From Lampris incognitus (taxonomy: Eukaryota > Chordata > Actinopteri > Lampriformes > Lampridae): a DNA stretch of 64,000 nucleotides. The position numbers and the translations under genes are program-made. Within the stretch, counting starts at the first letter, position 1; the number at the start of each line of letters is the position of its first letter. Location: the NCBI RefSeq assembly GCF_029633865.1, contig NC_079221.1, positions 97,001 to 161,000 on the forward strand. The letters run 5' to 3'. Positions 1 to 64,000 of this stretch are shown here, piece after piece. The notes beneath the pieces are model-generated. The model saw nothing but the letters and a program-made list of their open reading frames with translations. It searched no databases and was not told the DNA's origin.

Positions 1-1961
1 GTCTTGGATAAAATTAATGGACGGCTCTTTCTATGTTTCGCTTAGTGTAAGGGTTTTATCAGCTCAGGAAGACTTTCGCACAGAGAATACCACAGCAACA
101 GAGACTAACTCTTTGCAGTAGCCAAGCTAAACACGGCAATGGCATTTCTGATGGAAAGTACCAAGCTTCTCGGAGTGAAAGTCTTGGATAGAATTAATGG
201 ACGGCTCTTTTTATATGTTTCGCTTAGTTTAAGGGTTTTATCAGCTCAGGCAGACAATCGCACAGCAACAGAGACTAACTCTTCACAGTAGCCAAGCTAA
301 CCACGGCAATGTTATTTCTGATGGAAAGTACCAAGCTTCTCAGAGTGAAAGTCTTGGGTAAAATTAATGGACGGCTCTTTCTATGTTACGCTTAGCGTAA
401 GGGATTTATCAGCTCAAGCAGACAATCGCACAGAGAATTCCACAGCAACAGAGACGAACTCTTCGCAGTAGCCAAGCTAACCACGGCAATGACATTTCTG
501 ATGGAAAGTACCAAGCTTCTTGGAGTGAAAGTCTTGGATAAAATTAATGGATGGATCTTTCTATGATTCGCTAAGTGTAATGGTTTTATCAGCTCAGGCA
601 GACAATCGCACAGAGAATACCACAGCATCAGAGACTAACTCTTCACAGTAGCCAGCTGACCATGGCAATGGCATTTCTGTTGGAAAGTACCAAGCTTCTC
701 GGAGTGAAAGTCTTGGATAAAATTAATGGACCGCTCTTTCTATGTTTCGCTTAGTTTAAGGGTTTTATCAGCTCAGGCAGACAATCGCACAGAGAATACC
801 ACAGCAACAGAGACCAACTCTTTGCAGTAGCCAAGCTAAACACGGCAATGGCATTCCTGATGGAAAGTACCAAGCTTCTCGGAGTTAAAGTCTTGGATAA
901 AATTAATGGACGGCTCTTTCTATAGGTTTCGCTTAGTGTAAGGGTTTTATCAGCTCAGGCAGACAATCGCACAGAGACGAACTCTTCGCAGTAGCCAAGC
1001 TAACCACGGCAATGGCATTTCTGATGGAAAGTACCAAGCTTCTCGGAGTGAAAATCTTGGATAAAATTAATGGATGGCCCTTTCTATGTTTCCCTTAGCG
1101 TAAGGGTTTTATCAGCTCAGGCAGACAATCGCACAGAGAATTCCACAGCAACAGAGACTAACTCTTCGCAGTAGCCAAGCTAACCACAGCAATAGCATTT
1201 CTGATGGAAGGACCAAGCTTCTCGAAGCTAAAGTTTTAGAGAAAATTACTTGACGGCTCTTTATGTTTCGCTTAGGGTAAGGGTTTTATCAGCTCAGGCA
1301 GACAATCGCACAGAGAATACCACAGCAACAGAGACGAACTCTTCGCAGTAGCCAAGCTAACCACGGCAATAGTATTTCTGATGTAAAGTACCAAGCTTCT
1401 CGGAGTGAAAGTCTTGGATAAAATTAATGGAAGTTTCTTTCTATATTTTTCGGTTAGTGTAAGGGTTTTATCAGCTCAGGCAGACAATCGCACAGAGAAT
1501 ACCACAGCAACAGAGACCAACTCTTTACACTAGCCAAGCTAACCATGGCAATGGCATTCCTGATGGAAAGTACCAAGCTTCTCGGAGTGAAAGTCTTGGA
1601 TAAAATTAATGGACGGCTCTTTTTATATGTTTCGCTTAGTGTAAGGGTTTTATCAGCTCAGGCAGACAATCGCACAGAGAATACCACAGCAACAGAGACT
1701 AAGTCTTCGCAGTAGCCAAGCTAACCGAGACAATGGCATTTCTGATGGAAAGTACCAAGCTTCTCGGAGTGAAAGTCTTGGATAAAATTAATGGACGTTT
1801 CTTTCTATATGTTTCGCTTAGTGTAAGGGTTTTATCAGCTCAGGCAGACAATCGCACAGAGAATACCACAGCAACAGAGACTAACTCTTCGCAGTAGCCA
1901 AGCTAACCACGGCAATGGCATTTCTGATGGATAATATTGAGCTTCTCGGAGTGAAAGTTAA
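1..1961 (+). repeat. Satellite monomer tract (about 11 copies)
   Basis: Head-to-tail monomers of about 180 bp; the first runs 1-180 and the next starts at 181. Each copy carries the conserved core ACCAAGCTTCTCGG, which includes a HindIII site, followed by GGATAAAATTAATGGACGG. The copy at 181-350 is 170 bp because it lacks GAGAATACCACA. The first 670 bp contain a fixed order of variant monomers (AGGAAGACTTTCGC type, 12-bp-short type, TTACGCTTAGCG type, GATTCGCTAAG type, then AGCCAGCTGACC junction). The same order recurs at 20.17-20.95 kb and 30.37-30.98 kb. The last monomer, just before the first C-block, has ATAATATTGAGC in place of AAAGTACCAAGC. Confidence 0.95.
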
Positions 1962-2713
1962 GGGTTGAATGCCCGGGCCAGCGCGTGTCACCAGAGTGCC
2001 TCCGCCAGTGCTGGCTTCGAGATATCCCCAGAATTAGGGTTAGGGATGTGGATAGAGTTTGATGGATTAAGGATACGGTAAATTTGGATGTTTCTTCTTT
2101 ACAATTCACCTCCCATCTTGATTAGTTTACCCTGCTTTAAGCTTGAAAAGTTATTGGTGGGGTTTAGAGTAATATATGCTTCTTCTCTTTTTTTTGAAGT
2201 AGTCTGCTATTGCAATTTAATGTTTTTAGGGTAAGGGTTACGACTAAGCTTTAGGTCTGGATAAAACTGGTGGATTTCTGAAATGTTCCCCCTTTTTAAC
2301 CCCTCAGAATGCGCTCCTTCCTCGAAGCTCCCATACAGGAGCAAAAAAAAAAAATGTAGAATGAGCTATCCGTTAATTATATCCAGTCCTTTCACACCGA
2401 GAAGCTCTGTACTTTCCATCAGAAAGGCCACTGCAGTAGTTAGCTTGGCAACCGCCAAGACAGTCTCTGTTACTATGGTATTCTTTGTGGGATTAATTCT
2501 TAGCAGGAGTCAAGCTAACCATGGCAATGGCATTTCTGATGGGAAATACTGAGTGTCTTGGAGCTTTAGGTTGGTATACAATTAACAGATGGCTCTTTCT
2601 ACATTTTTAAAGGGTTGGGATAGGTTTAGTATAAGGGTTTTATCTGCACAGGCAGACAGTCTCTGTTGCTGACCATAACCCAACACCAACCCTGACTGAA
2701 AAATGTAGAACAA
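1962..2713 (+). repeat. C-block 1 (U segment + A-tract + palindromic cassette)
   Basis: The U segment begins GGGTTGAATGCCCGGGCC and has a GC-rich, CpG-bearing start, then TTAGGGTTAGGG, then T-rich DNA. It ends at GGAGC followed by 12 A. The cassette at 2354-2671 is an inverted monomer (GAGAAGCTCTGTACTTTCC is the reverse complement of the monomer core) facing a direct monomer, so the two can pair as arms of roughly 100 bp around a loop of about 75 bp. Beyond it lies another short inverted piece (ACCATAACCCAACACC), after which direct monomers resume. I recognise no known transposon family in U. Confidence 0.9.
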
Positions 2714-4325
2714 GATGGCTATTTCTACATGTTTCGCTTAGGGTATGGGTTTAATCAGCTCAGGTAGACATTCGCACAGAGAATACCACAGCAACAGAGT
2801 CTAACTCTTCGCAGTAGCCATGCTAACCCCGGCAGTGGCATTTCTGATGGAAAGTACGAAGCCTCTCGAAGCGAAAGTCTTAGATAAAATTACTGGACGG
2901 CTCTTTCCATGTTTCGCTTAGGGTAAGGGTTTTATCAACTCAGGCAGACAATCGCACAGAGAATACCACAGCAACAGAGACTAACTATTCGCAGTAGCCA
3001 AGCTAACCACGGCAATGGCATTCCTGATGGAAAGTACCAAGCTTCTCGGAGTGAAAGTCTTGGATAAAATTAATGGATGGATCTTTCTATGTTTGGCTTA
3101 GTGTAAGGGTTTTATCAGCTCAGGCAGACAATCGCACAGAGAATACCACAGCAACAGAGACTAACTCTTCGCAGTAGCCAAGCTGACCATGGCAATGGCA
3201 TTTCTGATGGAAAGTACCAAGCTTCTCGGAGTGAAAGTCTTGGAGGAAATTAAGGGACGGCTCTTTCTATGTTTCGCTTAGCTTAAGGGTTTTATCAGCT
3301 CAGGCAGACAATCGCACAGAGAATACCACAGCAACAGCGACGACCTCTTCGCAGTAGCCAAGCTAACCATGGCAGTGGCATTTCTGATGGAAAGTACCAA
3401 GCTTCTCGGAGTGAAAGTCTTGGATAGAATTAATGGACGGTTCTTTCTATATGTTTTGCTTAGCGTAAGGATTTTTTCAGCTATGGCAGACAATCGCACA
3501 GAGAATACCACAGCAACAGAGACTAACTCTTCGCAGTAGCCAAGCTAACCACGGCAATGGCATTTCTGATGGAAAGTACCAAGCTTCTCGGAGGGAAAGT
3601 CTTGGATAGAATTAATGGACGGCTCTTTCGATATGTTTCGCTTAGTATAAGGGTTTTATCAGCTCAGACAGACAATCGCAGAGAATACCACAGCAACAGA
3701 GACGAACTCTTCACATTAGCCAAGCTAACCAAGGCAATGGCATTTCTGATGGATAGTACCAAGCTTCTCGGAGTGAAAGTTTTGGATAAAATTAATGGAC
3801 GGCTCTTTCTACATGTTTCGCTTAGCGTTAGGGTTTTATCAGCTCAGGCAGTCAATCGCACAGAGAATACCAGAGCAACAGAGACCAAGTCTTCGCAGTA
3901 GCCAAGCTAACCACGGCAATGGCATTTCTGACGGAAAGTACCAAGCTTCTCGGAGTGAAAGTCTTGGATAAAATTAATGGACGGCTCTTTATGTTTCGCT
4001 TAATTGAAGGGTTTTATCAGCTCAGGCAGGCAATCGCACAAAGAATACCACAGCAAACGAGACTAACTCTTAGCAGTAGCCAAGCTAGCAACGGCAATGG
4101 CATTTCTGATGGAAAGTACCAAGCTTCTCGGAGTGAAAGTCTTGGATAAAATTAATGGACGTTTCTTTCTATATGTTTCGCTTAGTGTAAGGGTTTTATC
4201 AGCTCAGGCAGACAATCGCACAGAGAATACCACAGCAACAGAGACTAACTCTTCGCAGTAGCCAAGCTAACCACGGCAATGGTATTTCTGATGGATAATA
4301 TTGAGCTTCTCGGAGTGAAAGTTAA
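2714..4325 (+). repeat. Satellite monomer tract (about 9 copies)
   Basis: Direct monomers. A copy near 3,440-3,500 has the TTTTGCTTAGCGTAAGG variant followed by a T-run and CAGCTATGGCAGAC; this variant is shared with copies at 5.28, 6.93, 21.2, 22.6, 26.2 and 28.9 kb. From about 3,820 the tract is the start of a 1,648-bp tandem duplication. It ends with the ATAATATTGAGC junction monomer. Confidence 0.95.
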
Positions 4326-5082
4326 GGGTTGAATGCCCGGGCCAGCGCGTGTCACCAGAGTGCCTCCGCCAGTGCTGGCTTCGAGATATCCCCAGAATTA
4401 GGGTTAGGGATGTGGATAGAGTTTGATGGATTAAGGATACGGTAAATTTGGATGTTTCTTCTTTACAATTCACCTCCCATCTTGATTAGTTTACCCTGCT
4501 TTAAGCTTGAAAAGTTATTGGTGGGGTTTAGAGTAATATAAGCTTCTTCTCTTTTTTTGAAGTAGTCTGCTATTGCAATTTAATGTTTTTAGGGTAAGGG
4601 TTAGGACTAAGGTTTAGGTCTGGATAAAACTGGTGGATTTATGAAATGTTCCCCCTTTTTAACCCCTCAGAATGCGCTCCTTCCTCGAAGCTCCCATAAA
4701 GGAGCAAAAAAAAAAAAAAAAAACCAAATGTAGAATGAGCTATCCGTTAATTTTATCCAGTCCTTTCACACCGAGAAGCTCTGTACTTTCCATCAGAAAT
4801 GCCACTGCAGTGGTTAGTTTGGCAACCGCCAAGACAGTCTCTGTTACTATGGTATTCTTTGTGGGATTAATTCTTAGGAGGCAAGCTAACCACAGCAATG
4901 GCATTTCTGATGGGAAATACTGTGTCTTGGAGCTTTAGGTTTGTATACAATTAAAAGATGGCTCTTTCTACATTTTAAAGGGTTGGGATAGATTTAGTAT
5001 AAGGGTTTTATGAGCACAGGCAGACAGTCTCTGTTGCTGACCATAACCCTACACCAATCCTGACTGAAAAATATAGAACAAG
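4326..5082 (+). repeat. C-block 2
   Basis: Same layout as C-block 1. The A-tract after GGAGC is an unbroken run of about 18 A. The palindromic cassette lies at 4729-5039. The loop lacks the AGGAGT triplets seen in block 1, reading CTTAGGAGGCAAGC. Confidence 0.9.
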
Positions 5083-5973
5083 ATGGCTCTTTCTACATGT
5101 TTCACTTAGAGTATGGGTTTTATCAGCTGAGGCAGACAATCGCACAGAGAATACCACAGCAAAAGAGACTAACTCTTCGCAGTAGCCGAGCTAACCACGG
5201 CAATGGCATTTCTGATGGAAAGTACCAAGCTTCTCGGAGTGAAAGTCTTGGATAGAATTAATGGACGGTTCTTTCTATGTGTTTTGCTTAGCGTAATGAT
5301 TTTTTCAGCTATGGCAGACAATCGCACAGAGAATACCACAGCAACAGAGACTAACTCTTCGCAGTAGCCAAGCTAACCACGGCAATGGCATTTCTGATGG
5401 AAAGTACCAAGCTTCTCGGAGTGAAAGTCTTGGATAGAATTAATGGACGGCTCTTTCGATATGTTTCGCTTAGCGTTAGGGTTTTATCAGCTCAGGCAGT
5501 CAATCGCACAGAGAATACCAGAGCAACAGAGACCAAGTCTTCGCAGTAGCCAAACTAACCACGGCAATGGCATTTCTGACGGAAAGTACCAAGCTTCTCG
5601 GAGTGAAAGTCTTGGATAAAATTAATGGACGGCTCTTTATGTTTCGCTTAATTGAAGGGTTTTATCAGCTCAGGCAGGCAATCGCACAAAGAATACCACA
5701 GCAAACGAGACTAACTCTTAGCAGTAGCCAAGCTAGCAACGGCAATGGCATTTCTGATGGAAAGTACCAAGCTTCTCGGAGTGAAAGTCTTGGATAAAAT
5801 TAATGGACGTTTCTTTCTATATGTTTCGCTTAGTGTAAGGGTTTTATCAGCTCAGGCAGACAATCGCACAGAGAATACCACAGCAACAGAGACTAACTCT
5901 TCGCAGTAGCCAAGCTAACCACGGCAATGGTATTTCTGATGGATAATATTGAGCTTCTCGGAGTGAAAGTTAA
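5083..5973 (+). repeat. Satellite monomer tract (about 5 copies)
   Basis: Direct monomers between C-blocks 2 and 3. They include the TTTTGCTTAGCGTAATG variant at about 5,280 and end with the ATAATATTGAGC junction monomer. The duplication breakpoint at about 5,467 falls inside this tract. Confidence 0.93.
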
Positions 5974-6730
5974 GGGTTGAATGCCCGGGCCAGCGCGTGT
6001 CACCAGAGTGCCTCCGCCAGTGCTGGCTTCGAGATATCCCCAGAATTAGGGTTAGGGATGTGGATAGAGTTTGATGGATTAAGGATACGGTAAATTTGGA
6101 TGTTTCTTCTTTACAATTCACCTCCCATCTTGATTAGTTTACCCTGCTTTTAGCTTGAAAAGTTATTGGTGGGGTTTAGAGTAATATAAGCTTCTTCTCT
6201 TTTTTTTGAAGTAGTCTGCTATTGCAATTTAATGTTTTTAGGGTAAGGGTTAGGACTAAGGTTTAGGTCTGGATAAAACTGGTGGATTTATGAAATGTTC
6301 CCCCTTTTTAACCCCTCAGAATGCGCTCCTTCCTCGAAGCTCCCATAAAGGAGCAAAAAAAAAAAAAAAAACCAAATGTAGAATGAGCTATCCGTTAATT
6401 ATATCCAGTCCTTTCACACCGAGAAGCTCTGTACTTTCCATCAGAAATGCCACTGCAGTGGTTAGTTTGGCAACCGCCAAGACAGTCTCTGTTACTATGG
6501 TATTCTTTGTGGGATTAATTCTTAGGAGGCAAGCTAACCACAGCAATGGCATTTCTGATGGGAAATACTGTGTCTTGGAGCTTTAGGTTTGTATACAATT
6601 AAAAGATGGCTCTTTCTACATTTTAAAGGGTTGGGATAGATTTAGTATAAGGGTTTTATGAGCACAGGCAGACAGTCTCTGTTGCTGACCATAACCCTAC
6701 ACCAATCCTGACTGAAAAATATAGAACAAG
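5974..6730 (+). repeat. C-block 3
   Basis: Close copy of C-block 2 at an offset of 1,648 bp. The A-tract is one base shorter (about 17 A). Cassette at 6377-6688. Confidence 0.9.
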
Positions 6731-7968
6731 ATGGCTCTTTCTACATGTTTCACTTAGAGTATGGGTTTTATCAGCTGAGGCAGACAATCGCACAGAGAAT
6801 ACCACAGCAAAAGAGACTAACTCTTCGCAGTAGCCGAGCTAACCACGGCAATGGCATTTCTGATGGAAAGTACCAAGCTTCTCGGAGTGAAAGTCTTGGA
6901 TAGAATTAATGGACGGTTCTTTCTATGTGTTTTGCTTAGCGTAATGATTTTTTCAGCTATGGCAGACAATCGCACAGAGAATACCACAGCAACAGAGACT
7001 AACTCTTCGCAGTAGCCAAGCTAACCACGGCAATGGCATTTCTGATGGAAAGTACCAAGCTTCTCGGAGTGAAAGTCTTGGATAGAATTAATGGACGGCT
7101 CTTTCGATATGTTTCGCTTAGTATAAGGGTTTTATCAGCTCAGACAGACAATCGCACAGAGAATACCACAGCAACAGAGACGAACTCTTCACATTAGCCA
7201 AGCTAACCACGGCAATGGCATTTCTGATGGATAGTACCAAGCTTCTCGGAGTGACAGTTTTGGATAAAATTATTGGACGGCTCTTTCTACATGTTTCGCT
7301 TAGCGTTAGGGTTTTATCAGCTCAGGCAGACAATCGCACAGAGAATACCAGAGCAACAGAGACCAACTCTTTGCAGTAGCCAAGCTAAACACGGCAATGG
7401 CATTCCTGATGGAAAGTACCAAGCTTCTCGGAGTTAGTCTTAGATAAAATTAATGGACGGCTCTTTCTATAGGTTTCGCTTAGTGTAAGGGTTTTATCAG
7501 CTCAGGCAGACAATCGCACAGAGACGAACCCTTCGCAGTAGCCAAGCTAACCACGGCAATGGCATTTCTGATGGAAAGTACCAAGCTTCTCGGAGTGAAA
7601 GTCTTGGATAGAATTAATGGATGGCCCTTTCTATGTTTCGCTTAGCGTAAGGGTTTTATCAGCTCAGGCAGACAATTGCACAGAGAATTCCACAGCAACA
7701 GAGAAGAACGCTTCACAGTAGCCAAGCTAACCACGGCAATGGCATTTCTGATGGAAAGTACCAAGCTTCTCGGAGTGAAAGTCTTGGATAAAATTAATGG
7801 ACGTTTCTTTCTATATGTTTCGCTTAGGGTAAGGGTTTTATCAGCTCAGGCAGACAATCGCACAGAGAATACCACAGCAACAGAGACTAACTCTTCGCAG
7901 TAGCCAAGCTAACCACGGCAATGGTATTTCCGATGGATAATATTGAGCTTCTCGGAGTGAAAGTTAAT
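6731..7968 (+). repeat. Satellite monomer tract (about 7 copies)
   Basis: Direct monomers. The copies at about 7,380-7,900 carry the CAGAGACGAACCC and GAGAAGAACGC variants that mark the next family of units (also at 9.7, 11.7 and 14.2 kb). The ATAATATTGAGC junction monomer ends the tract. Confidence 0.93.
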
Positions 7969-8730
7969 GGTTGAATGCCCGGGACAGCGCGTGTCACCAG
8001 AGTGCCTCCGCCAGTGCTGGCTTCGAGATATCCCCAGAATTAGGGTTAGGGATGTGGATAGAGTTTGATGGATTAAGGATACGGTAAATTTGGATGTTTC
8101 TTCTTTACAATTCACCTCCCATCTTGATTAGTTTACCCTGCTTTAAGCTTGAAAAGTTATTGGTGGGGTTTAGAGTAATATAAGCTTCTTCTCTTTTTTT
8201 TGGAAGTCGTCTGCTATTGCAATTTAATGTTTTTAGGGTAAGGGTTAGGACTAAGGTTTAGGTCTGGATAAAACTGGTGGATTTATGAAATGTTCCCCCT
8301 TTTTAACCCCTCAGAATGCGCTCCTTCCGCGAAGCTCCCATAAAGGAGCAAAAAAACAAAAAAAAAACAAATTTAGAATGAGCTATCCGTTAATTTTATC
8401 CAAACCTTTCACACCGAGAAGCTCTGTACTTTCCATCAGAAACGCCACTGCAGTGGTTAGCTCGGCAACCTCCAAGACAGTCTCTGTTACTATGGTATTC
8501 TTTGTGGGATTAATTCTTAGCTGGAGTCAAGCTAACCACAGCAATGGCATTTCTGATGGGAAATACTGAGTGTCCTGGAGCTTTAGCTTTGTATACAATT
8601 AACAGATGGCTCTTTCTACATTTTAAAGGGTTGGGATAGATTTAGTATAAGGGTTTTATCTGCACAGGCAGACAGTCTCTGTTGCTGACCATAACCCTAC
8701 ACCAACCCTGACTGAAAAATATAGAACAAG
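7969..8730 (+). repeat. C-block 4
   Basis: U begins GGTTGAATGCCCGGGAC, with an A where most copies have C. The A-tract is broken by C. Cassette at 8372-8698. The T-rich part reads TTTGGAAGTCGTC instead of TTTGAAGTAGTC, a change shared by blocks 4 to 10, which therefore form one subfamily. Confidence 0.9.
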
Positions 8731-10127
8731 ATGGCTCTTTCTACATGTTTCGCTTAGAGTATGGGTTTTATCAGCTGAGGCAGACAATCGCACAGAGAAT
8801 ACCACAGCAAAAGAAACTAACTCTTCGCAGTAGCCAAGCTAACCACAGCAATGGCATTTCTGATGGAAAGTACCAAGCTTCTCGGAGTGAAAGTCTTGGA
8901 TAGAATTAATGGACGGCTCTTTCTATATGTTCCGCTTAGTGTAAGGGTTTTATCAGCTCAGGCAGAGAATCGCACAGAGAATACCACAGCAACAGAGACT
9001 AACTCTTCGCAGTAGCCAAGCTAACCACGGCAATGGTATTCCTGATGGAAAGTACCAAGCTTCTCGGAGTTAAAGTCTTGGATAAAATTAATGGACCGCT
9101 CTTTCTATGTTTCGCTTAGTGTAAGGGTTTTATCAGCTCAGGCAGACAATCGCACAGAGAATACCACAGTGACAGAGACTCTTTGCAGTAGCCAAGCTAA
9201 ACACGGCAATGGCATTTCTGATGGAAAGTACCAAGGTTCTCGGAGTGAAAGTCTTGGATAGAATTAATGGACGGCTCTTTTTATATGTTTCGCTTAGTGT
9301 AAGGGTTTTATCAGCTCAGGCAGACAATCGCACAGCAACAGAGACTAACTCTTCACAGTAGCCAAGCTAACCACGGCAATGGCATTTCTGATGGAAAGTA
9401 CCAAGCTTCTCAGAGTGAAAGTCTTGGGTAAAATTAATGGACGGCTCTTTCTATGTTACGCTTAGCGTAAGGGTTTTATCAGCTCAGGCAGACAATCGCA
9501 CAGAGAATACCACAGCAACAGAGACGAACTCTTTGCAGTAGCCAAGCTAAACACGGCAATGGCATTCCTGATGGAAAGTACCAAGCTTCTCGGAGTTAGT
9601 CTTAGATAAAATTAATGGACGGCTCTTTCTATAGGTTACGCTTAGTGTAAGGGTTTTATCAGCTCAGGCAGACAATCGCACAGAGACGAACCCTTCGCAG
9701 TAGCCAAGCTAACCACGGCAATGGCATTTCTGATGGAAAGTACCAAGCTTCTCGGAGTGAAAGTCTTGGATAGAATTAATGGATGGCCCTTTCTATGTTT
9801 CGCTTAGCGTAAGGGTTTTATCAGCTCAGGCAGACAATTGCACAGAGAATTCCACAGCAACAGAGAAGAACGCTTCACAGTAGCCAAGCTAACCACGGCA
9901 ATGGCATTTCTGATGGAAAGTTCCAAGCTTCTCAGAGTTAAAGTCTTGGATAAAATTAAGGGACGGCTCTTTCTATGTTTCGCTTAGTGTAAGGGTTTTA
10001 TCAGCTCAGGCAGACAATCGCACAGAGAATACCACAGCAACAGAGACTAACTCTTCGCAGTAGCCAAGCTAACCACGGCAATGGTATTTCTGATGGATAA
10101 TATTGAGCTTCTCGGAGTGAAAGTTAA
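8731..10127 (+). repeat. Satellite monomer tract (about 8 copies)
   Basis: Direct monomers. They include a 12-bp-short copy with the TTTTTATATGTTTCGC variant at about 9,270-9,360 and the TTACGCTTAGCG type at about 9,450. The junction monomer ends the tract. Confidence 0.93.
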
Positions 10128-10888
10128 GGGTTGAATGCCCGGGCCAGCGCGTGTCACCAGAGTGCCTCCGCCAGTGCTGGCTTCGAGATATCCCCAGAAT
10201 TAGGGTTAGCGATGTGGATAGAGTTTGATGGATTAAGGATACGGTAAATTTGGATGTTTCTTCTTTACAATTCACCTCCCATCTTGATTAGTTTACCCTG
10301 CTTTAAGCTTGAAAAGTTATTGGTGGGGTTTAGAGTAATATAAGCTTCTTCTCTTTTTTTTGGAAGTCGTCTGCTATTGCAATTTAATGTTTTTAGGGTA
10401 AGGGTTAGGACTAAGGTTTAGGTCTGGATAAAACTGGTGGATTTATGAAATGTTCCCCCTTTTTAACCCCTCAGAACGCGCTCCTTCCGCGAAGCTCCCA
10501 TAAAGGAGCAAAAAAACAAAAAAAAAACAAATGTAGAATGAGCTATCCGTTAATTTTATCCAAACCTTTCACACCGAGAAGCTCTGTACTTTCCATCAGA
10601 AACGCCACTGCAGTGGTTAGCTTGGCAACCTCCAAGACAGTCTCTTACTATGGTATTCTTTGTGGGATTAATTCTTAGCAGGAGTCAAGCTAACCACAGC
10701 AATGGCATTTCTGATGGGAAATACTGAGTGTCCTGGAGCTTTAGCTTTGTATACAATTAACAGATGGCTCTTTCTACATTTTAAAGGGTTGGGATAGATT
10801 TAGTATAAGGGTTTTATCTGCACAGGCAGACAGTCTCTGTTGCTGACCATAACCCTACACCAACCCTGACTGAAAAATATAGAACAAG
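10128..10888 (+). repeat. C-block 5
   Basis: Same layout. The telomere-like pair reads TTAGGGTTAGCG here. The A-tract is C-interrupted. Cassette at 10532-10845. The loop is four bases shorter in the CAGTCTCTTACTATGG part. Confidence 0.9.
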
Positions 10889-12106
10889 ATGGCTCTTTCT
10901 ACATGTTTCGCTTAGAGTATGGGTTTTATCAGCTGAGGCAGACAATCGCACAGAGAATACCACAGCAAAAGAAACTAACTCTTCGCAGTAGCCAAGCTAA
11001 CCACAGCAATGGCATTTCTGATGGAAAGTACCAAGCTTCTCGGAGTGAAAGTCTTGGATAGAATTAATGGACGGCTCTTTCTATATGTTTCGCTTAGTGT
11101 AAGGGTTTTATCAGCTCAGGCAGAGAATCGCACAGAGAATACCACAGCAACAGAGACTAACTCTTCGCAGTAGCCAAGCTAACCACGGCAATGGTATTCC
11201 TGATGGAAAGTACCAAGCTTCTCGGAGTTAAAGTCTTGGATAAAATTAATGGACCGCTCTTTCTATGTTTCGCTTAGTGTAAGGGTTTTATCAGCTCAGG
11301 CAGACAATCGCACAGAGAATACCACAGCGACAGAGACTCTTTGCAGTAGCCAAGCTAAACACGGCAATGGCATTTCTGATGGAAAGTACCAAGGTTCTCG
11401 GAGTAAAAGTCTTGGATAGAATTAACGGACGGCTCTTTTTATATGTTTCGCTTAGTGTAAGGGTTTTATCAGCTCAGGCAGACAATCGCACAGCAACAGA
11501 GACTAACTCTTCACAGTAGCCAAGCTAACCACGGCAATGGCATTTCTGATGGAAAGTACCAAGCTTCTCAGAGTGAAAGTCTTGGGTAAAATTAATGGAC
11601 GGCTCTTTCTATGTTACGCTTAGCGTAAGGGTTTTATCAGCTCAGGCAGACAAATCGCACAGAGACGAACCCTTCGCAGTAGCCAAGCTAACCACGGCAA
11701 TGGCATTTCTGATGGAAAGTACCAAGCTTCTCGGAGTGAAAGTCTTGGATAGAATTAATGGATGGCCCTTTCTATGTTTCGCTTAGCGTAAGGGTTTTAT
11801 CAGCTCAGGCAGACAATTGCACAGAGAATTCCACAGCAACAGAGAAGAACGCTTCACAGTAGCCAAGCTAACCACGGCAATGGCATTTCTGATGGAAAGT
11901 TCCAAGCTTCTCAGAGTGAAAGTCTTGGATATAATTAAGGGACGGCTCTTTCTATGTTTCGCTTAGTGTAAGGGTTTTATCAGCTCAGGCAGACAATCGC
12001 ACAGAGAATACCACAGCAACAGAGACTAACTCTTCGCAGTAGCCAAGCTAACCACGGCAATGGTATTTCTGATGGATAATATTGAGCTTCTCGGAGTGAA
12101 AGTTAA
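10889..12106 (+). repeat. Satellite monomer tract (about 7 copies)
   Basis: Direct monomers almost identical to 8.73-10.13 kb, but one monomer fewer. The 12-bp-short copy sits at about 11.43-11.53 kb. The intact site equivalent to the 13,261 LTR insertion is at about 11,277. Confidence 0.93.
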
Positions 12107-12869
12107 GGGTTGAATGCCCGGGACAGCGCGTGTCACCAGAGTGCCTCCGCCAGTGCTGGCTTCGAGATATCCCCAGAATTAGGGTTAGGGATGTGGATAG
12201 AGTTTGATGGATTAAGGATACGGTAAATTTGGATGTTTCTTCTTTACAATTCACCTCCCATCTTGATTAGTTTACCCTGCTTTAAGCTTGAAAAGTTATT
12301 GGTGGGGTTTAGAGTAATATAAGCTTCTTCTCTTTTTTTTGGAAGTCGTCTGCTATTGCAATTTAATGTTTTTAGGGTAAGGGTTAGGACTAAGGTTTAG
12401 GTCTGGATAAAACTGGTGGATTTATGAAATGTTCCCCCTTTTTAACCCCTCAGAACGCGCTCCTTCCGCGAAGCTCCCATAAAGGAGCAAAAAAACAAAA
12501 AAAAAACAAATGTAGAATGAGCTATCCGTTAATTTTATCCAAACCTTTCACACCGAGAAGCTCTGTACTTTCCATCAGAAACGCCACTGCAGTGGTTAGC
12601 TTGGCAACCTCCAAGACAGTCTCTGTTACTATGGTATTCTTTGTGGGATTAATTCTTAGCAGGAGTCAAGCTAACCACAGCAATGGCATTTCTGATGGGA
12701 AATACTGAGTGTCCTGGAGCTTTAGCTTTGTATACAATTAACAGATGGCTCTTTCTACATTTTAAAGGGTTGGGATAGATTTAGTATAAGGGTTTTATCT
12801 GCACAGGCAGACAGTCTCTGTTGCTGACCATAACCCTACACCAACCCTGACTGAAAAATATAGAACAAG
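12107..12869 (+). repeat. C-block 6
   Basis: Same layout and subfamily as blocks 4 and 5. C-interrupted A-tract. Cassette at 12511-12826. Confidence 0.9.
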
Positions 12870-14795
12870 ATGGCTCTTTCTACATGTTTCGCTTAGAGTA
12901 TGGGTTTTATCAGCTGAGGCAGACAATCGCACAGAGAATACCACAGCAAAAGAAACTAAATCTTCGCAGTAGCCAAGCTAACCACAGCAATGGCATTTCT
13001 GATGGAAAGTACCAAGCTTCTCGGAGTGAAAGTCTTGGATAGAATTAATGGACGGCTCTTTCTATATGTTTCGCTTAGTGTAAGGGTTTTATCAGCTCAG
13101 GCAGAGAATCGCACAGAGAATACCACAGCAACAGAGACTAACTCTTCGCAGTAGCCAAGCTAACCACGGCAATGGTATTCCTGATGGAAAGTACCAAGCT
13201 TCTCGGAGTTAAAGTCTTGGATAAAATTAATGGACCGCTCTTTCTATGTTTCGCTTAGTGTAAGTGTGGGGTACTTGGGATTTAGTAGCCCCCCATCTAT
13301 TTTTTATTTTATATACTTACCTTCATTGACCACTCACTAATAGTAAAGAGGAGAATTGTCTGCTGTGTTGTTGTGATAGCCGGTTCTCGCCACAGGAGGG
13401 CACTGCAGGTTAATTGCTTCTAGCCTGTGTGACGTAGTGCTGGCTCTCGCCGTGCACTCTGGGACATAGAGTCGTCAGATGAGTGTTGCCGTTCGTATAG
13501 TGAGCCATGCTCTGAAAACGTGTCCTCTGTAATGTCTATTTGACAGATGGAGTAAAACAACAAAAACACCAGCCCTTGTAAGTGTCATTCTTATCAAGTG
13601 TGCTACATAAGGGTTTTATCAGCTCAGGCAGACAATCGCACAGAGAATACCACAGCGACAGAGACTCTTTGCAGTAGCCAAGCTAAACACGGCAATGGCA
13701 TTTCTGATGGAAAGTACCAAGGTTCTCGGAGTGAAAGTCTTGGATAGAATTAACGGACGGCTCTTTTTATATGTTTCGCTTAGTGTAAGGGTTTTATCAG
13801 CTCAGGCAGACAATCGCACAGCAACAGAGACCAACTCTTCACAGTAGCCAAGCTAACCACGGCAATGGCATTTCTGATGGAAAGTACCAAGCTTCTCAGA
13901 GTGAAAGTCTTGGGTAAAATTAATGGACGGCTCTTTCTATGTTACGCTTAGCGTAAGGATTTTATCAGCTCAGGCAGACAATCGCACAGAGAATACCACA
14001 GCAACAGAGACGAACTCTTTGCAGTAGCCAAGCTAAACACGGCAATGGCATTCCTGATGGAAAGTACCAAGCTTCTCGGAGTTAGTCTTAGATAAAATTA
14101 ATGGACGGCTCTTTCTATAGGTTTCGCTTAGTGTAAGGGTTTTATCAGCTCAGGCAGACAATCGCACAGAGACGAACCCTTCGCAGTAGCCAAGCTAACC
14201 ACGGCAATGGCATTTCTGATGGAAAGTACCAAGCTTCTCGGAGTGAAAGTCTTGGATAGAATTAATGGATGGCCCTTTCTATGTTTCGCTTAGCGTAAGG
14301 GTTTTATCAGCTCAGGCAGACAATTGCACAGAGAATTCCACAGCAACAGAGAAGAACGCTTCACAGTAGCCAAGCTAACCACGGCAATGGCATTTCTGAT
14401 GGAAAGTTCCAAGCTTCTCAGAGTGAAAGTCTTGGATAAAATTAAGGGACGGCTCTTTCTATGTTTCGCTTAGTGTAAGGGTTTTATCAGCTCAGGCAGA
14501 CAATCGCACAGAGAATACCACAGCAACAGAGACTAGTTCTTTGCAGTAGCCAAGCTAACCACGGCAATGGCATTTCTGATGGAAAGTACCAAGCTTCTCG
14601 GAGTGAAAGTCTTGGATAGAATTAATGGACGGCTCTTGCGATATGTTTCACTTAGTGTAAGGGTTTTATCAGCTCAGGCAGACAATCGCACAGAGAATAC
14701 CACAGCAATAGAGTCAAACTCTTCACAGCAGCCAAGCTAACCACGGCAATGGTATTTCTGATGGATAATATTGAGCTTCTCGTAGTGAAAGTTAA
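12870..14795 (+). repeat. Satellite monomer tract (about 9 copies) with a solo LTR inside
   Basis: Direct monomers that continue on both sides of the insertion at 13,265-13,607. The outer part matches 8.73-10.1 and 10.89-12.1 kb copy for copy, with two extra monomers at about 14.52-14.76 kb. The junction monomer ends the tract. Confidence 0.92.
13265..13607. mobile_element. Solo LTR (343 bp) of an LTR retrotransposon
   Basis: This stretch has no satellite similarity and splits one monomer exactly between GTGTAAG and GGGTTTTATC. It begins TGTGGGGTAC and ends GTGCTACA, giving the usual TG...CA ends, and it is bracketed by a 4-bp direct repeat TAAG (13,261-13,264 and 13,608-13,611). No internal region is present, so it is best read as a solo LTR left by recombination between the two LTRs of a full element. 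Family not recognised; Ty1/copia or Ty3/gypsy are both possible. It is not the same LTR as at 61,829, although both carry a C-C-A-C...GAGGGCA motif. Confidence 0.78.
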
Positions 14796-15555
14796 GGGTT
14801 GAATGCCCGGGCCAGCGCGTGTCACCAGAGTGCCTCCGCCAGTGCTGGCTTAGAGATATCCCCAGAATTTGGGTTAGGGATGTGGATAGACTTTGATGGA
14901 TTAAGGATACGGTAAATTTGGATGCTTCTTCTTTACAATTCACCTCCCATCTTGATTAGTTTGCCCTGCTTTAAGCTTGGAAAGTTATTGGTGGGGTTTA
15001 GAGTAATATAAGCTTCTTCTCTTTTTTTTTGGAAGTCGTCTGCTATTGCAATTTAATGTTTTTAGGGTAAGGGTTAAGACTAAGGTTTAGGTCTGGATAA
15101 AACTGGTAGATTTCTGAAAATTTTCCCCTTTTTAACCCCTCAGAATGCGACCCTTCCTTGAAGCTAGCATAAAGGAGCAAAAAAACAAAAAACAAATGTA
15201 GAATGAGCTATCCGTTAATTTTATCCAGTCCTTTCACACCGAGAAGCTCTGTACTTTCCATCAGAAACGCCACTGCAGTGGTTAGCTTGGCAACCGCCAA
15301 CACAGTCTCTGTTACTATGGTATTCTTTGTGGGATTAATTCTTAGCAGCAGTCAAGCTAACCATGGCAATGGCATTTCTCATGGGAAATACAGAGTGTCT
15401 TGGAGCTTTAGGTTGGTATACAATTAACAGATAGCTCTTTCTACATTTTAAAGGGTTGGGATAGGTTTAGTATAAGGGTTTTATCTGCACAGGAAGACAG
15501 TCTCTGTTGCTGACCATAACCCTACACCAACCCTAACTGAAAAATGTAGAACAAG
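14796..15555 (+). repeat. C-block 7
   Basis: Same layout with more private changes than its neighbours (GGCTTAGAGATATCC; TTTGGGTTAGGG at the telomere-like site; AGCTAGCATAAAGG near the end of U). Short C-interrupted A-tract. Cassette at 15197-15512. Confidence 0.9.
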
Positions 15556-16080
15556 GTGGCTATTTCTACATGTTTCGCTTAGGGTATGGGTTTTATCAGC
15601 TCAGGCAGACATCCGCAAAGAGAATACCACAGCAACAGAGTCTAACTCTTCGCAGTAGCCATGCTAACCACTGCAATGGCATTTCTTATGGAAAGTACGA
15701 AGCTTCTCGAAGCGAAAGTCTTAACTAAAATTACTGGACGGCTCTTTCCATGTTTCGCTTAGGGTAAGGGTTTTATCAGATCAGGCAGACAATCGCACAG
15801 AAAATACCACAGCAACAGAGACCAACTCTTCACAGTAGCCAAGCTAACCACGGCAATGGCATTTCTGATGGAAAGTACCAAGCTTCTCAGAGTGAAAGTC
15901 TTGGATAAAATTACTGGACGGCCCTTTATGTTTCGCTTAGCGTAAGGGTTTTATCAGCTCAGGCAGACAATCGCACAGAGAATACCACAGCAACAGAGAT
16001 GAACTCTTCGCAGTAGTCAAGCTAACCACGGCAATGGCATTTCTGATGGATAATATTGAGCTTCACGGAGTGAAAGTTAA
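15556..16080 (+). repeat. Satellite monomer tract (about 3 copies)
   Basis: The shortest monomer tract between two C-blocks. The first copies carry the GAAAGTACGAAGC variant with TTAACTAAAATTACTGG. The junction monomer ends the tract at 16,080. Confidence 0.93.
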
Positions 16081-16835
16081 GGGTTGAATGCCCGGGCCAG
16101 CGCGTGTCACCAGAGTGCCTCCGCCAGTGCTGGCTTAGAGATATCCCCAGAAATAGGGTTAGGGATGTGGATAGAGTTTGATGGATTAAGGATACGGTAA
16201 ATTTGGATGTTTCTTCTTTACAATTCACCTCCCATCTTGATTAGTTTACCCTGCTTTAAGCTTGGAAAGTTATTGGTGGGGTTTAGAGTAATATAAGCTT
16301 CTTCTCTTTTTTTTGGAAGTCGTCTGCTATTGCAATTTAATGTTTTTAGGGTAAGGGTTAGGACTAAGGTTTAGGTCTGGATAAAACTGGTGGATTTATG
16401 AAATGTTCCCCCTTTTTAACCCCTCAGAATGCGCTCCTTCCGCGAAGCTCCCATAAAGGAGCAAAAAAACAAAAAAAACAAATGTAGAATGAGCTATCCG
16501 TTAATTTTATCCAAACCTTTCACACCGAGAAGCTCTGTACTTTCCATCAGAAACGCCACTGCAGTGGTTAGTTTGGCAACCGCCAAGACAGTCTGTTACT
16601 ATGGTATTCTTTGTGGGATTAATTCTTAGCAGCAGTCAAGCTAACCATGGCAATGGCATTTCTCATGGGAAATAGTGTCTTGGAGCTTTAGGTTGGTATA
16701 CAATTAACAGATAGCTCTTTCTACATTTTAAAGGGTTGGGATAGGTTTAGTATAAGGGTTTTATCTGCACAGGAAGACAGTCTCTGTTGCTGACCATAAC
16801 CCAACACCAATCCTAACTGAAAAATGTAGAACAAG
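16081..16835 (+). repeat. C-block 8
   Basis: Same layout. The telomere-like site reads AAATAGGGTTAGGG. Cassette at 16483-16792, with a loop shortened to CAGTCTGTTACTATGG. It starts a run of three units spaced 1,464 and 1,463 bp apart. Confidence 0.9.
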
Positions 16836-17544
16836 GTGGCTATTTCTACATGTTTCGCTTAGGGTATGGGTTTTATCAGCTCAGGCAGACATCCGCAAAG
16901 AGAATACCACAGCAACAGAGTCTAACTCTTCGCAGTAGCCATGCTAACCACTGCAATGGCATTTCTTATGGAAAGTACGAAGCTTCTCAAAGCGAAAGTC
17001 TTAACTAAAATTACTGGACGGCTCTTTCTATGTTTCGCTTAGGGTAAGGGTTTTATCAGATCAGGCAGACAATCGCACAGAAAATACCACAGCAACAGAG
17101 ACTAACTCTTCACAGTAGCCAAGCTAACCACGGCAATGGCATTTCTGATGGAAAGTACCAAGCTTCTCAGAGTGAAAGTCTTGGATAAAATTAATGGAAG
17201 TTTCTTTCTTTATGTTTCGCTTAGCGTAAGGGTTTTATCATCTCAGGCAGACAATCGCACAGAGAATACCAGAGCAACAGAGACCAACTCTTCGCAGTAG
17301 CCAAGCTAACAACGGCAATGGCATTGCTGATGGAAAGTACCAAGCTTCTCGCAGTGAAAGTCTTGGATAAAATTAATGGACGGCTCTTCCTACGTTTCGC
17401 TTAGTGTAAGGGCTTTATCAGCTCAGGCAGACAATCGCACAGAGAATACCACAGCAACAGAGACTAACTCTTCGCAGTAGCCAAGCTAACCACGGCAATG
17501 GTATTTCTGATGGATAATATTGAGCTTCTCGGAGTGAAAGTTAA
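16836..17544 (+). repeat. Satellite monomer tract (about 4 copies)
   Basis: Direct monomers with the rare TTTTATCATCTCAGGC and CTCGCAGTGAAAG variants, both found again at 18.3-19.0 kb. Junction monomer at the end. Confidence 0.93.
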
Positions 17545-18297
17545 GGGTTGAATGCCCGGGACAGCGCGTGTCACCAGAGTGCCTCCGCCAGTGCTGGCTT
17601 CGAGATATCCCCAGAATTAGGGTTAGGGATGTGGATAGAGTTTGATGGATTAAGGATACGGTAAATTTGGATGTTTCTTCTTTACAATTCACCTCCCATC
17701 TTGATTAGTTTACCCTGCTTTAAGCTTGAAAAGTTATTGGTGGGGTTTAGAGTAATATAAGCTTCTTCTCTTTTTTTTGGAAGTCGTCTGCTATTGCAAT
17801 TTAATGTTTTTAGGGTAAGGGTTAGGACTAAGGTTTAGGTCTGGATAAAACTGGTGGATTTATGAAATGTTCCCCCTTTTTAACCCCTCAGAATGCGCTC
17901 CTTCCGCGAAGCTCCCATAAAGGAGCAAAAAAACAAATGTAGAATGAGCTATCCGTTAATTTTATCCAGTCCTTTCACACCGAGAAGCTCTGTACTTTCC
18001 ATCAGAAACGCCACTGCAGTGGTTAGCTTGGCAACCTCCAAGACAGTCTCTGTTACTATGGTATTCTTTGTGGGATTAATTCTTAGCAGGAGTCAAGCTA
18101 ACCACAGCAATGGCATTTCTGATGGGAAATACTGAGTGTCTTGGAGCTTTAGCTTTGTATACAATTAACAGATGGCTCTTTCTACATTTTAAAGGGTTGG
18201 GATAGATTTAGTATAAGGGTTTTATCTGCACAGGCAGACAGTCTCTGTTGCTGACCATAACCCTACACCAACCCTGACTGAAAAATATAGAACAAGA
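17545..18297 (+). repeat. C-block 9
   Basis: Same layout with the shortest A-tract of the family (about 7 A then CAAATG). U begins with the GGGAC variant of blocks 4 and 6. Cassette at 17939-18253. Confidence 0.9.
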
Positions 18298-19007
18298 TGG
18301 CTCTTTCTACATGTTTCGCTTAGAGTATGGGTTTTATCAGCTGAGGCAGACAATCGCACAGAGAATACCACAGCAAAAGAGACTAACTCTTCGCAGTAGC
18401 CAAGCTAACCACGGCAATGGCATTTCTGATGGAAAGTACCAAGCTTCTCGGAGTGAAAGTCTTGGATAGAATTAATGGACGGCTCTTTCTATATGTTTCG
18501 CTTAGTGTAAGGGTTTTATCATCTCAGGCAGACAATCGCACAGAGAATACCACAGCAACAGAGACTAACTCTTCGCAGTAGCCAAGCTAACCACGGCAAT
18601 GGCATTCCTGATGGAAAGTACCAAGCTTCTCGGAGTGAAAGTCTTGGATAAAATTAATGGAAGTTTCTTTCTATATGTTTCGCTTAGCGTAAGGGTTTTA
18701 TCATCTCAGGCAGACAATCGCACAGAGAATACCAGAGCAGCAGAGACCAACTCTTCGCAGTAGCCTAGCTAACAACGGCAATGGCATTGCTGATGGAAAG
18801 TACCAAGCTTCTCGCAGTGAAAGTCTTGGATAAAATTAATGGACGGCTCTTCCTATGTTTCGCTTAGTGTAAGGGCTTTATCAGCTCAGGCAGAAAATCG
18901 CACAGAGAATACCACAGCAACAGAGACTAACTCTTCGCAGTAGCCAAGCTAACCACGGCAATGGCATTTCTGATGGATAATATTGAGCTTCATGGAGTGA
19001 AAGTTAA
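18298..19007 (+). repeat. Satellite monomer tract (about 4 copies)
   Basis: Direct monomers, an offset copy (about 1,463 bp) of 16.84-17.54 kb with the same rare variants. Junction monomer at the end. Confidence 0.93.
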
Positions 19008-19758
19008 GGGTTGAATGCCCGGGCCAGCGCGTGTCACCAGAGTGCCTCCGCCAGTGCTGGCTTAGAGATATCCCCAGAAATAGGGTTAGGGATGTGGATA
19101 GAGTTTGATGGATTAAGGATACGGTAAATTTGGATGTTTCTTCTTTACAATTCACCTCCCATCTTGATTAGTTTACCCTGCTTTAAACTTGGAAAGTTAT
19201 TGGTGGGGTTTAGAGTAATATAAGCTTCTCTTTTTTTTAGAAGTCGTCTGCTATTGCAATTTAATGTTTTTAGGGTAAGGGTTAGGACTAAGGTTTAGGT
19301 CTGAATAAAACTGGTGGATTTCTGAAATGTTCCCCCTTTTTAACCCCTCAGAATGCGCTCCTTCCGCGAAGCTCCCATAAAGGAGCAAAAAAAACAAATG
19401 TAGAATGAGCTATCCGTTAATTTTATCCAAACCTTTCACACCGAGAAGCTCTGTACTTTCCACCAGAAACGCCACTGCAGTGGTTAGCTTGGCAACCTCC
19501 AAGACAGTCTCTGTTACTATGGTATTCTTTGTGGGATTAATTCTTAGCAGGAGTCAAGCTAACCACAGCAATGGCATTTCTGATGGGAAATACTGAGTGT
19601 CTTGGAGCTTTAGCTTTGTATACAATTAACAGATGGCTCTTTCTACATTTTAAAGGGTTGGGATAGATTTAGTATAAGGGTTTTATCTGCACAGGCAGAC
19701 AGTCTTTGTTGCTGACCATAACCCTACACCAACCAAGACTGAAAAATATAGAACAAGA
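19008..19758 (+). repeat. C-block 10
   Basis: Same layout, closest to block 8 in U and to block 9 in the cassette (19399-19713), so it looks like a recombinant of the two. Short A-tract. Confidence 0.9.
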
Positions 19759-22700
19759 TGGCTCTTTCTACATGTTTCGCTTAGAGTATGGGTTTTATCA
19801 GCTGAGGCAGACAATCGCACAGAGAATACCACAGCAAAAGAGACTAACTCTTCGCAGTAGCCAAGCTAACCATGGCAATGGCATTCCTGATGGAAAGTAC
19901 CAAGCTTCTCGGAGTGAAAGTCTTGGATAAAATTAATGGACCGCTCTTTCTATGTTTCGGTTAGTGTAAGGGTTTAATCAGCTCAGGAAGACTTTCGCAC
20001 AGAGAATACCACAGCAACAGAGACTAACTCTTTGCAGTAGCCAAGCTAACCATGGCAATGGCATTCATGATGGAAAGTACCAAGCTTCTCGGAGTGAAAG
20101 TCTTGGATAAAATTAATGGACCGCTCTTTCTACGTTTCGCTTAGTGTAAGGGTTTTATCAGCTCAGGAAGACTTTCGCACAGAGAATACCACAGCAACAG
20201 AGACTAACTCTTTGCAGTAGCCAAGCTAACCACGGCAATGGCATTCCTGATGGAAAGTACCAAGCTTCTCGGAGTTAAAGTCTTGGATAAAATTAATGGA
20301 CCGCTCTTTCTATGTTTCGCTTAGTGTAAGGGTTTTATCAGCTCAGGCAGACAATCGCACAGAGAATACCACAGCAACAGAGACTAACTCTTTGCAGTAG
20401 CCAAGCTAAACACGGCAATGGCATTTCTGATGGAAAGTACCAAGCTTCTCGGAGTGAAAGTCTTGGATAGAATTAATGGACGGCTCTTTTTATATGTTTC
20501 GCTTAGTGTAAGGGTTTTATCAGCTCAGGCAGACAATCGCACAGCAACAGAGACTAACTCTTCACAGTAGCCAAGCTAACCACGGCAATGGCATTTCTGA
20601 TGGAAAGTACCAAGCTTCTCAGAGTGAAAGTCTTGGGTAAAATTAATGGACGGCTCTTTCTATGTTACGCTTTGCGTAAGGGATTTATCAGCTCAGGCAG
20701 ACAATCGCACAGAGAATTCCACAGCAACAGAGACGAACTCTTCGCAGTAGCCAAGCCAACCACGGCAATGGCATTTCTGATGGAAAATACCAAGCTTCTT
20801 GGAGTGAAAGTCTTGGATAAAATTAATGGATGGATCTTTCTATGATTCGCTAAGTGTAAGGGTTTTATCAGCTCAGGCAGACAATCGCACAGAGAATACC
20901 ACAGCAACAGAGACTAACTCTTCGCAGTAGCCAGCTGACCATGGCAATGGCATTTCTGATGGAAAGTACCAAGCTTCTCGGAGTGAAAGTCTCGGATGAA
21001 ATTAAGGGACTGCTCTTTATGTTTCGCTTAGCTTAAGAGTTTTATCAGCTCAGGCAGACAATCGCACAGAGAATACCACAGCAATAGAGACGAACTCTTC
21101 GCAGTAGCCAAGCTAACCATGGCAGTGGCATTTCTGATGGAAAGTACCAAGCTTCTCGGAGTGAAAGTCTTGGATAGAATTAATGGACGGTTCTTTCTGT
21201 ATGTTTTGCTTAGCATAAGGATTTTTTCAGCTATGGCAGACAATCGCACAGAGAATACCACAGCAACAGAGACTAACTCTTCGCAGTAGCCAGCTGACCA
21301 TGGCAATGGCATTTCTGATGGAAAGTACCAAGCTTCTCGGAGTGAAAGTCTCGGATGAAATTAAGGGACGGCTCTTTCTATGTTTCGCTTAGCGTAAGGG
21401 TTTTATAAGCTCAGGCAGACAATCGCACAGAGAATTCCACAGCAACAGAGACGAACTCTTCGCAGTAGCCAAGCTAACCACGGCAATGGCATTTCTGATG
21501 GAAAGTACCAAGCTTCTTGGAGTGAAAGTCTTGGATAAAATTAATGGATGGATCTTTCCATGATTCGCTAAGTGTAAGGGTTTTATCAGCTCAGGCAGAC
21601 AATCGCACAGAGAATACCACAGCAACAGAGACTAACTCTTCGCAGTAGCCAGCTGACCATGGCAATGGCATTTCTGATGGAAAGTACCAAGCTTCTCGGA
21701 GTGAAAGTCTATGAAAAAAATTAAGGGACGGCTCTTTCTATGTTTCGCTTAGCGTAAGGGTTTTATAAGCTCAGGCAGACAATCGCACAGAGAATTCCAC
21801 AGCAACAGAGACGAACTCTTCGCAGTAGCCAAGCTAACCACGGCAATGGCATTTCTGATGGAAAGTACCAAGCTTCTCGGAGTGAAAGTCTTGGATAGAA
21901 TTAATGGACGGCTCTTTTTATATGTTTCGCTTAGTGTAAGGGTTTTATCAGCTCAGGCAGACAATCGCACAGCAACAGAGACTAACTCTTCACAGTAGCC
22001 AAGCTAACCACGGCAATGGCATTTCTGATGGAAAGTACCAAGCTTCTCAGTGTAAGTCTTGGGTAAAATTAATGGACGGCTCTTTCTATGTTACGCTTAG
22101 CGTAAGGGATTTATCAGCTCAGGCAGACAATCGCACAGAGAATTCCACAGCAACAGAGACGAACTCTTCGCAGTAGCCAAGCTAACCACGGCAATGACAT
22201 TTCTGATGGAAAGTACCAAGCTTCTTGGAGTGAAAGTCTTGGATAAAATTAATGGATGGATCTTTCTATGATTCGCTAAGTGTAAGGGTTTTATCAGCTC
22301 AGGCAGACAATCGCACAGAGAATACCACAGCAACAGAGACTAACTCTTCGCAGTAGCCAGCTGACCATGGCAATGGCATTTCTGATGGAAAGTACCAAGC
22401 TTCTCGGAGTGAAAGTCTCGGATGAAATTAAGGGACTGCTCTTTCTATGTTTCGCTTAGCTTAAGAGTTTTATCAGCTCAGGCAGACAATCGCACAGAGA
22501 ATACCACAGCAATAGAGACGAACTCTTCGCAGTAGCCAAGCTAACCATGGCAGTGGCATTTCTGATGGAAAGTACCAAGCTTCTCGGAGTGAAAGTCTTG
22601 GATAGAATTAATGGACGGTTCTTTCTATATGTTTTGCTTAGCATAAGGATTTTTTCAGCTATGGCAGAAAATCGCACAGAGAATACCACAGCAACAGAGA

Positions 22701-25700
22701 CTAACTCTTCGCAGTAGCCAAGCTAACCACGGCAATGGCATTTCTGATGGAAAGTACCAAGCTTCTCGGAGTTTAAGTCTTGGGTAAAATTAATGGACGG
22801 CTCTTTCTATGTTACGCTTAGCGTAAGGGATTTATCAGCTCAGGCAGACAATCGCACAGAGAATTCCACAGCAACAGAGACGAACTCTTCGCAGTAGCCA
22901 AGCTAACCACGGCAATGACATTTCTGATGGAAAGTACCAAGCTTCTTGGAGTGAAAGTCTTGGATAAAATTAATGGATGGATCTTTCTATGATTCGCTAA
23001 GTGTAAGGGTTTTATCAGCTCAGGCAGACAATCGCACAGAGAATACCACAGCAACAGAGACTAACTCTTCGCAGTAGCCAGCTGACCATGGCAATGGCAT
23101 TTCTGATGGAAAGTACCAAGCTTCTCGGAGTGAAAGTCTCGGATGAAATTAAGGGACGGCTCTTTCTATGTTTCGCTTAGCGTAAGGGTTTTATAAGCTC
23201 AGGCAGACAATCGCACAGAGAATTCCATCGCAACAGAGACGAACTCTTCGCAGTAGCCAAGCTAACCACGGCAATGGCATTTCTGATGGAAAGTACCAAG
23301 CTTCTTGGAGTGAAAGTCTTGGATAAAATTAATGGATGGATCTTTCCATGATTCGCTAAGTGTAAGGGTTTTATCAGCTCAGGCAGACAATCGCACAGAG
23401 AATACCACAGCAACAGAGACTAACTCTTCGCAGTAGCCAGCTGACCATGGCAATGGCATTTCTGATGGAAAGTACCAAGCTTCTCGGAGTGAAAGTCTCG
23501 GATGAAATTAAGGGACGGCTCTTTCTATGTTTCGCTTAGCTTAAGAGTTTTATCAGCTCAGGCAGACAATCGCACAGAGAATACCACAGCAACAGAGACT
23601 AACTCTTCGCAGTAGCCAGCTGACCATGGCAATGGCATTTCTGATGGAAAGTACCAAGCTTCTCGGAGTGAAAGTCTTGGATAGAATTAATGGACGGCTC
23701 TTTTTATATGTTTCGCTTAGTGTAAGGGTTTTATCAACTCAGGCAGACAATCGCACAGCAACAGAGACTAACTCTTCACAGTAGCCAAGCTAACCACGGC
23801 AATGGCATTTCTGATGGAAAGTACCAAGCTTCTCATTGTAAGTCTTGGGTAAAATTAATGGACGGCTCTTTCTATGTTACGCTTAGCGTAAGGGATTTAT
23901 CAGCTCAGGCAGACAATCGCACAGAGAATTCCACAGCAACAGAGACGAACTCTTCGCAGTAGCCAAGCTAACCACGGCAATGACATTTCTGATGGAAAGT
24001 ACCAAGCTTCTTGGAGTGAAAGTCTTGGATAAAATTAATGGATGGATCTTTCTATGATTCGCTAAGTGTAAGGGTTTTATCAGCTCAGGCAGACAATCGC
24101 ACAGAGAATTCCACAGCAACAGAGACGAACTCTTCGCAGTAGCCAGCTGACCATGGCAATGGCATTTCTGATGGAAAGTACCAAGCTTCTCGGAGTGAAA
24201 GTCTCGGATGAAATTAAGGGACGGCTCTTTCTATGTTTCGCTTAGCTTAAGGGTTTTATAAGCTCAGGCAGACAATCGCACAGAGAATTCCACAGCAACA
24301 GAGACGAACTCTTCGCAGTAGCCAAGCTAACCACGGCAATGGCATTTCTGATGGAAAGTACCAAGCTTCTTGGAGTGAAAGTCTTGGATAAAATTAATGG
24401 ATGGATCTTTCCATGATTCGCTAAGTGTAAGGGTTTTATCAGCTCAGGCAGACAATCGCACAGAGAATACCACAGCAACAGAGACTAACTCTTCGCAGTA
24501 GCCAGCTGACCATGGCAATGGCATTTCTGATGGAAAGTACCAAGCTTCTCGGAGTGAAAGTCTCGGATGAAATTAAGGGACGGCTCTTTCTATGTTTCGC
24601 TTAGCTTAAGAGTTTTATCAGCTCAGGCAGACAATCGCACAGAGAATACCACAGCAACAGAGACTAACTCTTCGCAGTAGCCAGCTGACCATGGCAATGG
24701 CATTTCTGATGGAAAGTACCAAGCTTCTCGGAGTGAAAGTCTCGGATGAAATTAAGGGACGGCTCTTTCTATGTTTCGCTTAGCGTAAGGGTTTTATAAG
24801 CTCAGGCAGACAATCGCACAGAGAATTCCACAGCAACAGAGACGAACTCTTCGCAGTAGCCAAGCTAACCACGGCAATGGCATTTCTGATGGAAAGTACC
24901 AAGCTTCTTGGAGTGAAAGTCTTGGATAAAATTAATGGATGGATCTTTCCATGATTCGCTAAGTGTAAGGGTTTTATCAGCTCAGGCAGACAATCGCACA
25001 GAGAATACCACAGCAACAGAGACTAACTCTTCGCAGTAGCCAGCTGACCATGGCAATGGCATTTCTGATGGAAAGTACCAAGCTTCTCGGAGTGAAAGTC
25101 TCGGATGAAATTAAGGGACGGCTCTTTCTATGTTTCGCTTAGCTTAAGAGTTTTATCAGCTCAGGCAGACAATCGCACAGAGAATACCACAGCAACAGAG
25201 ACTAACTCTTCGCAGTAGCCAGCTGACCATGGCAATGGCATTTCTGATGGAAAGTACCAAGCTTCTCGGAGTGAAAGTCTCGGATGAAATTAAGGGACGG
25301 CTCTTTCTATGTTTCGCTTAGCGTAAGGGTTTTATAAGCTCAGGCAGACAATCGCACAGAGAATTCCACAGCAACAGAGACGAACTCTTCGCAGTAGCCA
25401 AGCTAACCACGGCAATGGCATTTCTGATGGAAAGTACCAAGCTTCTCGGAGTGAAAGTCTTGGATAGAATTAATGGACGGCTCTTTTTATATGTTTCGCT
25501 TAGTGTAAGGGTTTTATCAGCTCAGGCAGACAATCGCACAGCAACAGAGACTAACTCTTCACAGTAGCCAAGCTAACCACGGCAATGGCATTTCTGATGG
25601 AAAGTACCAAGCTTCTCAGTGTAAGTCTTGGGTAAAATTAATGGACGGCTCTTTCTATGTTACGCTTAGCGTAAGGGATTTATCAGCTCAGGCAGACAAT

Positions 25701-28700
25701 CGCACAGAGAATTCCACAGCAACAGAGACGAACTCTTCGCAGTAGCCAAGCTAACCACGGCAATGACATTTCTGATGGAAAGTACCAAGCTTCTTGGAGT
25801 GAAAGTCTTGGATAAAATTAATGGATGGATCTTTCTATGATTCGCTAAGTGTAAGGGTTTTATCAGCTCAGGCAGACAATCGCACAGAGAATACCACAGC
25901 AACAGAGACTAACTCTTCGCAGTAGCCAGCTGACCATGGCAATGGCATTTCTGATGGAAAGTACCAAGCTTCTCGGAGTGAAAGTCTCGGATGAAATTAA
26001 GGGACTGCTCTTTCTATGTTTCGCTTAGCTTAAGAGTTTTATCAGCTCAGGCAGACAATCGCACAGAGAATACCACAGCAATAGAGACGAACTCTTCGCA
26101 GTAGCCAAGCTAACCATGGCAGTGGCATTTCTGATGGAAAGTACCAAGCTTCTCGGAGTGAAAGTCTTGGATAGAATTAATGGACGGTTCTTTCTATATG
26201 TTTTGCTTAGCATAAGGATTTTTTCAGCTATGGCAGAAAATCGCACAGAGAATACCACAGCAACAGAGACTAACTCTTCGCAGTAGCCAAGCTAACCACG
26301 GCAATGGCATTTCTGATGGAAAGTACCAAGCTTCTCGGAGTGAAAGTCTTGGGTAAAATTAATGGACGGCTCTTTCTATGTTACGCTTAGCGTAAGGGAT
26401 TTATCAGCTCAGGCAGACAATCGCACAGAGAATTCCACAGCAACAGAGACGAACTCTTCGCAGTAGCCAAGCTAACCACGGCAATGACATTTCTGATGGA
26501 AAGTACCAAGCTTCTTGGAGTGAAAGTCTTGGATAAAATTAATGGATGGATCTTTCTATGATTCGCTAAGTGTAAGGGTTTTATCAGCTCAGGCAGACAA
26601 TCGCACAGAGAATACCACAGCAACAGAGACTAACTCTTCGCAGTAGCCAGCTGACCATGGCAATGGCATTTCTGATGGAAAGTACCAAGCTTCTCGGAGT
26701 GAAAGTCTCGGATGAAATTAAGGGACGGCTCTTTCTATGTTTCGCTTAGCGTAAGGGTTTTATAAGCTCAGGCAGACAATCGCACAGAGAATTCCATCGC
26801 AACAGAGACGAACTCTTCGCAGTAGCCAAGCTAACCACGGCAATGGCATTTCTGATGGAAAGTACCAAGCTTCTTGGAGTGAAAGTCTTGGATAAAATTA
26901 ATGGATGGATCTTTCCATGATTCGCTAAGTCTAAGGGTTTTATCAGCTCAGGCAGACAATCGCACAGAGAATACCACAGCAACAGAGACTAACTCTTCGC
27001 AGTAGCCAGCTGACCATGGCAATGGCATTTCTGATGGAAAGTACCAAGCTTCTCGGAGTGAAAGTCTCGGATGAAATTAAGGGACGGCTCTTTCTATGTT
27101 TCGCTTAGCTTAAGAGTTTTATCAGCTCAGGCAGACAATCGCACAGAGAATACCACAGCAACAGAGACTAACTCTTCGCAGTAGCCAGCTGACCATGGCA
27201 ATGGCATTTCTGATGGAAAGTACCAAGCTTCTCGGAGTGAAAGTCTTGGATAGAATTAATGGACGGCTCTTTTTATATGTTTCGCTTAGTGTAAGGGTTT
27301 TATCAACTCAGGCAGACAATCGCACAGCAACAGAGACTAACTCTTCACAGTAGCCAAGCTAACCACGGCAATGGCATTTCTGATGGAAAGTACCAAGCTT
27401 CTCATTGTAAGTCTTGGGTAAAATTAATGGACGGCTCTTTCTATGTTACGCTTAGCGTAAGGGATTTATCAGCTCAGGCAGACAATCGCACAGAGAATTC
27501 CACAGCAACAGAGACGAACTCTTCGCAGTAGCCAAGCTAACCACGGCAATGACATTTCTGATGGAAAGTACCAAGCTTCTTGGAGTGAAAGTCTTGGATA
27601 AAATTAATGGATGGATCTTTCTATGATTCGCTAAGTGTAAGGGTTTTATCAGCTCAGGCAGACAATCGCACAGAGAATTCCACAGCAACAGAGACGAACT
27701 CTTCGCAGTAGCCAGCTGACCATGGCAATGGCATTTCTGATGGAAAGTACCAAGCTTCTCGGAGTGAAAGTCTCGGATGAAATTAAGGGACGGCTCTTTC
27801 TATGTTTCGCTTAGCTTAAGGGTTTTATAAGCTCAGGCAGACAATCGCACAGAGAATTCCACAGCAACAGAGACGAACTCTTCGCAGTAGCCAAGCTAAC
27901 CACGGCAATGGCATTTCTGATGGAAAGTACCAAGCTTCTTGGAGTGAAAGTCTTGGATAAAATTAATGGATGGATCTTTCCATGATTCGCTAAGTGTAAG
28001 GGTTTTATCAGCTCAGGCAGACAATCGCACAGAGAATACCACAGCAACAGAGACTAACTCTTCGCAGTAGCCAGCTGACCATGGCAATGGCATTTCTGAT
28101 GGAAAGTACCAAGCTTCTCGGAGTGAAAGTCTCGGATGAAATTAAGGGACGGCTCTTTCTATGTTTCGCTTAGCTTAAGAGTTTTATCAGCTCAGGCAGA
28201 CAATCGCACAGAGAATACCACAGCAACAGAGACTAACTCTTCGCAGTAGCCAGCTGACCATGGCAATGGCATTTCTGATGGAAAGTACCAAGCTTCTCGG
28301 AGTGAAAGTCTCGGATGAAATTAAGGGACGGCTCTTTCTATGTTTCGCTTAGCGTAAGGGTTTTATAAGCTCAGGCAGACAATCGCACAGAGAATTCCAC
28401 AGCAACAGAGACGAACTCTTCGCAGTAGCCAAGCTAACCACGGCAATGGCATTTCTGATGGAAAGTACCAAGCTTCTTGGAGTGAAAGTCTTGGATAAAA
28501 TTAATGGATGGATCTTTCTATGATTCGCTAAGTCTAAGGGTTTTATCAGCTCAGGCAGACAATCGCACAGAGAATACCACAGCAACAGAGACTAACTCTT
28601 CGCAGTAGCCAGCTGACCATGGCAATGGCATTTCTGATGGAAAGTACCAAGCTTCTCGGAGTGAAAGTCTCGGATGAAATTAAGGGACGGCTCTTTTTAT

Positions 28701-29392
28701 GTTTCGCTTAGCTTAAGAGTTTTATCAGCTCAGGCAGACAATCGCACAGAGAATACCACAGCAATAGAGACGAACTCTTCGCAGTAGCCAAGCTAACCAT
28801 GGCAGTGGTATTTCTGATGGAAAGTACCAAGCTTCTCGGAGTGAAAGTCTTGGATAGAATTAATGGACGGTTCTTTCTATATGTTTTGCTTAGCATAAGG
28901 ATTTTTTCAGCTATGGCAGACAATCGCACAGAGAATACCACAGCAACAGAGACTAACTCTTCGCAGTAGCCAAGCTAACCACGGCAATGGCATTTCTGAT
29001 GGAAAGTACCAAGCTTCTCGGAGTTAAAGTCTTGGATAAAATTAATGGACGGCTCTTTCTATATGTTTCGCTTAGTGTAAGGGTTTTATCAGCTCAGGCA
29101 GACAATCGCACAGAGAATACCACAGCAACAGAGACGGTCTTCGCAGTAGCCAAGCTACCCACAGCAATGGCATTTCTGATGGAAGGACCAAGCTTCTCGA
29201 AGCGAAAGTTTTAGAGAAAATTACTGGACGGCTCTTTCTATGTTTCGCTTAGGGTAAGGGTTTCATCAGCTCAGGCAGACAATCGCACAGAGAATACCAC
29301 AGCAACAGAGACTAACTCTTCGCAGTAGCCAAGCTAACCACGGCAATGGCATTTCTGATGGATAATATTGAGCTTCTCGGAGTGAAAGTTAA
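19759..29392 (+). repeat. Homogenised monomer tract without C-blocks (about 54 copies)
   Basis: The longest uninterrupted monomer tract in the window. From about 20.9 kb the copies fall into a few recurring types: TTACGCTTAGCGTAAGG, GATTCGCTAAGTG, GCGTAAGGGTTTTATAAGC, CTTAAGAGTTTTATC, TTTTTATATG with the 12-bp deletion, and TTTTGCTTAGCATAAGG. Many are joined by a deleted junction, GTAGCCAGCTGACCATGG, instead of GTAGCCAAGCTAACCACGG. Open frames on both strands are by-products of the 180-bp period. The tract ends with the ATAATATTGAGC monomer leading into C-block 11. Confidence 0.95.
21720..28760 (+). repeat. 3,569-bp tandem duplication (20-monomer higher-order repeat, two copies)
   Basis: Landmarks recur at a constant offset of 3,569 bp: 22,097/25,666, 22,456/26,025, 22,818/26,387, 23,177/26,746, 23,883/27,452, 24,242/27,811 and 24,780/28,349. 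The order and type of about 20 monomers are the same in both copies. I noticed only a handful of differences (for example AAGTG versus AAGTC near 26,930 and 28,530). The left edge is near 21,720 and the right edge of copy two near 28,760, beyond which the TTTTGCTTAGCATAAGG type replaces the expected monomer. Confidence 0.92.
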
Positions 29393-30156
29393 GGGTTGAA
29401 TGCCCGGGCCAGCGCGTGTCACCAGAGTGCCTCCGCCAGTGCCGACTTCGAGATATCCCCAGAATTAGGGTTAGGGATGTGGATAGAGTTTGATGGATTA
29501 AGGATACGGTAAATTTGGATGTTTCTTCTTTACAATTCACCTCCCATCTTGATTAGTTTACCCTGCTTTAAGCTTGAAAAGTTATTGGTGGGGTTTAGAG
29601 TAACATAAGCTTCTTCTCTTTTTTTTGAAGTAGTCTGCTATTGCAATTTTATGTTTTTAGGGTAAGGGTTAGGACTAAGGTTTAGGTCTGGATAAAACTG
29701 GTGGATTTATGAAATGTTCCCCCTTTTTAACCCCTCAGAATGCGCTCCTTCCTCGAAGCTCCCATAAAGGAGCAAAAAAAACAAAAAAACAAAAACAAAT
29801 GTAGAATGAGGTATCCGTTAATTTTATCCAGTCCTTTCACACCGAGAAGCTCTGTACTTTGCATCAGAAATGCCAATGCAGTGGTTAGCTTGGCAACCGC
29901 CAAGACAGTCTCTGTTACTATGGTATTCTTTGTGGGATTAATTCTTAGGAGTCAAGCTAACCACAGCAATGGCATTTCTGATGGGAAATACTGAGTGTCT
30001 TGGAGCTTTAGGTTGGTATACAATTAACAGACGGCTCTTTCTACATTTTAAATGGTTGGGATAGATTTAGTATAAGGGTTTTATCTGCACAGGCAGACAG
30101 TCTCTGTTGCAGACCATAACCCTACACCAACCCTGACTGAAAAATATAGAACAAGA
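29393..30156 (+). repeat. C-block 11
   Basis: Same layout, with TTTGAAGTAGTC as in blocks 1 to 3, so it belongs to that subfamily and not to blocks 4 to 10. C-interrupted A-tract. Cassette at 29800-30112. Confidence 0.9.
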
Positions 30157-31914
30157 TGGCTCTTTCTACATGTTTCGCTTAGAGTATGGGTTTTATCAGC
30201 TGAGGCAGACAATCGCACAGAGAATACCACAGCAAAAGAGACTAACTCTTCGCAGTAGCCAAGCTAACCATGGCAATGGCATTCCTGATGGAAAGTACCA
30301 AGCTTCTCGGAGTGAAAGTCTTGGATAGAATTAATGGACCGCTCTTTCTATGTTTCGCTTAGTGTAAGGGTTTTATCAGCTCAGGAAGAATTTCGCACAG
30401 AGAATACCACAGCAACAGAGACTAACTCTTTGCAGCAGCCAAGCTAACCACGGCAATAGTATTTCTGATTTAAAGTACCAAGCTTCTCGGAGTGAAAGTT
30501 TTGGATAGAATTAATGGACGGCTCTTTTTACATCTTTCGCTTAGTGTAAGGGTTTTATCAGCTCAGGCAGACAATCGCACAGCAACAGAGACTAACTCTT
30601 CACAGTAGCCAAGCTAACCACGGCAATGGCATTTCTGATGGAAAGTACCAAGCTTCTCAGAGTGAAAGTCTTGGGTAAAATTAATGGACGGCTCTTTCTA
30701 TGTTACGCTTTGCGTAAGGGATTTATCAGCTCAGGCAGAAAATCGCACAGAGAATTCCACAGCAACAGAGACGAACTCTTCGCAATAGCCAAGCCAACCA
30801 CGGCAATGGCATTTCTGATGGAAAGTACCAAGCTTCTTGGAGTGAAAGTCTTGGATAAAATTAATGGATGGATCTTTCTATGATTCGCTAAGTGTAAGGG
30901 TTTTATCAGCTCAGGCAGACAATCGCACAGAGAATACCACAGCAACAGAGACTAACTCTTCGCAGTAGCCAGCTGACCATGGCAATGGCATTTCTGATGG
31001 AAAGTACCAAGCTTGTCGGAGTGAAAGTCTCGGATGAAATTAAGGGACGGCTCTTTCTATGTTTCGCTTAGCGTAAGGGTTTTATCAGCTCAGGCAGACA
31101 ATCGCACAGAATTCCACAGCAACAGAGACGAACTCTCTGCAGTAGCCAAGCTAACCACGCCAATAGTATTTCTGATGGAAAGTACCAAGCTTCTCGGAGT
31201 GAAAGTCTTGGATAGAATTAATGGACGGCTCTTTTTATATGTTTCGCTTAGTGTAAGGGTTTCATCAGCTCAGGCAGACAATCGCACAGCAACAGAGATT
31301 AAGTCTTCGCAGTAGCCAATGCTAACCACGGCAATGGCATTTCTGATGGAAAGTACCAAGCTTCTCAGAGTGAAAGTCTTGGATAAAATTAAGGGACGGC
31401 CCTTTCTATGTTTCGATTAGTGTAAGGGTTTTATCAGCTCAGGCAGACAATCGCACAGAGAATACCACAGCAACAGAGACGAATTCTTCGCAGTAGCCAA
31501 GCTAACCACGGCAATGGCATTTCTGATGGAAAGTACCAAGCTTCTCAGAGTGAAAGTCTTGGATAAAATTAAGGGACGGCCCTTTCTATGTTTCACTTAG
31601 TGCAAGGGTTTTATCAGCTCAGGCAGACAATCGCACAGAGAATACCACAGCAACAGAGACGAACTCTTCGCAGTAGCCAAGTTAACCACGGCAATGGCAT
31701 TTCTGATGGAAAGTACCAAGCTTCTCGGAGTGAAAGTCTTGGATAAAATTAATGGACGGCTCTTTCCATGTTTCGCTTAGTGTAAGGGTTTTATCAGCTC
31801 AGGCAGACAATCGCACAGAGAATACCACAGCAACAGAGACGAACTCTTCGCAGTAGCCAAGCTAACCACGGCAATGGCATTTCTGATGGATAATATTGAG
31901 CTTCTCGGAGTGAA
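30157..31914 (+). repeat. Satellite monomer tract (about 10 copies)
   Basis: Direct monomers. The part at 30.37-30.98 kb repeats the variant order of 1-670 and 20.17-20.95 kb. The rest includes near-identical neighbours at 31.38-31.7 kb (AAGGGACGGCCC). The junction monomer reads GGAGTGAAGGTTGAATG here, a 6-bp shortening shared only with the next unit. Confidence 0.93.
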
Positions 31915-32665
31915 GGTTGAATGCCCGGGCCAGCGCGTGTCACCAGAATGCCTCCGCCAGTGCTGGTTTAGAGATATCCCCAGAATTAGGGATGTGGATA
32001 GAGTTTGATGGATTAAGGATACGGTAAATTTGGATGTTTCTTCTTTACAATTCACCTCCCATCTTGATTAGTTTACCCTGCTTTAAGCTTGAAAAGTTAT
32101 TGGTGGGGTTTAGAGTAATATAAGCTTCTTCTCTTTTTTTCGAAGTAGTCTGCTATTGCAATTTAATGTTTTTAGGGTAAGGGTTAGGACTAAGGTTTAG
32201 GTCTGGTTAAAACTGGTGGATTTCTGAATGTTCCCCCTTTTTAACCCCTCAGAATGCGCTCCTTCCTCGAAGCTCCCATAAAGGATCAAAAAAAACAAAA
32301 CAAATGTAGAATGAGCTATCTGTTAATTTTATCCAAACCTTTCACACCGAGAAGCTCTGTACTTTCCATCAGAAACGCCACTACAGTGGTTAGCTTGGCA
32401 ACCGCCAAGACAGTCTCTGTTACTATCGTATTCTTTGTGGGATTAATTCTTAGCAGGAGTCAAGCTAACCACGGCAATGGCATTTCTGATAGGAAATACT
32501 GAGTGTCTTGGAGCTTTAGGTTTGTATACAATTAACAGATGGCTCTTTCTACATTTTAAAGGGTTGGGATAGGTTTAGTATAAGGGTTTTATCTGCACAA
32601 GCAAACAGTCTCTGTTGCTGACCAATAACCCTACACAAACCCTGACTGAAAAATGTAGAACAAGA
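31915..32665 (+). repeat. C-block 12
   Basis: Same layout, but the start of U is shorter and the telomere-like pair is reduced to a single TTAGGG. Cassette at 32304-32620 (AAGCAAACAGTC variant). Followed by ACCAATAACCC rather than ACCATAACCC. Confidence 0.9.
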
Positions 32666-33898
32666 TGGCTCTTTCTACATGTTTCGCTTAAGGTATGGGT
32701 TTTATCAGCTCAGGCAGACAATCGCACAGAGAATACCAGAGCAACAGAGACTAACTCTTCGCAGTAGCCAAGCTAACAACGGCAATGGCATTTCTGATGG
32801 AAAGTACCAAGCTCCTCGGAGTGAAAGTCTTGGATAAAATTAATGGACGGCCCTTTCTATGTTTCGCTTAGCGTAAGGGTTTTATCAGCTCAGGCAGACA
32901 ATCGCACAGAGAATTCCACAGCAACAGAGACGAACTCTTCGCAGTAGCCAAGCTAACCACGGCAATGGCATTTCTGATGGAAAGTACCAAGCTTCTCGGA
33001 GTGAAAGTCTTGGATAGAATTAATGGACGGCTCTTTTTATATGTTTCGCTTAGTGTAAGGGTTTTATCAGCTCAGGCAGACAATCGCACAGAGAATACCA
33101 CAGAAACAGAGACGAACTCTTCGCAGTAGCCAAGCTAACCACAGCAATGGCATTTCTGATGGAAGGACCAAGCTTCTCGAAGCGAAAGTTTTAGATAAAA
33201 TTACTGGACGGCTCTTTCTATAGGTTTCGCTTAGTGTAAGGGTTTTACCAGCTCAGGCAGACAATCGCACAAAGAATACCACAGCAACAGAGACGAACTC
33301 TTCGCAGTAGCCAAGCTAACCACAGCAATGGCATTTCTGATGGAAGGACCAAGCTTCTCGAAGCGAAAGTTTTAGATAAAATTACTGGACGGCTCTTTCT
33401 ATGTTTCGCTTAGGGTAAGGGTTTTATCAGCTGAGGCAGACAATCGCACAGAGAATACCACAGCAACAGAGACTAACTCTCTGCAGTAGCCAAGCTAACC
33501 ACGCCAATAGTATTTCTGATGGTAAGTACCAAGCTTCTCGGAGTGAAAGTCTTGGATAGAATTAATGGACGGCTCTTTTTATATGTTTCGCTTAGTGTAA
33601 GGGTTTCATCAGCTCAGGCAGACAATCGCACAGCAACAGAGATTAACTCTTCGCAGTAGCCAGTGCTAACCACGGCAATGGCATTTCTGATGGAAAGTAC
33701 CAAGCTTCTCAGAGTGAAAGTCTTGGATAAAATTAAGGGACGGCCCTTTCTATGTTTCGATTAGTGCAAGGGTTTTATCAGCTCAGGCAGACAATCGCAC
33801 AGAGAATACCACAGCAACAGAAACTAACTCTTCGCAGTAGCCAAGCTAACCACGGCAATGGCATTTCTGATGGATAATATTGAGCTTCTCGGAGTGAA
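32666..33898 (+). repeat. Satellite monomer tract (about 7 copies)
   Basis: Direct monomers. Several are of the GAAGGACCAAGC type with CTCGAAGCGAAAG and AATTACTGG. It ends with the shortened junction monomer. Confidence 0.93.
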
Positions 33899-34648
33899 GG
33901 TTGAATGCCCGGGCCAGCGCGTGTCACCAGAATGCCTCCGCCAGTGCTGGTTTAGAGATATCCCCAGAATTAGGGATGTGGATAGAGTTTGATGGATTAA
34001 GGATATGGTAAATTTGGATGTTTCTTCTTTACAATTCACCTCCCATCTTGATTAGTTTACCCTGCTTTAAGCTTGACAAGTTATTGGTGGGGTTTAGAGT
34101 AATAAGCTCCTCTTTTTTTGAAGTAGTCTGCTATTGCAATTTAATGTTTTTAGGGTAAGGGTTAGGACTAAGGTTTAGGTCTGGTTAAAACTGGTGGATT
34201 TCTGTAATGTTCCCCCTTTTTAACCCCTCAGAATGCGCTCCTTCCTCGAAGCTCCCATAAAGGATAAAAAAAAAAAAAAAACAACAAATGTAGAATGAGC
34301 TATCTGTTAATTTTATCCAAACCTTTCACACCGAGAAGCTCTGTACTTTCCATCAGAAACGCCACTACAGTGGTTAGCTTGGCAACCGCCAAGACAGTCT
34401 CTGTTATTATCGTATTCTTTGTGGGATTAATTCTTAGCAGGAGTCAAGCTAACCACGGCAATGGCATTTCTGATGGGAAATACTGAGTGTCTTGGAGCTT
34501 TAGGTTTGTATACAATTAACAGATGGCTCTTTCTACATTTTAAAGGGTTGGGATAGGTTTAGTATAAGGGTTTTATCTGCACAAGCAGACAGTCTCTGTT
34601 GCTGACCAATAACCCTACACAAACCCTGACTGAAAAATGTAGAACAAG
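33899..34648 (+). repeat. C-block 13 (last C-block)
   Basis: Close sister of C-block 12, about 1,984 bp away, with the same single TTAGGG. Unbroken A-tract of about 16 A. Cassette at 34289-34604. No complete C-block occurs to its right in the window. Confidence 0.9.
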
Positions 34649-37600
34649 ATGGCTCTTTCTACATGTTTCGCTTAGGGTATGGGTTTTATCAGCTCAAGCA
34701 GACAATCGCACAGAGAATACAAGAGCAACAGAGACTAACTCTTCACAGTAGCCAAGCTAACAACGGCAATGGCATTTCTGATGGAAAGTACCAAGCTCCT
34801 CGGAGTGAAGGTCTTGGATAAAATTAATGGAAATTTCTTTCTATATGTTTCGCTTAGTGTAAGGGTTTTATCAGCTCAGGCAGACAATCGCACAACAACA
34901 GAGACCAACTCTTCGCAGAAGCCAAGCTAACCACGGCAATGGCATTCCTGATGGAAAGTACCAAGCTTCTCAGAGTGAAAGTCTTGGATAAAATTAAGGG
35001 ACGGCCCTTTATGTTTCGCTTAGTGTAAGGGTTTTATCAGCTCAGGCAGGCAATCGCACAGAGAATACCACAGCAACAGAGACTAACTCTTTGCAGTAGC
35101 CAAGCTCACCACGGCAATGGCATTTCTGATGGAAAGTACCAAGCTTCTCGGAGTGAAAGTCTTGGATAGAATTAATGGAAGGCTCTTTCTATAGGTTTCG
35201 CTTAGTGTAAGGGTTTTATCTGCACAGGCAGACAGTCTCTGTTGCTGACCATAACCCTACACCAACCCTGACTGAAAAATATAGAAGATGGCTCTTTCTA
35301 CATGTTTCGCTTAGGGTATGGGTTTTATCAGCTGAGGCAGACAATCGCACAGAGAATACCACAGCAACAGAGACTAACTCTTCGCAGTAGCCAAGCTAAC
35401 CACGGCAATGGCATTTCTGATGGAAAGTACCAAGCTTCTCGGAGTGAAAGTCTTGGATAGAATTAATGGACGGCTCTTTCTATATGTTTCGCGTAGTGTA
35501 AGGGTTTTATCAGCTCAGGCAGACAATCGCACAGAGAATACCACAGCAACAGAGACTAACACTTCGCAGTAGCCAAGCTAACAACGGCAATGGCATTTCT
35601 GATGGAAAGTACCAAGCTTCTCGGAGTGAAAGTCTTGGATAAAATTAATGGACGTTTCTTTTTATATGTTTCGCTTAGTGTAAGGTTTTTATCAGCTCAG
35701 GCAGACAATCGCAAAGAGATTACCACAGCAACAGAGACCAAGTCTTCGCAATAGCCAAGCTAACCATGACAATGGCATTTGTGATGCAAAGTACCAAGCT
35801 TCTCAGAGTGAAAGTCTTGGATAAAATTAATGGACGTTTCTTTCTATAGGTTTCGCTTAGTATAAGGGTTTTATCAGCTCAGGCAGACAATCGCACAGAG
35901 AATACCACAGCAACAGAGACGAACTCTTCGCAGTAGCCAAGCTAACCACAGCAATGGCATTTCTGATGGAAGGACCAAGCTTCTCGAAGCGAAAGTTTTA
36001 GATAAAATTACTGGACGGCTCTTTCTATGTTTCGCTTAGGGTAAGGGTTTTATCAGCTCAGGCAGACAATCGCACAGAGAAAACCACAGCAACAGAGACG
36101 AACTCTTCGCAGTAGCCAAGCTAACCACGCCAATAGTATTTGATGGAAAGTACCAAGCTTCTCGGAGTGAAAGTCTTGGATAAAATTAATGGAAGTTTCT
36201 TTCTATACGTTTCGCTTAGTGTAAAGGTTTTATCAGCTCAGGCAGACAATCGCACAGAGAATACCAGAGCAACAGAGACCAACTCTTCGCAGTAGCCAAG
36301 CTAACCACGGCAATTCTGATGGAAAGTACCAAGCTTCTCGGAGTGAAAGCCTTGGATAGAATTAATGGACGGCTCTTTCTATAGGTTTCGCTTAGTGTAA
36401 GGGTTTTATCTGCACAGGCAGACAGTCTCTGTTGCTGACCATAACCGTACACCAACCCTGACTGAAAAATGTAGAACAAGATGGCTCTTTCTACATGTTT
36501 CGCTTAGTGAAAGGGTTTTATCAGCTCAGGCAGACAATCGCACAGAGAATACCAGAGCAACAGAGACTAACTCTTCGCAGTAGCCAAGCTAACCACAGAA
36601 ATGGCATTTCTGATGGAAGGACCAAGCTTCTCGAAGCGAAAGTTTAAGATAAAATTACTGGACGGCTCTTTCTATGTTTCGCTTAGGGTAAGGGTTTTAT
36701 CAGCTCAGGCAGACAATCGCACAGAGAATACCACAGCAACAGAGACGAACTCTTCGCAGTAGCCAAGCTAACCACGCCAATAGTATTTGATGGAAAGTAC
36801 CAAGCTTCTCGGAGTGAAAGTCTTGGATAAAATTAATGGAAGATTCTTTCTATATGTTTCGCTTAGTGTAAGGGTTTTATCAGCTCAGGCAGACAATCGC
36901 ACAACAGCAGAGACCAACTCTTTGCAGAAGCCAAGCTCACCACGGCAATGGCATTTCTGATGGAAAGTACCAAGCTTCTCGGAGTGAAAGTCTTGGATAG
37001 AATTAATGGACGGCTCTTTCTATAGGTTTCGCTTAGTGTAAGGGTTTTATAAGCACAGGCAGACAGTCTCTGTTGCGGACCATAACCCTACACCAACCCT
37101 GACTGAAAAATATATAACAAGATGGCTCTTCCTACATGTTTCGCTTAGGGTATGGGTTTTATCAGCTCAGGCAGACAATCGCACAGAGAACACCACAGCA
37201 ACAGAGACGAGGTCTTCGTGGTAGCCAAGCTAACCACAGCAATGGCATTTCTGATGGAAAGTACCAAGCTTATCGGAGTGAAAGTTTTGGATAACATTAA
37301 TGGACGGCTTTTCTACATATTTCGCTTAGCCTAAGGGTTTTATCAGCTCAGGCAGTCAATCGCACAGAGAATACCACAGCAACAGAATCTAACTCTTCGC
37401 AGCAGCCAAGATAACCACGGCAATGGCATTTCTGATGGAAAGTACCAAGCTTCTCGGGGTGAAAGTTTTGGATAAAATTACTGGACGGCTCTTTCTACAC
37501 TTTTCGCTTAGGGTAAGGCTTTTATCAGCTCAGGCAGACAATCGCACAAAAAAATACCGCAACAAAGAATAACTCTTACCAGTAGCCAAGCTATCCATGT

Positions 37601-38259
37601 CAAAGTCATTTCTGATGCAAAGTACTGAGCCTTTCCAACTGAAAGGTTTGGATAAAATTAACAGATTGCTCTTTCTACATCTTTCGGTTAGGGATGAGTT
37701 TGGCTAAGAGTTTTATCTGCTCAGGCAAACAAGCCATACTGACAAATACCACAGCAACAGTGACTACCTCTTCGCAGTAGCATTTCTGAACATAGATAGT
37801 TTCAGATAAACTAACGGATCGCTCTTTCTACATGTTTCGGTTGTGATAGGGCAAGGTTTTTACCTGCTCAGGCAGACAATCCCACACAGAATACTTCAGC
37901 AAGAGACTAACTCTTCGCAGTAGCCAAACTAACTATGGCAATGGCATTACCGATGCAAAGTACCAAACTTCTTAAAGTGAAAGTTTTGGTTAAAATTAAT
38001 AGATGGCTCATTCTACATGTTTCGCTTAGTTGGAAGGGTTTTATCAGCTCAGCCAAACAATCACACAGAGAATACCACAGCAACAAAGTCCAACTCTTCG
38101 CAGTAGCCAAGCTAACCACAGCAATGGCATTTCTGATGGAAAGTACCAAGCTTCTCGGAGTGAAAGTTTTAGATAACATTAATGGACGGCTCTTTCTACA
38201 TGTTTCACTTATGGTAAGGGTTTTATCTGTTCAGGCGGACAATCCCGCAGAAATACAAC
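34649..38259 (+). repeat. Monomer tract with orphan cassette ends (about 20 copies)
   Basis: Direct monomers that become more diverged to the right. Three copies run from a normal monomer (CTATAGGTTTCGCTTAGTG) straight into the right-hand end of a C cassette (GGCAGACAGTCTCTGTTGC, then CCATAACC), without U or the inverted arm: about 35,217-35,300, 36,410-36,480 and 37,050-37,130. From about 37,540 the monomers are clearly older, with many substitutions and small indels. Confidence 0.9.
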
Positions 38260-39312
38260 AGCAACAAAGACTGTGTACCTAAGCAGATAAAACCCTTATA
38301 CTAAACCTATCCCAACCCTTACAAAAATATGTAGAAAGAGCCAGCCGCTAATTATATCCGGACCACAAGCTCCGAAACACTCCGTATCTTCCACCAGAAA
38401 TACCATTGCCGTGGTTAGCTTGGCTCCTGCTAACAATTTATCCCACAAATAATACCATAGCAAAAGAGACTGTCTTGGCGGTTGCCAAGCTAATCACTGC
38501 AGTGGCATTTCCGATGGTAAGTACAGAGCTTCTCGGTATGCAAAATTTGGATAAAGTTAACGGACGGCTCTTTCAACACGTTTGGGTTGGGGTTTGTATT
38601 AGAGTAGAGGTTTTACCTGCTCAGGCAGCAACTCCCACAGAAAACCCCACAGCAAGAGACCAACTCTTCGCGGTAGCCAAGCTCCGGTTTTTCCACACTG
38701 AACATACTAGGTTAACTTTATGGTTAGGGTTGAATGCCAGAGCCAACACATGTCAACTGAGCACCTCCGCCAATGCCCATGTGCTGGATTAGAAATACCC
38801 CCAGGATTAGGGTTAGGGATATGGATAGAGTTTGATTGGTTAAGTCTAGGGGCAATTTGGGTGTTTATTCGTTACAACTGATCTCCCAGTCTTATATCTT
38901 GATTATTTTATCCCGTTTTAAACTTGAAAAGTTGTTGGTGGGGTTTGGAACAATACAAGTGTTTTTTGTGTTTTTTCAAATTGAACTTTTCTGCAATTGC
39001 AATTTAATGTTTTAAAAGTTAAGAGTAAGGTTTAGGGTTAGATCAAATTGATCAATTTCTGCACTTTTTTCCTTTTTACCACTCAGAACATGCCCCTTCT
39101 CTTGATGCTCCCATAAAAGGAACATTGAACGTCATCTAAAGCACAGAGCTAGTGATTAAACAACTTCTCTGTACCTGCTTAGCGCTCAGGAAGAAGCACC
39201 CCAGCTCATCATCATGGGTGGCGGGACTCACTTTAGAAAAACATTTCTCACGATAAAAACTAAAGAACTTATCCCCGAAAGTAGGATTAGGTTTGGCTAA
39301 ATGTAACGGATG
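38260..39312 (+). repeat. D-block 1 (reversed cassette + U segment + extension)
   Basis: The palindromic cassette at 38260-38577 comes first and is the reverse complement of the C cassette, including its unique loop (CTGCTAACAATTTATCCCAC) and arm-specific bases (ACTGCAGTGG now in the right arm). After one more monomer the U segment starts at about 38,726 (GGTTGAATGCCAGAGCC) in the same direction as in the C-blocks. Where C-blocks have GGAGC plus poly-A, this block has GGAACATTGAACG and about 220 bp of extra sequence unlike the monomer, ending near GGCTAAATGTAACGG. Confidence 0.87.
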
Positions 39313-42300
39313 GCTCTCTCTTTCGGTTAGGGTTGGGTCAAGGGCTTCATCTGCTCTGGCACACAATCCTACAAAGAATACCACAGCAAGACACCAACCT
39401 CATCGCAGCAGCCAAGATAACCACGGCAATGGTATTTCTGATGGAAAGTACTGAGCTTTTCAAAGTAAAAGTTTTGCATAAAATGAACGGAGAGCGCTTT
39501 CTACATGTTTCACTTGAAGTAAGGTTTGGGTTAGGACTTATCTGCTCAGTCACACAATCCCACAAAAAAAATACAACAGAATAATTCTTAGCAGTAGCCA
39601 GGCTATCTATGGCAAAGTCATTTCTGAAAGAAAGAACCAAGCTTCTTAGAGTGAAAGTTTTGGATAAAATTAATGGAGTACTCTTTCTATATCTTTCGGT
39701 TAGGGATGAGTTAGGCTAAGATTTTTATCTGCTCGGGCAAACAATCCAACACACAATACCACAGCAACAGCGGCTAACTCTTCGCAGTAGCAAAGCTCAC
39801 CATGGCAATGACATTTCTGATGGAACGTACCAAGCTTCTCGGAGTGACAGTTTTTCGATCTTATTAACGTATGCACTTTCTACAATGTTTCGGTTTGGTT
39901 GGCGCAAGGGATTTACCTGCTCAGGCAGACAATCCCACAGCAACAGAGAATTACTTCATCGTAGACAAGCTAACCACAGCAATGGCACTGCTCTTCTCAA
40001 GTACCGAGCTGCTGAGTGATACTTTCTGGGCAAAAAATTGACAGAGGCCGTTTCCACATGTTTCACTTAGGGTAAGGGTTTCATCAGCTGAGGCAGACAA
40101 TCGCACAGAGACTACCACAGCAACAAAGACTAACTCTTCGCAGTAGCCAAGCTCATTATGGCAATGGCATTTCTGATGAAAAGTACCAAGCTTCTCGGAG
40201 TGAAAGTTTTGGATAACATTGCTGAACAGCTCTTTCTCCATATTTCGCTTAGTTGTAAGGGTTTTATCAGCTCAGTCAGACAATCCCACAAACAAAATAC
40301 CACAACAGCGAATAATTCTTAGCAATAGCCAGGCTATCAATGGCAAAGTCATTTCTGAAAGAAAGAACCGAGCTACTTGGAGTGAAAGTTTTGGATAAAA
40401 TTAATGGAGGGCTCTTTCTACATTTTTCGATTAGGGATGAGTTAGGCTAAGATTTTAATCTGCTCAGGCAAACAATACCACAGCAATAGAACATGGAGTG
40501 ATAGGGTTAGGTAGTCGCATTGCTGAACGGCTCTTTCTACATATTTCGCTTAGTGTAAGGGTTTTATCAGCTCAGTCAGACAATCCCACAAAAAAATACA
40601 ACAACAAAGAATAATTCTTAGCAGTAGCCAGGCTATCTATGGCAAAGTCATTTCCGAAAGAAAGTACCAAGCTTCTCGGAGTGAAATCTGGATAAAATTA
40701 CTGGACCGCTCTTTCTACATGTTTCGCTAAGCGAAAGGGTTTTATCAGCTCAGACAAACAATCGCACAGAGAACACCACAGCAACAGAGAATGACTCTTC
40801 GTAGTAGCCAAGCTAACTGCAGCAATGGCATTCCTGATGGAAAGTGCCAAGCTTCACGAAGTGAAAGTTTTGTATAACATTAATGGACGGCACTTTCTAC
40901 ATGTTTCACTTACGGTAAGGGTTTTATCTGTTCAGGCGGACAAACCCACAGAAATACAACAACAACCGAGACTAACTATTCGTGGTAGCCAAGCTAACCA
41001 GGGCAATGGCATTTCTGATGGAAAGTACCAAGCTTTTTGGAGGGAAAGATTTGGGTAATATTAATGCCCGGCTTTTTTTTTTTTAACATATTTCGCTTAG
41101 TCTAAGGGTTTTATCCGTTTAGGCGGACAATCCCTCAGAAATACAACAGCAACAGAGACCAACTCTTCGTGGTAGCCAAGCTAACCACGGCAATGGAATT
41201 TCTGAAGCAAAGAATCGAGCTTCTTGGAGTGAATGTTTTGGATAAAATTAACAGACGGCTCTTTCTACATGTTTTGGTTGGGTTAGGGTAAGTGTGTTAC
41301 CTGTTTAAGCAGACAATCGCAGAAATACAACAGCAACAGGGACTAACTCTTCATTGTAGCCAAGCTAACTACGAAAATGGAATTTCTGATGGAAAGTACC
41401 AAGCTACTCGTAATAAAAGTTTTGGATAAAATCGCTGGACGGCTTTTTCTATATATTTCACTTAGTTGTAAGGGCATTATCTGCTCAGGCAGACAATCTC
41501 ACAGAGAATACCACAGCAACAGAGACTAACTCTTCGCAGTAGCGAAGCTAACAACGGCAATGGCATTTCTGAAGTTAAGAACCGAGCTTCTCGGACTGAA
41601 AATGTTGGATGAAATTAACGGAGTGCTTTCTAAATGTTTCACTTAGAGTAAGGGTTTTATCTGTTTAGGCGGACAATCCCTCAGAAATACAACAGCGACT
41701 AACTCTTTGTGGTAGCCAAGGTAACCACGGCAATGTCATTTTTGAAGGAAAAACCGAGCATCTTGGAGTGAAAGTTTGACAAAATTAACGGATGGCTCTT
41801 CTTACATGTTTTCGTTGGGTTAGGGTAAGTGTGTTACCTGTTTAAGCAGATAATCGCACAGAGAATACCATAGCAACAGAGACTATTCATTGTAACCAAG
41901 CGAACCACGGCAATGGCATTTATGATGTAAAGTAGAGGTACTCGTAAAAATTTTGAATAAAATTACCGAACGGCTCTTTCAACATATTTCACTTAGTATA
42001 AGGGGTTTATCAGCTCAGGCAGTCAATCGCACAGAGAATACCAGAGCAACGTAGACTAACTCTTTGCAGTAGCCAAGCTAACCACGGCAATTGCATTTCT
42101 GATGGCAAGTACCAAGCTTCTTGGAGTGAAAGTTTTGGATAAAACTAATGGACGGCTCTTTCTACATGTTTCACTTATGGTAAGAGTTTTATCAGCTCAG
42201 GCAGACAATCGCACAGAGAATATCACAGCAATAGAGACTAACTCTTCGCAGTAGCCAAGCTAACCACGCCAATTGCATTCCTGAGGGAAAGAACCAAGCT

Positions 42301-42408
42301 TCTCGTAGTAAAAGTTTTGGATAAAAAAATCAACGGATGGTCCTTGCTACATGTTTTGGTTGACGTAGTGTTTGAGTTTAGGGTCAAGTTTTTCTGCTCA
42401 GGCAGACA
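39313..42408 (+). repeat. Diverged monomer tract (about 17 copies)
   Basis: Direct monomers with many private changes and indels. Few copies keep the HindIII site. A GTTTTGGTTGGGTTAGGG type appears here and is typical of the D domain. I see nothing else in this stretch. Confidence 0.88.
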
Positions 42409-43080
42409 GTGCCCATGTGCTGGCTTAGCAATACCCCAATATGAGAGTTATGGAGATTGATGGGTTCAATTTGGATGTTTTTTCTTCTTTACAACTGATC
42501 TGCCACTGTCCTGTATCTTCATTAGTTTATCCCGTGTTAAACTTGAAAAATTGCTGGTGAGGTTTGGAGCATTATAAACGATTTTTTTAAAAAAAAATTT
42601 AGTTCTTTGCTATGGCAGTTTGTTTTTAGAGTTATGTTTCAATAAAATTGATAGATTTCTCCATTTTACCAATCAGAGGATGCATCTTGACTCAAAAGCA
42701 CAACTTGGGATTATCCACCGTTTATTCTGTTTTAAACTTGAAAAGTTGTTGGTGGGGTTTGGAGCATTATAAGTGATTCTTTTTTTTTTGGTTGAAGTTC
42801 ACTGCTATTGCAGTTTAATGTTTTTAGGGTTACGTTTAAAATAAAAGTAATTGATGGCTTTCTCAATTTTTTTCTTTTACCACTCAGAGCACGCTCTTTG
42901 CCTCAAAAGCACAGAGCTTGTAATCAAATGACTTCTCTGTACCTGCTTCATGCTCAGGCAGAAGCACCGCAGCTCATCATCGTGGGTGGCGGACTCGCAC
43001 TTAAAAAAATTTTCAAACCAAGAACGACAGAAATGACCGCTGAAAGTGTAGTCTTCTGAATCTTTTGGTTAGGATTAGGT
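42409..43080 (+). repeat. Two partial D-type U segments in tandem
   Basis: The first, 42,409 to about 42,698, starts inside U at GTGCCCATGTGCTGGC and breaks off after GACTCAAAAGCAC. The second, about 42,699-43,080, restarts at TTTAAACTTGAAAAGTTG and continues into the D extension (GTACCTGCTTCATGCTCAGG, GGGTGGCGGAC). Neither has a palindromic cassette. They look like products of unequal exchange within U. Confidence 0.8.
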
Positions 43081-43247
43081 TTGCATAATTTGACGGAAAT
43101 GGCATTTCTGATGGAAAGTACCGAGCTTCTCAAAATGAAAGTTTTGGATAAAATTAATGGCTGTCTCTTTCTACATCTTTTGGCCAGGGTTGGCGTGGGG
43201 TTAGCGAGGGTTTTTCCTACTCAAAAGTAGTTCCACAGACAATACCA
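43081..43247 (+). repeat. Single diverged monomer
   Basis: One monomer with the D-type TTTTGGCCAGGGTTGG variant, lying between the partial U segments and D-block 2. Confidence 0.85.
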
Positions 43248-44285
43248 CAGCAACAGGCAGTCTGCCTGAGCAGATAAAACTCTTATACTAAACCTATCCC
43301 AACCCTTACAGAAAGCCATCCGTTAATTATATCCAAACCTTAAGCTCCGTGACAGTATTTTCCGTCAAATACCATTGCCGTGGTTAGCTTGACTTCTGCT
43401 AAGAATTAATCCCACAAAGAACACCATAGCAACAGAGACTGTCTTGGCAGTTGCCAAGCTAACCATTGCAATGGCATTTCTGATGGAAAGTACAGAGCTT
43501 CGGATAAAAATCAACATATGGCTCTTTCAACACGTAAGGGTAGGGTTTGTGTTAAGGTAAAGTTTTTACCTGCTCAGGCAAAAAATCCCACAGCAACAGA
43601 GATTAACTCTTCATGTTAGCCACGCCAACCATGGCAATGGCATTTTTGACGGGAAATACTAGGCTTCTCCGAGTGAAAGGTAAGGGTTAGAATTGAATGC
43701 CAGAGCCAACACATGTCAACCAGGCGCCTCAACAATGCCAAAATACTGGCTTACAGATACACCCGGGTTTAGGGTTACGAATTTGGAGAGAGTTTGATGG
43801 ATTGGGTATAGGATCTGTTTGGAGGTTGTTTATTCTTTACACTTGATCCCCCATTGTCTTCCCTCTTGATTAGTTTACCCCGTTTTAAACTTGAAAAGTT
43901 GTTGGTGGGGTTTGCAGCAATACAAGTGGGTTTCTTTTATTGAATTGCACTTCTACAATTGTCATGTTTTTAGGGTTTGGACTAAGTTTGAGGGGTAGGT
44001 TTAAATAAAATTGATGAATTTCTACATTTTTGCACCTCCTTTTTACCACACAGAACATGCTCCTTCCTCTTGATAACTCCATAAAAGCAACACTGAACGG
44101 TCACCAAAAGCACAGAGTGAGTGATTAAACCACTTCTCTGTACCTGCTTCGCGGTCAGGGAGAAGCACCCCAGGCTCATCATGGTGGGTGGCGGGACTCA
44201 CACTTTAGAAAAACATTTCTCAAGATAAAAACTAAAGAAATTCTCTGAAATTAGTATTAGGTTTTGATAAACTCAACGGATTGCT
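43248..44285 (+). repeat. D-block 2
   Basis: Reversed cassette at 43248-43531, with a left arm shortened by deletion. U begins near 43,690 (AATTGAATGCCAGAGCC). The extension ends near 44,280. Closest in the loop to the C cassettes (AATCCCACAAAGAACACC). Confidence 0.85.
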
Positions 44286-45774
44286 CTATATCTTTTGGTT
44301 ACGGTTGGGGTAAGAGTTTTATCTGCTCTGGCAGACAATACCACAGCAATAGAGACCAACTCGTCGCAGTAGCCAAGCTAACCACGACAATGGTATTTCT
44401 GATGGAAAGTAGAGAGCTTCTCAGAGTAAAGGCTTTGCATAAAATTAACGGACAGCGCTTTCTACAAGTTTCGCTTGAGGTAGGATTTGGGTTAGGTTAA
44501 GGGTTTTATCTGCTCAGCCACACAATCCCAAAGAAAACACCACAGTAACAGAGACCAACTCTTCATAGTAGCCAAACTAACCACAACAAAGTCGTTTCTG
44601 ATGGAAAGTACCGAGCTTCTCGGAGTGATAGTTCCGGATGAAATTAACAGACGACTCTTTCTACATGTTTCACCCAAGGGTTTTATCTGCTCAGCCAGAT
44701 AATCCCAAAGAAATACCACAGCAACAGACAGTCTTGGTGGTAGCCAAGCCAACCTTGGCAATGGCATTTCTGATGGAGTAGCAAGCTTCTCGCAGCGATA
44801 GTTTTGGCTAAAATAAACGGATGGCTCTTTCTACATGTTTCGGTTGGTTTAAGTGTTTTACCCGCTCAGGCAGACAATCCCACACAAAATAGCACAGCAA
44901 CAGAGACTAACACTTCACGGTAGCCAAGCTAAACAGCAATGAAAATTCTGAAATAAAGTACCTACTTTCTCGTACTCGAAATTTTGGATCAAACTAACTG
45001 ACTTTCGTCATGTTTTGGTTGAGGTAGGGTTTTATCTGCTCAGGAAAACAATCTCACAGCAACAGAGACTAACCCTTCGCAGTAGCAAAGCTCACCACGG
45101 CAATGGCATTTCTGATGGAAAGTACCCAGCTTCTCGCAGTGACAGTTTTGGAACTTATTGACGTATGCTCTTTCTACAATGTTTCATTTTGGTTAGCCTA
45201 AGTGTTTTACCTGCTCAGGCAGACAATCCCACAGCAACAGAGACTAACTTCGTCGTAGACAAGCTAAACAGCAATGGCACTGCTCTTCTCAAGTACCGAC
45301 TTTCTGGGTGACAGTTTCGGAAAAAAAAATTTCACGGAGGCTGTTTCTACATGTTTCACTTAGAGTAAGGGTTTTATCAGCTCAGGCAGACAATGGCACA
45401 GAGAATACCACAGCAACAGAGACTAACTCTTCGTAGTAGCCAAGCTAACTACAGCAATGGCATTACTGATGGAAATTACCAAGCTTCTCGGAGTGAAAGT
45501 TTTGTATAACCTTAATGGACGGCTCTTTCTAAATGTTTCATTTATAGTAAGCATTTTATCTGTTCAGGCGGACAATCCCGCAGATATTACAATAGCAACA
45601 GAGACCAACTCTTCGTGGTAGCCAAGCTAACCACGGCAATGGCATTTTTGATGGAAAGTACCAAACTTCTCGGAGTAAAAGTTTTGGATAAAATTAATGG
45701 ACGCCTCTTTCTACATGTTTCGCTTAGTTGTAAGGGTTTTATCTGTTCAGGCGGACAATCCCGCAGAAATACAA
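44286..45774 (+). repeat. Diverged monomer tract (about 8 copies)
   Basis: Direct monomers in an order that is repeated after the LINE. The type with GTGATAGTTCCGGATG at about 44,607 recurs at 53,951, 56,847 and 61,367, which marks higher-order units of the D domain. Confidence 0.88.
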
Positions 45775-46830
45775 CAGCAAGAGACTGTCTGCCTAAGCCG
45801 ATAAAACCCTTATACTAAACCTAACCCTTACAAAAATATGTAGAAAGAGCCAGCCGCTAATTATATCCGAACCACAAGCTCCGAAACACTCAGTATCTTC
45901 CACCAGAAATACCATTGCCGTGGTTAGCTTGGCTCCTGCTAAGAATTAATCCCACAAATAATACCATAGCAACAGAGACTGTCTTGGAGGTTGCCAAGCT
46001 AACAATAGCATTTCTGATGGGAAGTAGAGCTTCTCGGTATGCAAGATTTGGATAAAATTAACAGGTGGCTCTTTCAACACGTTTGGGTTGGGTTAGGGTT
46101 TGTATTAGGGTAAAGGTTTTATCTGCTCAGGCAGCAAATCCCACAGTAAACCCCACAGCAACAGAGAACAACTCTTCGCGGTAGCCAAGCTAACCACAGC
46201 AACGGCATTTCAGATTGAAAATACTCGGTTAACTTTATGGTTAGGGTTGAATGCCAGAGCCAACACATGTCAACTGAGCACCACCGCCAATGCCCAAGTG
46301 CTGGACTAGAAATACCCCCAGAATTAGGGTTAGGGATATGGATAGAGTTTGATTGGTTAAGTCTAAGGGCAATTTGGGTGTTTATTCGTTACAACTGATC
46401 TCCCATCGTCTTATATCTTGATTACTTTTTCCTGTTTTAAACTTGAAAAGTTGTTGGTGGGGTTTGGAACAATACAAGTGTTTTTTGTTTGTCTTTTTTT
46501 TCAAATTGAACTTTTCTGCAATTGCAATTTAATTTTTTAAGAGTTAAGACTAAGGTTTAGATCAAATTGATGAATTTCTGCACTTTTTTTCCTTTTTACC
46601 ACTCAGAACATGCCCCTTCTCTTGATGCTCCCATGAAAGGAACATTGAACGTCATCTAAAGCACAGAGCTTGTGATTAAACCACTTCTGTGTACCCGCTT
46701 AGCGCTCAGGAAGAAGCACGCCAGCTCAACATCGTGGGTGGCGGGACTCACTTTAGAAAAACATTTCTCACGATAAAACTAAAGAACTTATCCCCGAAAG
46801 TAGGATTAGGTTTGGCTAAACGTAACGGAT
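45775..46830 (+). repeat. D-block 3
   Basis: Reversed cassette at 45775-46079. U from about 46,241, with a TTAGGGTTAGGG pair at about 46,325. The extension ends at about 46,830. Nearly the same as D-blocks 4 and 5. Confidence 0.87.
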
Positions 46831-47650
46831 GGCTCTATATCTTTCGGTTAGGGCAAGGCTTTCATCTGCTCTGGCACACAATCCTACAGAGAATACCACA
46901 GCAAGACACCAACTCGTCGCAGTAGCCAAGCTAACCACGGCAATGGTATTTCTAATGGAAAGTACTGAGCTTTTCAGAGTACAAGTTTTGCATAAAATTA
47001 ACGGAGAGAGCTTTCTACATGTTTCACTTGAGATAAGGTTAGGGCTTATCTGCTCAGTCAGACAATCCCACAAAAAAATAACACAACAGAGAATAACTTA
47101 GCAGTAGCCAAGCTATCCATGACAAAGTCATTTCTGATGGAAAATACTGAGCTTTTCCAACTGAAAGGTTTGGATAAAATTAAGATTGCTCTTTCTACAT
47201 CTTTCGCTTAGGGATGAGTTAGGCTAAGTGTGTTGTCTGCTCAGGCTAACAATACAACATCAACAGGGACTACCTCTTCGCAGTAGCATTTCTGAACATG
47301 AGTGATAGTTTCAGATAAAATTAACGGATTGCTCTTTCTAGATGTTTCGGTTGAGATAGGGTTAGGCTTTTACCTGCTAAGGCAGAAAATCTTAGAGAAT
47401 ACCAATGCAACAGAGAATAACTTCGATAGACAAGCTAACCACGATAATGGCATTTCAGATGGAATGTACCGAGCTGCTCGGAATAAAATCTTTGGATAAA
47501 ATTAAGGGTTGGGTCGTTCCACATCTTTTGGTTAGAGTAGAGTTACGGTAAGGGTTTTACCTGCTCAGGCAGCAAATCCCACAGTAAACCCCACAGCAAC
47601 AGAGACCAACTCTTCATAGTAGCCAAACTAACCACAGCAAAGTCATTTCT
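46831..47650 (+). repeat. Diverged monomer tract (about 5 copies)
   Basis: Direct monomers, a copy of 56.01-56.83 kb. The tract stops at GTCATTTCT, where the poly-T end of the LINE begins. Confidence 0.9.
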
Positions 47651-47903
47651 TTTTCTTTTTTTTTTTTTTAAATAAACTTCATTTTCCAATTTTCAAGTTT
47701 TTTTGGAACAGGTATACAAAGCACACGAACAACAACAAAAATAAACATGCAGTAATCCCCCCTCCCCCCCAAGGCTCAAAAAAAAAAGGACTACGCAGGG
47801 ATTTCTTATTCCAATTCCACATAACCATATCTTTGAAGAAAATATAAAGTTGTACACATATCTATAAGTATTTTCGTTACAACCAGGTAAATAAAAAGTA
47901 CAT
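47651..47903 (-). other. LINE 3' UTR and A-tail
   Basis: Non-coding end of the LINE. On the element strand it has a G-rich tract (47,757-47,770, seen here as a C-run with one T) close to the end and an interrupted poly-A tail. G-rich 3' UTR tracts are a known feature of many L1 elements. Confidence 0.7.
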
Positions 47904-49212
47904 TCAATAAAAGGGAAACCCTTCAATAAAGTCTATGAAAGGACTCCAGGTCAAAGTAAAGTTTTTGCGGGTTTTACATATTTTATATCGGAGCTTTTCT
48001 AAAAGTAGAAAGGACAGCACCTCCCTCAACCACTGCAAAAATGATGGCGCTTTATTTGACTTCCAGTTAAATAGGATAAGTCTGCGTGCTAGTAATGAGG
48101 CAAATGCTAGAGCATTTGCCTGCAAAGTTGTGACCTTACAGTTAGGGGGTGGTATGCCAAAGACGGCTGTGTGAAAATCGGGGTTTATGGTCTGTTTACA
48201 GATATGTGAGAATACATTAAATATCTGTCCCCAATAACTGTTGAGGGAGGGGCATGCCCAGAACATGTGTCCCACCGAGGCTGGACTATGACTGCACCTC
48301 GGACAGCTAGGGTCTGTGGTGGGAAAGATTCTGGCAAGCTTGTCCCCCGAGTAGTGAAGACGGTGAAGCACCTTAAACTGAATTAACCAATGTCGTATAC
48401 ACAATGAAGACGTATGAATACGAGTTAAGCTGTCCCGCCATGCCTCTTCAGAAAGCTCTACACCCAAATCTCTCTCCCATGCAGTTTTTGTTTTGTCCCA
48501 GGATATCTGTTTCAATCCCTGTATCAGTGTGTAAATTATAGAGACCCGTTTTTTCCCCAAAGGGATCCTTCTCTAGAATAACATCTAATTGGCTCCTGTT
48601 TGGCAGATACGGAAATGAGGGAAACACTTCCTTGGCAAAACTACGGATTTGAAGGTATCTAAAAAAATGGGATCTGGGTATGTAATGGTCTTTGGTAAGT
48701 GTTTCAAATGAGGCGAATGTTCCATCTTTAAATAGATCACAGAAAAACACCTGTCCATTTCTATGCCAAAGTTGAAATGTGTTATCTAACACAGATGGCA
48801 AGAAGAATTGATTATTTGCTACTGGAAAAAGACCGCTAGCATGCTTTAATCCAAAATGCCTCCTAAACTGGAGCCATATCCTAAGTGAGGCTTTAACCAC
48901 TGGGTTTGTTATTTGTATGTTACGATTATGTGGTAGTGGAGAGGTGAGTATCGGTAAAGGATTGGATAAGAGTTCCATGTGAACCCAATCTGTACCCTGT
49001 TGAGTCTCATATGTAAATGCCCAATGTAAAAGTTTTACAATGTTCGCAGCCCAGTAGTAACAAATAAAGTTAGGCAAACCTAATCCCCCTGTCTCCTTAG
49101 GGACCTCCAAGTATATTTTCTTCATCCTGGGGTTTGAATTGTTCCAGATGAATGATGAAATTAATCTATCTAATTGTTGAAAAGTTGTCTTAGGTATGAA
49201 TATGGGAATCAT
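47904..49212 (-). pseudogene. LINE ORF2, C-terminal part
   Basis: Two open pieces in different frames (48,448-49,212 and 47,904-48,560, overlapping by about 110 bp, so one frameshift lies in the overlap). The first has PKETGGLGLPNF, typical of the region just after the L1 reverse transcriptase. The second has a cysteine-histidine motif, C-x2-C-x8-H-x4-C (CPRC...GHMFWAC), the zinc-knuckle-like motif found at the end of L1-type ORF2 proteins. It ends at a stop at 47,904. Between 49,213 and 49,416 the same protein can be followed only through several stops. Confidence 0.85.
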
Positions 49213-49416
49213 TTGAAAGATAGAGAAATCTGGGTAAGACTGTCATTTTAACTATATTAATGCGGCCCGCTAATGAAATTGGTAGCGTTGACCACTTTTT
49301 AAAATCTTTTGTTTGTTCTATTAGTGTTTTAAAGTTATGGTTATATAACCTCCCCATTGTATGAGTGACTGATTCCTAAATATGTAAATACATTATGTTC
49401 AAGTTTGAATGGAAAG

Positions 49417-50690
49417 CTAGAGTAGTCTATCAGTGTGGTTAATCGGAAAAAGCAAGCTCTTTGAATAATTTATCTTATAACCTGACAGGCGACCAAAGTT
49501 ATCCAGGGTAAGTAATAGTCTTGATATAGATTCTATTGGGTTGGATATATATAACAGGTCATCTGCATAAAGTGATACCTTATGCAATTTACCACCTCTT
49601 GAGATACCTTTAATGCCATCCTCTGCCCTAAGAGCTATAGCGAGTGGCTCAATTGCCAAATCGAACAAGTAAGGAGAGAGGCTGCAGCCCTGTCTGCAGC
49701 CCCTATGGAGTGAAAAATAATCAGAAATAATATTATTCGTCCGCACTGCGGCTGTCGGTGAGCAATACAATATTTTAACCCATGCTAGGAATGTGAAACC
49801 AAAGCCAAACCTTTCTAGAACAGCAAATAGATATTGCCATTCGATGCGGTCAAATGCCTTCTCAGCATCTAAAGAAATCTCTACTTCTGTCTGTTCTACG
49901 GAATGTGGTGTGTATAGTACATTAAATAGGCGGCGCATGTTATAGAACGACTGCCTGCCTGGTATAAAACCAGTTTGATCAGGGTTAACAACCGTTGGGA
50001 CAACAGTTTCAATACGGGTGGCCAAGATTTTTTGTAAGGATTTTGTAGTCGCAATTCAACAAGCTTATAGGACGGTAGGAGCCACACATTAGGGGATCTT
50101 TTTCTAAGTAACACTGATATGATTGCCTGCATCATAGTTTGGGGCAATTTCTGTTGGTTAAACATTTCCTGATACATCAGGTTAAGTATTGGTGCCAGCT
50201 TGGTAGCAAATTCTTTATACATTTCAATTGTGAAACCATCCGGACCTGGTGCTTTGTTGCTCTGCATGGATTTAATTGCTTGTATCACTTCCTCTGTTGA
50301 TATCTCTCTGTCTATCTGTGCTCTGTCTTCAAGGGCAATTTTTGGTGTAGTCAGACCGTCTAAAAAAGTTGAAATATGCAACAAGTCGCTGGGCAGTTTT
50401 GAACTATAAAGGGTAATATAAAATTGTTTAAACTGGTTATTGATGGTGTCAGGGTCGGCAGTCTTGACCCCAGCTGCTGTGCAAATTTCAGAAATAGTGT
50501 TAGCGGCTATGGACTGTCTAACCTGATGGGCTAATAGTTTTCCAGCTTTCTCTCCATACTCATAAAATGTCTGTTTTGATTTAAAGAATAATTGTTCTGT
50601 TTGTTTAATGGAGAGATTGTCGAATTCTGTTTTTAATAATTTTTTCTTATAAAGTTCAGGTGTTGGGGAATCGGCATATGAACGGTCCAC
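49417..50690 (-). pseudogene. LINE ORF2, reverse transcriptase part
   Basis: Two overlapping open pieces (49,896-50,690 and 49,417-50,025) in different frames. In order they show KAPGPDGFT, QTGFIPGRQS, the first catalytic block SLDAEKAFDRIEW, GCRQGCSLSPYLFDL and the catalytic YADDLLY, then GYKINYSKS. These are the standard blocks of a non-LTR reverse transcriptase of the L1 clade, which copies the element RNA at a nicked genomic target. A frameshift lies between GFIPGRQS-like sequence and the preceding piece. Confidence 0.9.
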
Positions 50691-50716
50691 TTCCGCTATA
50701 CTATGGGACAGTTCTG

Positions 50717-51660
50717 TTAGACGTTGTTTATGTTTCTCTCTCTCTCATGTGCTGTGTATGAGATTATTTGGCCTCTAAGGTAGGCTTTGAGAGCCTCCCA
50801 AACAATAGTTAGTGGCATATCCAGAGTATGGTTGAATTCCATAAAGATATCTATCTGCTGGGAGAGAAAAATTTTAAAGGAGTCCCTGGACAGTAATAGA
50901 GGATCAAATTGCCAGGTGCGTTGGGGTTTAGGGCAGTCTATGAAACCTATATCTAGATGTACAGGACTATGATCCGAAATAATACTATTATATTGGCTCC
51001 CCCTAACCATAGGAAGGACCCTACTATCCAGGAGAAAAAAAATCAATCCTTGAGTAAGAATGGTGCACTGGGGAAAAAAAGGAGTATTGTTTAGTAGTTG
51101 GGTTGTTTCTTCTCCAGGGATCAAAAAGAGAGTAGGATTCCATAAATGAATGAATAACAGCACCTGCCTTCGAAACTTTACTATTAGGTCTTGGGTTTGA
51201 TCTGTAATACACAATTAAAATCTCCCCCCAATATTAATCGGTAATTATTTAAGTCTGGGAGGGCTGCTATGAAACTAGAGAAAAAAAGTGGGTCATCCCA
51301 GTTTGGTCCATATACATTTGCCAGTGCCACAAGTGTACCATACAGGTTACCCGTCACTATCACATACCTTCCCCTGGGGTCAGAAATAGTCAGTTGTGGA
51401 ACGAATGGGATACCCTTCCTGATCAAGATGGCCGTGCCCCGCGTTCTGTTCTCATTCCTGGAACAGAAAATTTGTCCTATCCAAGCTTTTTTTAGTTTTG
51501 TGTGTTCACTTGACCGAAGGTGGGTTTCCTGTAAGAACATGACATCAGCTCTCAAAGATTTTAAATGTACAAAAACCCTACTACGCTTTACTGGATTGTG
51601 AATTCCCTTTATATTCCAGCTCAAAAAACGAAGATAACCTGTATTCTGAGTGTCAAACAT
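50717..51660 (-). pseudogene. LINE ORF2, endonuclease part
   Basis: Two open pieces (51,184-51,660 and 50,717-51,214), overlapping and frameshifted. From the probable start at 51,660 the first shows LSWNIKG, MFLQETHL, RGTAILIRK, NVYGPN and LGGDFN. The second supplies SDHSPVHL. These are the metal-binding and catalytic motifs of the AP-endonuclease-like domain of L1 elements, which nicks the target DNA. All key residues are visible, but no single frame holds them. A further frame change or break separates this piece from the reverse transcriptase part near 50,700. Confidence 0.9.
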
Positions 51661-52330
51661 TTTTTCTAAAAATGAAAAGAGAAAAGAAAAGAAAAAGTCC
51701 CTGCCTACTAGCTACAAAACAAAAACAGAGCCTTGAGAACCCATGCTGATCTACTAATTCCCTAGAGATCGCATCCCCCATTTCTAGTATAACCTGGCAA
51801 ATAACCATATAGAAACCCTCTAACAAACCCCAACCAGGGCGAACAGTGGTCTTGTTAAGATTATATTAAATCCAAAAAGTATTTATATACCTAAGAACTA
51901 TATATCAACACCCATATTAAAAAAAAAATTAAAAAATTAAAAAAAAAGAAAAATATATCTACACCCATATAACAGCAGTTATAATACAGTTCCTTTGTAG
52001 GTAAGTGACACTGACCTGGGTGTCGCCCTAGCAGTCGTCACCAAAGCACTGTTACGGGTCTCATAATAATTAGCATCCATACACATACATGCACACACAC
52101 GATAATAAAACAGAAAAATAGCTTTTTTAAATGGGCAGCAGGTATGAGACACTTATTAAATGAAAAATGTAACATTATCTGTGAGTCTCAAATTACAAAA
52201 GTTAAAGTAAATAGATAAAGTTAAACCATAACATTACCCTGTTGTCTTGGTGTCTTAGCTAGTTACTTCTGCTAGCTGTTGGCACTTGGCAGCTAATATC
52301 AATTAGCCGCCAATACCAGTTAGCCACAAA
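51661..52330 (-). other. LINE region upstream of ORF2, no clear ORF
   Basis: About 670 bp with A/T-rich runs (51,920-51,955) and a CA-rich stretch (52,080-52,100). No frame longer than a few tens of codons and no ORF1-like motif. It may be the inter-ORF spacer plus decayed ORF1. It ends exactly at the TA that starts the Tc1 element. Confidence 0.55.
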
Positions 52331-52332
52331 TA

Positions 52333-52360
52333 CACTGCTCAAAAAAATAAAGGGAACACC
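52333..52360 (-). repeat. Tc1 terminal inverted repeat (3' end)
   Basis: The terminal repeat of about 28 bp, beginning CACTGCTC and ending AAGGGAACACC. This is the transposase recognition end. Only this one of the pair is present. Confidence 0.85.
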
Positions 52361-52586
52361 TAAAAACATAATATGGACCTCGATGAATGAAATATTTCAG
52401 CTGAAAATCTTTATTTGACAGAGGAATGTGTTTAGAGCAAAATAACCTAAGAATGATCAATGGAAATCAAAATCATTAGCCCATTAAGGTCTGGATTCAG
52501 AATCATACTCAAAATCAAAGTGGAAAATGAGAACATAGGCTGATCCAACTTCTGTGGAAATTCTTCAAGACGATTCAAAATGAGGC

Positions 52587-53495
52587 TCAGTAGTGTGTGT
52601 GGCCTCCACGTGCCTGTATGCTCTCTCTACAACGTCTGGGCATGCTCCTGATGAGACGACGGATGGTCTCCTGGGGGATCTCCTCCCAGACCTGGATCAG
52701 GGCATCGGTCAACTCCTGGACAGTCTGTGGTGCGACATCGTGTTGGCGGATGGTACGAGACATGATGTCCCAGAGGTGCTCGATTGGATTCAGGTCTGGG
52801 GAACGTGCAGGCCAGTCCATAGCATCAATGCCCTCGACATACAGGAACTGCTGACACACTCTGGCCACATGAGGGCGAGCATTGTCATGCATGAGCAGGA
52901 ACCCAGGGCCCACTGCACCAGCATATGGTCTGACAATGGGTCTAAGGATCTCATCCTGGTACCTAATGGCAGTCATGGTACCTCTGGCTAGCACGTAGAG
53001 GTCTGTGCGGCCCTCCAAGGATATGCCTCCCCAGACCTTCACTGACCCACCGCCAAACCGGTCATGCTGGAGGATGTTGCAGGCAGCAGAACGTTCTCCA
53101 CAGCGTCTCCAGACTCTCTCACGTCTGTCACATGTGTTCAGTGTGAACCTGCTCTCATCTGTGAAGAGCACAGGGCGCCAATAGCGAATCTGCCAACCAA
53201 GATGTTCTCTGGCAAAGGTCAATCGGGCTGCACGGTGTTGGGCTGTGAGCACAGGCCCCAATTGTGGACGTCGGGCCCTCATACCATCCTCATGCATTCT
53301 GTTTCTCACTGTTTGAGCAGAAACCTGCACATTAGTGGCCTGTTGAAGGTCGTTTTGTAGGGCTCCGGCAGTGCTCCTCCTGTTCCTCCTTGCACAAAGG
53401 ACCAGATAGCGGTCCTGCTGCGGGGTTGTTGTCCTCCTGCGGCCCCCTCCACGGCTCCTGGTGTACTGGCCTGTCTCCTGGTACCTCCTCCAGAG
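52587..53495 (-). pseudogene. Tc1-like transposase, N-terminally truncated
   Basis: The reading frame is open from about 53,495 ([11 protein letters not shown]) to the stop at 52,587; the first internal ATG is at 53,330, giving 247 residues from there. The second helix-turn-helix region is present ([19 protein letters not shown]). The full DD34E catalytic core is visible: D in LFTDESRF, D in LMHDNARPH and, 34 residues on, E in [12 protein letters not shown]. The first DNA-binding helix-turn-helix and the initiator are missing; upstream the frame meets a TAA at about 53,504. The protein family cuts and pastes the element at TA sites. Truncation makes it a pseudogene despite the intact core. 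Confidence 0.9.
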
Positions 53496-53732
53496 CCCGA
53501 GGCTTTAGCGGCCTGGTCACTGCTGGATTTGTTTTTGCCCATCGCGTCTTCTAGATGATCGATATGCAAGTACAGGGTTGTGAGTCCGGTGTGCTAGCGC
53601 TTAAGTGTCGTGTGTGTTAAACCTAATTTATCTGTGTTTGATCTGAAAAGTTAAAATATTAATGAAAAGTTCGCCCTGATCAGGAGCTCAATCTAAAGAC
53701 GTCCTCACATGTTACTGCTCACCAGCACCCCC
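53496..53732 (-). other. Possible 5' leader and ORF1 start of the LINE
   Basis: About 240 bp between the truncated Tc1 and the resumption of satellite at 53,733. On the minus strand it has a leader of about 190 bp and then an ATG at 53,542 opening [16 protein letters not shown], a lysine/serine-rich start of the sort found in LINE ORF1 proteins, before running into Tc1 sequence. Position suggests it is the 5' end of the same LINE. An unrelated fragment is possible. Confidence 0.45.
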
Positions 53733-54949
53733 GGCAATGGTATTTCTGATGGAAAGTAGAGAGCTTTCTCAGAGTAAAAGCTTTGCATAAAATTAACGGA
53801 CAGCGCTTTCTACAGGTTTCGCTTGAGGTAGGATTTGGGTAAGGGTTTTATCTGCTCAGCCACACAATCCCAAAGAAAACACCACAGTAACAGAGACCAA
53901 CTCTTCATAGTAGCCAAACTAACCACAACAAAGTCGTTTCTGATGGAAAGTACCGAGCTTCTCGGAGTGATAGTTCCGGATGAAATTAACAGACGACTCT
54001 TTCTACATGTTTCACGTAAGAGTAAGGGTTTTATCTGCTCAGCCAGATAATCCCAAAGAAATACCACAGCAACAGACAGTCTTGGTGGTAGCCAAGCCAA
54101 CGGCATTTCTGATGGAGTAGCAAGATTCTCGCAGCGATAGTTTTGGCTGAAATAAACGGATGGCTCTTTCTACATGTTTCGGTTGGTTTAGTCTAAGTGT
54201 TTTACCTGCTCAGGCAGACAATCCCACACAAAATAGCACAGCAACAGAGACTAACACTTCACGGTAGCCAAGCTAAACAGCAATGAAAATTCTTAAATAA
54301 AGTACCGACTTTCTCGTACTCGAAATTTTGGATCAAACTAACTGACTTTCTTCATGTTTTGGTTGAGGTAGGGTTTGGTCAAGGGTTTTATCTACTCAAG
54401 AAAACAATCTCACAACAACAGAGACTAACCCTTCGCAGTAGCAAAGCTCACCACGGCAATGGCATTTCTGATGTAAAGTACCCAGCTTCTCAGAGTGACA
54501 GTTTTGGATCTTATTGACGTATGCTCTTTCTACAACGTTTCGTTTTGGTTAGCGTAAGTGTTTTACCTGCTCAGGCAGACAATCCCACAGCAACAGAGAC
54601 TAACTTCGTCGTAAGCCAAGCTAACCACAGCAATGGCACTGCTCTTCTCAAGTACTGACTTTCTGAGTGACAGTTTCGGAAAAAAATTTCACGGAGGCTG
54701 TTTCTACATGTTTCACTTAGAGTAAGGGTTTTATCAGCTCAGGCAAACAATCGCACAGAGAATACCACAGCAACAGAGACTAACTCTTCGTAGTAGCCAA
54801 GCTAACTACGGCAATGGCATTTCTGATGAAAAGTACCAAACTTCTCGGAGTAAAAGTTTTGGATAAAATTAATGGACGGCTAATTCTACATGTTCCGCTT
54901 AGTTGTAAGGGTTTTATCTGTTCAGGCGGACAATCCCGCAGAAATACAA
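53733..54949 (+). repeat. Diverged monomer tract (about 7 copies)
   Basis: Direct monomers that repeat 44.39-45.77 kb in order and type (AGTAGAGAGC variant first). The register restarts about one monomer earlier than where the left side of the LINE stopped. Confidence 0.9.
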
Positions 54950-56010
54950 CAGCAACAGAGACTGTCTGCCTAAAACAGATAAAACCCTTATACTAAACCT
55001 AACAAAAAGATGTAGTAAGAGCCAGCCGCTAATTATATCCGAACCACAAGCTCCGAAACACTCCGTATCTTTCACCAGAAATACCATTGCCGTGGTTAGC
55101 TTGGCTCCTGCTAAGAATTAATCCCACAAATAATACCATAGCAACAGAGACTGTCTTGGAGGTTGCCAAGCTAACAATAGCATTTCTGATGGAAAGTACA
55201 GAGCTTCTCGGTATGCAAGATTTGGATAAAATTAACAGATGGCTCTTTCAACACGTTTGGGTTGGGTTAGGGTTTGTATTAGGTTAAAGGTTTTATCTGC
55301 TCAGGCAGCAAATCCCACAGTAAACCCCACAGCAAGAGACCAACTCTTCGCGGTAGCCAAGCCAACCACGGCAACGGCATTTCAGATTGAAAATACTCGG
55401 TTAACTTTATGGTTAGGGTTGAATGCCAGAGCCAACACATGTCAACTGAGCACCACCGCCAATGCCCAAGTGCTGGACTAGAAATACCCCCAGAATTAGG
55501 GTTAGGGATATGGATAGAGTTTGATTGGTTAAGTCTAAGGGCAATTTGGGTGTTTATTCATTACAACTGATCTCCCATCGTTTTATATCTTGATTACTTT
55601 ATCCCGTTTTAAACTTGAAAAGTTGTTGGTGGGGTTTGGAACAATACAAGTGTTTTTTGTTTGTTGTTTTTTTTAATTGAACTTTTCTGTAATTGCAATT
55701 TAATGTTTTAAGAGTTAAGACTAAGGTTTAGCGTTAGATCAAATTGATGAATTTCTGCACTTTTTTTTCCTTTTTACCACTCAGAACATGCCCCCTCTCT
55801 TGATGCTCCCATGAAAGGAACATTGAACGTCATCTAAAGCACAGAGCTTGTGATTAAACCATTTCTCTGTACCCGCTTAGCGCTCAGGAAGAAGCACGCC
55901 AGCTCAACATCGTGGGTGGCGGGACTCACTTTAGAAAAACATTTCTCACGATAAAACTAAAAAACTTATCCCCGAAAGTAGGATTAGGTTTGGCTAAACG
56001 TAACGGATGG
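54950..56010 (+). repeat. D-block 4
   Basis: Reversed cassette at 54950-55253. U from about 55,411, with TTAGGGTTAGGG near 55,497. The extension ends near 56,010. Nearly the same as D-block 3. Confidence 0.87.
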
Positions 56011-59000
56011 CTCTACATCTTTCGGTTAGGGCAAGGCTTTCATCTGCTCTGGCACACAATCCTACAGAGAAAACCACATCAAGACACCAACTCGTCGCAG
56101 TAGCCAAGCTAACCACAGCAATGGTATTTCTGATGGAAAGTACTGAGCTTTTCAGAGTAAAAGTTTTGCATAAAATTAACGGAGAGCTTTCTACATGTTT
56201 CACTTGAGATAAGGTTTGGGTTAGGGCTTATCTGCTCAGTCAGACAATCCCACAAAAAAATAACACAACAGAGAATAACTTAGCAGTAGCCAAGCTATCC
56301 ATGACAAAGTCATTTCTGATGGAAAATACTGAGCTTTTCCAACTGAAATGTTTGGATAAAATTAACAGATTGCTCTTTCTACATTTTTCCGTTAGGGATG
56401 AGTTAGGCTAAGAGTGTTGTCTGCTCAGGCAAACAATACCACATCAACAGGGACTACCTCTTCGCAGTAGCATTTCTGAACATGGAGTGATAGTTTCAGA
56501 TAAAATTAACGGATTGCTCTTTCTAGATGTTTCGGTTGAGATAGGGTTAGGCTTTTACCTGCTAAGGCAGAAAATCTTAGAGAATACCAATGCAACAGAG
56601 AATAACTTCGATAGACAAGCTAACCACGGTAATGGCATTTCAGATGGAATGTACCGAGCTGCTCGGAATAAAATCTTTGGATAAAATTAAGGATTGGGTC
56701 GTTACACATCTTTTGGTTAGAGTAGAGTTACGCTAAGGGTTTCATCTGCTCAGGCAGACAATCCCACAAAAAAATACCACGGCAACAGAGACTAACTCTT
56801 CATAGTAGCCAAACTAACCACAGCAAAGTCATTTCTGATGGAAAGTACCGAGCTTCTCGGAGTGATAGTTCCGGATGAAATTAACAGATGACTCTTTCTA
56901 CATGTTTCACTTAAGAGTAAGGGTTTTATCTGCTCAGCCAGATAATCCCATAGAAATACCACAGCAACAGACAGTCTTGATGGTAGCCAAGCCAACCACA
57001 GCAATGGCATTTCTGATGGAGAGCAGCGAGCTTGTCGCAGCGATAGTTTTGGGTAAAATAAACGGATGGTTCTCTCTACATGTTTCGGTTGGGTTAGGGT
57101 AAGTGTTTTATCTGCTCAGACAGACAATCCCACAGCGACAGAGACTACCACTTCGCGGTAGCCAAGCTAAACACAGAAATGACAATTTTGAAATAAAGTA
57201 CCGACTTTCTCGTAGACACAATTTTGGATCAAATTAACTGATGACTTTCTTCATGTTTTGGTTGAGGTAGGGTTTGCGTAAGGGTTTTATCTGCTCAGGC
57301 AAACAATCTCACAGCAACAGAGACTAACTCTTCACAATAGCAAAGCTCACCATGGCAATGGCATTTCTGATGGAAAGTACTAGGCTTCTCGGAGTGACAG
57401 TTTTGGATCTTATTTAAATATGCTCTTACAACAATGTCTCGATTTGGTTAGCGTAAGGGTTTTACCTGCTCAGGCAGACAATCCCACAGCAACAGAGGCT
57501 AACTTCGCCGTAGCCAAGCAAAACAGCAATGGCACTGCTCTTCTCAAGTACCGAGCTTCTGGGTGATAGTTTCAGGAAAAAATTCACGGAGGCTGTTTCT
57601 ACATTTTTCAGTTAGGGTAAGGGTTTTATCAGCTCAGGTAGACAATCGCACGAAGAATACAACAGCAACAGAGAATAACTCTTCGCAGTAGCCAAGCTAA
57701 CCACGGCAAGGGCATTTCTGATGGAAAGTACCAAGCTTCTCGGAGTGAAAGTTTTGGATAAAATTACTGGACGGCTCTTTCTACATGTGTCACTTATGGT
57801 AAGGGTTTTATCAGCTCAGGCAGACAATCGCACAGAGGATACCACAGCAACAGAGACGAGCTCTTCGTGATAGCCAAGCTAACCACAGCAATGGCATTTC
57901 TGATGGAAAGTACCAAGCTTATCGGAGTGAAAGTTTTGGATAACATTAATGGACGGCTTTTCTACATATATCGTTTAGTGTAAGGGTTTTGTCAGCTCAG
58001 GCAGTCAATCGCACAGAGAATACCACAGCAACAGAGACTAACTTCGTAGTAGCCAAGCTAACTACGGCAATGGCATTACTGATGGAAAGTACCAAGCTTC
58101 TCCGAGTGAAAGTTTTAGATAACATTAATGGACGGCTCTTTCTACATGTTTCACTTATGGTAGGGGTTTTACCTGTTCAGTCGGACAATCCTGCAGAAAT
58201 ACAACAGCAGCAGACTCTGTCGTAGCCAAGCTAACCACGGCAATGCCATTTCTGATGGAAAGTACCAAACCTCTCAGAGTATACGTTTTAGATAAAATTA
58301 ATGGACGACTCTTTCTACATTTTTCGCTTAGTTGTAAGGGTTTTATCAGCTCAGCCAAACAATCACACAGAGAATACCACAGCAACAAAGTCCAACTCTT
58401 CGCAGTAGCCAAGCTGACCACGGCAATGGCATTTCTGAAGGAAAGTACCAAGTTTCTTGGAGTAAGTTTTGGATAAAATTAATCGACGGCTCTGTCTACA
58501 TGTTTCGCTTAATTGTAAGGGTTTTACCTGTTCAGTCAGACAATCGCACAGAGAATACCACAGCAACAGAGACCAACTCTTCGCAGTAGTCAAGCTAACC
58601 ACCGCAATGGCATTTCTGATGGAAAGTACCAAGCTTCTCGGAGTGAAAGTTTTGGTTAACATTAATGGACGCCTCTTTCTACATGTTTCACTTATGGTAA
58701 GGGTTTTACCTGTTCAGTCGGACAATCCTGCAGAAATACAACAGCAGCAGACTCTGTCGTAGCCAAGCTAACCACGGCAATGCCATTTCTGATGGAAAGT
58801 ACCAAACCTCTCAGAGTATACGTTTTAGATAAAATTAATGGACGACTCTTTCTACATTTTTCGCTTAGTTGTAAGGGTTTTATCAGCTCAGCCAAACAAT
58901 CACACAGAGAATACCACAGCAACAAAGTCCAACTCTTCGCAGTAGCCAAGCTGACCACGGCAATGGCATTTCTGAAGGAAAGTACCAAGTTTCTTGGAGT

Positions 59001-59461
59001 AAGTTTTGGATAAAATTAATCGACGGCTCTGTCTACATGTTTCGCTTAATTGTAAGGGTTTTATCAGCTCAAGCAGTCAATCGCACAGAAAATACCACAG
59101 CAACAGAGAAAAACTCTTTGTAGTAGCCAAACTAACTACGGCAATGGCATTCCTGATGGAAAGTACCAAGCTTCTCGGAGTGAAAGTTTTGGAAAACATT
59201 AATGGACAGCTCTTCTTACATGTTTCGCTTAGATGTAAGGGTTTTACCTGTTCAGTCAGACAATCGCACAGAGAATACCACAGCAACAGAGACTAACTCT
59301 TCGCAGTAGTCAAGCTAACCACCGCAATGGCATTTCTGATGGAAAGTACCAAGCTTCTCGGAGTGAAAGTTTTGGTTAACATTAATGGACGCCTCTTTCT
59401 ACATGTTTCACTTATGGTAAGGGTTTTATCTGTTCAGGCGGACAATCCCGCAGAAATACAA
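56011..59461 (+). repeat. Diverged monomer tract (about 19 copies)
   Basis: Direct monomers. The first 820 bp repeat 46.83-47.65 kb and here run on without the LINE. From about 57.6 kb the monomers are closer to the homogenised type again. A three-monomer block is duplicated near 58.18 kb. Confidence 0.9.
58180..59057 (+). repeat. 537-bp (three-monomer) tandem duplication
   Basis: Sequence from about 58,180 to 58,520 reappears at 58,717 to 59,057, offset 537 bp, with rare words such as CAGCAGCAGACTCTGTCG, CAAACCTCTCAGAGTATACG and GAAAGTACCAAGTTTCTTGG. I saw no difference between the two copies. Confidence 0.88.
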
Positions 59462-60520
59462 CAGCAACAGAGACTGTCTGCCTAAGCAGATAAAACCCTT
59501 ATACTAAACCTAACCCAATCCTTACAAAAAGATGTACAAAGAGCCAGCCGCTAATTATATCCGAACCACAAGCTCCGAAACACTCAGTATCTTCCACCAG
59601 AAATACCATTGCCGTGGTTAGCTTGGCTCCTGCTAAGAATAAATCCCACAAATAATACCATAGCAACAGAGACTGTCTTGGAGGTTGCCAAGCTAACAAT
59701 AGCATTTCTGATGGGAAGTACAGAGCTTCTCGGTATGCAAAATTTGGATAAAATTAACAGACGGCTCTTTCAACACGTTTGGGTTAGGGTTTGTATTAGG
59801 GTAGAGGTTTTACCTGCTCAGGCAGCAAATCCCACAGAAAACCCCACAGCAAGAGACCAACTCTTCGCGGTAGCCAAGCTAACCACGGCTCCGGCATTTC
59901 ACACTGAACATACTAGGTTAACTTTATGGTTAGGGTTGAATGCCAGAGCCAACACATGGCAACTGAGCACCTCCGCCAATGCCCAAGTGCTGGACTAGAA
60001 ATACCCCCAGAATTAGGGTTAAGGATATGGATAGAGTTTGATTGGTTAAGTCTGGGGGCAATTTGGGTGTTTATTCGTTACAACTGATCTCCCATCGTCT
60101 TATATCTTGATTACTTTATCCCGTTTTAATCTTGAAAAGTTGTTGGTGGGGTTTGGAACAATACAAGTGTTTTTTGTTTGTTTGTTTTTTTTCAAATTGA
60201 ACTTTTCTGCAATTGCAATTTAATGTTTTAAGAGTTAAGACTAAGGTTTAGATCAAATGGATGAATTTCTGCACTTTTTTTTCCTTTTTACACTCAGAAC
60301 ATGCTTCTTCCTCTTGATGCTCCCATAAAAGGAACATTGAACGTCATCTAAAGCACAGAGCTTGTGATTAAACAACTTCTCTGTACCCGCTTAGCGCTCA
60401 GGAAGAAGCACCCCAGCTCATCATCGTGGATGGCGGGACTCGCTTTAGAAAAAAATTTCACGATAAAAACTAAAGAACTTATCCCCGAAAGTAGGATTAG
60501 GTTTGGCTAAACGTAACGGA
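59462..60520 (+). repeat. D-block 5
   Basis: Reversed cassette at 59462-59775. U from about 59,930, where the telomere-like pair reads TTAGGGTTAAGG. The extension ends near 60,520. The right-most complex block of the array. Confidence 0.87.
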
Positions 60521-61828
60521 TGGCTCTACATCTTTCGGTTGGATTGGGACAAGGGTTTCATCTGCTCTGGCACACAATCCTACAGGGAATACCACAGCAA
60601 GACACCAACTCGTCGCAGTAGCCAAGCTAACCACGGCAATGGTATTTCTGATGGAAAGTACTGAGCTTTTCAGAGTACAAGTTTTGCATAAAATGAACGG
60701 AGAGTTTCACTTGAGGTAAGGTTTGGGTTAGGACTTATCTGCTCAGTCACACAATCCCACAAAAAAATACAACAGAGAATAACTCTTAGCAGTAGCCAAG
60801 CTATCCATGACAAAGTCATTTCTGATGGAAAGTACTGAGATTTTCCAACTGAAAGGTTTGGATAAAATTAAGATTGCTCTTTCTACATCTTTCGGTTAGG
60901 GATGAGTTAGGCTAAGAGTTTTGTCTGCTCAGGCAAACAATACAACAGACAATACCACATCAACAGGGACTACCTCTTCGCAGTAGCATTTCTGAACATG
61001 GAGTGATAGTTTCAGATAAAATTAACGGATTGCTCTTTCTAGATGTTTCGGTTGGGATAGGGTTAGGGTCTTACCTGCTAAGGGAGAAAATCCTACAGAG
61101 AATACCACTGCAACAGAGAATAACTTCGATAGACAAGCTAACCACAGTAATTGCATTTCAGATGGAATGTACCGAGCTGCTCGGAATAAAATCTTTGGAT
61201 AAAATTAAGGGTTGGGTCGTTCCACATCTTTTGGTTAGAGTAGAGTTACAGTAAGGGTTTTATCTGCTCAGGCAGACAATCCCACAGAAAATACCACGGC
61301 AACAGAGACTAACTCTTCATAGTAGCCAAACTAACCACAGCAAAGTCATTTCTGATGGAAAGTACCGAGCTTCTCGGGGTGATAGTTCCGGATGAAATTA
61401 ACAGCCAACTCTTTCTACATGTTTCACTTAAGAGTAAGGGTTTTATCTGCTCAGCCAGAGAATCCCATACAAATACCAAAGCAACAGGCAGTCTTGGTGG
61501 CAGCCTTAGCCGACCATGGCATTTCTGATGGAGTGTAGCGAGCTTGTCGCAGCGATAGTTTTGGGTAAAATAAACGGATGGTTCTTTCTAAATGTTTCGG
61601 TTGGGTTAGGGTAAGTGTTTTACCTGCTCAGGCAGACAATTCCACAGCGACAGACTACCTCTTCGCAGTAGCCAAGCTAAACACGGCAATGGCATTTCTG
61701 CAGGAAAGAACAGAGCTTCTCAGAATGAAAATTTTGGATGAAATTAACGGAGTGCTTTCTACATGTTTCGCTTAGGGCAAGGGTTTTATCCGTTTAGGCG
61801 GACAATCCCTCAGAAATCCCACAGCAAC
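60521..61828 (+). repeat. Diverged monomer tract, end of the array in this window (about 7 copies)
   Basis: Direct monomers. The last one is interrupted after CCCACAGCAAC by the LTR that starts at 61,829. No satellite is seen to the right, but the inserted elements reach the window edge, so the array may go on beyond them. Confidence 0.9.
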
Positions 61829-62141
61829 TGTTGAATGTTTTATTATAATATAATGTACGCCCTTACTTATTGTGTTCATAGTAATGGATATAACTCCTGT
61901 GCCCAGTAGAGGGCAATAATATTATTTGTCCACCAGAGGGCAATGTTTACACTAGGCAGTGCATCAGGATGTGAGGTCACTGCCACTTCTTCTGTTGGTA
62001 GCCTACCAGTTCCGGTAGACTTGTTGATTCAAGATCATGCGACAACATGGTCGCATGATGGAAAATAAATATGCCAAAGGCTAAAGATACTAATAGTGTC
62101 AAGTTGTATCAATCTCCACCGCTACGCCGATACATCTGACA
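61829..62141 (+). repeat. Ty1/copia 5' LTR (313 bp)
   Basis: Begins TGTTGAATG and ends CATCTGACA, directly before the primer-binding site. It has an AATAAA near 62,065 that could serve as the polyadenylation signal. Two CTCF-like words lie at 61,903-61,916 and 61,930-61,943. Confidence 0.82.
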
Positions 62142-62157
62142 GGTTATGGGCCCAGTC
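62142..62157 (+). other. Primer-binding site, initiator tRNA-Met anticodon-region type
   Basis: GGTTATGGGCCCAG directly follows the LTR. It is complementary to the anticodon stem-loop of initiator tRNA-Met (CTGGGCCCATAACC), not to the tRNA 3' end. This half-tRNA priming is known from Drosophila copia and its relatives. Confidence 0.85.
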
Positions 62158-62333
62158 ATGCCAGTTTAGAGCAAGGAAAGGTAACAGAAAAACGAACTTT
62201 TGTCTGTTAGCCAAGTGAAGCTACTAGCTAGGCTAAAAGGGCTTCTGAAGACGGCGCCGAGAGACTCCCGCTGAAAATGCAGTGAAAAGCGCGCAACGAG
62301 AGTTTCTACAAGCCGCAGTTCAACGTTTGGAGA

Positions 62334-62690
62334 TTGAACTTGGAAAAGAAAGTGATAATGGCGGCTGCAGCAGGAACGGTCTCCTTGTTACAGCAGCAGT
62401 TAATGAGGCCCGTGTTCGACGGAGCAGAGGATAAGTACGATCTGTGGGAGACAAGATTTCTTAGCCGGTTACACATTCTGAAATTAAAAGACACTATTTT
62501 ACAAGCACCAGCCGACGGTGCCGATGCTAACGCTATAGCTACAGATGTAGCAAGAAATGCAGACTGTTATGCACAATTAGTAAATTCACTTGATGATAAG
62601 TCTGTCATTAATAAGACACGATGCTGCTGAAGATGGCCGCAAAGCTCTAAAAATATTGAGAGCACTATACAGGTAAAAGCAAGCCCAGGA
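62334..62690 (+). pseudogene. Ty1/copia gag, N-terminal part, broken
   Basis: Starts at an ATG at 62,334, with a second possible ATG at 62,358. The product shows FDGAEDKYDLWETRFLSRL, the hallmark opening of copia-type gag (retrotran_gag/UBN2-like), followed by a helical region. Gag-like similarity continues to about 62,700, where the Ty3/gypsy insertion begins. A fossil. Confidence 0.82.
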
Positions 62691-62706
62691 TTCTGAATCT
62701 GTACAC

Positions 62707-62916
62707 TGTAATGTCCGTAGACGCCTTGTCTTACTGACATAAGAATAATTCAAGAACGAGCCGACTTCGTAGGTTCTTAACTGTGTAGCTTTTACTAGCG
62801 TTCATCCGACATACAACCTTCATAACATGCGCTTCTCACTTCCTGTATACGTCACACGCACTGCACGTACACCCGTGAGTAGGTCAAGTTAAACACGTGA
62901 CCTTTCATTCATTACA
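62707..62916 (-). repeat. Ty3/gypsy 3' LTR (210 bp)
   Basis: Bounded by the perfect 7-bp inverted ends TGTAATG and CATTACA. On the element strand it is preceded by the polypurine tract AGAGGGGGAGA (62,917-62,927). The five bases beyond it, TACAC (62,702-62,706), would be one copy of the target-site duplication; the other copy is outside the window. Confidence 0.85.
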
Positions 62917-62927
62917 TCTCCCCCTCT
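62917..62927 (-). other. Polypurine tract of the Ty3/gypsy element
   Basis: AGAGGGGGAGA on the element strand, touching the start of the LTR: the expected plus-strand DNA primer. A second purine run, AAAAGGGGGG, lies about 40 bp upstream. Confidence 0.75.
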
Positions 62928-63000
62928 AAGATGATTTTCTAACCTGTATATCACCCCCCTTTTCACAAAAAATCCCCCACAGTACACAAGTCCATAGGCC

Positions 63001-63999
63001 TCACAAATCCAGCCGGATTGCAGGCTTGCTCACCCTGCCAGAGCGAGTAACATATGGTGTGGACGTTGGCATTTCTGCTGCTCGGGACTCATCCGTGTTT
63101 CCACTCTCCCCTGGAGTGACATGGTCAGGATCCCTGCTGACAAAGGTGAGTGTTTTAGGTGTGGCCAACAGGTGGCGCCTGTTCCTTCTGTAATGTTCAC
63201 CTTGAGCTGTCTCCACTATGTAGGATCTGGGAGTGGAGCTCTGACTGTGAACAACTGCTGGCATTGTCCATGTTTTCTGTCCATCAAGTTTGGTGAGTAC
63301 TGCGTCACCCGAGTTCAGTGGGCGCAGTGTCCGCACGCCGTTCCTGCGGTTGTAGTAGAAAGCCTGCCTCGATTTGGCTGCGGCGTCAGCGGTTTTGATC
63401 AGTTCCTCTTTAGGCCAGGCCGGTTTCAGGTTATGCTGCAATGTGGGTAAGGTGGTTCTGAGTCTCCTACCCATGAGCAATTCCGCTGGACTGGCTCCAG
63501 TGGAAGAAGAGGGTGTAGCTCTGTATGTCAACAGGGCGAGGAGAGGGTCTTCCTGCCTTAATATGCTTTTGGCTATCTGAACAGCCCTCTCTGCCTGTCC
63601 ATTACTCTGGGGGTAGTGTGGGCTTGAAGTCACATGGATGAAATCATAATCCTCACTGAACCTCCTCATCTCTTCTGAAACTAGCTGTGTCCCATTATCG
63701 CTAACTACAATTTCAGGGATACCAAAACGTGCAAATGTAGCCTTCAGCCTAGCTACAACCTGACTGCTAGTAGTTGTTGGTAGATTTAGGATCTCCAAAA
63801 ACCTGGAATAATAGTCAGACACTATCAAGTAGTTTTGCTTTTTGTACTCACACAGGTCTATGCCAACTTTCTGCCATGGTCTGGATGGGAGCTCACTTGA
63901 CATTAAAGGCTCTTTTCTCTGTGTGTTCTTGTGTTCTCTGCAGAATTGACATTGCTGTATCTTTGTTGTAATGTGCTCTGTCATTTTGGGCCACCACAC
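63001..63999 (-). CDS. Ty3/gypsy pol, integrase and C-terminal tail (partial)
   Basis: Open from the window edge to a stop at 63,001 (about 332 residues, 5' end outside). It begins in the zinc-binding region (CQFCREHK). It then shows the integrase core with its catalytic acidic residues in GIDLCEY, VVSDNGTQ and QSNGQAERAV, followed by LLTYRATPSSSTGASPAELL and a C-terminal tail ending TRSGRVSKP. The family's integrase joins the element DNA to the host chromosome. Reverse transcriptase and RNase H must lie to the right. Confidence 0.88.
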   Translation of the reverse strand: MWWPKMTEHITTKIQQCQFCREHKNTQRKEPLMSSELPSRPWQKVGIDLCEYKKQNYLIVSDYYSRFLEILNLPTTTSSQVVARLKATFARFGIPEIVVSDNGTQLVSEEMRRFSEDYDFIHVTSSPHYPQSNGQAERAVQIAKSILRQEDPLLALLTYRATPSSSTGASPAELLMGRRLRTTLPTLQHNLKPAWPKEELIKTADAAAKSRQAFYYNRRNGVRTLRPLNSGDAVLTKLDGQKTWTMPAVVHSQSSTPRSYIVETAQGEHYRRNRRHLLATPKTLTFVSRDPDHVTPGESGNTDESRAAEMPTSTPYVTRSGRVSKPAIRLDL

Positions 64000-64000
64000 T

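What the first reader, a model, noticed from the sequence alone, without database searches (positions are those of the whole stretch)
38260..59775. A palindromic cassette occurs in both orientations, with shared breakpoints
In thirteen C-blocks (1.96-34.65 kb) a cassette of about 315 bp follows the U segment: inverted monomer, loop, direct monomer. In five D-blocks (38,260; 43,248; 45,775; 54,950; 59,462) the whole cassette is reversed and precedes U. The reversal is not just a loop flip. Arm-specific bases travel with it: CTGCAGTGG plus GGCAACCGCC is in the left arm in C and, reverse-complemented, in the right arm in D; the GACACTC..GGAGC arm does the opposite. The outer breakpoint word AGAGACTGTCTGCC is the same, read on opposite strands. 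The U segment itself is not inverted. One ancestral unit with cassettes on both sides of U, or repeated inversion through the arms, would both explain this. I know of no described satellite with this arrangement.
Basis: partly seen in the sequence, partly recalled or inferred. Interest (0 to 1): 0.8.

Follow-up and report, generated by a model that had tools for sequence, protein, structure and literature searches.

The report
Twice-inverted repeat inside U3-bearing satellite
In a long stretch of repeated DNA, one repeat unit was flipped once in what look like older copies and, as part of a larger piece, flipped again in younger copies that then multiplied, next to a decayed relative of the U3 small RNA gene; it is a readable record of how such repeats rearrange, not a new kind of machine.

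Summary
A monomer profile finds 18 long inverted monomers, 13 after U (C) and 5 before U (D). C cassettes match reverse-complemented D cassettes at 85.5%, against 71.3% un-reversed. In a tree with 83 ordinary monomers, the direct arm of C groups with the inverted arm of D (100/100) and the inverted arm of C with the direct arm of D (99/95). Both breakpoints are shared.
D is an in-place inversion of one monomer segment (150-168 bp): flipping it back rejoins the array at both ends. C carries that inversion inside a larger inverted piece (about 350-365 bp, parts of three monomers), so its 'direct' arm has been turned twice. C and D lie on two sides of one branch (100/99), so one reorientation suffices. 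D is probably the older form (inference).
New variant of a known kind of satellite.

The parts
38272..38439 (-). D1: inverted monomer segment (in-place inversion, 168 bp)
43259..43408 (-). D2: inverted monomer segment (150 bp); cassette with a U on both sides
45786..45948 (-). D3: inverted monomer segment (163 bp)
54963..55120 (-). D4: inverted monomer segment (158 bp)
59475..59642 (-). D5: inverted monomer segment (168 bp)
2349..2664 (+). C1 cassette: inverted arm, inner junction, twice-inverted arm, outer junction
4727..5032 (+). C2 cassette
6375..6680 (+). C3 cassette
8371..8680 (+). C4 cassette
10529..10838 (+). C5 cassette
12509..12819 (+). C6 cassette
15194..15505 (+). C7 cassette
16480..16785 (+). 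C8 cassette
17934..18246 (+). C9 cassette
19396..19707 (+). C10 cassette
29797..30105 (+). C11 cassette
32302..32613 (+). C12 cassette
34285..34597 (+). C13 cassette
35227..35290 (+). orphan half-cassette: C outer junction and flank after an ordinary monomer
36417..36480 (+). orphan half-cassette
37058..37120 (+). orphan half-cassette
39078..39290 (-). U3 snoRNA-derived end of the D1 U segment
   Evidence: 98.9 bits
42879..43055 (-). U3 snoRNA-derived end of the U segment left of the D2 cassette; U3-like 5' end best kept, part of the 3' half missing
   Evidence: 64.2 bits
44045..44263 (-). U3-derived end of the D2 U segment
   Evidence: 91.1 bits
46598..46809 (-). U3-derived end of the D3 U segment
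   Evidence: 89.8 bits
55776..55987 (-). U3-derived end of the D4 U segment
   Evidence: 83.3 bits
60289..60500 (-). U3-derived end of the D5 U segment
   Evidence: 96.5 bits
1..37200 (+). homogenised C layer of ~182-bp monomers (137 full ones, mean identity of sampled pairs 92.4%)
37300..61815 (+). diverged D layer of the same monomer (65 full ones, mean identity of sampled pairs 79.8%), broken by transposons

Best explanation
This is a higher-order satellite of ~182-bp monomers with a U segment (ending in a degenerate U3 snoRNA copy) set into one monomer. Step 1 (anatomy shown): a segment of one monomer, positions ~16-171, was inverted in place about a monomer and a half left of U; this is the D form. 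Step 2 (anatomy shown, order inferred): a larger stretch, from position ~105 of the monomer left of it to ~128 of the monomer right of it (350-365 bp as it stands), was turned as a block, by inversion or by reverse copying (first rival), so the once-inverted monomer reads forward again between two inverted neighbours; this is the C form. At that event or about then U lost all but the last ~45 nt of U3 and gained a run of A at the joint. Step 3 (inferred): the C unit was amplified by unequal exchange into the young homogeneous layer, leaving the D layer as an older, decayed edge. Moving from 'before U' to 'after U' needs no jump: in a tandem array a cassette lies between two U segments, as seen directly at 42.4-44.3 kb.
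For: Un-flipping 150-168 bp in D gives the expected monomer joints (AGAGAC|TAATTCTTAGCAG and GGCAGACA|ATCCCACA in D3 and D4; variants of them in D1, D2, D5). It raises the best array match in 5 of 5, and beats six shifted control flips as well in 4 of 5. Flipping only the inner segment of C turns arms and flank into one continuous inverted stretch, beating as-is and six shifted flips in 13 of 13. Arm tree: CR+DL 100/100, CL+DR 99/95. 36 of 36 arms are nearer to a partner arm than to any of 202 ordinary monomers. One C/D split at 100/99, 17 fixed differences and 3 shared polymorphisms among 99 variable columns. C layer 92.4% vs D layer 79.8% identity. U3 matches span the model in the D layer; only the 3' end aligns in the three C copies aligned. 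Three half-cassettes with a crossover between an ordinary monomer and the twice-inverted arm. Among 13 C blocks U and cassette distances correlate, r 0.44, 2 of 5000 permutations as high.
Against: D3: one shifted control flip scored higher (333.7 vs 325.5 bits). The second event is not clean: positions ~107-128 occur at both of its ends in opposite orientation, some 35 bp of the left flank monomer and most of U3 are missing, and a run of A sits at the joint. The order D then C rests on parsimony and layer divergence, not on an outgroup. C's ~41-bp outer flank is not decisively closest to D2 or to any one D flank. Within DL the tree does not hold D together (DL2 sits with CR, support 91/0), though the whole-cassette tree does. 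Only one locus was seen; it could not be compared with its own genome (genome search did not complete).
Confidence: 0.75

Rival explanations
1. A variant of step 2: template switching at a stalled replication fork (FoSTeS/MMBIR type, recalled terms). The C cassette is an inverted copy of a D cassette pasted after a broken U, not an inversion; the D copy was later lost from those units by unequal exchange.
For: Positions ~107-128 in opposite orientation at both ends, a run of A and loss of U3 at the joint, a gap in the flank (alignments).
Against: No C block keeps a D-oriented cassette as well (one long inverted hit per C block), so a separate loss is needed.
Confidence: 0.4
2. C is older: a large inversion and an inner re-inversion made C, and D arose by turning the large piece back.
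For: The trees are unrooted and allow it.
Against: Needs three events instead of two and a return to exact monomer phase in D; the D layer is more diverged; U3 is found at full span only in the D layer.
Confidence: 0.12
3. The cassette flips repeatedly by recombination between its inverted arms.
For: The arms are inverted repeats at about 70% identity and can pair in a predicted fold (z -6.8 and -5.3, one C and one D cassette). Three polymorphisms are shared by C and D.
Against: Such a flip turns the stretch between the arms; here arm identity is exchanged as well. C and D are two sides of one branch (100/99), with 3 shared polymorphisms among 99 variable columns.
Confidence: 0.05
4. Independent inverted monomers in C and D.
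For: Inversions are reported as part of the disorder of divergent alpha-satellite layers (PMC9549924, passages).
Against: Same inner breakpoint in 18 of 18 and reciprocal arm clades.
Confidence: 0.01

Closest known systems
Tribolium madens TmSat2, and the T. brevicornis major satellite cited there (PMC13081366, passages read)
   Same: Satellite units holding inverted copies of one ancestral subunit, giving a long imperfect dyad; conserved inversion sites; a 'cassette' inside a larger satellite.
   Different: The passages read describe no pair of opposite forms of one unit tied by shared breakpoints; here one short cassette per block lies in an otherwise direct array, in two orientations. The T. 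brevicornis unit (1061 bp, ~470-bp inverted segments) is known to me here only from that citation.
Primate alpha-satellite arrays with divergent layers and inversions (PMC9549924 and PMC10312506, passages read)
   Same: Homogeneous array beside diverged, transposon-hit layers with inversions.
   Different: Inversions with sizes in those passages are 1.0-3.2 Mb, or are counted as disorder; here they are one to two monomers long and were amplified with the unit.
5S rDNA higher-order arrays of Esox (PMC5437419, passages read)
   Same: Tandem array with a small-RNA gene and higher-order structure; palindromes are discussed in the paper.
   Different: 5S genes called potentially functional in its title; here the U3 copies are degenerate and the palindrome is about one monomer.
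snRNA-headed SINEs and snRNA retropseudogenes (recalled; the U6 pseudogene paper PMC4476161 was seen only in a listing)
   Same: A small RNA sequence inside a repeat, with an A-rich stretch after its 3' end (read by eye).
   Different: All six copies here sit in one satellite; I saw no target-site duplication by eye, and dispersed copies could not be sought.

Membership tests
Higher-order-repeat satellite DNA | Long head-to-tail array of one monomer | tested here: met
   186.5 copies of a 180-bp period at 261-33898, 69% matches; 296 profile hits
Higher-order-repeat satellite DNA | Diverged monomers repeated in a fixed order as larger units | tested here: met
   Monomers at equal places of the D3 and D4 blocks pair in the tree: 44717/54065, 45055/54412, 45230/54586, 45593/54766
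Satellite with intra-unit dyad (TmSat2 type) | Inverted subunits able to pair over most of the unit | tested here: met
   For the cassette: one C and one D cassette folded as single-stranded DNA, z -6.79 and -5.29, 0 of 100 shuffles as good; the cassette is only part of each block, and folding in cells is untested
Satellite with intra-unit dyad (TmSat2 type) | Sequence kinship with Tribolium satellites | not tested
   No Tribolium sequence was compared
U3 snoRNA gene | Match to the U3 covariance model over its length | tested here: met
   Six matches spanning positions 1-219, 64-99 bits, gathering score 34; one of the six skips 46 model positions
U3 snoRNA gene | Intact 5' domain and boxes, and promoter upstream | tested here: inconclusive
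   5' domain altered in the five D copies; the copy at 42879 keeps AAGACUACACUUUCAG but lacks part of the 3' half. Monomer-like sequence resumes near the 5' end (by eye); no promoter scan was run. Box names and roles are recalled
U3 snoRNA gene | Expression | not testable with these tools
   No RNA data
Centromeric satellite | CENP-A chromatin | not testable with these tools
   No chromatin data

The most novel reading that the evidence does not exclude
The second turn was the founding event of the young layer: the re-inverted, hairpin-prone cassette next to a broken U3 promoted amplification (by fork stalling or excision), which is why each of the 13 C blocks carries one and the twice-inverted arm has recombined with ordinary monomers.
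Probability: 0.1. Interest if true: 0.75.

Novelty: new variant of a known kind. Interest (0 to 1): 0.45.

Why it matters
Inversions inside satellites are usually seen only as end states. Here both states, shared breakpoints and recombinant half-cassettes lie in one 64-kb window, so the order of events and the birth of a young array from an older layer become testable. The U3-like sequence is a marker that is cut down at the transition. If the assembly holds, this is a compact natural record of how inverted monomers arise and spread; it is not evidence of a new function.

Tried and rejected
Independent inversions: rejected. Repeated flipping: not needed. A cassette directly on both sides of a U: not found in the window. 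Assigning C's outer flank to one D flank: undecided; for the four C copies tested of 13, the best matches outside C are the three half-cassettes, then D2 and other D-layer monomers close together. Constraint on U3: the U3 part is less diverged than the U spacer in the four comparisons with D2 (Fisher p 0.005 to 0.03, not independent), not significantly different in the other six, and more diverged in two of those; inconclusive. U3 in C by covariance model: no U3 match at E up to 1 in 1-37500; the 15 matches there were MIR4227 and vertebrate telomerase RNA, all below gathering score. The ~45-nt remnant rests on alignment with D. Folding of the U3 copy at 42879-43055 as RNA: no better than shuffles (z 0.55). 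Two exact-pattern scans of viral contigs for kin: no match.

Papers, listings only unless said elsewhere: 'satellite DNA', 'U3 snoRNA', 'fish', 'tandem repeat' together: 0 papers. 'U3 snoRNA' with 'satellite DNA': 5 papers, none on a U3-bearing satellite by title or start of abstract. 'inverted monomer' with 'satellite': 2, both on human macrosatellites. 'nested inversion' with 'satellite DNA': 9, 8 listed, none of this kind by title. Broader listings: 19 papers; 15 of 133 listed; 15 of 50; 12 of 19; 8. The library lacks most subscription papers, so absence is weak.
Full report
What is there. The window holds a satellite array of ~182-bp monomers on the plus strand from 1 to about 61.8 kb, broken by transposons. 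Of 202 ordinary full monomers, the 137 left of about 37.3 kb are 92.4% alike (794 sampled pairs), the 65 to the right 79.8% (787 pairs): a homogenised layer and a diverged one.

Same cassette, opposite orientation. The cassette cores (280-315 bp) are 96.3% alike within C, 92.3% within D, 85.5% between C and reverse-complemented D, and 71.3% between C and D as they lie; a cassette against its own reverse complement gives 69-70%. In a tree of 36 arms and 83 ordinary monomers (18 of the 137 left ones, all 65 right ones), the direct arm of C joins the inverted arm of D (100/100), and the inverted arm of C joins the direct arm of D (99/95). Against all 202 ordinary monomers, 36 of 36 arms are closer to a partner arm.

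The D form is an in-place inversion. In D the array runs in phase up to AGAGAC, continues with the reverse complement of monomer positions ~171 to ~16, then goes on in phase at ATCCCACA. Turning this segment of 150-168 bp back gives ordinary monomer joints at both ends. The best array match rises in 5 of 5; it beats all six flips shifted by 20-60 bp in 4 of 5, while in D3 one shifted flip scores higher, 333.7 against 325.5 bits.

The C form holds the D form, turned. In C the same two junctions are read on the other strand (inner word 13 of 13 C and 5 of 5 D, 0.03 expected; outer word in 13 of 13 C at up to 2 mismatches). Beyond the outer junction C carries about 13 bp and then some 40 bp more of monomer sequence that is inverted too, with a gap of some 35 bp between. 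Flipping only the inner segment makes arms and flank one inverted stretch: 163-181 bits against 81-90 as it lies and at most 143 for shifted flips, in 13 of 13. So in C a larger piece lies inverted around a monomer already inverted once. D needs one event, C two. C and D lie on the two sides of one branch (100/99); of 99 variable columns 17 are fixed differences and 3 are shared polymorphisms. One reorientation is enough; D first is the shorter path (inference).

Why it changes sides of U. In D, U interrupts a monomer about one and a half monomers right of the cassette; in C it lies left of it. In a tandem array a cassette lies between two U segments. At 42.4-44.3 kb this is seen directly: a left-truncated U with U3 (42,407-43,055), one partial monomer, the D2 cassette (from 43,259), and the next U (from about 43,700). 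A local turn in such a place, with array growth on the right, gives the C order without moving anything (inference).

U ends in a U3 relative. Rfam finds six U3 snoRNA matches, minus strand, 64 to 99 bits, at the right ends of U segments in the D layer. The 5' domain of the five D copies is altered; the copy at 42,879-43,055 keeps the U3 5' end best but has lost part of the 3' half. Monomer-like sequence resumes near the 5' end (by eye). I read these as degenerate copies that came in once and were amplified (inference). In the three C copies aligned (C1, C3, C13 of 13) about 45 nt of the U3 3' end remain, followed by a run of A and the cassette; all 13 C cassettes follow such a remnant in the alignment. 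The covariance model does not find U3 in C.

Recombinants. Three further copies of the C outer junction follow ordinary monomers at 35.23, 36.42 and 37.06 kb. The change from ordinary monomer to cassette arm lies around the shared stretch TAAGGGTTTTAT in all three. They show exchange between the twice-inverted arm, which reads forward, and the array. Among the 13 C blocks, U distances follow those of the upstream 180 bp (r 0.69), cassette distances those of the downstream 180 bp (r 0.75), and U with cassette gives 0.44: amplified together, then reshuffled (inference).

How it works. No function is shown. One C and one D cassette, folded as single-stranded DNA, fold better than 100 of 100 shuffles, so hairpins or cruciforms are possible, but nothing here shows that they form. 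The most likely account is mutational: one inversion, one larger turn by inversion or reverse copying, then unequal exchange.

Novelty. Satellites with inverted subunits are known from Tribolium (PMC13081366, passages); inversions in alpha-satellite arrays and layers are known (PMC9549924, PMC10312506, passages). Two orientations tied by nested breakpoints, and U3 within a satellite, I did not find in the searches named under Tried and rejected. The organism was not identified: the genome search did not complete, and a fish-like impression rests on transposon types and recall.

Noticed in passing
39078-39290, 42879-43055, 44045-44263, 46598-46809, 55776-55987, 60289-60500 (minus): Six U3 snoRNA-like sequences (RF00012) ending the U segments of the D layer; degenerate, possibly one captured copy amplified with the satellite.
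   Followed up: partly
35227-35290, 36417-36480, 37058-37120: Three half-cassettes: C outer junction after an ordinary monomer, apparently a recombination product.
   Followed up: yes
47650-51711 (minus): LINE with endonuclease and reverse transcriptase pieces in several frames (PF03372, PF00078) inserted in a monomer, T-rich at its left end.
   Followed up: partly
52330-53640 (minus): Tc1-like transposon with a 305-aa open transposase frame (PF01498, PF13358) next to the LINE; ends set by eye.
   Followed up: partly
61830-64000: Retroelement-like sequence at the array end with an open integrase piece (PF00665) on the minus strand, running off the window.
   Followed up: partly
13268-13606: About 340 bp of sequence in the C layer found once in the window; starts TG and ends CA by eye, perhaps a solo LTR.
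   Followed up: no
42640-42740: By eye, a second truncated U3 3' end followed by U sequence again, so the U segment left of D2 seems to hold an internal duplication.
   Followed up: no
21798-28400: Runs of monomer hits with matching scores about 3.57 kb apart (21798 and 25367 onward) suggest a recent large duplication.
   Followed up: no
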